A program made the position numbers and the translations under genes. Of a DNA stretch of 64,000 bases, positions 1 to 64,000 are shown one piece after another. Source of the DNA: Stichopus chloronotus. Lineage: Eukaryota > Echinodermata > Holothuroidea > Aspidochirotida > Stichopodidae. Position 1 is the stretch's first letter, and the number at the start of each line of letters is the position of its first letter. The notes under the pieces are model-generated. The model searched no databases, had not been told where the DNA came from, and worked only from the letters and a program-made list of their open reading frames with translations. Location of the stretch: NCBI GenBank assembly GCA_021234535.1, contig CM037840.1:272909-336908 (forward strand), given 5' to 3'.

Positions 1-650
1 ATTATGGTCCTTACCAAAGTCTTAAATATCACTTAAATCTAGATACTTGAATCGACGAGAAATGCAAGACTTACAATTTAACAAAAAAAAGTTAATAATG
101 ACATTATTTTGACATTCTGATAAAAAAAGATTCCCTCTCGGATTCATCAAAAGATATTATTTTACAACATGTAAATATGTTTTGTTTTTTTTACCGAGAT
201 TGCTATGTGACATACACACTAGCTAATATTATGGTAGATTTGCTTTAAACTAACGTTTAAGCATTTGGAGGTTTATTCAATCACGGAGGGGAGGGGGGAG
301 GCGGAAGTAAATTTTTAACACTAAGAAAGTTCGAAATTCGATTTTGACCAAAATATAAGATTTTGATAAGGGTAAAGTCATAATGGAATATTAATTGAGA
401 CAAATTGAGAAATTATTTTATGAGGACCAAAGTGTTGACCTCCTTAATCAAGAAAAAAAAATGCATATTTCAAGACACATCTGATTTTGTCTTATGATAA
501 TTATTTGTGACGTATTCTAAAAGAAAAAGTTAAACGTAATGAATAGTACAATCTATTACGTGACAACGATGTTGGGGTTATTGTCATATTTAAATAATAT
601 TGATGACGTAATAAACTAGGTGTTAATCATTTTATAGGTAATTCACATTG
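1..650. repeat. degenerate left edge of the satellite array
   Basis: No gene is visible. Around 330-380 the sequence resembles the part of the satellite monomer that reads 'gaccaaaatataagattttgataagg', with many changes. From about 640 the match to the monomer becomes continuous. This looks like diverged satellite or array-edge sequence. Confidence 0.5.
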
Positions 651-1814
651 GTTCTTCAAGTGTTACATTATGACCTTAGCAAAATTACACTCTTTGACTA
701 CGTCCTTCCTCGTAACAAACCTTCCAAAAGGAACAAACAATCATCCGTAGTCTAATTAATTAATGTACCATGAACCAAGCCGGTCTATGCTTTCCTATCG
801 ATATCATTAAAATATACATGTTTAATATGATTCATAACAAAGAAATACAGTTTAAAAAGAACAAAATGATCACTTTTTCTCCTAGATCTTGCTAAGTTCA
901 TGATGTCGAGTAATTTCAAGGTGAATCCGACTTATTGATAAGTATGACATTTTAAAGCTATTAATGACGTCATTTATTATTAATAAAGCCTCCAATACAG
1001 TAATATCACATTGAATCGGTCATTTCTCAACGCTGACAGAAAGACCTCGAAAATAGAACGAAATCGCATCTGTGGCAGATTTTGGCCAAAATATTAAAAT
1101 TTGATGAGGCTATAGCTTTAAGTTTTGGTCAATTTTTAGCCAAATCGTCGATATTTTCAATCGTTACCAAAAATGTGTCTATTTCTTTAATATACATTCT
1201 AAATGAATGAAAGACAATTCCAAAGCCCGAGATCGCTATTCTTTTAACAGAAATTTTATTTATAATCTCTTCTTTTTTTTTTAAATCTCTGCAGAAATAA
1301 GGTACAGTAAAATGTAGTTGACAGAAAAAAACAAGTCATTTCTCAAGATTCCAGGATAAAATGAAACAGTCATGAATATTTATTAGATTATAACGATATG
1401 GTTCTTATGTTATATTTGTCAAATTTACACTCTTTATTTTTTTTTTCATCAATGAAAACAATCATTGGCCTCTCCCTTCTTTGTAGCAATCGTTCTGGTG
1501 AAGAAAGAAACATCCGTAATCTCAATGGTTAACTAACACACTATGAACCAAAAACGTCAATATTTTAATGTTAATATTATTAAAGTATACCTGTTTAGTG
1601 TGAAGGACTATACCAAGCAGAACAGTTAAAAAAACGAATAAAATGATCACTTGTTCTTCTAGATTTTGCTAAGTTCATGATGTCGAGTAATTTCAAGATG
1701 AATCCGACTAATGGATACGTATGACATTTAAAAGCTATTAATGACGTCGTTTAATACTAATACAGCCTCCAATACAGTAATATCACATTGAATCGTTCAT
1801 TTCACAACGCTGAC

Positions 1815-3370
1815 AAAAAGACCTCGAAAATAGAGCAAAATCGAAATTGTAGCAGATTTTGGCCAAAATATAACAAATTGATAAGGCTATAGCCTTACGT
1901 TTTGGTCAATTTCAGCCAAATCGTCGATATTTTCAATCGTTACCAAAAATGTGTCTATTTCTTTAATATACATTCTAAATGAATGAAAGACCCTTCCTCA
2001 GCCCGAAATCTTCCTTCTTTTAACAGAAACATTATTTAAAATCTCATTTTTCTTTAAATCTTTCCAGAAATAAGGTACAGTAACATGTAGTTGACAGAAA
2101 AAAAACAAGTCATTTCTCAAGATTCCAGGATAAAATGAAGCAGTCATGAATATTTATTAGATTATAACGATATGGTTCTTATGTTATATTTGTCAAATTT
2201 ACACTCTTTACTTTTTTTTTTATTAATGAAAACAATCATTGACCTCTCGCTTCCTTGTAGCAATCGTCTGTGGAACAAAGAAACATCCGTAGTCTCATTG
2301 GCAAACACACTATGAACCAAAAACGTCAATGTTTTAATATTAATATTATTAAAGTATACCTGTTTAGTTTGAAGGACTATACCAAGCAGAACAGTTAAAA
2401 AACAAACCAAATGATCACTTGTTCTTCTAGATTTTGCTAAGTTCATGATGTCGAGTAATTTCAAGGTGAATCCGACTAATGGATACGTATGACATTTAAA
2501 AGCTATTAATGACGTCATTTAATATTAATAAAGCCTCCAATACAGTAATATCACATTGAATCGTTCATTTCTCAACGATGACAAAAAGACCTCGAAAATA
2601 GAGCAAAATCGAAATTGTAGCAGATTTTGGCCAAAATATAACAAATTGATAAGGCTATAGCCTTACGTTTTGGTCAATTTCAGCCAAATCGTCGATATTT
2701 TCAATCGTTACCAAAAATGTGTCTATTTCTTTAATATACATTCTAAATGAATGAAAGACCCTTCCTCAGCCCGAAATCTTCCTTCTTTTAACAGAAACAT
2801 TATTTAAAATCTCATTTTTCTTTAAATCTTTCCAGAAATAAGGTACAGTAACATGTAGTTGACAGAAAAAAAACAAGTCATTTCTCAAGATTCCAGGATA
2901 AAATGAAGCAGTCATGAATATTTATTAGATTATAACGATATGGTTCTTATGTTATATTTGTCAAATTTACACTCTTTACTTTTTTTTTTATTAATGAAAA
3001 CAATCATTGACCTCTCGCTTCCTTGTAGCAATCGTCTGTGGAACAAAGAAACATCCGTAGTCTCATTGGCAAACACACTATGAACCAAAAACGTCAATGT
3101 TTTAATATTAATATTATTAAAGTATACCTGTTTAGTTTGAAGGACTATACCAAGCAGAACAGTTAAAAAACAAACCAAATGATCACTTGTTCTTCTAGAT
3201 TTTGCTAAGTTCATGATGTCGAGTAATTTCAAGGTGAATCCGACTAATGGATACGTATGACATTTAAAAGCTATTAATGACGTCATTTAATATTAATAAA
3301 GCCTCCAATACAGTAATATCACATTGAATCGTTCATTTCTCAACGATGACAAAAAGACCTCGAAAATAGA
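1815..3370. repeat. near-perfect tandem pair of satellite monomers
   Basis: By eye, 1815-2602 and 2583-3370 are identical at an offset of exactly 768 bp, ending at one C/G difference. Neighbouring monomers differ at many sites. This is either very recent unequal exchange or an assembly duplication. Confidence 0.8.
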
Positions 3371-6300
3371 GGAAAATCGAAATTGTAGCAGATTTTGGCC
3401 AAAATATAACAAATTGATAAGGCTATAGCCTTACGTTTTGTTCAATTTCAGCCAAATCGTCGATATTTTCAATCGTTACCAAAAATGTGTCTATTTCTTT
3501 AATATACATTCTAAATAAATGAAACCTTTTCCTCAGCACGAAATCTTCCTTCTTTTAACAGAAACATTATTTAAAATCTCATTTTTCTTTAAATCTTTCA
3601 AGAAATAAGGTACAGTAACATGTAGTTGACAGAAAAAAAACCCAGTCATTTCTCAAGATTCCAGGATAAAATGAAGCAGTCATAAATATTTATTAGATTA
3701 TAAGGATATCATTCTCATGTTATATTTGTCAAATTTACACTCTTTATTTTTTTTTTCATAAATGAAAACAATCATTGACCTCTCGCTTCCTTGTAGCAAT
3801 CGTCTGTGGAACAAAGAAACATCCGTAGTCTCATTGGCAAACACACTATGAACCAAAAACGTCAATGTTTTAATATTAATATTATTAAAGTATACCTGTT
3901 AAGTTTGAAGGACTATACCAAGCAGAACAGTTAAAAAAAAAACGAATAAAATGATCACTTGTTCTTCTAGATTTTGCTAAGTTCATGATGTCGAGTAATT
4001 TCAAGGTGAATCCGACTAATGGATACGTATGACATTTAAAAGCTATTAATGACCTCTTTTAATATTAATGAAGACTCCAATTCAGTAATATCACATTGAA
4101 TCGTTCATTTCTCAACGATGACAAAAAGACCTCGAAAATAGAGGAAAATGGAAATTGTAGCAGATTTTGGCCAAAATATAACAAATTGATAAGGCTATAG
4201 CCTTACGTTTTGTTCAATTTCAGCCAAATCGTCGATATTTTCAATCGTTACCAAAAATGTGTTTATTTCTTTAATATACATTCTAAATGAATGAAACCTT
4301 TTCCTCAGCACGAAATCTTCCTTCTTTCAACAGAAACATTATTTAAAATCTCATTTTTCTTTAAATCTTTCAAGAAATAAGGTACAGTAACAGGTAGTTG
4401 GCAGAAAAAAAAATCAAGTCATTTCCCAAGATTCCAGGATAAAATGAAGCAGACATGAATATTTAATAGATTATAACGATATCATTCTCATGTTATATTT
4501 GTCAAATTTACACTCTTTATTTTTTTTTTTCATAAATGAAAACAATTATTGACCTCTCACTTCCTTGTAGCAATCGTCTGTGGAACAAAGAAACATCCGT
4601 AGTCTCATTGGCTAACACACTAGGAAACAAAAACGTCAATGTTTTAATATTAATATTATTAAAGTATACCTGTTTAGTGTGAAGGACTATACCAAGCAAA
4701 CAGTTCAAAAAACGAATAAAATGATCACTTGTTCTTCTAGATTTTGCTAAGTTTATGATGTCGAGTAATTTCAAGGTGAATCCGACTTATGGATACATAT
4801 GACATTTAAAAGCTATTAATGACCTCATTTAATATTATTAAAGCCTCCAATACAGTAATATCACATTGAATCGTTCATTTCTCAACGATAAAAAAAAGAC
4901 CTCGAAAATAGAGGAAAATCGAAATTGTAGCAGATTTTGGCCAAAATATAAAAAAATTGATAAAGCTATAGCCTTACGTTTTGGTCAATTTCAGCCAAAT
5001 CGTCGATATTTTCAATCGTTACCAAAAATGTGTCTATTTCTTTAATACACATTCTAAATGAATGAAACCTTTTCCTCAGCACGAAATCTTCCTTCTTTTA
5101 ACAGAAACATTATTTAAAATCTCATTTTTCTTTAAATCTTTCAAGAAATAAGGTACAGTAACAGGTAGTTGGCAGAAAAAAACAAGTCATTTCTCAAGAT
5201 TCCAGGATAAAATGAAGCAGACATGAATATTTATTAGATTATAACGATATGGTTCTTATGTTATATTTGTCAAATTTACACTCTTTGTTCTTTTTTTATC
5301 AATGAAAACAAGCATTAGCCTCTCGCTTTCTTGAAGCAATCGACTGTGGAGCAAAGAAACATCTGTAGTCTCATTGGTTAACTCACTATGAACCAAAAAC
5401 GTCAATGTTTTAATATTAATATTATTAAAGTATACCTGTTTAGTGTGAAGGACTATACCAAGCAAACAGTTCAAAAAACGAATAAAATGATCACTTGTTC
5501 TTCTAGATTTTGCTAAGTTTATGATGTCGAGTAATTTCAAGGTGAATCCGACTAATGGATACATATGACATTAAAAAGCTATTAATGACCTCATTTAATA
5601 TTATTAAAGCCTCCAATACAGTAATATCACATTGAATCACTCATTTCTCAACGATGACTAAAAGACCTCGAAAATAGAGCAAAATCGAAATCGTAGCAGA
5701 ATTTGGCCAAAATATAAACAATTGATAAGGCTATAGCCTTACGTTTTGGTCAATTTCAGCCAAATCATCGACATTTTCAATCGTTACCAAAAATGTGTCT
5801 ATTTCTTTAATATACATTCTAAATGAATGAAAGACCCTTCCTCAGCCCGAAATTTTCCTTCTTCTAACTGAAACATTATTTAAATTTTCATTTTCCTTTA
5901 AATCTTTCCAGAAATAAGGTACAGTAACATGTAGTTGACAGAAAAAAACAAATCATTTCTCAAGATTCCAGGATAAAATGAAGCAGTCATGAATATTTAT
6001 TAGATTATAACGATATGGTTCTTATGTTATATTTGTCAAATTTACACTCTTTGTTTTTTTTTATCAATGAAAACAAGCATTAGCCTCCCGCTTCCTTGAA
6101 GCAATCGTCTGTGAAACAAAGAAACATCCGTAGTCTCATTGGTTAACACACTAGGAAACAAAAACGTCAATGTTTTAATATTAATATTATTAAAGTATAC
6201 CTGTTTAGTGTGAAGGACTATACCAAGCAGAACAGTTAAAAAACGAATAAAATGATCACTTGTTCTTCTAGATTTTGCTAAGTTCATGATGTCGAGTAAT

Positions 6301-6482
6301 TTCAAGGTGAATCCGACTAATGGATACATATGACATTTAAAAGCTATTAATGACGTCATTTAACATGAATAAAGCTTCCAATACAGTAATATCACATTGA
6401 ATCGTTCATTTTTCAACGATGACAAAAAGACCTCGAAAATAGAGGAAAATCGAAATCGTAGCAGATTTTGGCCAAAATATAA

Positions 6483-6713
6483 ACACCTAAAACATTTTCT
6501 CTTTTCCAATGCGAATAATTTTGTAATGAAGCTCAATGTTAAGTAAGTGCCTTTTGAATACATTTATTGTTCTCTTCATTTTCTTTTCTATTATTTTAAA
6601 TTGTTTTTTACTATTTAACATTGGATATTTTGTTTTCAGAACGACCGTGCATGCCTTGTAGTCAAGGTAGAGGCTGTGCATAAACCTTTCATTCATTCAT
6701 TCATTCATTCATT
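6483..6713 (+). mobile_element. CR1/L2-like LINE 3' end, copy 1 (truncated)
   Basis: This matches the last ~225 bp of the copy at 7,735-8,358, starting inside the C-terminal reverse transcriptase codons ('cacctaaaacattttctc') and running through the 3' UTR to an (ATTC)n tail. The right flank is the same unusual junction as in copy 2. The left edge joins satellite sequence across a short shared 'aaaca'. It is therefore probably the same insertion, duplicated with the satellite and then cut by a deletion, not an independent insertion. Confidence 0.85.
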
Positions 6714-7734
6714 CGAGACCCTTCCTAAGCCCGAAATCTTCCTTCCTATACCAAGCAGAACAATACAAAAAGAATAAAATGATCACTTGTTCTTCTAGAT
6801 TTTGCTAAGTTCATGATGTCGAGTAATTTCAAGGTGAAATTATAAAAAATTGATAAGGCTATAGCCTTACGTTTTGTTCAATTTCAGCCAAATCGTCGAT
6901 ATTTTCAATCGTTACCAAAAATGTGTCTATTTCTTTAATATACATTCTAAATGAATGAAAGACCCTTCCTAAGCCCGAAATCTTCCTTCTTTTAACAGAA
7001 ACATTATTTAAAATCTCATTTTTCTTTAAAAGTTTCCAGAAATAAGGTACAGTAAAATGTAGTTGACAGAAAAAAAAAACATGTCATTTCTCAAGATTCC
7101 AGGATAAAATGAAGCAGTCATGAATATTTATTAGATCATAACGATATGGTTCTTATGTTATATTTGTCAAATTTACACTCTTTATTTCTTTTTTCATAAA
7201 TGAAAACAATCATTGGCCTCTCGCGTCCTTGAAGCAATCGTCTGTGGAACAAAGAAACATCCGTAGTCTCATTGGTTAACACACTATGAACCAAAAATGT
7301 CAATGTTTTAATATTAATATTATTAAAGTATACCTGTTTAGTGTGAAGTACTATACCAAGCAGAACAGTTAAAAAAAAAGGATAAAATGATCACTTGTTC
7401 TTCTAGATGTTGCTAAGTTCATGATGTCGAGTAATTTCAAGGTGAATCCGACTAATGGATACATATGACATTTAAAAGCTATTAATGACCTCATTTAATA
7501 TAAATAAAGATTCCAATACAGTAATATCACATTGAATCGTTCATTTCTCAACGATGACTAAAAGACCTCGAAAATAGAGGAAAATCGAAATTGTAGCAGA
7601 TTTTGGCCAAAATATAAGAAATTGATAAGGCTATAGCCTTTCGTTTTGTTCAATTTCAGCCATATCGTCGATATTTTCAATCGTTACCAAAAATGTGTCT
7701 ATTTCTTTAATATACATTCTAAATGAATGAAAGA

Positions 7735-8358
7735 CATTAGTTCTCTCTAAGATCGATTATTGTAATTGCTTGTATTATGGTATTAATCAGAGTTTCTTGA
7801 ACAAACTACAGATTGTTCAAAATTGTGCTGCTAGGTTAATTTATGGTAGAAAGAAAAGAGAACATGTATCTGACCTCTTTGTTCAGTTGCACTGGTTGAG
7901 TGTTCGCGACAGAATCTTTTTCAAAGTTATTTTACTGGTTTTCAAATGCCTCCACGGCTTAGCTCCGGTCTACTTATCGGATCTCTTCACCACCTCTACT
8001 CTTTCTAATGCAATTGTCTTACCAAATAATACTTCTACCCTCTGTGACAGATCATTTGTAATTTGTGGTCCTAAATTGTGGAATTCTCTAACTGTTGATC
8101 TCCGGAACATGCACAGTATACATAGTTTCAAGAAACACCTAAAACATTTTCTCTTTTCTAATGCGAATAATTTTGTAATGAAGCTCAATGTTAAGTAAGT
8201 GCCTTTTGAATACATTTATTGTTCTCTTCATTTTCTTTTCTATTATTTTAAATTGTTTTTTACTATTTAACATTGGATATTTTGTTTTCAGCACGACCGT
8301 GCATGCCTTGTAGTCAAGGTAGAGGCTGTGCATAAACCTTTCATTCATTCATTCATTC
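7735..8358 (+). mobile_element. CR1/L2-like LINE 3' fragment, copy 2
   Basis: A 142-codon open frame (7,770-8,198) encodes the C-terminal end of a non-LTR retrotransposon reverse transcriptase. It reads LQIVQNCAARLI, then QLHWLSVRDRI, then KCLHGLAPVYLSDL, then PKLWNSL and FKKHLKHFLF, the usual order at the end of CR1/L2/Jockey-type ORF2. A 3' UTR and an (ATTC)n tail follow, as expected for a 5'-truncated insertion. It breaks a satellite monomer after 'gaatgaaagac', and the satellite resumes with 'agacccttcc', suggesting a 4-bp 'agac' target duplication. It is not an active element. Confidence 0.9.
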
Positions 8359-11300
8359 GAGACCCTTCCTAAGCCCGAAATCTTCCTTCCTATACAAAGC
8401 AGAACAGTTACAAAAAGAATAAAAAGATCTCTTGTTCTTCTAGATTTTGCTAAGTTCATGATGTCGAGTAATTTCAAGGTGAATCCGACTAATGGATACG
8501 TATGACATTTAAAAGCTATTAATGACCTCATTTAATATTATTAAAGCCTCCAATACAATAATATCACATTGAATCGTTCATTTTTCAACGATGACAAAAA
8601 GACCTCGAAAATAGAGGAAAATCGAAATCGTAGCAGATTTTGGCCAAAATATAAACAATTGATAAGGCTATAGCCTTTCGTTTTGTTCAATTTCAGCCAA
8701 ATCGTCGATATTTTCAATCGTTACCAAAAATGTGTCTATTTCTTTAATATACATTCTAAATGAATGAAAGACCCTTCCTAAGCCCGAAATCTTCCTTCTT
8801 TTAACAGAAACATTATTTAAAATCTCATTTTTCTTGAAAACTTTCCAGAAATAAGGTACAGTAAAATGTAGTTGACAGAAAAAAAAAACAAGTCATTTCT
8901 CAAGATTCCAGGATAAAATGAAGCAGTCATGAATATTTATTAGATTATAACGATATGGTTCTCATGTTATATTTGTCAAATTTACACTCTTTATGTTTTT
9001 TTTTTTCATAAATGAAAACAATCATTGACGTCTCGCATCCTTGTAGCAATCGTCTGTGGAACAAAGAAACATCCGTAGTCTCATTGGCTAACACACTTTG
9101 AACCAAAAACGTCAATGTTTTAATATATTAATATTATTAAAGTATACCTGTTTAGTGTGAAGGACTATACCAAGCAGAACAGTTAAAAAAAACGAATCAA
9201 ATGATCACTTGTTCTTCTAGATTTTGCTAAGTTCATGATGTCGAGTAATTTCAAGGTGAATCCGACTTATGGATACATATGACATTTAAAAGCTATTAAT
9301 GACCTCATTTAATATTAATAAAGCCTCCAATACAGTAATATCACATTGAATCACTCATTTCTCAACGATAACAAAAAGACCTCGAAAATAGAGGAAAATC
9401 GAAATTGTAGCAGATTTTGGCCAAAATATAAAAAATTGATAAGGCTATAGCCTTACGTTTTGGTCAATTTCAGCCAAATCGTCGATATTTTCAGTCGTTA
9501 CCAAAAATGTGTCTATTTCTTTAATATACATTCTAAATGAATGAAAGACCCTTCCTAAGCCAGAAATTTTCCTTCTTTTAACAGAAACATTATTTAAAAT
9601 CTCATTTTTCTTTCAATCTTTCCAGAAATAAGGTACAGTAAAATGTAGTTGACAGAAAAAAGCAAGTCATTTCTCAAGATTCCAGGATAAAATCAAGCAG
9701 TCACGAATATTCATTAAATCATAACATTGTAGTTCTTAAGTTACATTTGTCAAATTTACACTCTCTTTATTTTTTTTTTATCAATGAAAACAATCATTGG
9801 CCTCTTCCTTCCTTGTGGCAATCGTTCTGTGGAACAAACAAACATCCGTAGTCTCATTGGCTAACACACTATGAACCAAGAACGTCAATGTTTTAAAATT
9901 AATATTATTGAAGTATACCTGTTTAGTGTGAAGGACTACACCAAGAAGAACAGTTTGAAAACAAACAAAATGATCACTTGTTCTTCTAGATTTTGCTAAG
10001 TTCATGATGTCGAGTAATTTCAAGGTGAATCCGACTAATGGATACGTATGACATTTAAAAGCTATTAATGACGTCATTTAATATTAATAAAGCCTCCAAT
10101 ACAGTAATATCCCATTGAATCGGTCATTTCTCAACGATGACAAAAAGACCTCGAAAATAGAGCCAAATCGAAATTGTAGCAGATTTTGGATAAAATATAA
10201 AAAATTGATAAGGCTATAGCCTTTCGTTTTGGTCAATTTCAGCCAAATCGTCGATATTTTCAATCGTTACCAAAAATGTGTCTATTTCTTTAATGTACTT
10301 TCTAAATGAATGAAAGACCCTTCCTCAGCCCGAAATCATCCTTCTTTCAACAGAAACATTATTTATAATCTCATTTTTGTTTTAAATATCTCCACAAATA
10401 AGGTAGAGTAAAATGTAGTTAACGGAAAACAAAGTCATTTTTCAAGATTCCATGATATAATCAAGCAGTCATGAATATTCATTAAATTATAACATTGTAG
10501 TTCTTATGTTACATTTGTCAAATTTACACTCTCTTTATTTTTTTTTCAAAAATGTAAACAATCACTGGCCTCTCCCTTCCTTGAAGCAATCGTTCTGTGG
10601 AACAAACAAACATTCGTAGTCTCATTAGCTAATACACTGTGAACCAAAAACGTGAATCTCTTTATATTAATATTCTTCAAGTATACCTGTTTTAGTGTGA
10701 AGGACTATACCAAGAAGAAAAGTTTAAAAACAAACCAAATGATCACTTGTTCTTCTAAATGTTGCTAAGTTCATAATGTCGAGTAATTTCAAGGTGAATC
10801 CGACTAATGGATACATATGACATTTAAAAGCTATTAATGACGTCATTTAATATTAATAAAGCCTCCAATACAGTAATATCACATTGAATTGGTCATTTCT
10901 CAACGCTGACAAAAAGACCTCGAAAATAGAGCAAAATCGAAATTGTAGCAGATTTTGGCCAAAATATAAAAAATTGATGAGGCTATAGCCTTACGTTTTG
11001 GTCAATTTCAGCCAAATCGTCCATATTTTCAGTCGTTACCAAAAATGTGTCTATTTCTTTAATATACATTCTAAATGAATGAAAGACCCTTCCTAAGCCC
11101 GAAATCTTCCTTCTTTTAACAGAAACATTATTTAAAATCTCATTTTTCTTTAAATCTTTCCAGAAATAAGGTACAGTAAAATGTAGTGGACAGAAAAAAA
11201 AAATGTCATTTCTCAAGATTCCAGGATAAAATGAAGCAGTCATGAATATTTATTAGATTATAACGATATGGTTTTTATGTTATATTTTTCAAATTTACAC

Positions 11301-12639
11301 TCTTTATTTTTTTTTATCAATGAAAACAATCATCGGCCTGTCCCTTCCTTGTAGCAATCGTCCTGTGGAACAATCAAACATCCGTAGTTTCATTGGTTAA
11401 CACACTATGAACCAAAAACGTCAATGTGTTAATATTAATATTATTAAAGTATACCTGTTTAGTGTGAAGGACTATACCAAGCAGAACAGTTAAAAAAAAA
11501 ATGATAAAATGATCACTTGTTCTTCTAGATGTTGCTAAGTTCATGATGTCGAGTAATTTCAAGGTGAATCCGACTAATGGATACGTATGACATTTAAAAG
11601 CTACTAATGACGTCATTTAATATTAATAAAGCCTCCAATACAGTAATATCACATTGAATAGGTCATTTCTCAACGATGACAAAAAGACCTCCAAAATAGA
11701 GCCAAATCGAAATTGTAGCAGATTTTGGCCAAAATATAAAAAATTGATAAGGCTATAGCCTTACGTTTTGGTCAATTTCAGCCAAATCGTCGATATTTTC
11801 AATCGTTACCAAAAATGTGTCTATTTCTTTAATATACATTCTAAATGAATGAAAGACTCTTCCTAAGCACGAAATCGTCCTTCTTTTAACAGAAACATTT
11901 TTTAAAATCTCATTTTCGTTTTAAATCCTTCCAAAAATAAGGTAGAGTAAAATGTACTTAACGGAAAAAAAAGTCATTTCTCAAGATTCCAGGATAAAAT
12001 GAAGCAGTCATGAATATTCATTAGAATTATAACATTGTAGTTCTTAAGTTATATTTGTCAAATTTACACTCTTTATTTTTTTTTTTATCAATGAAAACAA
12101 TCATTGGCCTCTCCTTTCCTTGTAGCAATCGTTCTGTGGAACAAGGAAACATCCGTAGTCTCATTTGTTAACACACTATGAACCAAAAACGTCAATGTTT
12201 TAATATTAATATTATTAAAGTATACCTGTTTAGTGTGAATGACTATAACAAGCAAACAGTTAAAAAAACGAATAAAATGATCACTTGTTCTTCTAGATGT
12301 TGCTAACTTCATGATATCGAGTAATTTCAAGGTGAATCCGACTAATGGATACGTATGACATTTAAAAGCTATTAATGACGTCATTTAATATTAATAAAGC
12401 CTCCAATACAGTAATATCACATTGAATCGGTCATTTCTCAACGCTGACAAAAAGATCTCGAAAATCGGGCAAAATCGAAATTGTAGCAGATTTTGGTCAA
12501 AATTGGAAAATTTAATAAGGCTATAGCCTTACATTTAGGTCAATTTTAGCCAAATCGTCAAAATTTTCAGTTGTTACCAAAACTGTGTCTATTTCTTTAA
12601 TGTACCTTCTAAATGAATGAAAGACCCTTCCTCAGCCCG

Positions 12640-15600
12640 AAATCGTCCTTCTTTCAACAGAAACATTATTTATAATCTCATTTTTGTTTTAAATATCTCC
12701 ACAAATAAGGTAGAGTAAAATGTAGTTAACGGAAAACAAAGTCATTTTTCAAGATTCCATGATAAAATCAAGCAGTCATGAATATTCATTAAATTATAAC
12801 ATTGTAGTTCTTATGTTACATTTGTCAAATTTACACTCTCTTTATTATTTTTTTCATAAATGTAAACAATCACTGGCCTCTCCGTTCCTTGTAGCAATCG
12901 TTCTGTGGAACAAACAAACATTCGTAGTCTCATTAGTTAATACACTGTTAACCAAAAACGTGAATCTCTTTAAATTAATATTCTTCAAGTATACCTGTTT
13001 AGTGTGAAGGACTATACCAAGAAGAAAAGTTTAAAAACAAACCAAATGATCACTTGTTCTTCTAAATGTTGCTAAGTTCATAATGTCGAGTAATTTCAAG
13101 GTGAATCCGACTAATGGATACGTATGGCATTTAAAAGCTATTAATGACGTCATTTAATATTAATAAAGCCTCCAATACAGTAATATCACATTGAATCGGT
13201 CATTTCTCAACGCTGACAAAAAGATCTCGAAAATAGAGCAAAATCGAAATTGTAGCAGATTTTGGTCAAAATATACATATTTGATAAAACTATGGCCTTG
13301 GGTTTTGGTTAATTTCAGCAAAATCGTCGATATTTTCAATCGTTACCAAAAATTTGTCTATTTCTTTAATATACATTCTAAATGAATGAAAGACCCTTCC
13401 TAAGCGCGAAATCTTCCTTCTTTCAACAGAAACATTATTTATAAGCTCATTTTTCTTTTAATCTTTCCAGAAATAAGGTAGAGTAAAATGTAGTTGACAG
13501 AAAAAAATACATGTCATTTCTCAAGATTCCAGGATAAAATGAAGCAGGCAGCAATATTTATTAGATTATAACGATATGGTTCTTAAGTTATATTTGTCAA
13601 ATTGACACTCTTATTTTTTTTTTTATCAATGAAAACAATCATCGGCCTCTCCCTTCCTTGTAGCAATCGTCCTGTGGAACAATCAAACATCCGTAGTTTC
13701 ATTGGTTAACACACTATGAACCAAAAACGTCAATGTGTTAATATTAATATTATTAAAGTATACCTGTTTAGTGTGAAGGACTATACCAAGCAGAACAGTT
13801 AAAAAAACGAATAAAATGATCACTTGTTCTTCTAGATGTTGCTAAGTTCATGATGTCGAGTAATTTCAAGGTGAATCCGACTAATGGATACGTATGACAT
13901 TTAAAAGCTATTAATGACGTCATTTAATATTAATAAAGCCTCCAATACAGTAATATCACATTGAATAGGTCATTTCTCAACGCTGACAAAAAGACCTCGA
14001 AAATAGAGCAAAATCGAAATTGTAGCAGATTTTGGCCAAAATATAAAAAATTGATAAGGCTATAGCCTTACGTTTTGGTCAATTTCAGCCAAATCGTCGA
14101 TATTTTCAATCGTTACCAAAAATGTGTCTATTTCTTTAATATACATTCTAAATGAATTAAAGACTCTTCCTAAGCACGAAATCTTCCTTCTTTTAACAGA
14201 AACATTTTTTAAAATCTCATTTTTGTTTTAAATCCTTCCAAAAATAAGGTAGAGTAAAATGTACTTAACGGAAAAAAAATCTGATCTTCCAAACAGAGCA
14301 AAATCGAAATTGTAGCAGATTTTGGCCAAAATTTGAAAATTTGATCACGCTATAGCCTTACATTTATGTCAATTTTAGCCAAATCGTCGATATTTTCAAT
14401 CGTTACCAAAGATGTGTCTATTTCATTTATGTACATTCTAAATGAATGAAAGACCCTTCCTAAGCCCGAAATCGTCCTTCTTTTAACAGAAACATTATTT
14501 ATCATCTCATTCTTTTTTAAATTCTGTCCAGAAGAAAAGGTACAGTAAAATGTAGTTGACAGAAAAAAAAAAAGTCATTTCTCAAGATTTAATGACAAAA
14601 TGAATCAGTCATGAATATTCATTAAATTATAACATTGTGGTTCTTATGTTATATTTGTCAAATTTATACTCTTTATTTTCTCAAGGTTTCAATCGTTACC
14701 AAAAATGTGTCTATTTCATTTATGTCCATTCTAAATGAATGAAAGACCCTTCCTAAGCCCGAAATCGTCCTTCTTTTAACAGAAACATTATTTATCATCT
14801 CATTCTTTTTTAAATTCTGTCCAGAAAAAAAGGTACAGTAAAATGTAGTTGACAGAAAAAAAAAAAGTCATTTCTCAAGATTTAATGACAAAATGAATCA
14901 GTCATGAATATTCATTAAATTATAACATTGTGGTTCTTATGTTATATTTGTCAAATTTATACTCTTTATTTTCTCAAGGTTTCAATCGTTACCAAAAATG
15001 TGTCTATTTCATTTATGTCCATTCTAAATGAATGAAAGACCCTTCCTAAGCCCGAAATCGTCCTTCTTTTAACAGAAACATTATTTATAATCTCATTTTT
15101 GTTTTAAATATCTCCACAAATAAGGTAGAGTAAAATGTAGTTAACGGAAAACAAAGTCATTTTTCAAGATTCCATGATAAAATCAAGCAGTCATGAATAT
15201 TCATTAAATTATAACATTGTAGTTCTTATGTTACATTTGTCAAATTTACACTCTCTTTATTTTTTTTTTTCATAAATGTAAACAATCACTGGCCTCTCCG
15301 TTCCTTGTAGCAATCGTTCTGTGGAACAAACAAACATTCGTAGTCTCATTAGTTAATACACTGTTAACCAAAAACGTGAATCTCTTTAAATTAATATTCT
15401 TCAAGTATACCTGTTTAGTGTGAAGGACTATACCAAGAAGAAAAGTTTAAAAACAAACCAAATGATCACTTGTTCTTCTAAATGTTGCTAAGTTCATAAT
15501 GTCGAGTAATTTCAAGGTGAATCCGACTAATGGATACGTATGGCATTTAAAAGCTATTAATGACGTCATTTAATATTAATAAAGCCTCCAATACAGTAAT

Positions 15601-17440
15601 ATCACATTGAATCGGTCATTTCTCAACGCTGACAAAAAGATCTCGAAAATAGAGCAAAATCGAAATTGTAGCAGATTTTGGTCAAAATATACATATTTGA
15701 TAAAACTATGGCCTTGGGTTTTGGTTAATTTCAGCAAAATCGTCGATATTTTCAATCGTTACCAAAAATTTGTCTATTTCTTTAATATACATTCTAAATG
15801 AATGAAAGACCCTTCCTAAGCGCGAAATCTTCCTTCTTTCAACAGAAACATTATTTAAAATCTCATTTTTCTTTTAATCTTTCCAGAAATAAGGTAGAGT
15901 AAAATGTAGTTGACAGAAAAAAATACATGTCATTTCTCAAGATTCCAGGATAAAATGAAGCAGGCAGCAATATTTATTAGATTATAACGATATGGTTCTT
16001 AAGTTATATTTGTCAAATTGACACTCTTAATTTTTTTTTTATCAATGAAAACAATCATCGGCCTCTCCCTTCCTTGTAGCAATCGTCCTGTGGAACAATC
16101 AAACATCCGTAGTTTCATTGGTTAACACACTATGAACCAAAAACGTCAATGTGTTAATATTAATATTATTAAAGTATACCTGTTTAGTGTGAAGGACTAT
16201 ACCAAGCAGAACAGTTAAAAAAACGAATAAAATGATCACTTGTTCTTCTAGATGTTGCTAAGTTCATGATGTCGAGTAATTTCAAGGTGAATCCGACTAA
16301 TGGATACGTATGACATTTAAAAGCTATTAATGACGTCATTTAATATTAATAAAGCCTCCAATACAGTAATATCACATTGAATAGGTCATTTCTCAACGCT
16401 GACAAAAAGACCTCGAAAATAGAGCAAAATCGAAATTGTAGCAGATTTTGGCCAAAATATAAAAAATTGATAAGGCTATAGCCTTACGTTTTGGTCAATT
16501 TCAGCCAAATCGTCGATATTTTCAATCGTTACCAAAAATGTGTCTATTTCTTTAATATACATTCTAAATGAATTAAAGACTCTTCCTAAGCACGAAATCT
16601 TCCTTCTTTTAACAGAAACATTTTTTAAAATCTCATTTTTGTTTTAAATCCTTCCAAAAATAAGGTAGAGTAAAATGTACTTAACGGAAAAAAAATCTGA
16701 TCTTCCAAACAGCGCAAAATCGAAATTGTAGCAGATTTTGACCAAAATTTGAAAATTTGATCACGCTATAGCCTTACATTTATGTCAATTTCAGCCAAAT
16801 CGTCGATATTTTCAGTCGTTGCCAAAGATGTGTCTATTTCATTTATGTACATTCTAAATGAATGAAAGACCCTTCCTAAGCCCGAAATCGTCCTTCTTTT
16901 AACAGAAACATTATTTATCATCTCATTCTTTTTTAAATTCTGTCCAGAAAAAAGGTACAGTAAAATGTAGTTGACAGAAAAAAAAAAAGTCATTTCTCAA
17001 GATTTAATGACAAAATGAATCAGTCATGAATATTCATTAAATTATAACATTGTGGTTCTTATGTTATATTTGTCAAATTTATACTCTTTATTTTCTCAAG
17101 GTTTCAATCGTTACCAAAAATGTGTCTATTTCACTTATGTCCATTCTAAATGAATGAAAGACCCTTCCTAAGCCCGAAATCGTCCTTCTTTTAACAGAAA
17201 CATTATTTATCATCTCATTTTTTTTTTAAATTCTCTCCAGAAATAAGGATACAGTAAAATGTAGTTGACAAAAAATAAAAAGTCATTTCTCAAGATTCCA
17301 TGACAAAATGAATCAGTCATGAATATTCATTAAATTATAACATTGTGGTTCTTATGTTGTATTTGTCAAATTTATACTCTTTATTTTCTCAAGGTTTCAA
17401 TCGTTACCAAAAATGTGTCTATTTCACTTATGTACATTCT
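12640..17440. repeat. higher-order repeat, two ~2,415-bp blocks
   Basis: The block 12,640-15,050 recurs at 15,056-17,440 with an offset of about 2,415 bp. It carries the same unusual internal junctions, for example 'gatcttccaaacag' at 14,284 and 16,698, and an identical 64-codon stretch at 13,191 and 15,607. A third, partly rearranged copy covers about 17,700-19,800. Each block holds about two full monomers plus truncated ones, so multimers have been amplified as units. Confidence 0.8.
14395..15060. repeat. ~293-bp truncated satellite units in tandem
   Basis: Here the monomer is shortened to about 293 bp. It runs from 'caatcgttacc' (14,395, 14,690, 14,983) to 'tactctttattttctcaagg', where it jumps back. 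The same short units recur at 16,810-17,440 and 19,210-19,800. The shared 'ttttctcaaggtttc' junction shows one deletion that was then amplified. Confidence 0.8.
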
Positions 17441-20309
17441 AAATGAATGAAAGACCCTTCCTAAGCCCGAAATCGTCCTTCTTTTAACAGAAACATTATT
17501 TATCATCTCATTTTTTTAAAAATTCTCTCCAGAAATAAGGTACAGTAAAATGTAGTTGACGGGAAAAAAAAAACGTCATTTCCCAAGATTCCATGACAAA
17601 ATGAATCAGTCATGAATATTCATTAAATTATGACATTGTAGTTCTTATGTTGTATTTGTCAAATTTATACTCTTTATTTTTTTTTTCATAAATGAAAACA
17701 ATCATTGGCCTCTCCGTTCCTTGTAGCAATCGTTCTGTGGAACAAACAAACATTCGTAGTCGCATTAGTTAATACACTGTGAACCAAAAACGTGAATCTC
17801 TTTATATTAATATTCTTCAAGTATACCTGTTTTAGTGTGAAGGACTATCCCAAGATTCCATGACAAAATGAATCAGTCATGAATATTCATTAAATTATGA
17901 CATTGTAGTTCTTATGTTGTATTTGTCAAATTTATACTCTCTTTATTTTTTTTTCATAAATGAAAACAATCATTGGCCTCTCCGTTCCTTGTAGCAATCG
18001 TTCTGTGGAACAAACAAACATTCGTAGTCTCATTAGTTAATACACTGTGAACCAAAAACGTGAATCTCTTTATATTAATATTCTTCAAGTATACCTGTTT
18101 TAGTGTGAAGGACTATACCAAGAAGAAAAGTTTAAAAACAAACCAAATGATCACTTGTTCTTCTAAATGTTGCTAAGTTCATAATGTCGAGTAATTTCAA
18201 GGTGAATCCGACTAATGGATACGTATGGCATTTAAAAGCTATTAATGACGTCATTTAATATTAATAAAGCCTCCAATACAGTAATATCACATTGAATCGG
18301 TCATTTCTCAACGCTGACAAAAAGATCTCGAAAATAGAGCAAAATCGAAATTGTAGCAGATTTTGGTCAAAATATACATATTTGATAAAACTATGGCCTT
18401 GGGTTTTGGTTAATTTCACAAAATCGTCGATATTTTCAATCGTTACCAAAAATTTGTCTATTTCTTTAATATACATTCTAAATGAATGAAAGACCCTTCC
18501 TAAGCGCGAAATCGTCCTTCTTTCAACAGAAACATTATTTATAAGCTCATTTTTGTTTTAAATCTCTCCAGAAATAAGTTAGAGTAAAATGTAGTTGACG
18601 GAAAAAAAAGGAAGTCATTTCTCAAGATTCCAGGATAAAATGAAGCAGTCACGAATATTTATTACATTATAACGATATGGTTCTTATGTTATATTTATCA
18701 AATTTACACTCTTTATTTTTGTTTTTTTTTATCGACGAAAACAATCATTGGCCTCTCCCTTCCTTGTAGCAATCGTTCTGTGGAACAATCAAACATTCGT
18801 ACTTTCATTGGTTAACACACTATGAACCAAAAACGTCAATGTGTTAATATTAATATTATTAAAGTATACCTGTTTAGTGTGAAGGACTATAACAAGCAGA
18901 ACAGTTAAAAAAACGAATAAAATGATCACTTGTTCTTCTAGATTTTGCTAAGTTCATGATGTCGAGTAATTTCAAGGTGAATCCGACTAATGGATACGTA
19001 TGACATTTAAAAGCTATTAATGACGTCATTTAATATTAATAAAGCCTCCAATAGAGTAATATCACATTGAATAGGTCATTTCTCAACGATGACAAAAAGA
19101 TCTTCCAAACAGAGCAAAATCGAAATTGTAGCAGATTTTGGCCAAAATTTGAAAATTTGATCACGCTATAGCCTTACATTTATGTCAATTTTAGCCAAAT
19201 CGTCGATATTTTCAATCGTTACCAAAGATGTGTCTATTTCATTTATGTACATTCTAAATGAATGAAAGACCCTTCCTAAGCCCGAAATCTTCCTTCTTTT
19301 AACAGAAACATTATTTATCATCTCATTCTTTTTTAAATTCTGTCCAGAAAAAAAGGTACAGTAAAATGTAGTTGACAGAAAAAAAAAAAAGTCATTTCTC
19401 AAGATTTAATGACAAAATGAATCAGTCATGAATATTCATTAAATTATAACATTGTGGTTCTTATGTTATATTTGTCAAATTTATACTCTTTATTTTCTCA
19501 AGGTTTCAATCGTTACCAAAAATGTGTCTATTTCATTTATGTCCATTCTAAATGAATGAAAGACCCTTCCTAAGCCCGAAATCGTCCTTCTTTTAACAGA
19601 AACATTATTTATCATCTCATTTTTTTAAAAATTCTCTCCAGAAATAAGGTACAGTAAAATGTAGTTGACGGGAAAAAAAACGTCATTTCCCAAGATTCCA
19701 TGACAAAATGAATCAGTCATGAATATTCATTAAATTATGACATTGTAGTTCTTATGTTGTATTTGTCAAATTTATACTCTTTATTTTTTTTTTCATAAAT
19801 GAAAACAATCATTGGCCTCTCCGTTCCTTGTAGCAATCGTTCTGTGGAACAAACAAACATCTGCAGTCTCATTGGTTAACAAACCATGAACCTAAAACGT
19901 ATTTGATTTAGTATCAATATTATTTACAATTACCTGTTCAATAGGAATTCTAAAGTAAGTAAAACTTCAAGAAAAAAATGATCAATTTTGCTTCTAGATA
20001 TTTTCTTGATCAGATTTTGACCAACGTATGAAAATTTGATAAGACTACAGCCTTACGTTTTGGTTAATTTCAGCCAAATCGTCGATATTTTTAATTTTTA
20101 CCATAAATATGTCTATTTCTTCAATATACATTCTTATTTAATAAAATGCCATTTCTATCCCAAAATCATCCCTCTTTTGAAAAGAAGCATTATTTATCAT
20201 CTCGTAAATTTTAAAGTCTCCCCCCAAAATAAACTACTTTAAGATGTAGTTGAAACAAAAGACATTGTCTCTTTTTTTCAAAGATTCCAGGATAATATTA
20301 CATGGAATA

Positions 20310-21109
20310 AGTTATTTCTCAATGCTGACATCGCGAAAATCGCGAAACTTCAGCAAAATCGCGAAAATGTAGCAGAGTTTTTTAAAACATGATGATTTGA
20401 CAAGGCTATATCCTTACGTTTTGGTATACATTTCATCCAAATCGTAGATATTTTCAATCGTTACCGCAAATGTGTCTAATATACATGCTTATTCAAAAAG
20501 AGACCTTTGCTAGCCCGAAATAGCCCCTATTTTGATAGAAATATTGTTTATAATCTTATAATCTTTATAATCTCCCCCGAAATACAGTACGTTCAAATGT
20601 AGTTGACACAGAATAAATTGTCATTTCGCAAGATTCCAGGATAAATGAAGCAGTCATAAATATTCATGAAAGAGTTACATAGTGGTCTTCATCTACCATT
20701 TGTCAAAATTACACCCATTAGTTTCTTATATAAATGAAAACAATCATTGACTTCTCCCTTGTTTTAATAATATCTCACATGAAACAAGCAATCATCCGTA
20801 TTGTCATTAGTGAACACACCATGAAAATTGGACCCCACAAAATTAAATTCTTCCAAAAAAAAAAAAAACAATAAAAAAAACAGTGGAATGTACATTGTAA
20901 ATGTGAAAGAAATGACTAAATGAAAAATTGTGACGTTACATGCTTTGCGAGTAACTGTTCATGGAGTGAAGTGGGCACACCCAAGACAATTATTACATCA
21001 AAGTGGTATTTTAATACTGTTGTGAAAATGTAAAAATTGTAAAAGCTGTGAAAATTGCGAAAATTGAGAAATTTATTTGCAGTATTGAGCAACAGTAACA
21101 AGCATAGTT
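20310..21109. repeat. strongly diverged satellite, then unassigned AT-rich DNA
   Basis: Blocks such as 'gacaaggctatatccttacg', 'tttcaatcgttacc' and 'aagattccaggataa' show that 20,310-20,850 is old satellite. From about 20,850 to 21,109 the sequence is AT-rich with A-runs and no recognisable gene. Confidence 0.6.
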
Positions 21110-22375
21110 ACCACAAAAAGATCATACTTTAGTAAAGAACTATCGACCTATCTCATTATTGAATGTAGATTATAAAATCGCTGCTCAGACTTTAGCCACT
21201 AGGCTTAAGAAAGTTATTCCATCTGTTATTAATTGCAATCAAACTGGTTTTATTAAAAATAGTTTCATCGGCGAGAATATTCGGTTAATACTTGATTGTA
21301 TCGATTACTGTGATAAGAAGGATGTTCCAGGGCTTTTACTATTTGTCGATTTCGAGGAAACCTTTGACCGTCTGGAATGGGCTTTCATCCTCAAATGTTT
21401 AAGTTATTTTGGTTTGAAGGATGGTTTCACTCTTTGGATTAGAACCCTTTACTCTAACGCCTCAGCTTGCGTTTGCAATAACGGGTATTCATTCCCCTAA
21501 TTCAAAATATCTAGAGGTGTTAGACAAGGGTGTCCATTAAGCCCTTATATTTTTGTATTATGTGCTGAGATTTTGGCCATATGTATTAACGACTCACATC
21601 TTGTAAAGGATTGTTTATTATGGGAAAGGAAATACGAATAAGTCAGTATGCTGATGATACAACTATTTTTGTTGATGGCACCCGCGACAGTTTAAGTGCT
21701 GTTGGAAAATTCTTCTGGTTTAAAAGTTAACTATGAAAAAACCAATATCTTTCCATTAGGTCCACTGAGTGTTGAAAAACCCCTTTTCTTAAACGAGTTT
21801 AATTTTGCTTGGACTCTATCGCTACTCCCCCTGTTGCATTTTCGAAGTGGGACGAAGTTTTCCAGTTCAGCCAATCTCAATGGCAAACCATTTGCAGGAT
21901 TTCTTTCATCTCTTGCAAAGAAAGTAAGATTCGTTAGTTTCAATTCCGTCTCATTCACCGTATCCTCGGCACAAATTCCTGTCTTTGTGAATATTGTAGC
22001 CAACCCACTCTGTACCTTTTGTAATCAGCAGGCTGAATCTACAGAACATCTGTTTTGGGACGGCAACATTAACTCACATTTTATTTTGGACACAGAGCGA
22101 AGTGTATTAGGCAGACAGTTTGTATTCTCTAAAGTTGACTTATTTTTGGATACAAATTCAATTTAAGACACCCTTATAATTTTCTCATCTTTCGTTTAAA
22201 ATATTACTTGTTTAACAAGAAATTAAATTTTCAGCTGCCCAACGTAAATGAATTTTTATACAAATTTACATTTGCTATACAAGTTGAAAAAGAAATTGGA
22301 AATTCAAAAGTATGTCACACAATATCCTATGACAGCCTACACTCTGCATTTAGAAATAGTGTGATTCTCTTCCAG
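21110..22375 (+). pseudogene. dead L1/Tx1-type LINE (RT and C-terminal remnant)
   Basis: The translation starts with NYRPISLLNVDYKIAA and QTGFIKNSFIGENIRL, then FVDFEETFDRLEW (the usual FEKAFD altered), then after a TAA (about 21,498) FKISRGVRQGCPLSPYIFVLCAE. After a frameshift near 21,620 comes SQYADDTTIFVDG, the catalytic YADD box. A large deletion follows. SSGLKVNYEKTNIFPLGP and a CTFCNQQAESTEHLFWDG remnant (21,696-22,166) correspond to the region after the palm and the C-terminal CxxC-H zinc-knuckle-like motif, whose last Cys is lost. Weak homology continues to about 22,375. This order fits the L1/Tx1 group. Stops, frameshifts and deletion make it non-functional. Confidence 0.85.
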
Positions 22376-24470
22376 TGATTATATTTTGCGAAGTATAAAA
22401 TTTAACACCTTATATCCATTGGAAAAAGTATGCTATAGACTGAAAGATCATAATTTATTCTAGAAGGAAGATTTAGGTATTGCGCCTTTCATAATTATGA
22501 CTATTTAACATTTCTGTGTAACTGATATGCAGATATTTTGTAAATAATTTCGATTCCGTTCACTGTACCATATACAATACTCATACTGAGTAAAAGAGGA
22601 TGAAAAAAAAACAAAAAAAAAACAAGCGTACTTACCTCTCTAATATGCAATTTACATTCATGAGTGCCATACATAATTCAGTGACACATTGAGCTATGGT
22701 AATGATTCATGAAATGATCTATGATTGAATTATTGAATTAGTCACCAAGAAGAGAAGTTACTTCATATCCGACAAATGAGGAAACTGAACGAAACTACAG
22801 AGAATACATCTCCTATTCCTTTTAAGAGTGAAACATCAACATTTGGTCAGCTTTTTGTCATTTTGACAAACACTAATTAAGAATAGGTTTATTTTATTAA
22901 ATACGGACAAAATCCATGTTTTCCTGGTTTATTTTGATTGTCTATTGCGGCCTTCCCTGAAATTGTCGTTCAAAGTCAGTTTATTTAACTTTGATATTCT
23001 CTCAGGCGATGATTTAATTACTTTGAAGCAGTGCAGTGAATGATGTAGAAGTTCATTAGCTGGTCTGTATTTTGGCATGGGCTAGTAAGAAATGTGGTCA
23101 GGAAATTGGACGGCCAAAAATTATTGCATCGAGGGTGATGTTGTCACATTCTTTTGTGGGAAAAGTAAATCTATTGAGTTCATCCAAGTTTCTTCGTGAT
23201 GTGTACAGTCTTACGGAGAATTATAGTGAGCCCCCCCCCCCTCCCGCATTAGTGCGCAGTGTCTTCCCAAAGGTAAATTGGTCCCTGTGCTAGGGTGTGA
23301 GTTTCTATTAACAAGATCTAACTACCACCGTACCAGCCGAAAGAAAAGGAAAACATGGAAAAAAGCGAATGATTCTTCCACTGGATGAATCAATGTGTTC
23401 CATCAGTAGCCTACAAGAAAGCTGTTTGCAATATGTGACTGTACTATAACACGTACCGACACACTGACATAATCATACACATCATGTACAGAAAGAACTT
23501 ATCCACAGAACTATTTACTTGTTACGACTGCAGTGAAAATGTCAAAGACATCAACGTTGATTGTTCATAATACTTCAGGTATTTAGTGAATGAAAGTAGA
23601 AAGACAACCGAACAATGGAACGTTTTGGGACCTCTTACCATGAATGATAGAGTTGCGTTTAATTCGTCTTACTTCTGCTTCTACTGTTTTGGGAGCTGAA
23701 GCAACTTCAATCACATATCTATTACGTAATATTCAATGAAGGTCGCTGGAATATCCAAACTCAGAGAGCAGTCGGTTGTTTCTTTCCTCTCTTTATTTAG
23801 ATGACTTTATTCAGGTTGATCCGATAAAAAATTAGCTAAACCTAACATAGAGCCAATGCTGTTACTACTTGTAGTGAATAATGATACTAATGAAATGTGC
23901 TGTGAGCAAAGAGACGGATCCTGCCCTGTGGTTTAAACCAATACTATTACATGAAATGGGTGGGCGTATATGAAACGCGTATCAGTTTATAGATAACTTG
24001 TGGCAATACACAGGTGAATGGAATAAAGTTATTTTTTCTATAAGTTTGAGTTATGTTTTACTGTTATGAATACAAGTGTTGATATGGGCCTAATGTCACA
24101 TATTTACCATTGAATGAGACACGCTATTTAATAGGCACAATGCGACTGCATGTACATCTATTTTTTTCTCGAAAAGCCGCCATTATAAAAACAAAATCTG
24201 ATGCCCTCTGAGAATATAAATTTTAATATATATTTTAGCAACTTTATTCCAATGCCAAACTACAGATTTACGTAGCAGATTTTTATCCGTCTCAAAAAAA
24301 AGGTCATAGTTTGCTAAAAATTCAGTTTTACCACAACATGGCAGTGTTACATAAGCGTTGGTACTGAAATTTCATTCTAGCAAATTCTATAACATGATGT
24401 CAACAGCCCCAATTTAATAAGTTGATGGCGCCAGTCGAATATACAACAACAAAGAAAACTAAAAACTATA
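22376..24470. other. intergenic, no supported gene
   Basis: Open frames are short and none shows a known domain, exon-like splice pairs or codon pattern. A run of C lies at 23,231. I see nothing else definite. Confidence 0.6.
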
Positions 24471-24860
24471 ATGGTCCTTACAGGCTTCCGTAGGTTCATA
24501 CAAAGAAGAATACGCCTCATTGGGCCACGTGTTCAGTGGACTATGGGCAGCACACATGCCGGTCGCAAAGAGCCTTTCAACCCTCTGGCCGAGTTGCATG
24601 GATTCACCTCACGCCACCTAGTACGCTTCTGGTCGACCTTTGACCGACCCTCCTCGCATCCTTCCGGGTTCTTTTACGACGTCAAGGGAGACATGGCACG
24701 GGATCCTAGGCCACAAAAAGTACCATACCACCACCGGACCATTGTAGCCCGGATGTGCCTTGAACCCTAGCACGGTTTCTATGACCAGCAGAGCAGGAGT
24801 CTTTCGTCCGCCCCTTAAAGCGCATGGCCAGCACGTCAGCTGGTGACTTTGAAGTTTGAA
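24471..24860. other. GC-rich block of unknown origin
   Basis: The block is clearly GC-richer than its surroundings and holds a 99-codon plus-strand frame (24,471-24,770) that resembles no family I recognise. Together with the tRNA-like segment just to its right it could be part of an interspersed repeat. A conserved exon cannot be excluded. Confidence 0.3.
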
Positions 24861-24928
24861 TTAATACTTAACGATAATATAGAACATTTCCTTCCAAATC
24901 AAAAGTAAACATTTGCCTCTGTGATTCT

Positions 24929-24995
24929 GTGTCGGGCTCGAACCAGGGAATCATACGATCCTAGAACGAGCGCATTGGCCATTCGGCTCTGGCAC
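24929..24995 (-). repeat. tRNA-like segment, probable SINE head
   Basis: On the minus strand a B-box match GGTTCGAGCCC (24,934-24,944) lies 3' of an A-box-like GAGCCGAATGG (24,979-24,989), with tRNA-like spacing. The acceptor ends pair for only about three bases and no proper anticodon arm forms, so this is a tRNA-derived repeat and not a working tRNA gene. Confidence 0.5.
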
Positions 24996-25000
24996 TAGAC

Positions 25001-28000
25001 AAGACCTTGAGGAATTAAATGAGATTAAACTACTGCTGTAAAAAGGCGCAATTCACAAATCCATCAGTTCTCCACACACTCACACAACCCTCACAGGATA
25101 AAAGACGAATACTCATCTCCTGCATTTTAGTTGCCTAACGAAGTATATAACGCCTTAATTCTGCTATTTAAAACTTGTGATAAGAAATGAACCGCACAGG
25201 CAATGATAAATCTCAAGATAACTTTTTTCAATAGAATTTAGTATGGTTGCTGCTAAATTTAAAAGACGAATTTTCTTACTTTTCCGGTTAGGATGCAGCT
25301 TGTATTCCCTAGTGTGCAAGTGGGCTTAGAGAAGAAAAGAAAAATAAAGACAACGAGAGGTGATTTGGGCATTGACTGGAAGATGTTACTCCTCAACGAA
25401 GACTAATGAATAAAACGATCAATACAAAGCACGTGGCGAAAGTCAGATTGCTTATTTGCATATCAATCGTTACAGAAAAAGTCGAATTCCTCTTGCACGC
25501 CAAGACGTGACAAAGAAATAACACAAATAACAAAATTTGTATAACAAAGACAGCTCAGTTCACTTCACTACCTTTAACGGTACATATACACACATGATAT
25601 GAAAACCACACATGTTGTGCATGACCCTTTACAACTAAAGTACACAAATAAAGTTTTTATTTTCTCAATTCGAATGAGACATCAAGTTAAAGACTCCTCT
25701 GACATGTGGTGAAACCATCTCTCTTCTGAATGTATCGTGAAGGTAGTTATAACTTTAAGGAGGCTAGTTTCTCTCGTCTCATAACCCCCCCCCCTCCCCT
25801 TCCCAGTCATCACCATTTTTGTTATTATTATTTTTTGAAGTAAGGATTCTGAACGATGGCTTTATTTTCCGTTTTTATTATCACAAAATCATTCCTCTGC
25901 ATTGCAATCTCAAGGAGTATTACAAACAATACATTCTACCGGTACATGAACTATCACCTACGGCAGAAGTATAAAAGTGGTGGCCCGTCTGTCAGATCCA
26001 CCCCTCCCCCCCCAAAAAAAAAAAAATCATCAACTTAAGAAAAAGTGTATGTGAGAAATTGAAAAATATTAAAATGATAAACGAACGTCTAACGCTTAGC
26101 TTAAAACTGTATTAATTGAAACAACCAACGTTGGTTACGCCATCACAAGTTACCTCTTATAAGGGTTTGTTCACGCAGAATTCAGCTGCATTTTTAGTAG
26201 TTTTACAAGTTTACCTTATATCAAGACTTAACGGCCTGGCTGATACTGAGACAGAACGTATATTACCCTAGTTGCACTGGGTACAAGGGCCCTCCAAGAT
26301 TTCTTCAAAATGTGCCTTCATGTGCCCATTTGTTCAGGAATTTTCTTTTTGACATCTTAGCCGTTTGTTGATTTACATTTTTACGTTTTATAATTTTAGA
26401 AATATGTGTCCTTATGTGAGAGAACATATAGTCAAAACAGGGCCTGAAGGAAGATAGGTGACGTATAACGTACATTTTACATACGTTCTGCAGTTTCCTA
26501 GTCCAAGTCCAATGTACAATAAACATTTCGTCGTAGCAGATTTATGGGGAAAAATCACCTGTCAATGACACATTTTGTTAAAAAGTGCCACAGTAGAGAG
26601 AAAAAGATTATTCTTTTTCTTTAAATTGTCTTATTTTAACGTTTCATGGATAATATTCATGAGTATATGTGTTTTATTCGTCCCTAGCTTGAATAAGGAA
26701 TGTTATTTGGTTAAAGTCATCAATGTTTACCTTAACTCTGCAGGTAAACAGTGTTAACCTTTGACCAACACCGTTCCACCGGCGTTCCAAAGGCATAAAA
26801 CAAATAGTCATGAATATAATTTATGTGACGTCAACAGCAGAAAAATTAAAAAAAAAAAGAGTATACGATTCTTTTTTTTTCTCCCTACTGAGAAACTTTC
26901 TAACAGAGTATGTCATTGATAGGTCATATCACTGAAAGGTCTTTTTTTTTGCCACAAATCTGTTAAACAGTTTGTGATGTTATTGTTGTTAATTTTCAGA
27001 AGTACACCACAAGACTAGCTATACTTCTTACAGTAGAAAAGATATGGATACTAGTGCACCATTGTCTATTTGTCCAAACACAGTCTAATTTCAACAGAAA
27101 TGCGCTTGCATGACTTTTGTTGTAGTAATATTACTATGGCTCATTAATGCCTTCGTTTCCAATTTTGTGGCTGCTCATGGTCTTTTAGTTTTAAGTGCAC
27201 AGGCAATATAGACAGAAGCCAAAGGCTTTATTACTAGTCAAAAAATTAGACAATAAAAAAAGATGGCTGCAATCTTTGCTCAAACTCCAAATTGTTATCT
27301 CTTCCATCATATAATTGAAAAATGAATTTCGCCATTACCTATTTCAAAGCATCAAGTATTGTTACTTAAGTTTGCTTAAAGTTCGAAGGGGTTACTTTAC
27401 GTTTGAAAACTTTTTTCATATGGCGTCTCTATGATCACAGTCTTACATTTCTCATGTTAATAAACTAATGCTGACCAACATAATTCTTACTGCATGTACT
27501 TATCCATTATCTAAAGTTTACATATTTTCATTGCTGCATGCATAATTTGATGTTGCAAGATGTACCTGGATTGCGTTTTTACCAGAAAGTAGTAGTAATA
27601 TCATTCCATATATGGCGGTATCATCACTCTATATATCACTGTACTCATTCGATATATCGCTGTCATTTTGTCTCTTTATTTCGTTAATACTGATTTTTTT
27701 TTTTTCAAATGCCTTCCACCGTAATGGGATGGTATTTCGAGGAAGCAACATAATTGTCCTATATTTAAGTGAAGACCAATTTAACCTGAGTTTCTCTCGA
27801 CTTTGCTAGAAATAATATAAAAGGAAGGGAGTCAAATACAAATTGTTGGCTATGTTTCAATATTTATGCTTTGATATGAACATTTCGAGGCTATTTTTCA
27901 TGATTGCTGTGGAAATAATTATATAGAATAGGTTTACAAGAATAATATGGCTTCTATAAATAGGGGTAAAAAAATGGTAAAAGTGAAATTTGATGCTGAA

Positions 28001-28440
28001 GTACAGTGGCATTCCTGGGTAGTGCGAGGATTTGGGATTTGTTAAACCAGCTTTTTCTGCTACTGAATGGTCATCCATTTTAGTTTAATAAAAAGACAGG
28101 CAGTACTTTCTTTCTTAGTATCCTTAAATGGTCATTTTTATCGTACATTTACAAATAGAAAACCGTGATGTCTAACTGACATCTTCGTTTTTCTTCCAAG
28201 AATCAGTCGGCGAGAACAGAGTCATAAAAGAGTGTCGTGAAAGTGACAGATCTTACGGGTGTGTGTGCCAATCAGCATAGGCCTTTAATACTGTGTTGAT
28301 CACAAACCCAACTAGGTGTGTCGCAATGAGCCTATAGGCATTGCCTGGTGTGGTTACCATGGTTACAACTCTCATAACATGGCATTTGGTATTCTTCAAA
28401 CAACATAATACTGCAACATTAGGCCTACATGACATTAATT
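25001..28440. other. intergenic, no supported gene
   Basis: AT-rich sequence with homopolymer runs (C-run at 25,787; C then A at 26,006-26,026). Open frames of up to about 70 codons have no recognisable content and appear to be chance. No tRNA or other RNA gene was found by eye. Confidence 0.55.
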
Positions 28441-28444
28441 ACAT

Positions 28445-28650
28445 TAATGCTCAGTGGCGGCACAGAATCTTAAATCAGTTGTGGGGGGTAGGGAAACTTG
28501 AGGGCAAAACAAACTGTTGGGGGCTTAAATTTCGCGGATCGAGAAATCGAGCGAGAAGCGCGAGCTTATCGGGTGGGGTCCGACCAACTGCAAGAGGGCT
28601 GCACCGGCCCGATACATTACAAGGTAAAGATTTCACATATCTTCAGAATT
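28445..28650. other. GC-rich interspersed-repeat-like block
   Basis: It begins 'cagtggcggcacagaat' and contains 'gagaaatcgagcgagaagcg' and a G-rich stretch. Such composition and wording are common in non-autonomous DNA elements of invertebrate deuterostomes, but I could not find matching terminal repeats or a target duplication. Confidence 0.3.
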
Positions 28651-28946
28651 TTCATCCACTGTTGTACATGTTTGAAACTTCAAAACTCACTGTGAATTCA
28701 TGTCAAATGGACATTTATTAACAAATTTATTTTTTTCTGGCAACCTACATGACGTAATCAACAACATCAGACGGTGCATGAGGTTAAAATTTAATGCAAT
28801 ATTGTACTCATGAATATGTAAATCTTGAAGAATAGATAACGAAAATGTCATTCATTTTAGGAAAGTGAAAACTTTACAAAATGAAAAGAATGTTTTTGCA
28901 TGGAATAAGGAACATTCATTGATCAATGTGCAACAAATATCTAGGT

Positions 28947-29335
28947 CAGCGGTTCTTAACAAGAAGGGAGGGTGAACCCTATGGGGTTACCCCTGGTGGT
29001 AAGTTTCAAATCTAAATATTGTTGTTACGATTTTCCAATTATGACCAGTATCCTATTTTAGTCATTGTAGATCTCATGGAGATGGTAAGATTTTTCCCAG
29101 GTTCCATGATCTCACACTCTAGTAACTTCACTCAACTGTTGTATGGTGATGGTGACCTGACCCAATTTAGCAGACTCACGTACTTGAACCGGTTAATCGT
29201 GAGGCTGACACAGACGGTATACCGTGGTCGAGACTTCGAGTGTAACTTTTGATAATTTGTAGAAAGGAAATGCCGAGCGCTGCTTATTGGAAAAAGGGGT
29301 TGGATGAATTGCACGAAAAGGGTTAAGAACCTCTG
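28947..29335. mobile_element. hAT-like MITE, 389 bp
   Basis: The ends are imperfect inverted repeats: CAGCGGTTCTTAAC at the left and GTTAAGAACCTCTG at the right. They are flanked by an 8-bp direct repeat with one difference, 'atctaggt' (28,939-28,946) and 'atctaggc' (29,336-29,343). CAG ends and an 8-bp target duplication are hallmarks of hAT transposons. There is no transposase, so the element is non-autonomous. Confidence 0.85.
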
Positions 29336-29343
29336 ATCTAGGC

Positions 29344-30858
29344 TATTACGAACAAGGATCACTGAACACATGCAATAGATTGGTAACATTGTTTCCTTAT
29401 CATTGGCATATGTAACTGAACACATAATTCTTGTTTCAGAAGTTTCACAAATGACAGGGAAGCTCTTCTTTGATGTGCTACAGGAGTTTTTAGAAGTAAA
29501 TATTTTACAAAACACTTTACTATATGTTATAGAAGCATTAACATATATTACAGAAACACGAAACTGACATATGTTATATGAACCTCATACGTACATATGG
29601 TAGAAAATTACTATAACACGTGTGACCGAGGTAATCGCACAAGTTACAGAACACTGTATAGATGTTATAGAATCATTTCCACATACTACCATGTATATCC
29701 AAAACATTGTACACATGTTAATAGAGACAGTAAAGCTAAACACGCTTCAAATCTAAAATAATGAAAAACGTTTTACTTTAACAATATCTTTACAACAAGA
29801 ATGATAAACTTTTGCATAAAAGCCTATACATAATGTACTGTCTCAATGGTAATGTGAGCTTGAAAACAATTCCACTGTTCTTACAGTAAGAAGAAAAAGA
29901 AACTATGGATAGGAAGACTTCAAACATTGCATAAAATATATAAATTTTGAATTAATTTGGCAAAACTAAAATAAGAACGGAGCTTAAAAGTGGTCTCGGT
30001 CGCTAAAGGGGGAGGGGCACGATATTTCATTGCATTACTGATTAAGTGTAACTTGTAAAAGTAGAAATCAAACATAGTGTCAAGCACAAGATATGAATAT
30101 CGTTGCTGAAAACACAACTAAAAAAAGGCCCCTCCTCTTCACCAGCTTAGTCCACCTATAAATGTTTTCTCCCTTTTTCATTGTTTTGGTTATATAAACT
30201 AATTAATGTACATCTCATCAGGTAAAACAAAACACAATCACTTGCGACTTTCAAGTTCATTTTCTTTTTTCTTTTTCAATTGTTTTAGTTTTTCTCATGA
30301 TATTATCTCATAAAATTGCACATACTCTTAGAATGTATGGGAGATTCAGAATTTAAATTTACATCAAAACCTCAATCACATTCTTTGAAAACGAGGAAAA
30401 TTATAAAACAAAAGGATGAATTAAATGTTGCACTGACTTAAAGCCAAATGGTTACGACTGTAAAACCATTTTGCCATAAAGTGGCAATAAAGTGCCAGAA
30501 TCAGATCATTTATCAGCCTGTCACCTAGTCAGTAAATGGTTTCGATTTATCAAGTTGGAGATTCATTGAGGCTTCCAAACTGACAAGGAAATTGCAGGAA
30601 TTTCGGTGAAATGGGTAGACCCAGATACTGAATCTTGAAATGCCTTCATTAAAATGAGAGTGACTGGGCATTGTAATTCTGTCCAATGCTCTGTTTGCTG
30701 GTAAATACAGGACAATAGGATTGAAACATCCTTTTGCCTTATTGGCAAGATGTTCGTTTCCAACTTCTACTTAAGAGTGTCCTTTTAACTATTCAGATAT
30801 TCGTTAATTAATCTCTTTGTTTTTCTATTGTTTCAATGTTTCTTTGGAACATTCCCAA
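29344..30858. other. region 3' of the protease gene, no further gene
   Basis: This should contain the 3' UTR and poly(A) site of the minus-strand gene. I find no clear AATAAA on the minus strand within the first few hundred bases below the stop, so the transcript end is not defined. Loose repeats of 'atgttatagaa' type occur at 29,520-29,720. Confidence 0.5.
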
Positions 30859-31026
30859 TCAGTTGTTGGTTATGACAGAAGTGATAAAGTCCATGTATTG
30901 CGATATCCTTGTGTAAACACCAGGAGTTTGACCATCACCGCATCCAATCCCAAAGCTGACCACGCCCACGTCCCTCCAGGTGTCACTGCTGTTGTCGTAA
31001 CACATGTACGGTCCTCCACTGTCACC
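30859..31026 (-). CDS. exon 24: protease C-terminus with Ser195
   Basis: The 168-bp terminal exon (phase 0 start after 'ttctgatgcag') encodes 55 residues and TGA. It opens with GDSGGP; the catalytic Ser is an AGT codon (AGY type). [19 protein letters not shown] supplies Ser214, Gly216, Cys220 and Gly226 of an open trypsin-type pocket. YMCYD carries Cys201. The end, [13 protein letters not shown], is the usual C-terminal helix, with no extension. Confidence 0.95.
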
Positions 31027-34000
31027 CTGCATCAGAAAAAAAGTGTGATGGTGAGAAGAAAATAAAATTTGAATGGTACTGTTGTAAAAGTGCGAAATGA
31101 AATGGTCAGTACTTTGGGGAAAAAAAAAGGTGCATAAATGTATGACATCAGTTGATTAAGGCCGTGTTCAGCTTGGGAGCTTGGATAGAGCTGAAATAAG
31201 AGGTCTTAGATACTAGTGTCTGAAAATGTGTGAACTGCACTTTTCAGTAAGTCATCTTTTACATGTTTTGATAAAATTAAATCTTTTGCAGATGTTAAGT
31301 GGTGAAACTGAACGATTTTACAATGATGTAAGCTATTCTCTTTGTATGCCATGCAGGTGCATTTTAAATGTCTCATTTTTTTTTAAGTACATCATTTTAA
31401 TAGAATGCTCTACATAAAGTTGCAGGTGCAGAATGAGCTAAACCTAAATTATCAATCAGGGGCACAGCTACATTTTGGTGACAGCGGAGGGGGCAGGGGG
31501 AAAGTTGATTCTTGGTCTCCATTCTTGCCTGCTGTCATGGAGAGGGGTATAAGGGGGGAAGGTTGTTCCCTCCCTCTTTAAAAGATTCTGCTGACGCAAA
31601 GGGCTTAGATGCAAAATGAAACTATGTTTGGTTTCTTTTTAAACTAAATCCACGTGCTGGAAATTTACTGATTTTCATTCTGTAAATGAATGACTATTTC
31701 CCCCCCCCCCCCTCCCGCAAGAAAATAAAACAGGAAAAATGATATGAAAGCCTGCATGTCACATAAGCATCACGACAGAGGAGGTTATGCTTCTACAACT
31801 CAATCATGGCTGCACCACCATTCCAACAAAATAACATCAATACAAGCAATGTGAACAGTTTCATTCTAGTGCACCACACCCACTTACGACAGAATGAAAG
31901 GGCAGAAACAAGTGAGTGCAAACAAAATTGATGAGATTCAACAAAAAAACTGATAAACAGAAGAAAAAAGGTGGAATGTCAACTTGTGTAGCTAGCCAAT
32001 GCAAACCTCAAACCAACAATAATTTATACCTTTTCAATCACTTTTGTTTTAACTGGTTTTTTCTGTGCTTTGTCTTAGTTTTAGACATCATGAAAAGATC
32101 ACAATTGGGAGAGAAATATTTCCTTATTATTGCTCTCGTAACCCTCCACTCTGCCCCACCAACTTCCCACTCCTCTCACATATTTGTTTCATTCTTTTCT
32201 TTTTCCTCTTCTTCATCTTTTCAACATCACGGATGCTGTGTCCTCAGCATTTCTTTTAAGGAGACTACATTGTCCTTGCCCCCTTGTTGGCTTTGCCAGT
32301 GTTATCAGTCGTTAATGAATGTAGCGGTCACTTGAGGGTAAAGGCACCGATAATTATTCCAGACAAGACTGCAAACATTTCAGGGATTTTTTCCCCCACT
32401 ATCCCTAAACACATTACCACTCTCAAAGGACTTCACAGAATATGAAAGTATGGAAGAAATCTTTATGATACCTGGCAAGCATCTGGACCTGGCACAGTGA
32501 ATCCGGCACAAAATTGGGTCTCGGTTATTCCGACGATAAAGAACAACTGTTCACACACACCCCTGTCAAAGAATGGTATCTCCGCCTCGTAAAGCTCGTT
32601 GCTGGCGACACCCGCTGGTGAAGAACGTAAAGTTTATGAAAGAAAAGACGAACTATTAATCTACCATCAAAAATGGAGAATATAAGAATGAATATAAGAA
32701 TAGAAAATAAGTTACAGGAAAATATCAGCTCTGATTATGTGATTATACATGAGTTGTTAGGTGGAGGGGGGGGGGGTAAGGGTTACACCAACTCCCCTCT
32801 TGTGAAAATCTTTACCATTATCACAAGAGGGAGGGATCAATTAATTTAATTACACATGTGGAGCAATTTTAGACATGCTGTGGGAGGGAGTGGACATAAC
32901 TGGTTGGGAGAATTGGAACTGTCTGGGGTGATGAGAATTTGTCTTTTAGACAAAAATAGACATGACCCAGCAAAAAGGTATCAATATTCTACAGAAGTGC
33001 TACTGTTATCGTTTCATCTATCATGGTCCCATCAACCATAAAGTTGGCAATTTCATCTTACCATCTTCCTCGGTAAATCCCCATCCAGCTACAAAACAAT
33101 TGTTCGGGAATGCCAACTCCTCTTCCATGTTGAAGTTGAGACAAAGAGGACGGACAAAGTCATTGTAGACGGCAGGACGGGGCAGCCTAATCAGAGCAAT
33201 ATCGTTTCTCTGGCTGAAGTCGTTGTAGTCTGGATGAGGAAATCGGTTTTCAGGTAAAATCTCAAACTCCTGGTGAAATTCTGTTTGGACGTCAAGTAGA
33301 AGATCTCCGAGGACGATCATCGTGATTGAGTCGACGCTAAAGAGCAAGGTAGCAACAACAAAAGAAAGAGAAACTAGGGAGTAAGATCAAGAGGTAAACT
33401 TTTGAGCTGTGGCAATGGCCATTTAGTATAGTTAACTTTTTAAAAAAGTAAAAATTGAGACTTGTAGCATAGACATAACTGGAAGACCACTGACCTCGAG
33501 TCTTTGACGTTGTTTGACTACATATTCCTCATGAGTGATCACAGACAGGTAATGCTGTGATTTCTATCACTACACAATTCATTATACAGTTGAAGAGTAC
33601 ACAAATACCTGCCTCATGTTACTGTGTAAAGTTCCATCACTGGTTTCCTGCCACAAACACTAACATGAGGCTTCACCTACCTGTACATCTTCAACCCGAG
33701 GAAAGTTTAAGGAAAGTTTAAGGAAAGTAAGATCTGCAAACAAAAATTGGCAGCATCATGTTACGGATGTCAATTTTGTGATTTGAGCTCACATGCAGTG
33801 GGCAGCAGTCAACACCCATTCTCTGTCAATTAGCGTCCCCCCACACTGATGGCTCCCCGAGGAGGTCCTGAGGGATGCCAGCCAGGGCCACGCCCCGGGG
33901 CTGGACAATTCACCGTTGACGACCCTCGGCTGGATGAACGCTGGAGTTGTGCCGCAGATAACTGAAAGATATTGAGGGCAAATAATAAAGTTGAAATGAG

Positions 34001-37000
34001 TGAACTAAAACTTCTTTTTCATTTCATGTAATTACTTGTTTATGGATAAATGTGTGTGCGTGTATGTGTTGCTCTGCATGAATTAGTAAGAGGCGAAGGG
34101 GATTGGGGGGAGGGTGTGGTGGTTATTTCTTAAAGCACATAACTCATCACCCTAAGCTATTTTTTTACCTTCCGGAGAGCAAAACTCTCAACTGGTTCTA
34201 AGTGACAGCAAATTCGAAAGATGCAGTGTAGCTCATATTGGGGTGATGAGTTTTTGTCTTTAAAATAAGAGAAGAAAATGAGGCAGTGTGGTGCAATGGC
34301 AACTGGTAGAGTAAAACACCAGACAGTTTTTCCAGATTAGCTCTTGCAAAATTAGCTATAGCTGGAAACCGCTGGGACGCAGAGTTAGATTGCCCAATGA
34401 TATAGTCTGACACTGGCCTGAGCAGATTCAACAAGAGTGGTGTGCAAATTACAGGCTCAGAAAAACTTAAAGATTGCCACACCTCTTCACTGAAATGACC
34501 AATCAGGTTGTTCTACAGTAGCTACCGAGTGATACTGACAGATAATTGGTATCGTACACACAGTTTATAGTCAAGGACCATTTGACATTTTCAATTTTTG
34601 TATTTGACAGAACTGTAGCCAGCAGAATATTTAAATTTAGTGCAGCTAGCACAACAGATGTGTATTTCTCATGCATCAGCTCTGAATGCATTCCTGACAC
34701 TACAGTCCACACTCTATTGCTTCGATTCTCGCTCATCCTGCATACATATTGAAAGCTATTAAAGTTCCTGTATGCCAATGTAATCAATTACACTCAGTAA
34801 CACTCTATATTCTTTTCCTCAAGATATAAATATTCATGAGAATTTTCTTCAGCCAGTCATGAAACGTGCAGGAGGACCGAAAAATAGAGAAGTTAGTCCT
34901 TAGATAGGACAAATCTGCAATTGTCCGCAGGTGTCACGATACCTACCAAACACCTGCTGGGAAGGTTAAATTTAGTGGCGGCGTGTTCATCAAATGAATC
35001 AACATGGATATAGCTAACTGCTCCCATCTTATGTGGTTATTGATCCCTTCTAGAACTCTCTGACAATAAGACATTTTCCTCAAGGTGATGCGTGGGGGGT
35101 GGGCGGGTGGAGGATTTCAGATTCACAGAAATGAAACCCTTTGGTTCAACCATCGTGTTGAAAATTATCACGTTCATATTCTCAATGACTTTGTTTTCAT
35201 GGTAATTATGTCATTCATATTAAAGAGATATCAGAATGACTGCAGAGAGATAAGTATGGCTACAGAAATAACTTTGGCTGTTAAAAGAAGTATGGCTATA
35301 CATATAAATAATTTTGCACTAACTTTTCCCTCACTAAAACAAGCAAATAGCATGGTTTCAGAAAGTGGGCCTTTGTTATATCATCCATGAAAAGTTATTT
35401 GCGATTATTAGGATGAAAAAGAAACTAGATTTATGGGCAAATAAGAAAGAGATCAGAAATATATCATTTGCAATAAGAAATAAACTTTTGATTTAATGAA
35501 GCATCAAACCTTCACAAACTGGTTGTTGGTTGCTCCAGGTGCCGTCGACCTGGCAAGTACGAGTTCCATCCTGACCGGCGGCCAACATCCATCCATCGTT
35601 GCAAGTGTAGGTACAGATGCTGTTTGGGGCAATCCCATCGGTGCACTGCAATATAGCATTGGCCACCTCTGGTAGCTGTTCGCAGTCTGCTGCAACTGGC
35701 ACTGCAGAGAAAATGGCAAGTCATTGCATTTCCAACATAAATAAACCAACATCTCACAAGTTCCACACATCGTTACAACTGGCACTGCAGAGAAAATTGC
35801 AAGTCATTTGCATTTCCAACATAAATAAACCAACATCTCACAAGTTCCACATATCGTTACCTCTGGTCGTGTTTCAAACCCAAAGTACAGTATGCTTTCC
35901 ATGTTTCAATTTTCTTGTGAAATGGATTGGGGCCTTTAATTATATGCTTTGATGCAGTTAACTACTAAATCTAATTGAGTAATAACAGTCCCTACTAAAT
36001 TACAGAACAATAGGCATTTAAAGTTTATTTTTTCGACAATCTCACGACGTTGCAAATTGTCACCATTAAATGACTTTGTAGGAAATGAAAATGCATGATG
36101 CGTGCCAAGGCTGGGGAATTAATTAAGAGCAACTTCAGGATATTTTTTATACATGTTTCTAAAATTACTTTTCATAAAACTCTTATGGTAAAGACTAAAT
36201 TTAGATTTCACAGCATAAGCAGACTACACAACTTCTTAATAGATATTACCTTGCTCACAGACGGGCTCTGCCCCGATCCACGATCCGGTTTGTGGGTTGC
36301 ATGTCCTGGATGCACCCTGATTCAGAGACGCAATTTGAAAACCTTCATTGCAAGAGTAGGTACACACACTTCCGGCAAAGAAGCTATCTGTACAGATTGG
36401 AGCAGCAGCATTGGGAATGGCACCTAAGACTGGGCAGGTGACTATGGACAGAAATAAAGTGAACAGAATCAGCTAACTTTTTTTCAGTTTTCTTCTTCCG
36501 TAATCGACATGAAAAGTAAATTCGAGACATCTACCACATTAAGACAGAACCTTGTTACAGATGTCAGACAGCCTTAGCCCTGACTGTAGTTTTTTTTGAG
36601 CTGTATTTCATACAATTGTACCGAAATGAGTTGTCATGACCACAGACAAAGATTTGCATTTGAGAAGAGGGAATTTTTCTGACTAAAAACCAAGAAAAAC
36701 GGTTTTTAGCAGTTTAATCATTTTTAGTGTTTTTCATGATTTTGCTTACATTTTATTTTCGATAACTGTACAGTGTTACTTTCTGTTTATTTATGAAGCA
36801 TCACATGTAAAGTGTTTCCTGAATATGACATTGAAACACCTCGTGAATATGACAAAAATAAAACTATTAAAAGATGGCTAAAACGAGAAATAAAGTAGCA
36901 GACCAGCCGTAGTACATAGCCTTTGTATTTGTTCAATGGATGGTAAAACATGACGAATATCACCCACTTCAAATGCATTGGTACTTAGAGACGCTTGTTG

Positions 37001-40000
37001 AGTTGTTTCCTAAATATCGCGACATTTGTCTAAGCCTGTTAAGTTTTCTAAACATACTAATTACAAATGGTCAAATTAAGAGAATCCCGATGTTCCACAT
37101 ACAAAGGAACATAAATGAGTGAGAAGGAATGATCCAATTTGGTTTCTGAAAATTCGTGACCAGACACTTTTTATATTAGTGCTTATTCACATGCAAACAT
37201 CCAGGATGCGCAGGGCCAAAAATGCAAAAAAGTTTGAGTTTTCATAACAATGGATGTGAAACTTGATTAATTATGCTAATCATAAGCATTGTAATGTGTG
37301 TGTGTCATGTGTTTATACTTTTCAAAATCATCACAACCTTATTGATATCAACTCAATGAGCCCCTTTTGATGAATGAAAAGAAAAGTCACCATGAAAAGA
37401 CAATGAAAAAGTCACCATAAATACTGAAAATGAACTAACCTTGGACACATGATGGTTCCGGAATGGACCATTCACCGGTATCAGTACACGTCCTGCTTCC
37501 TGTGGTTTCGAACCTGAACCCATCATTACAGGAATACATGCACACACTGCCAAAATTGAAATTGTTGGTACAAACTTGCAGATTCCCGTTAGGGATAGGC
37601 AGAAGACTAGGACACGTAACTGGCAGAAAGAAAAGGAACAGAAAAAGTACAGGGCCATCACAGTATAGCTGGGGAAAAGATTTCACCTGCAAACATTTTT
37701 GATGTATTTTTTTGTTACTTTGTGAATGTCAATGACTATAGTAAGACATCATGTACTAGTTTTCATTACAAATCTGCAGTAAATCAATTGAAAATTTATC
37801 TCACCACTACCATCCATAAATTTCATTTCACAGAATTTTTTATTTCCCATTTAATGTAACAGTAGTAAAAACTGCAAGCAAACCATTGTCAGCCTTAACA
37901 AATACTGGTCAGCAAAGTCACAAACCCTCACTGAGCAGGACCACAAACTCCAGTCAGTAGAATGACAAACCCCTGTTAGAGGAACCACATGGCCTTAAAG
38001 GAGAGCCAAAAATCCTGGTCAACAGTCAAAAATGTCACCCAGTAGCACCACAAAACACAGTAGTACCAAAATCCAATATCAGTAGAATCACAAACATCTG
38101 TTAGTAGAACCACAAATACCTGTCAGAAGAGTAACAAAACCCCTATCAAAGTCACAAACCCTTGTTAGCAGAGTCACAAACCCTTGTTAGGAGAGTCACA
38201 AACCCCTGTCAGAAGAGTCACAAAACCCCTATCAAAGTCACAAACCCTTGATAGCAGAGTCACAAACCCTTGTTAGCAGAGTCACAAACCCCTATTAGGA
38301 GAGTAACAAAACCCCTATCAAAGTCACAAATCATTGTTAGCAAAGTCACAAACCCCTATTAGGAGTGTCACAAACCCTTGTTAGGAGAGTCACAAACCCC
38401 TGTCAGAAGAGTCACAAAACCCCTATCAAAGTCACAAATCCTTGTTAGCAGAGTCACAAACCCTTGTTAGCAGAGTCACAAACCCTTGTTAGCAGAGTCA
38501 CAAACCCTTGTTAGAAGAGTCACAAACCCTTGTTAGAAGAGTCACAAACCCCTGTCAAAGTCACAAACCCTTGCTGGCAGAGTCACAAACCCTTGTTAGC
38601 AGAGTCACAAACCCTTGTTAGCAGAGTCACAAACCCTTGTTAGCAGAGTCACAAACTCTTGTTAGCAGAGTCACAAACCCTTGTTAGCAGAGTCACAAAC
38701 CCTTGTTAGAAGAGTCACAAACCCCTGTCAGAAGAGTCACAAAACCCCTATCAAAGTCACAAACCCTTGTTAGCAGAGTCACAAACCCTTGTTAGCAGAG
38801 TCACAAACCCTTGTTAGCAGAGTCACAAACCCTTGTTAGAAGAGTCACAAACCCCTGTCAGAAGAGTCACAAATCGTTGTCAACAGACTTGCAAACACTG
38901 GTCAGTAGCACTTCAAACCACAGTCAGCAGAACCACAAACCCTTGTCAGCTGAACCACAAACCCTTGACAGTGGAACCACAAACTCCTGGTCAGCAGAAC
39001 CACAAACTCTTTGTCAGCAGAACCACAATTTATTGGTAATGATGAGTAGCATTGTAACGCATGTCAAAAGTTTCCCTAAATTTTAAAACTGACTGGGAGC
39101 CAATTACCATTAACTTGTTTGAAGTCATTTACAAATATCAATTTCAGATAAATTTACTTAGAAAATGTTTTATATTACACTAATATGTTGACAAATTATG
39201 AAAGGAATTGATGCGAATGTAAATAATTTGAGAAGTTTATACTGCAATGAAAGGCAATCTAGAGCAGCACACATAAATCATATCAGTAATAGCAATAGTC
39301 CACCCACTTCAAATACACTCTGGTACTTCATGCATGAATAGTCACCATGGCAACTAACCTTGGACACATGATGGTTCCGGAATGGACCATTCACCGGTAT
39401 CAGTACATGTCCTGCTCCCGGTGGATTCGAACCTGAACCCATCGTTACAGGAATACATGCACACACTGCCAAAATTGAAACTGTTGGTACAAACTTGCAG
39501 AGTCCCGTTAGGGATAGGCAGAAGACTAGGACACGTAACTGGCAGAAGAAAAAGGAACAGAAAAAGTACTGTGCCATCAGGATATAGCTGGGGTATAGAT
39601 TTAAACCTGCCATTATTTTTGTTCTACTTTTGTTGCTACTCTTTTATAGTAGAAAAAACAGGAAAACAAGCCAAGCCAGCAGACAAAAAAAACCCAGTCA
39701 GCAAAAGCACCAACCATGGTCGGCAGACATGGAAAACCTTGACAGGAGAACCACAAACTCAGGCAAAGAGCAAAATTCATAAATTTTCCGACAGAATTAA
39801 GATGCATGTTAATTTAAGTTGGTTGATTTGTAAAATAACTTTTCATTAAATTTATCAGAACCACCAGAAAGTTACTTCTAAAAGTATTTCACTTAAGCCA
39901 TGATGTGTGTCAGATGGTGGAAACAGAATCAATTAAAAATTTCAAGTTAAGTCAACACCTCAAAAAAAGGAGGATTATTTCGCATCAAGTTGTAAGCACC

Positions 40001-43000
40001 AAAAAAAAATTACGACAAAGAAAGACAGAATAATTACCTTGTTCACAAGTAGGTTGCACTCCCGTCCACATTCCGGTTTGTTGGTCGCATACCCTAGACG
40101 CACTCTGCAGTACAATCTGAAATCCAGCGTTGCAAGAGTAGGTACACACACTACCAGCCAGAAAGCCATCAGTACATACAGGAGGAACGCCATTAGCAAT
40201 GGCATTTAAAACTGGGCAAGTCACTATTTACAGAAATAAAATAGGATGGTTTGTTTAGTGGAGTCTTGGCAAGATAAGGAATAAGACTAGCAAAATGATT
40301 CCCAAAACATAGTTACCGTCAGTTTGCAATCTATGAGCATAAAAACTGAAGGCAACAGGAAGCAAACTAAAAAAGTCAGCAGGCTTTCTGAAGTACGCCC
40401 CTTTATATGTCTCATTATTACCTTTTTTTATTGTAAAAGTATTTCAACAATGGAAAACATTCATCGCTATCATTTTGTAATCTGTGAGTATAAAAGCTGA
40501 AGGCTCTTAGGAAACAAACTCAGAAGTCAGCAGTCTGTCTGAACTAAGCCTCTTTATAAGGATTTTATATATCTATTTATTACCTTTTTTATTGTAAACA
40601 ATATTAAAACACAGAAAAAGAAATGAGTACCACCTTGTTCACAGGTGGGCTGTATTCCACTCCATGTTCCAGTTTGTGGGTCACATGTCCTTGATGCAAT
40701 CTCAGGTACAATCTGAAATCCTTCATTGCAAGAGTAAGTGCAAACGCTAAAAGCAAAGAAGCCATCTGTACAACTAGGAGCGACTCCATCGGGTATGGCC
40801 CCCAGGTCTGGACAGGTGACTACCGACAGGAATAAAAAAGAAATGTAAATTCATTACGTTTGTTGCATAATCTGCAAGTATGAAAATATTAAAGTAAAAA
40901 AACAAAAGAAATCAGAAGTTCTGTCATAAAAATTGACATGGATACCGTAGTATTTCACTCTCTCGCAAAACAAACATGTTGATCTTCATTGGGGTTTCAA
41001 AGAATGACCCAGGAACAACATTCTCATTAATTATCAATGTTCAATTGTACAATGTGCTCAGCTATGTATGCCACATGTATTGGACGCACCATTCAAGTGT
41101 TATTTAAAATCCATCCCTCGCTTTCATAGTCGATCCCTGCCAGTGCCCCGTACTGCTTCCACCCCACACTGCCTCAGTTCATCCCTTCCTTTATCTCTCT
41201 GTTGTTTTGGATTACTCTCTGCATTTATCCCTTTTTGTCTCCATCCCACCCTGACTTTGTCCCCCCTTTACACTTGTCCCTCCCTTCCCCCATCCCCCTC
41301 TGCCTCCATCTCTCCCAAGGGTTTCTGTCCCATCAAGATAATTTCCATGATTACCTCACGACCTTTGCGTGACTATTTCCTGACCAAATTGCTGTAAATA
41401 CTCCTATCAGAATCTGATCCATGATTGTTGCTGAACGATTGTAATAAACAATGAATTTGTTTAACTCTCAACTAAATTAGCATATTCCCTTACAAATATC
41501 ATCACTTTTTTATGACTTCTGTCACTTTAAAAAAAATAGAAGACTTTCAATGCCTGGAAAGTAAAAATCAAATCTCATGCTTTTTTACAGGCCATCAGAA
41601 TCCTGTATTGTCTTGGTCCTTCCCTTCCTTCGTCCCTCTCTGTCATTGGCCCACCCTGCCTCCATCTACTTCATTTATCTGTCATTTTCCCCCCGACATT
41701 CATAGCAGAATACAGAATACATTTTTTTTTTGAGTGGCGGCAAACTTAACTAATTTCCTAACCTTTTGCTACTTCTAGCATTTACCCAAGTTAAGCTCTC
41801 TTTATATTCACCATGAATAAGTGGACGTGCTTTCTCTTGGAAGCCATACAAACCAGTAAAGATAGGGATAAAAAGCAAAATAAAGTGAGCATAAGAACAG
41901 AGGTACGGTATTATATTGGCCTCCTTAACCCTTGATGATATAATGAGTTAGAACAAAGTATCAATAAGTCTACCTTGTTGACAAGAAGGTGGTTCCCCGA
42001 GCCAAACTCCACCGACTTGACAAACAAGCTGAGAATTTCCAACGATGGCAAAGCCGTTCTGGCAGGTGAATGTACAGACACTGTTTATCATGTTTCCATT
42101 GGTGCAGAATATGTTACCATTGGCAGGGACAGTTAAGGCAGGACACTGGGTTACTGTGAGACAAAGGAAAGACAGAGAGAAAGATGACAAGAAACTACTA
42201 ATCATCCCTTGATGATGGAGTTGGAAGAGGAGTATAAAAGTTGCCGTTCAGTTGCAAGTTTGTTATCAGATCTATACTAAAGCAAACTGAAGGTAAGAAT
42301 AATTAACAGAAGACAATTAGTGCTGTCTAAAAAGAAATGCAATTAATAGAAAAGTGGCTGATAAAGATTATTGCCAGCAAGAGAATACAGGTTAAAGAAA
42401 GGAAAAAGTAGAGTAACATTATGAACAGCAAAAAAAAACAAAACACACAGAAAAACATCAAGATGGGTAAGAAAAACAAAACAGAAAAATTTATGGGATT
42501 TGAGTTCTATATTTGTCAATCAAGGTAACTCACAAAGATTTTAAAATCTGTGTATGCCTAAAGGGTGCCCATGGCAACAGATAAAGGTACAAATTATCTG
42601 ATATATGTAGGCTAATTGTGGTTGAGAGTCAGTTCTGTCCAAGGAGAGTACAATACTTCGGAATTATTAAGACCACATGAAATTTTGTCTGGTTTGAAGC
42701 AGTTCATTACAGATGTTAAGTACTTGCATCAACACGATGATAATTACAAAAAAAGGGTGAATTTGGTAGTAAATCCAGCAAGGTAATGCCAACGATTACA
42801 TAACTGACCAAAGCAACCAATGATCTCCCCCGACCACTGGCCGACAGCCTCGCAGGTGCGTTCGCCATCCTGACCCGTGTTGCTAATGAAACCTTCACTA
42901 CAGGAGTATGTGCACATGCTCTGAAAGTTGTTATCGTCCGTGCAGGTCACTGTACCGCCTGAGAGTGACCCTGTAAGATCTGGGCAGGTGATGGCTGATA

Positions 43001-46000
43001 AGACAAAAAGGAAGGAATTCAACTTACAGACCAAACAAAAGATGTTAAAGTTAATCTAAAAATATACAACTGAATCCGAAAAGAGTTAAAGTGATAATAA
43101 CACTGGTCATGGTATGCACGTATCAGGAAAAACTTAATACGACAGTCCTACAACATCAATGTATGATTTAACATGATTCAGATGGTGTGATATGAGGTTG
43201 GGGTTAAGAGGCCCTCTCTGGCAGAATTTGCAGGTGAAGATCAACGAGATGTCGGCTTTCGATTAAAACCGGATCACAAATTTACGTATTTCTACCCGCC
43301 TTTGTTGGGACTCGAAGAAATTCAGGATGGATGAGGCCCATACAGTAGTTGGTAAAAGAACCCACATTACAGGCAGCAGAATGAGAAAATCATTCTCAGC
43401 TGAGTGCAGATAACTTCTTAGTGACATGTTGATGAGCTCAAACTTAGCGACTTAAAAAATACAGTAAGCAGAATAAACCAAAATGTATATCATTAGGAGA
43501 TCCTAAATAATAATGTGTGCATCAAGTGACATAAACTTTATTTTAGGTGACAAAGGTGACTTCACATTCTTCAAACTTTTATGTTCTCCAGAGAAGCATA
43601 ATATGAGAGATGTGAGGAATGTAACCTGGCTGTTCCATCTGAGGTCTCTTTCGGACATATGTCACTTGAACACCGCCCTCACACTCCCTTTGCACCCCCT
43701 GCAACATTCAGTGCCATCAATCTTCCACCCTCTGCGCCAGTTTAACTAACTTACGTTGACAAGTAGGTGCCTCCCCACTCCATTGAAGGTTATTTTGACA
43801 AGTCCTCGTCACACTCCGTGGGACTGAGAAGTATCCCTCATTGCAAGTGTAGATGCACACACTTCCTAACTCGGAACCTTGTAAGCATATCACATCACCA
43901 TTCGAAATCGGGGGAAGTGGCAGGCATTCTTGACCTGTCAGGGCCAAAGTGAGATCAGAGAATCCAAATTAGGTCAGACATACGACAATGTCAATGGATC
44001 ACATCAAACTTTGGAGAACTTGAAGCAACTAGGCTATTGTTTTCTATGAAAATGTGCAGCTTAAGCCAGGAGGTCCTTCTTAATGAAAAAGAGAAAAAAA
44101 CATTAGCATTAACATCTTTAATCTTCTATCTTGCACTTCCCTTAGATACCAACATGAAAAAAATCTATGCCACAATTTTCTTAGCAGAAATTTCATAAAC
44201 TAGAGTTTAAGGTAGACTAAAGACCAAATTCCTTTTTCTTTTTAATTCTTTTTCTTTGAGGGGGTAAGTTTTTATACTGTAGCTTCTTTTAAACTGTGAG
44301 CCAGTTCTATGGTACACTTGCAAAAATGCAGGGACAACAACAAATCTGGCCTTAAGCAGTTTTTGTTTGGCATACACACTTTCACTGAAAAGTTAAAGGC
44401 TTTCACATCAAAAAGACAAAATCACAAGACAATTATAACCTACTTATTAGGAGCAGTTGAACTTGAACTTTTAGAGATTACTCTGTATAATATTTGCATA
44501 ACTGATGCACACCCGCTGGCCGTCCACATCGCAATTTCTTTGGCAGGTTGCGTTACCATGGGTACAATATGAGAAGACAGGAGCCAGCACTGAGAGCTGT
44601 CTAATCTGCAGATAACATCCTCACAAAAAGGTTGTTGTTGGTGGTGGTGGTGGTGGTGCAGAAAAAGCTTCACCGATCAATGGTCATCAAGTTGGCACAA
44701 CATAAGCATGCTTTCTTCTTAATGAGCAAACTTGGACGATTTTATAAACATCTATTCCATGGTTCACTTTATAACCACTATTGGAAATTTTTGGAATGTG
44801 ACGACAAACATCGGAATACACTCTTAATGATGGAACTGAAGTTAGAACAATCAGACAGCTGTGACAATATGTGACTCAAGAGGGCATCAGTAACTGAAAT
44901 AAAGGTTGCAAATTCATTGCAGCCAGCTATCCAAAGGATCTCAACTGATCTCAACGGAATTTAAAATGTTTTTAAAAGGAGATTCACTGAACTTGAGCGA
45001 TGTTTATTCAGACTCAATCTTAATAGGAAAGAGGCGAAAAAGACTTATTGAACAAAAATATTCTGCTACCTTGACAAGCTGGTTCTTCAACATCCCATGC
45101 CCCAGATGACTGACAAACTCTGGTTGATGACCCAACGAGGTTAAAACCGATTTGGCAGCTGTAGGTACAAACACTGCCAAAGAGAGCACCATTGGAGCAA
45201 CTGAGAGCACCATTTGGTATCTCATTTGGGGTAGGACAGGTCACAGCTGTGGGTGAAAGGCATAGACATTGCCACTGAATATGCAAGTGGGGTGAATGGT
45301 TATTTGAATATTCATAAAAGCATGTACCACAAATTATATGAACATTATGGCCAATGAACTGCTGCACATTTGAATTTCATATTGAACTGAAAACATGCAG
45401 CCAGACATACAATTTGACTATACTATCCAGCTGTAAGTTTTGAAAATGCTATGAACAAAAGACCTACTGGATTTAAGTGGTGTTCATTCCAACTCATCCC
45501 AATTATGTATGAATGAATGAATGAATGAATGAATGATTGAATGAATGAATGAATGAATGAATGAAAGGTTTAAGCACAGCCTCTACCTTGACAACAAGGC
45601 ATGCACAGTCGTGCTGAAAACAAAATAACCAATGTTAAATAGTAGAAAACAATTTAAAATAACAGAAAACAAAATGGAAAGAACATCAAATGTATACAAA
45701 AGGCACTTACTTAACATTGAGCTTCATTACAAAATTATTGGCATTAGAAAATTAAAGAGCAGAAATAAATTATTCCTTAAAAGAAAATCTGATGTCATAT
45801 CAGAAAAAGATGTTGCAACAACAATTTGTGTCTCAAACTATTGATGAAACTATTTCAGCAAATGCAGTGTTACCTTGAGAAGTGGGTTCTTCAACATCCC
45901 ATGCCCCAGTAAGTTGACAAACTCTCACTGATGACCCAATGAGGTTAAAACCGGTTTGACAGCTGTAAGTACAAACACTGTTTAAAAGAACACCATTGGT

Positions 46001-49000
46001 GCAGCTTTCCAGAGCAAGATTTGGTATCTCATTTGGGATAGGACAGATAACAGCTGTGGGTGAAAAGGAAGAGAGATTGCAACTGAATGCAACTGATTGA
46101 GTAAGAATGGAAGTGAATGGCTATTTGAATATTCATGAAGCATGTAGCAAAATGAAACACATGTAGTGAAAGTTACCTGAATATTCATTAGAGCTGGTAC
46201 CAATTTACCTGCAATATACAGCCAGACATCTGATTTGACCCAACAATTCAGTTATTGAAATATAATTAACAGAAGATGCACTGGATTTAATTGCAGTTCA
46301 TTCCCACTCATTAAAATACAGCAGAGCAGAAATTATTTATTACGTAGTCTCACAAGCTATGTCTCTGGAATCGCCCTTCGTGTTTCGCGAGATCTGTCAC
46401 ACGAAATATGTACGCTTGTCAGAAAAAATAGATCTTTTATGTACACAGTCTGCATACACGATCACAGGTACAGTCTCACATTGTTCTGACACAGTGATTT
46501 TTCACAACCATTATAATGTTCATGGGCAAAGGGAATAAAGTACCAAGACAAACCACAAAGTTATCAGCAATCAAGCCATAAATCAGGGTTGTGATTCAAT
46601 GAAACTTCTCAAAATTTCAAACATGAGAATAAATGTTCATGTATTTCATACAATGATTACAAATCACCTATATTCAATACCTGCATGGTTAGGTAGCCCA
46701 CTGATAAGGATTCTTGCATGGCCAGCACTGAGCAACACACATATGGATAAACTATTACTAGATGAACATTACTATTACTGCATTGACCAAGTGGGCAACA
46801 CATTACCTTCACGTGTCAACTGCGTAATTCGTAACTCTGTCTAGTCCGCATTTTCTATCAACGACCCCGTCGTCTTGTAAGGTTTGCGTGCATTGATTTG
46901 GTGTCATAATCATCATTTGCAGCCAGCTGCAGGTTGCTACAGTATGTACTGTATGCTCTAAATCTACTTCTTTGTTGTTTGCACTGGTCTAATGTGAAGA
47001 CTATTAAAATGTCCAACAACCAGTTCCATTAAATACTTGGGTAACTATTTTAGTGGTTTGTACATGTATCAAGTAAAGATTCAACTTCAAAGAAAATTGC
47101 CTAGCGTTATATTTACAACTTACCATAAAAAGCAACAGACTACTGAATGTAAGCTACTGATTCATCAGAGAAGTTTTATCTATGTTGTTAGTTTTCAAGA
47201 ATACTGTAGAATAACGCAGTTAGCATATGGGACAGCATCATGTTTTAGTGGCCATACACTAACTAATCTCTATGTATGCTGGATTGGAGGAACAGCTGTT
47301 TGCCACTGTGAACCAAGTGTAGGTCATGTTTACTGTAAAGAAGATACTGTCAGTTGATTGCCTATGGTGACTTCCTGGACTAATTATCAGCAAGAATCAT
47401 TAGGCCAATTTAAACCAATCTCAGGATTTGATTTCACACCTGTGTCACGCCGATGGGGGCTACCCTCAGTTTGCAAAGCGAATTCAGACTTCAAGTTCGT
47501 TGAAAGAAAATGTGATGTCATATTCAAAAACGTTTTCAACAAACATTTATGTTTCAAACTATTGATGAAACTATTCCAGCAAATGCAATGTTACCTTGAC
47601 AAGTGGGTTCTTCAACATCCCATGCCCCAGTCAGATGACAAACTCTCGTTGATGACCCAATGAGGATAAAACCGGTTTGACAGCTGTAAGTACAAACACT
47701 GTTTAAAAGAACACCATTGGTGCAGCTTTCCAGCGCAAGATTTGGTATATCATTTGGGATAGGACAGGTAACAGCTGTGGGTGAAAGGCAATGAGATTGT
47801 AACTGAATGCAACAGACTGTGAAAGAATGGAAGTGAATGGCAATTTGAATATTCATGAAAGCATGTAGCAAAATGAAACACATGTTGTGAAATTTACCAG
47901 AATATTCATTAGAGCTGGTACCAGTTCACTTGCAACATGCAGCCAGATATCTGATTTGACTCAACTATTCAACTATTAAAATGTAACTAAGAAAAGATGC
48001 ACTGGATTTAAACGCGGTTCATTCCCACTCATAGAAATGCAAGAGTAGAAATGAATTACGACGTAGCCTCACAGGCTACGTCTCTGGAATCGCCCTTCGG
48101 GTTTTGCGAGATTTGTCTTACAAGATGTACGCTTGTCAGAAAAAAAAAACCCTTCACTCACACAGCCTGCAGACACAATCTCAGTTGCAGTCTCACGTTG
48201 TTCTGCCGCAGCAATTTTTCACAACCATCGTAATGTTCATGGGCAAAGGGAATAAAGTACCAAGACAAACCACAAAGTTATCAGAAATTAAGCCATAAAT
48301 CAGGGTTCTGTTTCAATGAAACTTCTCAAAATTTCAAACAGTTGAATATATGTTTCTGTACTTCATACAATGATTACAAACTATATTCACTGTCTAGTTA
48401 CATAGCCTACTGATAAGGATTCTTGCATGGCCAGCACTGAACAGCATGTATATGGATACACCATAACTAGATGAACATTACTGTAGCACCCTAGTGTACA
48501 TATTTTAAATACAGAAAGAGAGAACCATCTCAGAGCCGATGTCTATTTTTTTTTTTATTTTGGTGCTTGTTTCCTGTTTTACCCAACATTAATCTTTTTT
48601 TGTTCAAAGCATTTTTAACTCCCCTCGCTAGCGTTTCCTCCCTTTCTGGTGTTTTGTTCTCATCATCTCCCGACCCGTTGTCATGGTCTCGCACGTGGTT
48701 GTGAGTTGTTTTTATATACTTTGACCTCTGACCGAACGACGTGCACGGAAGAAAGAGAAGTCACGTAGGCCACATGTTTACGGCACTCCGAGGCAGGACG
48801 CGATACAGTCAAGACCTACACTAAGTGAAGCCCCTACGGAGGGAAACATAGTTACGCACGGTAAGAAAGCTCTTCTTTTCTAAGTCTAAGACTCGAGGGA
48901 GTTCAGTAATCCTAGGTACAGAAAATTCCAGGGTTTGGTGGTACTGGTACGGATTTGGGGCCGGGATTTTGGACCCCTGGTAGAACTTGGGGAGTCGCGG

Positions 49001-52000
49001 CGGATTTAGACACAGGTATAGCGGGAGACAGTGGCTCTTGCCGTGCGGAACTTGAAACTACCGACAAGCAGGCACTAAGGCTTGATTTTGGCTTGATTTT
49101 CGAGAATAATAGGTACAGTAAATTCCAGAGTTTGGTGGTACTGGTACGGATTTGGGGCCGGGAGGTTGGACCCAAGGCAGAACTCAGGGAGTCGGGGTGG
49201 ACCTAGAATTGACGCCGGTTACACACGTGCACCAAAGTCAGTGACGCATGGGAAGACACAGGTCACGCACGGGGACTTGCCACCGGTTACGCACGTGCAC
49301 CAACGCCAGTGACGCACGAGTAGACGCCGGTTACGCACAAAGAATTGACGCTGGTTACGCACGTGCACCAACTCCAGTGACGCACGGAGATTTGTCGCCG
49401 GTTACGCACATGCACCAAAGTCAGTGACGCACGGGGAGACGCCGATTATGCACGAAGAATTGACGCTGGCTACACACCTGTACCAATGCCAGTGACGCAC
49501 AGGGAGACGCAGGTTAAGCACTGAGATTTGTCGCCAGTTACGCACGTGCACCAACGTCAGTGACACACTGGGAGACGCCAGTTACGGACAGGGACTTGCC
49601 GCCAGTTACGCACGTGCACCAACGCCAGTGACGCATGAGAAGACGCAGGTTACGCACGAAGAATTGACATTGGTTACGCACATGCACCAACGCCAGTGAC
49701 GCACGGAGATTTGCCGCCAGTTATGCACGTGCACCAAAGTCAGTGACAGACGGGAAGACACCGGTCACACACGGGGACTTGCCGCCAGTTACGCACGTGC
49801 ACCAACGCCAGTGACGCATGAGAAGACGGCGGTTACGCACGAAGAATTGACACTGGTTACGCACGTGCACCAACTCCAGTGACGCACGGAGATTTGTCGC
49901 CAGTTACGCACGTGCACCAAAGTCAGTGACGCACGGGAAGACGCCGAATTACGCACGAAGAATTGACGCTGGCTACACACCTGCACCAACGCCAGTGATG
50001 CACGGGGAGACGCAGGTTAAGCACTGAGATTTGTCGCCAGTTACGCACGTGCACCAACGTCAGTGACGCACTGGGAGACGCCGGTTACGCACAGGGACTT
50101 GCCGCCGGGTACGCATGTGCACCAACGCCAGTGACGCACGAGTTGATGTCAGAGACGCATGGAAACTGATGCACTGCAAAACAATGCTTCATAATTCCCG
50201 GATTAATGGTAAAGTTTTGATTACTCACTGATTGTACTTTCGAAACAATTTCTTCAATAAACACCTCAAGTAAGGCTGTTTTCCGAAATCAAAATACTCT
50301 GTTTTCTTCTCTTTTATTTGTGGATTTACGACTTAAGCAATTAGTTACCCTCTATTGGTATCAAGATCCCGACGAACCCTAGGCGACGTTACATTACTAT
50401 TACTGCATTGACCAAGTGGGCACCACAATACCTTCATGTGACAACTGCGTAATTTGTAACTCTGTCAGTCCGCATTTTCTATCAATGACCCCGTGGTCTT
50501 GTAAGGTTTGCGTGCATTGATTTGGTGTCATAATCATCATTTGCAGCCAGCTGCAGGTTGCTACAGTATGTACCGTATGCTCTAAATCTACTTCTTTGTT
50601 GTTTGCACTGGTCTAATGTGAAGACTATTAAAATGTCCAACAACCAGTTCAGTTAAATACTTGGGTAAATATTTTAGTGGTTTGTACATGTATCAAGTAA
50701 AGATTCAACTTCAAAGAAAATTGCCTAGCATTATATTTACAACTTACCATAAAAAGCAACAGACTACGGAATGTAAGCTACTGATTCATCAGAGGAGTTT
50801 TATCTATGTTGTTAGTTTTCAAGGATACTGTAGAATAATGCAGTTAGCATATTGGACGGCATCACATTTTAGTGGTCATACACTAACTAATCTCTGTGTA
50901 TGCTGGATTGGAGGAACAGCTGTTTGCCACTGCAAACCAAGTGTTGGTCATGTTTATTGTAAAGAAGTTACTGTCAGTTGATTGCCTATCATGATTTCCT
51001 GGACTAATTATCAGCAAGAACCATTAGGCTCAGTGATTTGAACCAATCTCAGGATTTGATTTCACACCTCTGTCTCGCCAATGGGGGCTATGATCAGTTT
51101 GTCAAGTGAATTCAGACTTCTATCTTGTTGAAAGAAAATGTGATGTCATATTCAAAAATATTTTCAAAAAAAATTTATGTTTCAAACTATTGATGAAACT
51201 ATTTTAGCAAATGCAATGTTACCTTGACAAGTGGGTTCTTCAACATCCCATGCCCCAGTCAGCTGACAAACTCTCGTTGATGACCCAATGAGGTTAAAAC
51301 CAGTTTGGCAGCTGTAGGTACATACACTGTTTAAAAGAACACCATTGGTGCAGCTTTCCAAAGCACCATTTGGTATCTCATTTGGGATAGGGCAGGTAAC
51401 AGCTGTGGGTGAAAGGGCAGAGAGGTTGCAACTGAATATTCAAACATAGTGATTGCTTGTTTGAATGTTCATGAAAGCATGTAGCAAAATGAAACACATG
51501 TAGCACAAGTTATCTGAATATTCATTAGAGTTAGTACCAAATTGAAATAGACATGAATTACACAGCCATGGTGACACAAATTTTCAATTAATATGTTATT
51601 TTAAAGCCTGGAGTGACACCTCCATGGGATACGGACTGCGACACATTTGAATTTAATGCAGAATTACCAACATGTAGCTAGACATACCATTTGGCGCTAC
51701 ATTTAAGCTAATATAGTTGAAAATGTATTAACAAAAGGTGCACTGGATTTAAAAGTTGTCCATTCCCACTAATCCAAATAGATAAAAACAATGTTGTTAA
51801 CATAAAATAAAAATTCAGACTTCTAATTTGTTGAAAAAAAAAAGTGACGTCATATTCAAAAAGTTTTTCAACAAGAATTTCTATCTCAAACTATTGATGA
51901 AACCTTTTTAAGCACATGCAATGTCACTGTTACTTTCATCATCATCATCACCATCATTATCATCATCATCACCATCATTATCATCATCATCATCATTACT

Positions 52001-52072
52001 ACCATCATCATCATCATCACCATCATCATCGTCATCATTATCATCATCATCATCATCATCATCACCATCATT

Positions 52073-52107
<35 letters not shown>

Positions 52108-55100
52108 AATCATCAATATCATCATTATCATCATCACTGCCATCATCAATATCATCATTATCATGATCATCATCATTATAATCATCATCATCATCATTAT
52201 AATCATCATCATCATCATCACCACCATCGTCGTCATCAAAGGAACATTGGCAACCACAGATCATTGCTCCAAAATCCTCGACAAAAACACACAGGATAGC
52301 ACCCACGCTCCCCGATTCAATGTTGAAATTGTCTGTATCTGGTTGCAACAACATTGGTCTGTCAGGAAGGATGTTTGGAAGACCATGATATGTATCGCTT
52401 CGAGTGTAGGTAACAGTGTCCCATACTTTTTGTCCAGGATTGCACCCTATTCACTGCTAGGCAAATAGTGCAACACTACTGTTAACCTCTCCACCGTCCT
52501 TACTAATATCAGTGAGTTAATCTGACCATAATTGTTCCTCTTTGAGTTATGGTCACTATTCACACAGCCATAATTTCTCTGATGTATCATACCTCAGACT
52601 GCATCCCAAAATTCCTCGCTAACACTCAGTTTTGACTCAGAATTAACTTCAGTTAGATCACTATCACATGATTAATTGATGACACTAAAAAGTCTGTTTT
52701 TCCAGCTCAAAAAAAGATAAGTGTAATATATCTTATTTACCGACCTCATAACCTTTGGCCCTTTTAAACACCTCAAGTTGATTTCACTTCACTCAGGTAG
52801 CAAACAATGACACAGTCAATTTATACTGTACATATCACATGCCTCATTTCTTTGAAGCTATATTCTGTACAATGGGCAGGCTATTTTATAGCTTTTATGC
52901 TCACAGGCAAAAAACAGCATACTTGAGAAGGGAGAAAGGTTCTCTGACTAATAAAATCACATTTTAAAGTGCTTCAGTTCGGTTTGTATAAGCTACTTTG
53001 ATGTTTGCCCAAGAAAAAGAAAACAACATACAAACCACAACATTTCCTAAAAGAAATCTGAGGTGATTTGTACTGCCTCTTCAGCCTAGAATGCATTTTT
53101 AAAGCATTAGAAGACATGATCATTTCATGTTTAGTGGTTGGCTAAAGTGATAATATTCGTGTTCAGAATTTACTTGGATGTAAATTCACAATCATTCTCA
53201 AGTAATTCTCTACATTTACCAAAATCTTCACATGAACTGATACTGTACACTATCTGACTGAAAATATCCATTAAACATGAGCAGAAATTAGAGACAAAAA
53301 ACATTCAGGAAAGGAAGACTTTTTAAGCCCAATTTATGAATGAGCTTGGAATTGGTGGCACATAATATCTATTATTTGAAGAACATATGTATTCATTTGT
53401 TGATATTCTGGTGATTTCTGGAATTTTAGAGGATTTCCAAGAGGCCTGACAGGATTTTGTTACCCATGTGTGTATACGTGGAGATTTTGGAGAAAGCGGA
53501 ACTGTAATAGCCAATCTCCAATAGCCTCTAAACTATAACGGTAGTCTAAACTGTAACAGTATACAGTATCTGTAATGCACAAAAAACATAAAACTGAAAA
53601 TCAAAACCAGACCTGCACAGGTTAAATCCAGTCCACTCCACTGCCCGTCCGGTCCACAAGTCCTGACGGAGGAGGACAGCGATGGAACGGAGAGGACCAG
53701 GCCTTCATTGCAAGTGTAAAGGCAGTTGCTTCCGAGAGCTTCACCATTGGTGCACCTTATCTCACCGCCGACCAGAGTTCCAATCAGGGTACGGCAGGAT
53801 ATTACAGTCTCCTCTGTATTAAGGATAAAAGATGCCTGAATAATTTAGCCATTTGCTGAGATGGGAATTACTTTATTATTGACATTCAGCAGTTGAAATA
53901 GAAGTTCCGATTGTTCTTAGGAATTTTAAAGAGGGCTTCAGAAAGGGGCAATAAGGATAATACAGACCAGTGTTTTCATCTGTTCGTAAAATCAAAATAG
54001 CTTAATATCTGACCCATACCGATCTGGTACCTGAGTATGTGACGAGAATTAAGTTCTACCTTCAACACAGGCATTTTGACAGTTACCTCACGGTTTGTGT
54101 GGAGAAGTGTAGTTAGTGTAATACCCACACTTTCTCATCAGATTGTTTTTCATACTATTTTCTATTTTGATTCACTTCAGATGGTAGCAGAGAAAGATTG
54201 AACAAAGTGTAATGCAATCAATGTTTTAGAAAAATTTGTGGAGAAATGAACTACTGTAATAAATAAGTCGAAACATCCGTTGGTGATCGATTCACATACA
54301 GTTAAATATCTTTCTTTTCCCATCAAAACAGATACATAAATATTGACCAACGGAATTAATCATTGTCATTCACAGTGAGAAGGAATCAGGCAGTATGTTA
54401 AAATATATATGAAAAGGTCAGGGAGGTACCAAAATTACTTGTGAAAAAAGTGTTGACATATCAGGAATGGTTTATGACAGACTCTTGTTAATTGCAGTAC
54501 AGAAACTTTGTAGAATTCACGCTACATTCACATACACATCCAGGTTTCATTTGTTAAAGCTTCTGTTTTCTAGGTTGAATATTTGGAATTAAATTCAAAT
54601 AAAGACACATTATTTCATATCAGCCTCAAAAACTAATAGAAAGTGGACATGTATGTTAATTCTATGAACATGACTGATTAGCACTGAAGTAAAACTAACC
54701 TATACATGTTAGAGCTGAGCCTGTCCAAAGCCCTGTCTCAAGACACCGTCTCCCCTCATTCTGGACGTCACTGACCCTGAACCCTGAGTCACAGACGGTG
54801 ATGCAACTGCTACCGACGTTGGTCATATCACTGCATGCGATCATACCATTGGGTGGTGTTTCTAGCGGAGGGCAACCTCTTACTGTACAAAAAGCCATGA
54901 TAAAAAGTGGAAAGGATGTGTTTCTGAAAATGAATCAAGACCATTTCCACAGAAAGAAAAAAAAAACAACAGAGGTATGGTAATTTCAGGAGTCACTTAA
55001 TCTGTGTTTTGGATGACACATTTCTGCACTTAGTAAGTTCTTGGATAAACACAGGTCTGTTGAATGTTCTTAAAAGTTGGTTTATTTATTCGGAAATGGT

Positions 55101-58100
55101 TCACACCCATGTTAGAGCAGCAAGTATTTTTGGATGCAACTGAAGAAAAGTGCAAGTAAAGTGAAGAAAAGTGCCAGTAAGCTGCAAGTATTAAAGGTTA
55201 CTATGTGTGACCTTTGTCATTTTTCAGTAGAAATCTCAGCTGCACTTCGAATCTAGGTTCGCTCAAGAACTTAACACCTTGTCTGGTTTTCCAGAATAAC
55301 TTGATTGGCAACTTAACAAATTAATTTAGTGTGACAAAGTTCTTGTGGTTGAAAAAACAAAACGTACATAAAATGCGATCAAGTGTCAAAATATTGAAGT
55401 AATCAGTTGAAAATGTATGAAGCCAATGTGACGTTTGCCGACCTAAAATAACTAATGACATGCCCGACAATGACATCAATATTTCTTCCAAGGATAGTAC
55501 AGACTCGGAATATTGGGCACACTCAATAATTTAAGCGGGAAGGATTACCAGTTTTACAAAGTTGATCAACCGCCACTCCCTTGATATTTCTTTGACAATT
55601 TTACATCATTTTAGTATTTAAAGTTATAGAAACTATAACTTTTACTTTACGTAAAAGCTGAACTAAAAATACACAACTTTAATATAGCAAAAACAAACTT
55701 GAGTACATAAACTCACATATTTTATCATTTCCTAGTGTAGTGTTGTTGTTCTTTTGCATTTGTGAGGTCTGTTTGTCTCCACCTATTATCTACGGCAGCT
55801 CTCATTTTCAAGCATATGATATTTTTGAGGCCTGCTGTACCTACAGTATCTTTCCAAAGAATACTGTACAGTATTCCCTCCTCATGGTAGAAACAGCTTA
55901 ATCTTTCTACAAAGAAACTGACTCAAATTCTTACTCATGCATATTCATCAAATTTGACTGCATATGCTTTGTCTTACTGTTACATGGTACCACCTAGCTA
56001 TAGTCACAAATATTAGAAAAAAAACACAAAAACAGATCATTTCATGTTTGTTGATATTTAAACCTTGCATACAGAGAGTATGTGATAAATATTTATAATT
56101 ATAAATATTCATGAACGAGCCAGGCGGTATGCAAATTACTTACAAATGCAGGAAGGAGGACTTCCGGTCCATTGTCCATTTCGACATATACGAGCCAACA
56201 AATTTCCCCCTTGCTCTAAAGTGAACCCGTCCACACATCTGAAGGTACAAATGCTCTGATCGGCATTGGCACGGGAACATGACATCGTTGAATTTTCTAT
56301 TTCGACTAGCAATGGACAAGCAGGCACTGCAAAGGAAATATTGAATTTTTCAATATTTTTGGTTTTGTTTCCAAGCGAAGAATGTTGCTTAGTAAATGAT
56401 TAGACAATGTGCAAATATATTCTTGTAAAATCCATAACAGAGAAAACTTCAACAACTTTAAGTCTGCTCGCAGTCTTTTTGCGCAGATACAGATAATCTG
56501 AAACCACAAGACTTTTTGAAAAGGCAAACCGTTCTCACTACTTCTGTTTGATTTACAAGCCCATTTAACCATATTATCATCCTTTTTAGTACAAAACATT
56601 TGAAAACAAACATTTGAGAAGATTGAAATGAAACTTACTTTCACAGAGAGGAGCGACATTTGTCCACCTCTGGTCCTCTTGACAGACCCTGTCCGGCAGA
56701 CCGAGGAGAAAGAATGGAGAGTTGCATGTGTGGGTGCAGCGACTGGACACCTCATTGCCCATGGTACAGGATATGACCCCATCAACCAACGGATCAAGAG
56801 GAGGGCATGTCATGCTGTATATGGCAGAAAAAAACTTATACAAATTTTTGGTTTTCATATTCCTTTTAAAGCAGGAATATGATTGAAATTTGTTAAATGA
56901 AAGTCAAATTCCGCAGAATATGTCACAGACACTACAAAAAACAAGCCTTGTTAAAGCCTCATTTTTGCATACATGCATATTCATATCTATTCCCATTGAT
57001 CTGTCTGATTTCACGTAATGGTGATTGACTGCTGCGCCTTCTTGTAAAGCCTGAATTTTGTAGGGCCAACAAAAATGTCTAGGCAATTTTCATATTAAAC
57101 TATGTGGAAGATGAGAGCATAATTCTCTTTCAGATTTTGTGACAGGTGATTTTTTTTTCCATATTCTCTCAAGCTTCCCTGAAACATTGCTGAAGAACAA
57201 AAGTAGATGACCAGGCAATTGGCTATACTGTACATCTCATATTCCAGCTTTAAAGTGTCAGTCTTTAGTACCAAATCTGGAAAGGGATGCAGCAAAAAGT
57301 AAAAAAAAAAGTAAAAATTAAGGGGCAAAGCTTTGAAAAAGTTTCTGCAATTGTATACTTTATGTCAAAAACTTATAATGTGAAACATTCAACCACTGAT
57401 CTTGAACAGAAAACATGATTTTTTTCACATCAAGGGAACATAACTTAAAATTTTCATAACCTGAACTTTTACACAGTTTCATCTGTAAACTGTAGGAAAG
57501 TACTACAAACTGTTTGTAACAGCTGTGTCTTTTACACCCAATAGACTATTGATTGACCTCAAAAAAAAAAGATATCAAACAAGGTATGGTTAGCATCACA
57601 GGTATTATATGGTTAGCATCATAGGCACTATATGCTTAGAATCACAGTTATTTAATGGTTAGCATCGCAGGCACAATATGGCTTGCATCATAGGCACGAA
57701 ATGGTTAGCATCACAGGCACTATATGATTAGCATCACAGCTACTATATGGTTAGAATCACAGGTATGGTTAGCAGCATTATTTCAAATCCAATTTCAGTA
57801 GATGTTAGGGCACACACAGAATAAATGTCGCAAAAAATAAAATCACTTTGTTCATTTGATATTCTGCAAAAGAGTTCCGCAAATTTCGGTGATTCTCTAT
57901 GGTCCCACAGATTGTGGTTGCAATTGCTGAAGTATAGAAATACTCTGACCGAGATTGAAATTGAGGAGAAGCCTTTGCCTCTGTTTTACTGTCAGGATAC
58001 AATGTAGGGAGCAGTGTTGTTGTAAAGTGTCTTCCCTAGTGCAGTGAACTTTTGAAAATCCTCAAAAGATGCATCCACTAGTTTTGTTTTAAGGGTACAT

Positions 58101-61100
58101 TAGATTCACCCCCCCTCATTGTGGGAGTGTGATCTTTATCTGACGGGCGTAGATAAGAAATGGTCCTCTCAACAATATGGTGTAAAGGCGCGTTCACACT
58201 ACAACGATATCAGATCGGATTACGATCCGATTTTTTTTATTTTTAGTAAATATCTTCTCCATCTCTGATCGGAAAGAACCAAAAATTTTCCAACTTGTGT
58301 AAATAAATGATTTGTATCGCATGACTAAGAAAATCAAATTTATACTAATTATTTCCTGACGTCACACCGACAGACAGCTTTTATCGGACGACGCGTGTCC
58401 GATAAAAGCTGTCTGTCGGTGTGACATCACCAAATAATTAGACAACATTTCATTTTCGTGGTCCTCTGGTAAAAATCATATCTTTACACAAGTTGACAAA
58501 TTTTTGGTTCTTTCCAATCAGAGATGGAGAAGATATTTACTAAAAATAAAAAATGGATCGTAATCCAATCCGCTATCGTTGTAGTGTGAACGCGCCTTAA
58601 GAGTGTCTATATACTGTATCAAAACTATGACAAGAAGAACAACACACAAATGGATGACAGAATATTAAAGGCACAAACTCATGGAACACTAGGCTGTTTT
58701 TACAGTAATCAGTGCTAGTAAAACTGTCAGATATGGTCCACCTTAGTAAAAAAATTAATCTCTGAGATTCAAGCGACCCTGGATCTATCTTTGAACAGAG
58801 GTAAAAACAGTGTAGTTTCTGTTACATATCTTGATGAATTTGTTTAAATGGAAGTATGGCAAACTTTTAGAAGAGATTGAAAATGAAATTAAGAATGTAG
58901 CAGTAGATTCAAACAATCAAAAATGTTTAGAGACCAGGGTAAGTCTTTAATATTCAAGATATATTTGCAGATCAATATTAACCTCTGACTTTGTGATACA
59001 AAATAATTTCTTACAACCAAAACTTCAGTGAAATAAACACAATTAAGAAAGTAAAGACTTCTTTGAATATTTTTCCTTAGAGGACGATTGTTAATGAAGG
59101 AAAAAAAGAGCCAAATTCACCAAATTCCTTGACAAAGGAAACATAAAGATTAGAAAAACTAAGTTCCACAAGTTTAAGGGAAACAAGGTGTTCAAAATGC
59201 ACCAACAGGGCAAAGAAATACAATAGTTTTAATCATTGCTAAACCATTCAGTCTTATCAACGAACATCTACAAAAACTTCATTTCCTAAAAACATCACAC
59301 GTACGATGAGTTATGGAACATGAATATGAATTTTTGAAGGTTTGGGTGATCAAATTATTCTTCTGCTACAAGGAAGTGAAGTTCTATCTGTGAGAAACTT
59401 ATTTCTTGTAAACAAGACCTTCCAAGATTAATTTGAATAATTCATCATTGCGTTGACACCTATTGGTTTCAAATCTCTGATTTGTTTTTCTGCAAAGTAA
59501 ACACCTTATTTCCCACTAAGAAACAGTCAGTGTGAAGCATAGCCACCAGAAAGCTTATATATATATAACTTACATTTTTGTAAATAAAATAGTCATGTAT
59601 TCAAGAAATTAACTGCACTCAAATCACTTTTTACATTTGTTTTGCTTTAAATTTCCTTAAAAAAGGAAACAAAGATTCTCAACATGAAATGTAACATATT
59701 CACCAAATTTTATGGATTTTTTTAAATCTGTTTCCATTTCAAAGGAATGACTTCAACATCTTGAACCAGTTTTAAAGAGGATCAATAGACTGTCTTTAAT
59801 ATTCCTGTCATTTGGTACTTTTTGTAATATTCTTTGAATGCAACAAATTTTTAAAATACAAGAAGGCAGAAAAAAAAGTATGACATCCAGCAAATGCACC
59901 ATGAGAGAAGGAATTTTGGTTTGAAAAGAAAGAAAGTACTCACCCTTGATATGAGGTATACAATTTTGTTTACTACTGACAGTATACACGTTAACACAAG
60001 TTTAATGAGAAGTAAATAGTGAAGAAGATGAACAGATGAGGAGCAATTCAACAGTTACAACTGAGATTATGATCAGACCCTCACAGGCACATTAGACCAC
60101 AAGCTCACCCTGATGTTGTAGGAGGTTGGCATATGTTCCAAGGTAGGAAAATGTTCACCTACTTTATGTTTTTCTAAGCATATAACTACAGCTAACTGAA
60201 ATGTTTTACATTTTATCTCAATAGATCTCAGTTGCACACTACCTCATATATCATATATTTCACTGTGTTATTCGTCATCAATTAATTGTGTCCAGCATGT
60301 GAAGACAAATTTCTCGTAAACTAACCCCATCCCTCCCAACTATTCTCCCTAAGTTTCCAATGAGTATACATGCTTTCAGAAATTCTGTTGGAAAACATCT
60401 CTAGAGTTTTGTTCTCACATTACATCATCTCTATTTCACCGAAAATACCCTGCGGACCACTTTAAAGGGTATGTTAGTACTCAGAAGCAGAGGAGGCTGA
60501 TGAAAGTGGGGCTGATGAAAGTCGGGGCTGATGAAAGTGAGGGCTGATGGAAGTAGGGGCTGATAAATGTGGGGCTGATGGCTGTGGGGCTGATGGATGT
60601 GGTGGCTGATGAAAGTGGGGCTGATGAAAGTGAGGGCTGATGGAAGTAGGGGCTGATAAATGTGGGGCTGATGGCTGTGGAGCTGATGGATGTGGTGACT
60701 AATGAAAGTGGGATTGATGGAAGTGGGACTGATGGAAGTGGGGCTGATGGAAGTGGGGGCTGATGAAAGTAGAGGCTGATGAATGTGGGGCTGATATATG
60801 TGGAGGGATATTGTCAAATGACAGTGAGTGGGGTTGACCAGGATAAGGGATGATGAAACTAATATGAGTCAGTAAGAACAATTTGGGTTGAGCAAAGTGG
60901 GGACTGATGGGTGTGAGGCCAGAGGGGATGATGTGGTCTAATGGCAGTGATGGGGGCTGACTGGACTGGGGGATACAAGGGATCATGTGGTCCAGTCTGT
61001 GTGATGGGAAGTGATGGTAGAAACAGTTCATTTTACTTACCTTCCTGGCAACGATCTCCCGTAAAGGGCGAAGGACAACGACACATAAATCCTTCACCTT

Positions 61101-63401
61101 CACTGACATCACAGGTTCCCCCATTCATACAGGGCTGATCTGAGCAACCTGTCACAGTGTAGGAGGAGAAAAAATGGTCATACAGTTTAATCCTTTCATC
61201 CTACAAACATTGCCAACTAAGACCACTTCCATTGTCATGCTACAACATACAGTAAGGTATATACCTGTTAATATTGACATGCAAAGCAAAGCATCGTATA
61301 GTTATGACTTCATAATAAATTTGTAGTTACACTTTTGAGTAACAAGGGCACTCTAGTGTCTATAGCTGGTGTGTATGACACAGGTCAGAATTTTATACCC
61401 AGTAGGCACTGTAGGTTCATAGCTAGGTGTTATAGGCAAGAAGGCAGAGAGTTACTGTAGATATCAAGTTTGTTAGGTAGATAACTACTACATGTGGATA
61501 TACTGTAGGTAGACACAGTGAGAAGGTACTTAGGTAGATCTGTAGCTTCTGTAGCTACAAATGTAGATAGGTATATATCTAGGTCAGTAGGTAGATAGGT
61601 AGTTCAGGTACGTACTGCAGGTAGGCACTGCAGATAGGTATTCAAGTAAATATGTACAGTAGCTAAAGAGGTAGACAGGTTTGGTAGGTAGTTAGGTAGA
61701 CAGGTTGTGTAGCTACGAAGCTAGATCAGTAAGTAGATAGGTTCTATATGTAGGAAGTGTGAGTAGGTACTATAGATAGGTACTTAGGTAGGTAGAACTG
61801 CATGGACATGTATGTAATTATATAGTGTTGGTACAGTGCAGTAGATTGGTACTTAGGTACATATAAACTGTACCTAAGAATTTAGAAATGTGTATATCTA
61901 GGTTGGTAGGTAGGTAGGTAGAACTGCATGGACATACTTTAGGTAGTAGGAAACTGTAGGTAGTCACTAAGGTAGACAGGTTGTGTAGCTAGGAAACTAG
62001 ATCAGTAAGTAGATAGGTTCTATATGTAGGAAGTGTGAGTAGGTACTATAGATAGGTACTTAGGTAGACAGGTTCTGCAACTGGGAAGGTAGATAGTTAT
62101 GTATAGGTACGTAGGTCGATAGGTACTATAGGTAGGTACTGGGGGCGAGCACTTAGGTACATAGCTTCTGTAGCTAGAAATCTAGGTCGGAAGGTTGATA
62201 GGTACTGTAAATACGTAATGTAGGTAGGGTGTAGCTTGACATACCTGTGTTTGAATTGTCACCTCCAGATTGGTTTGTCTGTGGCAGTGTGGTTAAGAAA
62301 TTTACTGAAAAGATAAAATCTTTCATGAGTTTTGTAAAATGGGAGAGAAAATTGATAAGGATATGAAAAAGGTTTCTAAAAAGGTGGTGAGAGAGAAAAT
62401 GGTATAGAAAAATATCCCGTTACGCAAAGGTGATGGTGGCCCCATCATGACATCACAAGTCAGTCATTTCACATTCTTGACTAAATAACCTGGCTGTACT
62501 GGACTGAAAATTGTCACCCACTGACAAAGAAACTGCCTCCACAAAAAAAAAAAAAAATTCCACCTTCCTTCAAAATATTTTCTGACTCCCAAACAATTAA
62601 CAATAGGCTACAGCTATGTCCAAAAGAGTAAGCCCTTCAATCCCCTCCATGGTGATGTGCCTCATGCATAGCTGTACCCCCATCCTCCCACTCTGGTGAA
62701 AATCTGTGGAGACCACCGGAACAGCTATCTATGGTATTCAGTAGGAAAAGTGAATGAATATGAAAGAATCAACCTTATATCAAGGAACAGTCACCCCCCC
62801 CCCCCCAAAGTCTTGAAGTAGGAAATAAAATGTTGCACAGATGCCGACGATATGTTAATTAATGAAAACAGACAACAATATCATGTTCAACTCATGATGT
62901 AATAAAATTGATCAAAACAGTAAGCCAATTTACACTAACAGATGATATTATGAACATTGAGCCACTGCCACTGAGATTGTGATTTTTCTCAATGGACCAA
63001 GAACAAGGTCCCGGACAGCATGTGGGAGCTGACTTGACCATGGTCCAAACATGGGGTCAGATCAAACATCTAAGAACCATCTAAGGTAAATGTTGAATGG
63101 TGTTAAATGATGCAATGTCAGAATGTTGTCTGTCACAAATCAGTAAAAATACAGTATTCAAAAAAAAAAGAAGTGAGAGAAAGCTGGATAGAGTGGACAA
63201 ATCAAATGAAATAAAAAACTACCGTAATTACTCTCAGTTACTGCCACAGTGCTGCTGTCTGCAGGTAATCCAGAAAGGTTGCCGTTATTGAGGGCTCTCT
63301 GGATTTCCTCTTGGAGAAGAGCCTGAAACTCCGCATTGGTGTTCAGGTCTTCTGGAAGTCCCACAAGTGTCACCGTGTAGTAAACAACCACACTGCCACT
63401 C
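30859..63401 (-). CDS. SEA-EGF-CCP(17)-trypsin mosaic protease gene, 5' partial
   Basis: This is one minus-strand gene of 24 coding exons in the window, about 1,405 residues. The stop is TGA at 30,859-30,861 and the 5' end lies past 64,000. Domain order is half SEA domain, linker, EGF, 17 sushi/CCP modules, trypsin-like protease. Exons were joined by GT-AG sites and by frame. Every CCP intron is phase 1, except that the EGF-to-CCP1 join needs an alternative donor or an unseen exon. The catalytic triad (TAAHC, RNDIAL, GDSGGP), Asp189 (DACQGDSGGP) and the cysteines for the 42-58, 136-201, 168-182, 191-220 and heavy-light chain disulfides are present, so an active zymogen with Arg/Lys specificity is expected. 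It shares parts with complement proteases and Limulus factor C but lacks CUB, vWA and LCCL domains. Function in recognition or innate immunity is inference. No signal peptide or membrane segment lies in the window. Confidence 0.9.
32472..32614 (-). CDS. exon 23: protease, Cys168 to Asp189/Cys191
   Basis: A 143-bp exon, phase 1 in and phase 0 out, between acceptor 'cttcaccag' and donor 'gtatca'. It encodes [14 protein letters not shown] and ETQFCAGF, supplying the Cys168-Cys182 pair, and ends PGPDACQ, where D is the specificity residue Asp189 and C is Cys191. The exon breaks just before GDSGGP. Confidence 0.93.
33062..33336 (-). CDS. exon 22: protease, Asp102 region
   Basis: A 275-bp exon, phase 2 in and phase 1 out. 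It contains [18 protein letters not shown] with catalytic Asp102, RPLCLN with the Cys122-type residue that tethers the heavy chain, and NNCFVAGWG with Cys136. The acceptor is 'ttgctctttag' and the donor 'gtaaga'. Confidence 0.95.
33793..33961 (-). CDS. exon 21: activation site and His57
   Basis: A 169-bp exon, phase 1 in and phase 2 out. VICGTTPAF holds the linker Cys of the heavy chain, and QPR|VVNGE is a trypsin-like activation site. HQCGGTLI (Cys42) and VLTAAHC (His57, Cys58) form the histidine loop. The exon ends directly after AAHC, a classic intron position in split-exon trypsins. The donor is 'gtgagc'. Confidence 0.95.
35510..35701 (-). CDS. exon 20: CCP17
   Basis: A 192-bp phase 1-1 exon encoding the last sushi domain before the protease. 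Six Cys are in place (ADCEQL, LQCTDG, SICTY, YTCNDG, RTCQ, PVCEG) with the conserved Trp in GTWS. The donor is 'gtttga' and the acceptor 'ctctgcag'. It is the most divergent of the downstream CCPs. Confidence 0.93.
36250..36441 (-). CDS. exon 19: CCP16
   Basis: A 192-bp phase 1-1 exon. [11 protein letters not shown] and [20 protein letters not shown] carry Cys1-4, with RTC, GSW and PVCEQG after them. It is close to CCP12 and CCP13 in wording ([15 protein letters not shown] type). It has no in-frame ATG, so simple ORF scanning misses it. Confidence 0.93.
37440..37619 (-). CDS. exon 18: CCP15 (near-identical to CCP14)
   Basis: A 180-bp phase 1-1 exon. It starts [13 protein letters not shown], continues [15 protein letters not shown] and ends EPSCVQG. 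It differs from CCP14 at only three residues. All six Cys and the Trp are kept. The donor 'gttagt' is also shared with CCP14. Confidence 0.95.
37880..39040. repeat. ~22-bp minisatellite in the CCP14-CCP15 intron
   Basis: Dozens of copies of a unit near 'agtcacaaacccttgttagc' fill most of this intron, degenerating at both edges into 'cagcagaaccacaaac' types. The plus-strand open frames here are a by-product of the repeat. A short, unexpanded version of the same motif lies at 39,660-39,770 in the next intron. Confidence 0.95.
39359..39538 (-). CDS. exon 17: CCP14
   Basis: A 180-bp phase 1-1 exon, the sister copy of CCP15, with all six Cys and Trp (GEWS). The acceptor is 'ttctgccag' and the donor 'gttagt'. 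Confidence 0.95.
40038..40223 (-). CDS. exon 16: CCP13
   Basis: A 186-bp phase 1-1 exon with [38 protein letters not shown] and PTCEQG. It has six Cys and Trp and is close to CCP12 and CCP16. The donor is 'gtaatt'. Confidence 0.94.
40634..40819 (-). CDS. exon 15: CCP12
   Basis: A 186-bp phase 1-1 exon with [39 protein letters not shown] and PTCEQG. All six Cys and Trp are present. The donor 'gtggta' is weaker than most in this gene. Confidence 0.92.
40820..41973. other. intron between CCP11 and CCP12
   Basis: Pyrimidine-rich stretches at 41,090-41,340 and 41,600-41,700 look like two degenerate copies of the same CT-rich sequence. No exon-like phase 1 cassette with CCP cysteines was found here. 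Confidence 0.5.
41974..42153 (-). CDS. exon 14: CCP11
   Basis: A 180-bp phase 1-1 exon with [40 protein letters not shown] and PSCQQG. All six Cys and Trp are kept. The acceptor is 'ttgtctcacag' and the donor 'gtagac'. Confidence 0.94.
42809..42994 (-). CDS. exon 13: CCP10
   Basis: A 186-bp phase 1-1 exon with [38 protein letters not shown] and GCFG. Six Cys and Trp are present. The donor is 'gtcagt'. The usual Pro before the last Cys is replaced (EIIGC). Confidence 0.93.
43755..43934 (-). CDS. exon 12: CCP9
   Basis: A 180-bp phase 1-1 exon with [41 protein letters not shown] and PTCQ. Six Cys and Trp. The donor is 'gtaagt'. It ends with C, completed by CCP10 as a Pro codon, which supports the join. 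Confidence 0.94.
45070..45246 (-). CDS. exon 11: CCP8 (CCP5-8 family)
   Basis: A 177-bp phase 1-1 exon with [50 protein letters not shown]. Six Cys and Trp. It is one codon shorter than CCP5-7 and the most diverged of the four, so it is probably the oldest branch. Confidence 0.95.
45505..45745 (-). mobile_element. CR1/L2-like LINE 3' end, copy 3
   Basis: On the minus strand this matches the last ~230 bp of the LINE at 7,735-8,358 (Asn-Asn-Phe-Val codons, 3' UTR with 'cagcacgac'-like wording) and ends in an (ATTC)n tail at 45,509-45,563. It lies in the CCP7-CCP8 intron and shows that the family is dispersed in this genome and not confined to the satellite. Confidence 0.88.
45874..46053 (-). 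CDS. exon 10: CCP7, last cysteine lost
   Basis: A 180-bp phase 1-1 exon of the CCP5-8 family with good splice sites and no stop. It reads [50 protein letters not shown]. The final Cys codon TGT is TCT (Ser), whereas CCP5, 6 and 8 have TCQ/ACQ. The last disulfide of the module (Cys5-Cys6 equivalent) therefore cannot form. It may be spliced as a weakened domain, skipped without frame change, or decaying. Confidence 0.9.
47595..47774 (-). CDS. exon 9: CCP6 (CCP5-8 family)
   Basis: A 180-bp phase 1-1 exon with [52 protein letters not shown]. Six Cys and Trp. The acceptor is 'ctttcacccacag' and the donor 'gtaaca'. Confidence 0.95.
48915..49200. repeat. ~196-bp duplicated segment inside the LTR
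   Basis: The 'ggtttggtggtactggtacg' segment starting about 48,933 recurs at 49,129 with strong similarity over roughly 90 bp. It lies downstream of the TATA-like box, before the larger tandem array. Confidence 0.8.
49210..50160. repeat. GC-rich tandem array with CACGTG in each unit
   Basis: Units of roughly 50-70 bp contain 'acgcacgtgcaccaacgcc' followed by 'agtgacgcac'. About 15 units are visible and about ten keep the E-box palindrome CACGTG. The array is far GC-richer than its surroundings and accounts for about half of the LTR insertion. Confidence 0.9.
51223..51402 (-). CDS. exon 8: CCP5 (CCP5-8 family)
   Basis: A 180-bp phase 1-1 exon with [53 protein letters not shown]. Six Cys and Trp. 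There is no in-frame ATG, so it is missed by simple ORF scanning; frame and splice sites match CCP6 exactly. Confidence 0.94.
51935..52240. repeat. (ATC)n/(GAT)n microsatellite, ~300 bp
   Basis: Nearly pure trinucleotide repeat with scattered ATT, ACC and GTC variants. All six frames stay open over it, giving spurious poly-Asp, poly-His, poly-Met, poly-Ser and poly-Ile frames. Confidence 0.97.
52240..52450 (-). other. open frame of unknown origin next to the GAT repeat
   Basis: Minus-strand codons from TGA at 52,451-52,453 run open for about 70 residues into the GAT tract. They include [26 protein letters not shown] and [18 protein letters not shown], with five Cys. Base composition is more gene-like than the neighbouring intron. 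A phase 1-1 exon is possible (AG before GGTGC; donor GATG|gtggtg) but both sites are weak. I do not recognise a family. Confidence 0.3.
52460..53612. other. intron between CCP4 and CCP5, right part
   Basis: AT-rich sequence with no CCP-like exon and no recognisable repeat. Confidence 0.5.
53613..53813 (-). CDS. exon 7: CCP4
   Basis: A 201-bp phase 1-1 exon, the longest CCP exon. It reads [28 protein letters not shown], then a Ser-rich insertion (PSLSSSV), [11 protein letters not shown] and LTCA. Six Cys and Trp. The donor 'gtctgg' is weak but the frame continues correctly into CCP5. Confidence 0.9.
54700..54882 (-). CDS. exon 6: CCP3
   Basis: A 183-bp phase 1-1 exon with [40 protein letters not shown] and LTCIG. 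Six Cys and Trp. The acceptor is 'tttttgtacag' and the donor 'gttagt'. Confidence 0.93.
54883..56143. other. intron between CCP2 and CCP3
   Basis: AT-rich sequence; no exon or transposon ends recognised. Confidence 0.5.
56144..56326 (-). CDS. exon 5: CCP2
   Basis: A 183-bp phase 1-1 exon with [30 protein letters not shown], a slightly longer loop (EQGGNLLA), [10 protein letters not shown] and PSC. Six Cys and Trp. The donor is 'gtaagt' and the acceptor 'tttcctttgcag'. Confidence 0.93.
56639..56814 (-). CDS. exon 4: CCP1
   Basis: A 176-bp exon with [38 protein letters not shown] and PLCE. Six Cys and Trp. The acceptor 'gccatatacag' leaves one base before ATG, so entry is phase 2, whereas the EGF exon's best donor leaves phase 1. 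The exit ('gtaagt') is phase 1 like all the others. Confidence 0.9.
57580..57785. repeat. ~24-bp minisatellite
   Basis: About eight degenerate copies of 'atggttagcatcacaggcac' plus a few bases, in tandem. Confidence 0.92.
58186..58597. mobile_element. fold-back MITE with TAA target duplication, 412 bp
   Basis: The whole segment is one long imperfect palindrome. The ends are AGGCGCGTTCACAC and GTGTGAACGCGCCT, and the centre near 58,391 is a near-perfect arm pair containing 'agacagcttttatcggac'. TAA stands on both sides (58,183-58,185 and 58,598-58,600). A 3-bp TWA target is typical of PIF/Harbinger elements, so this is probably a non-autonomous relative; family assignment is tentative. Confidence 0.88.
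60480..60800. repeat. ~18-bp minisatellite
   Basis: Tandem 'ggggctgatgaaagt'-type units with alternating variants that form a longer higher-order period; repeat content fades out by about 60,960. The minus-strand frame (HQP/ISPTF repeats) is a by-product. Confidence 0.93.
61041..61148 (-). CDS. exon 3: EGF domain
   Basis: A 108-bp exon encoding a complete EGF module: [13 protein letters not shown], then [15 protein letters not shown]. All six Cys are in place. No calcium-binding D-x-D/N-E start is seen. Acceptor 'actgtgacag', donor GAAG|gtaagt (phase 1); a second GT four bases on would give phase 2 and the frame needed by CCP1. Confidence 0.95.
61390..62235. repeat. degenerate TAGG/TAGA-rich tandem DNA
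   Basis: Long irregular tract built from 'aggtaggtagata', 'gtactataggtagg' and similar words. It includes two ~55-bp repeats of the 'gctaggaaactagatcagta' type (about 61,711 and 61,987). It fills most of the intron between the linker and EGF exons. Confidence 0.9.
62245..62304 (-). CDS. exon 2: short linker
   Basis: A 60-bp phase 1-1 exon encoding about 20 polar residues ([19 protein letters not shown]) between SEA and EGF, Thr/Ser/Asn-rich and with a possible N-glycosylation site (NQS). The acceptor is 'tatcttttcag' and the donor 'gtatgt'. Short, so support rests on splice sites and the unbroken frame on both sides. Confidence 0.8.
62305..63231. other. intron between SEA and linker exons
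   Basis: No coding or repeat structure recognised beyond a C-run at 62,793 and A-run at 62,543. Confidence 0.5.
63232..63401 (-). CDS. exon 1 in window: C-terminal half of a SEA domain
   Basis: A 170-bp exon, phase 2 in and phase 1 out. After the acceptor 'atttaccattag' it reads [16 protein letters not shown], a helix-rich stretch ([17 protein letters not shown]) and STVAVTE. GSVVV is the autoproteolysis motif of mucin-type SEA domains, followed by the beta-alpha-beta pattern of the SEA C-terminal half. The N-terminal half must lie in an exon beyond 64,000. SEA domains occur in membrane-anchored or mucin-like proteins. Confidence 0.88.
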
Positions 63402-64000
63402 CTAATGGTAAATAATAAAAATGGAAGATACACTCTGTTAGTTTGTTTTGTAGGGTAAAACTCTAAAGGAATAACAAATCCGTAATAGATCCTACTGAGA
63501 TGCACAAGGTAAATGATTTCTTTTTCCTTTATACATGTCATCTATCACATCAATTGGGATACATAAAGATTTTAAAGGGATAATCCAGGTACAATACATT
63601 CAAATGAACTAATGAGAAACAGAGAATATTTCTTTCACTTCAGGTACCCCACTGGGCCACTCATATATATCTTCTTCATAACTAAAAGATATATCGTGAA
63701 GAGAGAATGCCCAAATCAAGAATGATTTTCAGAAGTCTCAAATTGGGGTGCAAAGGACTACAAAAGAGTCTTTGTTATTCTTTGAAACTGAAGTGCATAT
63801 TTTTTACCTTGGAATTTACTTGCAATGAAATATTAGATTTAAGGTTTGTTGTCCAAAGAACACAAAATATTACAAAAAATCAAGTTCACAACTCTTAAAT
63901 TATATGGCAATGTTTCTTTCTAAGACAATCAAAATTATACAGACGTACGAGGGATGTTAAATTAGTATGGCTTGGCTGACATCATAGTTTATTACTTGTG
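63402..64000. other. intron upstream of the SEA exon
   Basis: AT-rich, no exon recognised. The rest of the gene's 5' portion lies to the right of the window. Confidence 0.55.

Follow-up and report, generated by a model that had tools for sequence, protein, structure and literature searches.

Gene organization within the window

The window, the whole stretch of 64,000 nt analysed here (C12:272909-336908 of the 719-Mb assembly, position 1 being its first letter), carries on its minus strand a gene whose domains follow one another in the order SEA, EGF, 17 sushi (CCP) modules and trypsin, as read from stop-to-stop frames, a CCP profile and Pfam. Within the window the gene extends from the start of SEA exon c at 63401 to the stop codon at 30859-30861. 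The first-pass annotation had described a single frame from SEA through EGF and 17 CCPs to trypsin; the domains, their order, the limits and the splice phases stand, but the gene starts outside the window. The SEA domain is split over three exons, two of which, exon a (64994-65103) and exon b (64412-64479, with MMGLFNNGSL in the window copy), were found by exon-by-exon reading past the window end, 5' of SEA exon c, so that the window shows the SEA portion with FRSGSVVV alone. A Pfam scan of 64001-74000 gave no domain match, though SEA exons a and b sit there, and split domains can thus escape Pfam. Exon c (63232-63401) encodes the second SEA half with the cleavage motif GSVVV and ends at a GTAATT donor that is kept in two sister copies, B1 (C12:770-823k, minus strand) and B2 (C12:859-900k, plus strand). 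A longer exon c, with a GTAGTT donor 9 bases on (exon end 63223), was dropped, as B1 and B2 have GC there.

The EGF module occupies one exon (61041-61148; Pfam PF00008, phase 1-1), followed by the exon body of CCP1 at 56639-56814. The CCP profile and splice reading place the other CCP exons at 56144-56326 (CCP2), 54700-54882 (CCP3), 53613-53813 (CCP4), 51223-51402 (CCP5), 47595-47774 (CCP6), 45874-46053 (CCP7), 45070-45246 (CCP8), 43755-43934 (CCP9), 42809-42994 (CCP10), 41974-42153 (CCP11), 40634-40819 (CCP12), 40038-40223 (CCP13), 39359-39538 (CCP14), 37440-37619 (CCP15, a near-duplicate of CCP14), 36250-36441 (CCP16) and 35510-35701 (CCP17); CCP5 to CCP8 look like mutual internal duplicates. 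A regular-expression scan recovered 17 CCP cores, 15 of which were used to build the profile. This was run in six frames over 244 kb (114 kb around the window and the 130 kb of C12:770001-900000), and returned 51 matches at E<0.1, 17 each in the window gene, B1 and B2 and none elsewhere in the 244 kb. Since all of the matches fall in three gene copies, the CCP array is not a product of chance. The introns within 30859-56800 were covered by the CCP profile alone.

The trypsin domain is spread over four exons: exon 1 (33793-33961) with a cysteine ahead of the protease (ICGTT), the activation site PR/VVNG and the histidine motif TAAHC; exon 2 (33062-33336) with the catalytic aspartate (NDIAL) and a cysteine in RPLCL; exon 3 (32472-32614) with the S1-pocket aspartate (PDACQ, continuing as DACQGDSGGP); and exon 4 (30859-31026) with the catalytic serine (GDSGGP, codon AGT) and the stop. 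With His, Asp and Ser present, the domain is a C-terminal protease of the S1 chymotrypsin fold, and the cysteines at ICGTT and RPLCL stand where a link after activation would require them. Pfam scored the joined window chain at 4.7e-11 for SEA, 2.2e-9 for EGF, 3.2e-135 for sushi (over 16 stretches, CCP1 being omitted) and 2e-57 for trypsin.

All of the 25 exons, SEA exons a and b included, have AG acceptors, and all but the last have GT donors. The joins keep phase all the way from SEA exon a to the stop at 30859, with the single exception of EGF to CCP1, and without CCP1 the chain is open and in phase for 1384 aa.

Stretches of about 1.0-1.2 kb around CCP5-CCP7 (45773-46773, 46766-47923, 47496-48482 and 50391-51539) match, at 87-91%, adjacent CCP units in the sister copies, a sign that would point to internal duplication. 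Repeats are also present: intronic minisatellites (22-bp and 68/183-bp units), a long TCA array and, 3' of the gene, tandem units of 293/268 bp, at window positions 38150-39028, 49205-50140, 51936-52238 and 14104-18123.

A multicopy gene family

SEA, EGF, 15-17 CCP exons and the four trypsin exons recur at no fewer than eight placed loci, some of them damaged. Locus and exon counts are lower bounds here and throughout, because the searches score best candidates only. SEA exon c matches at least 11 placed loci in addition to contig C197, with four on C12 (0.34 Mb, the window, and 0.81, 0.86 and 2.05 Mb) and seven on C10 (12.79, 12.84, 12.98, 13.11, 15.51, 15.61 and 15.69 Mb). The four trypsin exons are found at all four of the C12 SEA loci and on C10 at 12.76, 12.95, 15.54 and 15.72 Mb, exon 4 being matched in part only at 15.54 Mb, and the 15.72-Mb locus having a TGA inside the exon-2 match and a partial exon 3. 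Further trypsin-exon copies lie on contigs C70 and C235.

The number of CCP exons differs between copies. The window copy, B1 and B2 have 17 CCP exon matches each, as do X1 (C10 12.95-12.98 Mb) and X2 (C10 12.76-12.79 Mb), CCP10 of X2 being degraded with stops; X3 (C10 15.51-15.54 Mb) has 16, and X4 (C10 15.69-15.72 Mb) has 16 with one partial. The copy at C12 2.02-2.06 Mb (SEA at 2.05 Mb), here called M, has 15, with CCP4 absent and a mere remnant of CCP8. For the C10 SEA loci at 12.84, 13.11 and 15.61 Mb, no trypsin exon match was found in reach. At 12.84, 13.11 and 15.60-15.61 Mb there are transmembrane (TM) and SEA/EGF exons, with CCP1-3 matches as well at 13.11 Mb, and these loci may be either truncated copies or short anchored decoys.

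Some of these matches recur exactly. The SEA/EGF matches of C10:12973750-12978226 are repeated, with the same scores, at 13109056-13113532, an offset of exactly 135,306 bases, which would reflect a very recent duplication or else an assembly artefact. The unplaced contigs C70, C197 and C235 hold further partial copies of the gene; C70 matches B2 with equal scores in several exons, and may be a B2 haplotig. In addition, the last 32 trypsin residues (query 221-252) recur in both orientations as 39-aa open frames of 69-81% identity, at C10:12862789-12862884, 12711264, 13424216 and 15663344 and at C16:1141407, among others, possibly as passengers of a mobile element. C11:19164068-19170261 has long open frames of 644 to 961 aa with many CCP-like matches (26-34% identity), perhaps a multi-CCP gene with few introns.

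The membrane anchor exon

The start of the protein is visible at copy M, which reads from an ATG through a cytoplasmic tail, a TM segment, a linker, SEA and EGF to 15 CCPs and trypsin (Pfam trypsin 8.9e-56), in 25 exons and 1389 aa with one stop. Here the anchor exon, MHRVGGTTKSVGTEISTISGRQSNYGRHERQS-TICLIFLLIILILLIAAIAVVLVFAL, ends in a phase-1 GTGAGT donor and precedes a linker exon, SQPRAEEPTKAKE, of phase 1-1; the ends of the TM and linker exons thus match in phase 1. The start codon is putative, there being no stop between the ATG and an upstream AG. M has, by sequence, the N-terminal hydrophobic signal anchor that characterizes type II transmembrane serine proteases (TTSPs).

The anchor exon is found at eight of the eleven placed SEA loci, on the same strand and 5.1-7.4 kb upstream, namely at M and, in varying repair, at the seven SEA loci on C10. 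The first-pass suggestion of a membrane-tethered or shed protein gains support from this distribution together with the GSVVV motif. In X1 the anchor exon is frameshifted and its ATG lost, and the linker exon has lost one base. In the six further C10 copies the anchor exon is unshifted in all six, the ATG is kept in four and the TM donor in five, and the linker donor is GT in five and GC in one. A ninth match is weak (E 0.009, C12:2090388) and has no adjoining SEA match. No TM exon turned up for the window copy, B1 or B2; of the anchor and linker exons, B1 retains the linker only.

Between M and the six C10 copies, the anchor exon differs by a pS of 0.10-0.13 and a pN of 0.035-0.054. Among the six, with few changes in each pair, pN exceeds pS in 6 of 15 pairs and falls below it in 8, both being zero in the remaining one. 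Pooled over 21 pairs, pS is 0.049 and pN 0.028. From this pattern, the anchor exon was probably under constraint in the past, with several of the C10 copies now drifting.

Lesions of the window copy

Long blocks of the window copy are 89-99% identical to B1 and B2, mostly 96-98%. B1 and B2 are arranged head to head, some 37 kb apart. Each reads SEA-EGF-17 CCP-trypsin over 1443 aa with a single terminal stop, all 25 exons having AG acceptors and, with the short SEA exon c donor, GT donors except for the last. The join into CCP1, which had been flagged as the one uncertain join, is a real defect of the window copy. At window position 56812, B1 and B2 have extra DNA (about 2.3 and 1.65 kb, respectively) that is absent from the window copy, and both keep a clean phase-1 CCP1 acceptor, ttttag/tgctgacaTGC, that is missing there. 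The EGF to CCP1 join is out of phase because this true acceptor has been deleted at about 56812, and the nearest AG is out of phase. In addition, the last cysteine of CCP7 has become serine in the window copy and is intact in B1 and B2. Other changes are the loss of one cysteine in CCP14 of B1, an extra cysteine in CCP15 of B2, and compensating indels in SEA exon a of B2.

The 5' end of the window copy differs as well. The likeness of the window copy to B1, M and X1 ends at 68910, further matches to B1 being repeats with several placements, whereas B1, M and X1 remain alike upstream of that point. A search of the 40 kb upstream of the window copy recovered neither the anchor nor the linker exon, and in scans of 65.1-78.4 kb, next to its SEA exons on the 5' side, nothing convincing emerged as a signal peptide or TM exon. 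One hydrophobic ORF, near C12:814042, was rejected as the anchor because it reads as a reverse-transcriptase-like fragment, with a VPQGSIL motif. The upstream flank of the window copy also has, by eye, a long open frame resembling TRIM/RING-B-box proteins and a second, broken one (78195-80507 and 95281-97553), and similar DNA lies upstream of B1.

With simple counting, dN/dS for the window-B1, window-B2 and B1-B2 pairs, respectively, is 0.25, 0.43 and 0.32 over CCP2-17 and 0.27, 0.27 and 0.55 over SEA exons b and c plus EGF. For trypsin the values are 0.28, 1.97 (from 1 synonymous and 7 nonsynonymous changes) and 0.27. It is conceivable that the window copy is a functioning variant with 16 CCPs, spliced past CCP1 and given a signal or anchor by a new 5' end: a splice from EGF to CCP2 is in phase and leaves an open chain of 16 CCPs to the stop, and each of the three parts has a dN/dS of 0.25-0.28 against B1. 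Such low values may, however, predate the duplication, the CCP7 disulfide cysteine is lost, and the scans used found no signal peptide or TM exon upstream, which together make a functioning variant unlikely. The window copy is more readily seen as a 5'-truncated, lesioned member of the family that is probably decaying, and that may be non-functional or may make a 16-CCP form without an anchor of its own. The picture of a working zymogen at this locus is not supported, given the deleted acceptor, the lost CCP7 cysteine and the anchor exon that was not found.

Relatives in other species

The first-pass annotation proposed a search for the same domain order with the conceptual protein, and the search, with the whole window chain without CCP1 as query, returned 61 proteins. 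That order is seen in two relatives, P0001 and P0073. The best relative, P0001, presumably an Apostichopus japonicus model, is 48% identical over 89% (SEA/EGF 47%, trypsin 72%), and has, behind the larger, C-terminal part of a SEA domain, EGF, 27 sushi modules and trypsin. P0001 is labelled SVEP1-like, a name that fits its CCPs and EGF only, and it is the sole named relative of that order to be found, in keeping, in that sense, with the earlier statement that no named protein is known to be built in this way. P0073 has SEA, EGF, 13 sushi modules and trypsin (68% identical) as one open frame within a 4208-base contig that looks transcript-derived; the SEA start is missing, with part of exon a present. 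GSVVV is found in the window copy, B1, B2, M and P0001, and GSVIV in P0073, as a G-SVVV-type site within SEA of the kind known from self-cleaving SEA domains. The activation site is R/VING in B2 and R/IVNG in P0001 and P0073.

By best matches, the CCP arrays of B1 and P0001 are collinear at both ends, with modules 1-3 of B1 matching 1-3 of P0001, 4 matching 6, 5-7 matching 7, 9 matching 18, 10 matching 19, 11 matching 20, 14/15 matching 26 and 17 matching 27. Read from these matches, the difference between the collinear ends is a lineage-specific multiplication of CCPs. The CCPs of P0073 match the chain described here clearly at the last two only.

Two proteins of other origin with the same order bear on the possibility that hand-joining has fused separate neighbouring genes, one with the protease and one with the SEA/EGF exons. 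That order recurs at the eight or more placed loci, B1 and B2 read from SEA to trypsin and M from its anchor, and P0001 and P0073 are single proteins, the latter an open frame in its 4208-base contig. A joining artefact is thus close to refuted and extremely improbable, and the earlier reading as one gene stands.

The first residues of P0001 (MVDVFNNGSL) coincide exactly with the beginning of SEA exon b, inside SEA, with no anchor visible, and this start raises a second possibility: that the product is secreted, beginning at the exon b methionine or in some other first exon, and that the TM exon belongs to some copies only or to another gene. MMGLFNNGSL stands at this place in the window copy, and no TM exon was seen for the window copy, B1 or B2. 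Set against these points, a protein begun at exon b would have only half of its SEA domain and would lack a signal sequence. The window copy, B1, B2 (with its compensating indels), M and X1 all retain exon a, and P0073 has part of it. The phase-1 ends of the TM and linker exons match, and the TM exon lies upstream of eight of the eleven placed SEA loci. A secreted product is therefore very unlikely.

Membrane anchorage also agrees with the starts of some more distant relatives. Eight proteins were inspected, and all five of the echinoderm SEA-trypsin proteins among them have a TM segment just before SEA. These SEA poly-proteases (P0072, P0083, P0085, P0154 and P0156, the last from Apostichopus japonicus) share the TM-SEA start and trypsin with the gene family, and P0085 also has SEA followed by EGF, but they differ in having CUB, LDLa, Fz or MAM domains; the two that were scanned, P0083 and P0085, have four trypsin stretches and no sushi. 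Against this, the amphioxus protein P0090, with SEA listed, begins with a signal-like stretch, and its first 400 residues show no TM of comparable strength; P0145 and P0097 have no SEA listed. P0036 from the coral Acropora muricata shares the multi-CCP array (12 CCP stretches) and C-terminal trypsin, but has no SEA or EGF match and an N-terminus that is signal-peptide-like by eye. A protein search with SEA and EGF returned P0001 only (1 protein from 527 candidates), and says little about absence elsewhere because it missed P0073, which is within its length range. Among the titles and abstract openings listed, in a coverage with few subscription journals, no paper described the order SEA-EGF-CCP-trypsin.

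Comparison with known protease systems

Among the best 60 of 560 PDB matches to the protease, the nearest solved chains are enteropeptidase-1, plasminogen and plasma kallikrein, and TTSPs (enteropeptidase, hepsin and TMPRSS2) are mixed with plasminogen, plasma kallikrein and factor XI; C1r, C1s, MASP and factor B are not among these 60. TTSPs of the enteropeptidase, matriptase and HAT type share with the family a TM anchor, a SEA domain nearby, a C-terminal trypsin, an arginine activation site and the linking cysteines, and as in TTSPs a modular stem lies between anchor and protease, here of SEA, EGF and 15-17 CCPs. The stem is where the two differ: it consists here of CCPs and one EGF, whereas those TTSP stems are built of LDLa, CUB, MAM and SRCR. 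Sushi is not known to be among the six TTSP stem domain types, and no named TTSP is known with a CCP stem. In human and mouse, TTSP stems have up to eleven domains of six types, according to PMC3154331. Enteropeptidase is described with a TM segment, SEA, a stem and a disulfide-linked catalytic chain. For matriptase, PMC5567652 describes cleavage of SEA at Gly149-Ser150 with the halves held together, activation at arginine, a disulfide link and self-activation.

The window and M chains also share CCP modules and a trypsin-like zymogen with C1r/C1s/MASP, factor B/C2 and Limulus factor C, and were said to differ from all of these. The difference is borne out by Pfam, with CUB, vWA and LCCL unmatched in the chains. 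CUB had no match in the window and M chains or in the minus-strand frames of 56820-64000 and 64001-74000, and vWA, LCCL and lectin domains had none in the two chains. The order CUB-EGF-CUB-CCP2-protease of C1r/C1s/MASP is thus not that of these CUB-less chains. In C1r, C1s and MASP-2 the protease domain lies on one intronless exon, and here it lies on four. Limulus factor C has LCCL and C-type lectin parts, neither of which was matched here, and the combination of CCPs, vWA and protease of factor B/C2 is likewise not seen, there being no vWA match. SVEP1 has vWA, pentraxin, many EGF and sushi modules and no protease; the present chains have no vWA or pentraxin, one EGF, and a trypsin.

CCP modules and an Arg-specific zymogen are the building blocks of C1r/C1s/MASP and factor B, and their presence here would fit a complement-like or clotting-like initiator, with CCPs that detect surfaces of microbial or altered-self kind and a trypsin head that then cuts C3, factor B or a zymogen of clotting. 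It would be the protein described here, put to an immune use. The multicopy family, the CCP number that varies among species (13, 17 and 27) and the signs of internal duplication would also fit, as seen in some recognition proteins. Such an initiator is nonetheless quite unlikely, given the absence of CUB, vWA, LCCL and lectin domains from the chains in Pfam, and the best 60 of 560 PDB matches, which lie nearest enteropeptidase, plasminogen and kallikrein and lack C1r, C1s, MASP and factor B. Moreover, PMC11312191, which gives C1r/C1s/MASP as having CUBs and two CCPs and factor B/C2 as having vWA, reports classical MASPs in echinoderms.

Proposed mode of action and implications

The reading that we favour, and hold to be probable, is that the gene belongs to a lineage-expanded group of type II transmembrane serine proteases whose stem is a chain of CCPs, and that the window copy is a 5'-truncated and probably decaying member. 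Its working, as to topology, self-cleavage, activation, stalk length and substrates, is inferred by us from the domain order, the splice phases, the anchor exon at sister loci, the catalytic and specificity residues and the cleavage motifs. In an intact copy, one signal-anchor helix would hold the chain in the membrane, and SEA would cleave itself at G/SVVV with both halves remaining together, by analogy with matriptase. EGF and some 15-17 CCPs would form a long extended stalk, placing the zymogen far from the membrane and offering many binding surfaces, and the same analogy would make the intact copies zymogens on the cell surface, carried at the end of a CCP stalk. A cut after the arginine of PR/VVNG, made by another trypsin-like enzyme or, when molecules are crowded, by the protease itself, would activate it. 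The active protease, of Arg/Lys specificity, would stay disulfide-linked to the stalk, and might be shed by the parting of the SEA halves or by a second cut.

More speculatively, and as a long shot, the family might provide a holothurian cell-surface initiator, in which a CCP recognition chain of fast-changing length is combined with a self-cleaving anchor and its own trypsin, such that one polypeptide senses, activates itself and is shed, independently of MASP and factor B.

A stem of sushi modules would bring a further domain type to the TTSP stems, and would unite the worlds of membrane proteases and complement modules in one chain. With at least eight full-domain copies, and with 13, 15-17 and 27 CCPs among relatives, the family offers a natural example of rapid stalk evolution. 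As the only named relative found is labelled SVEP1-like, name-based surveys of echinoderm proteases and immunity would probably miss the gene.
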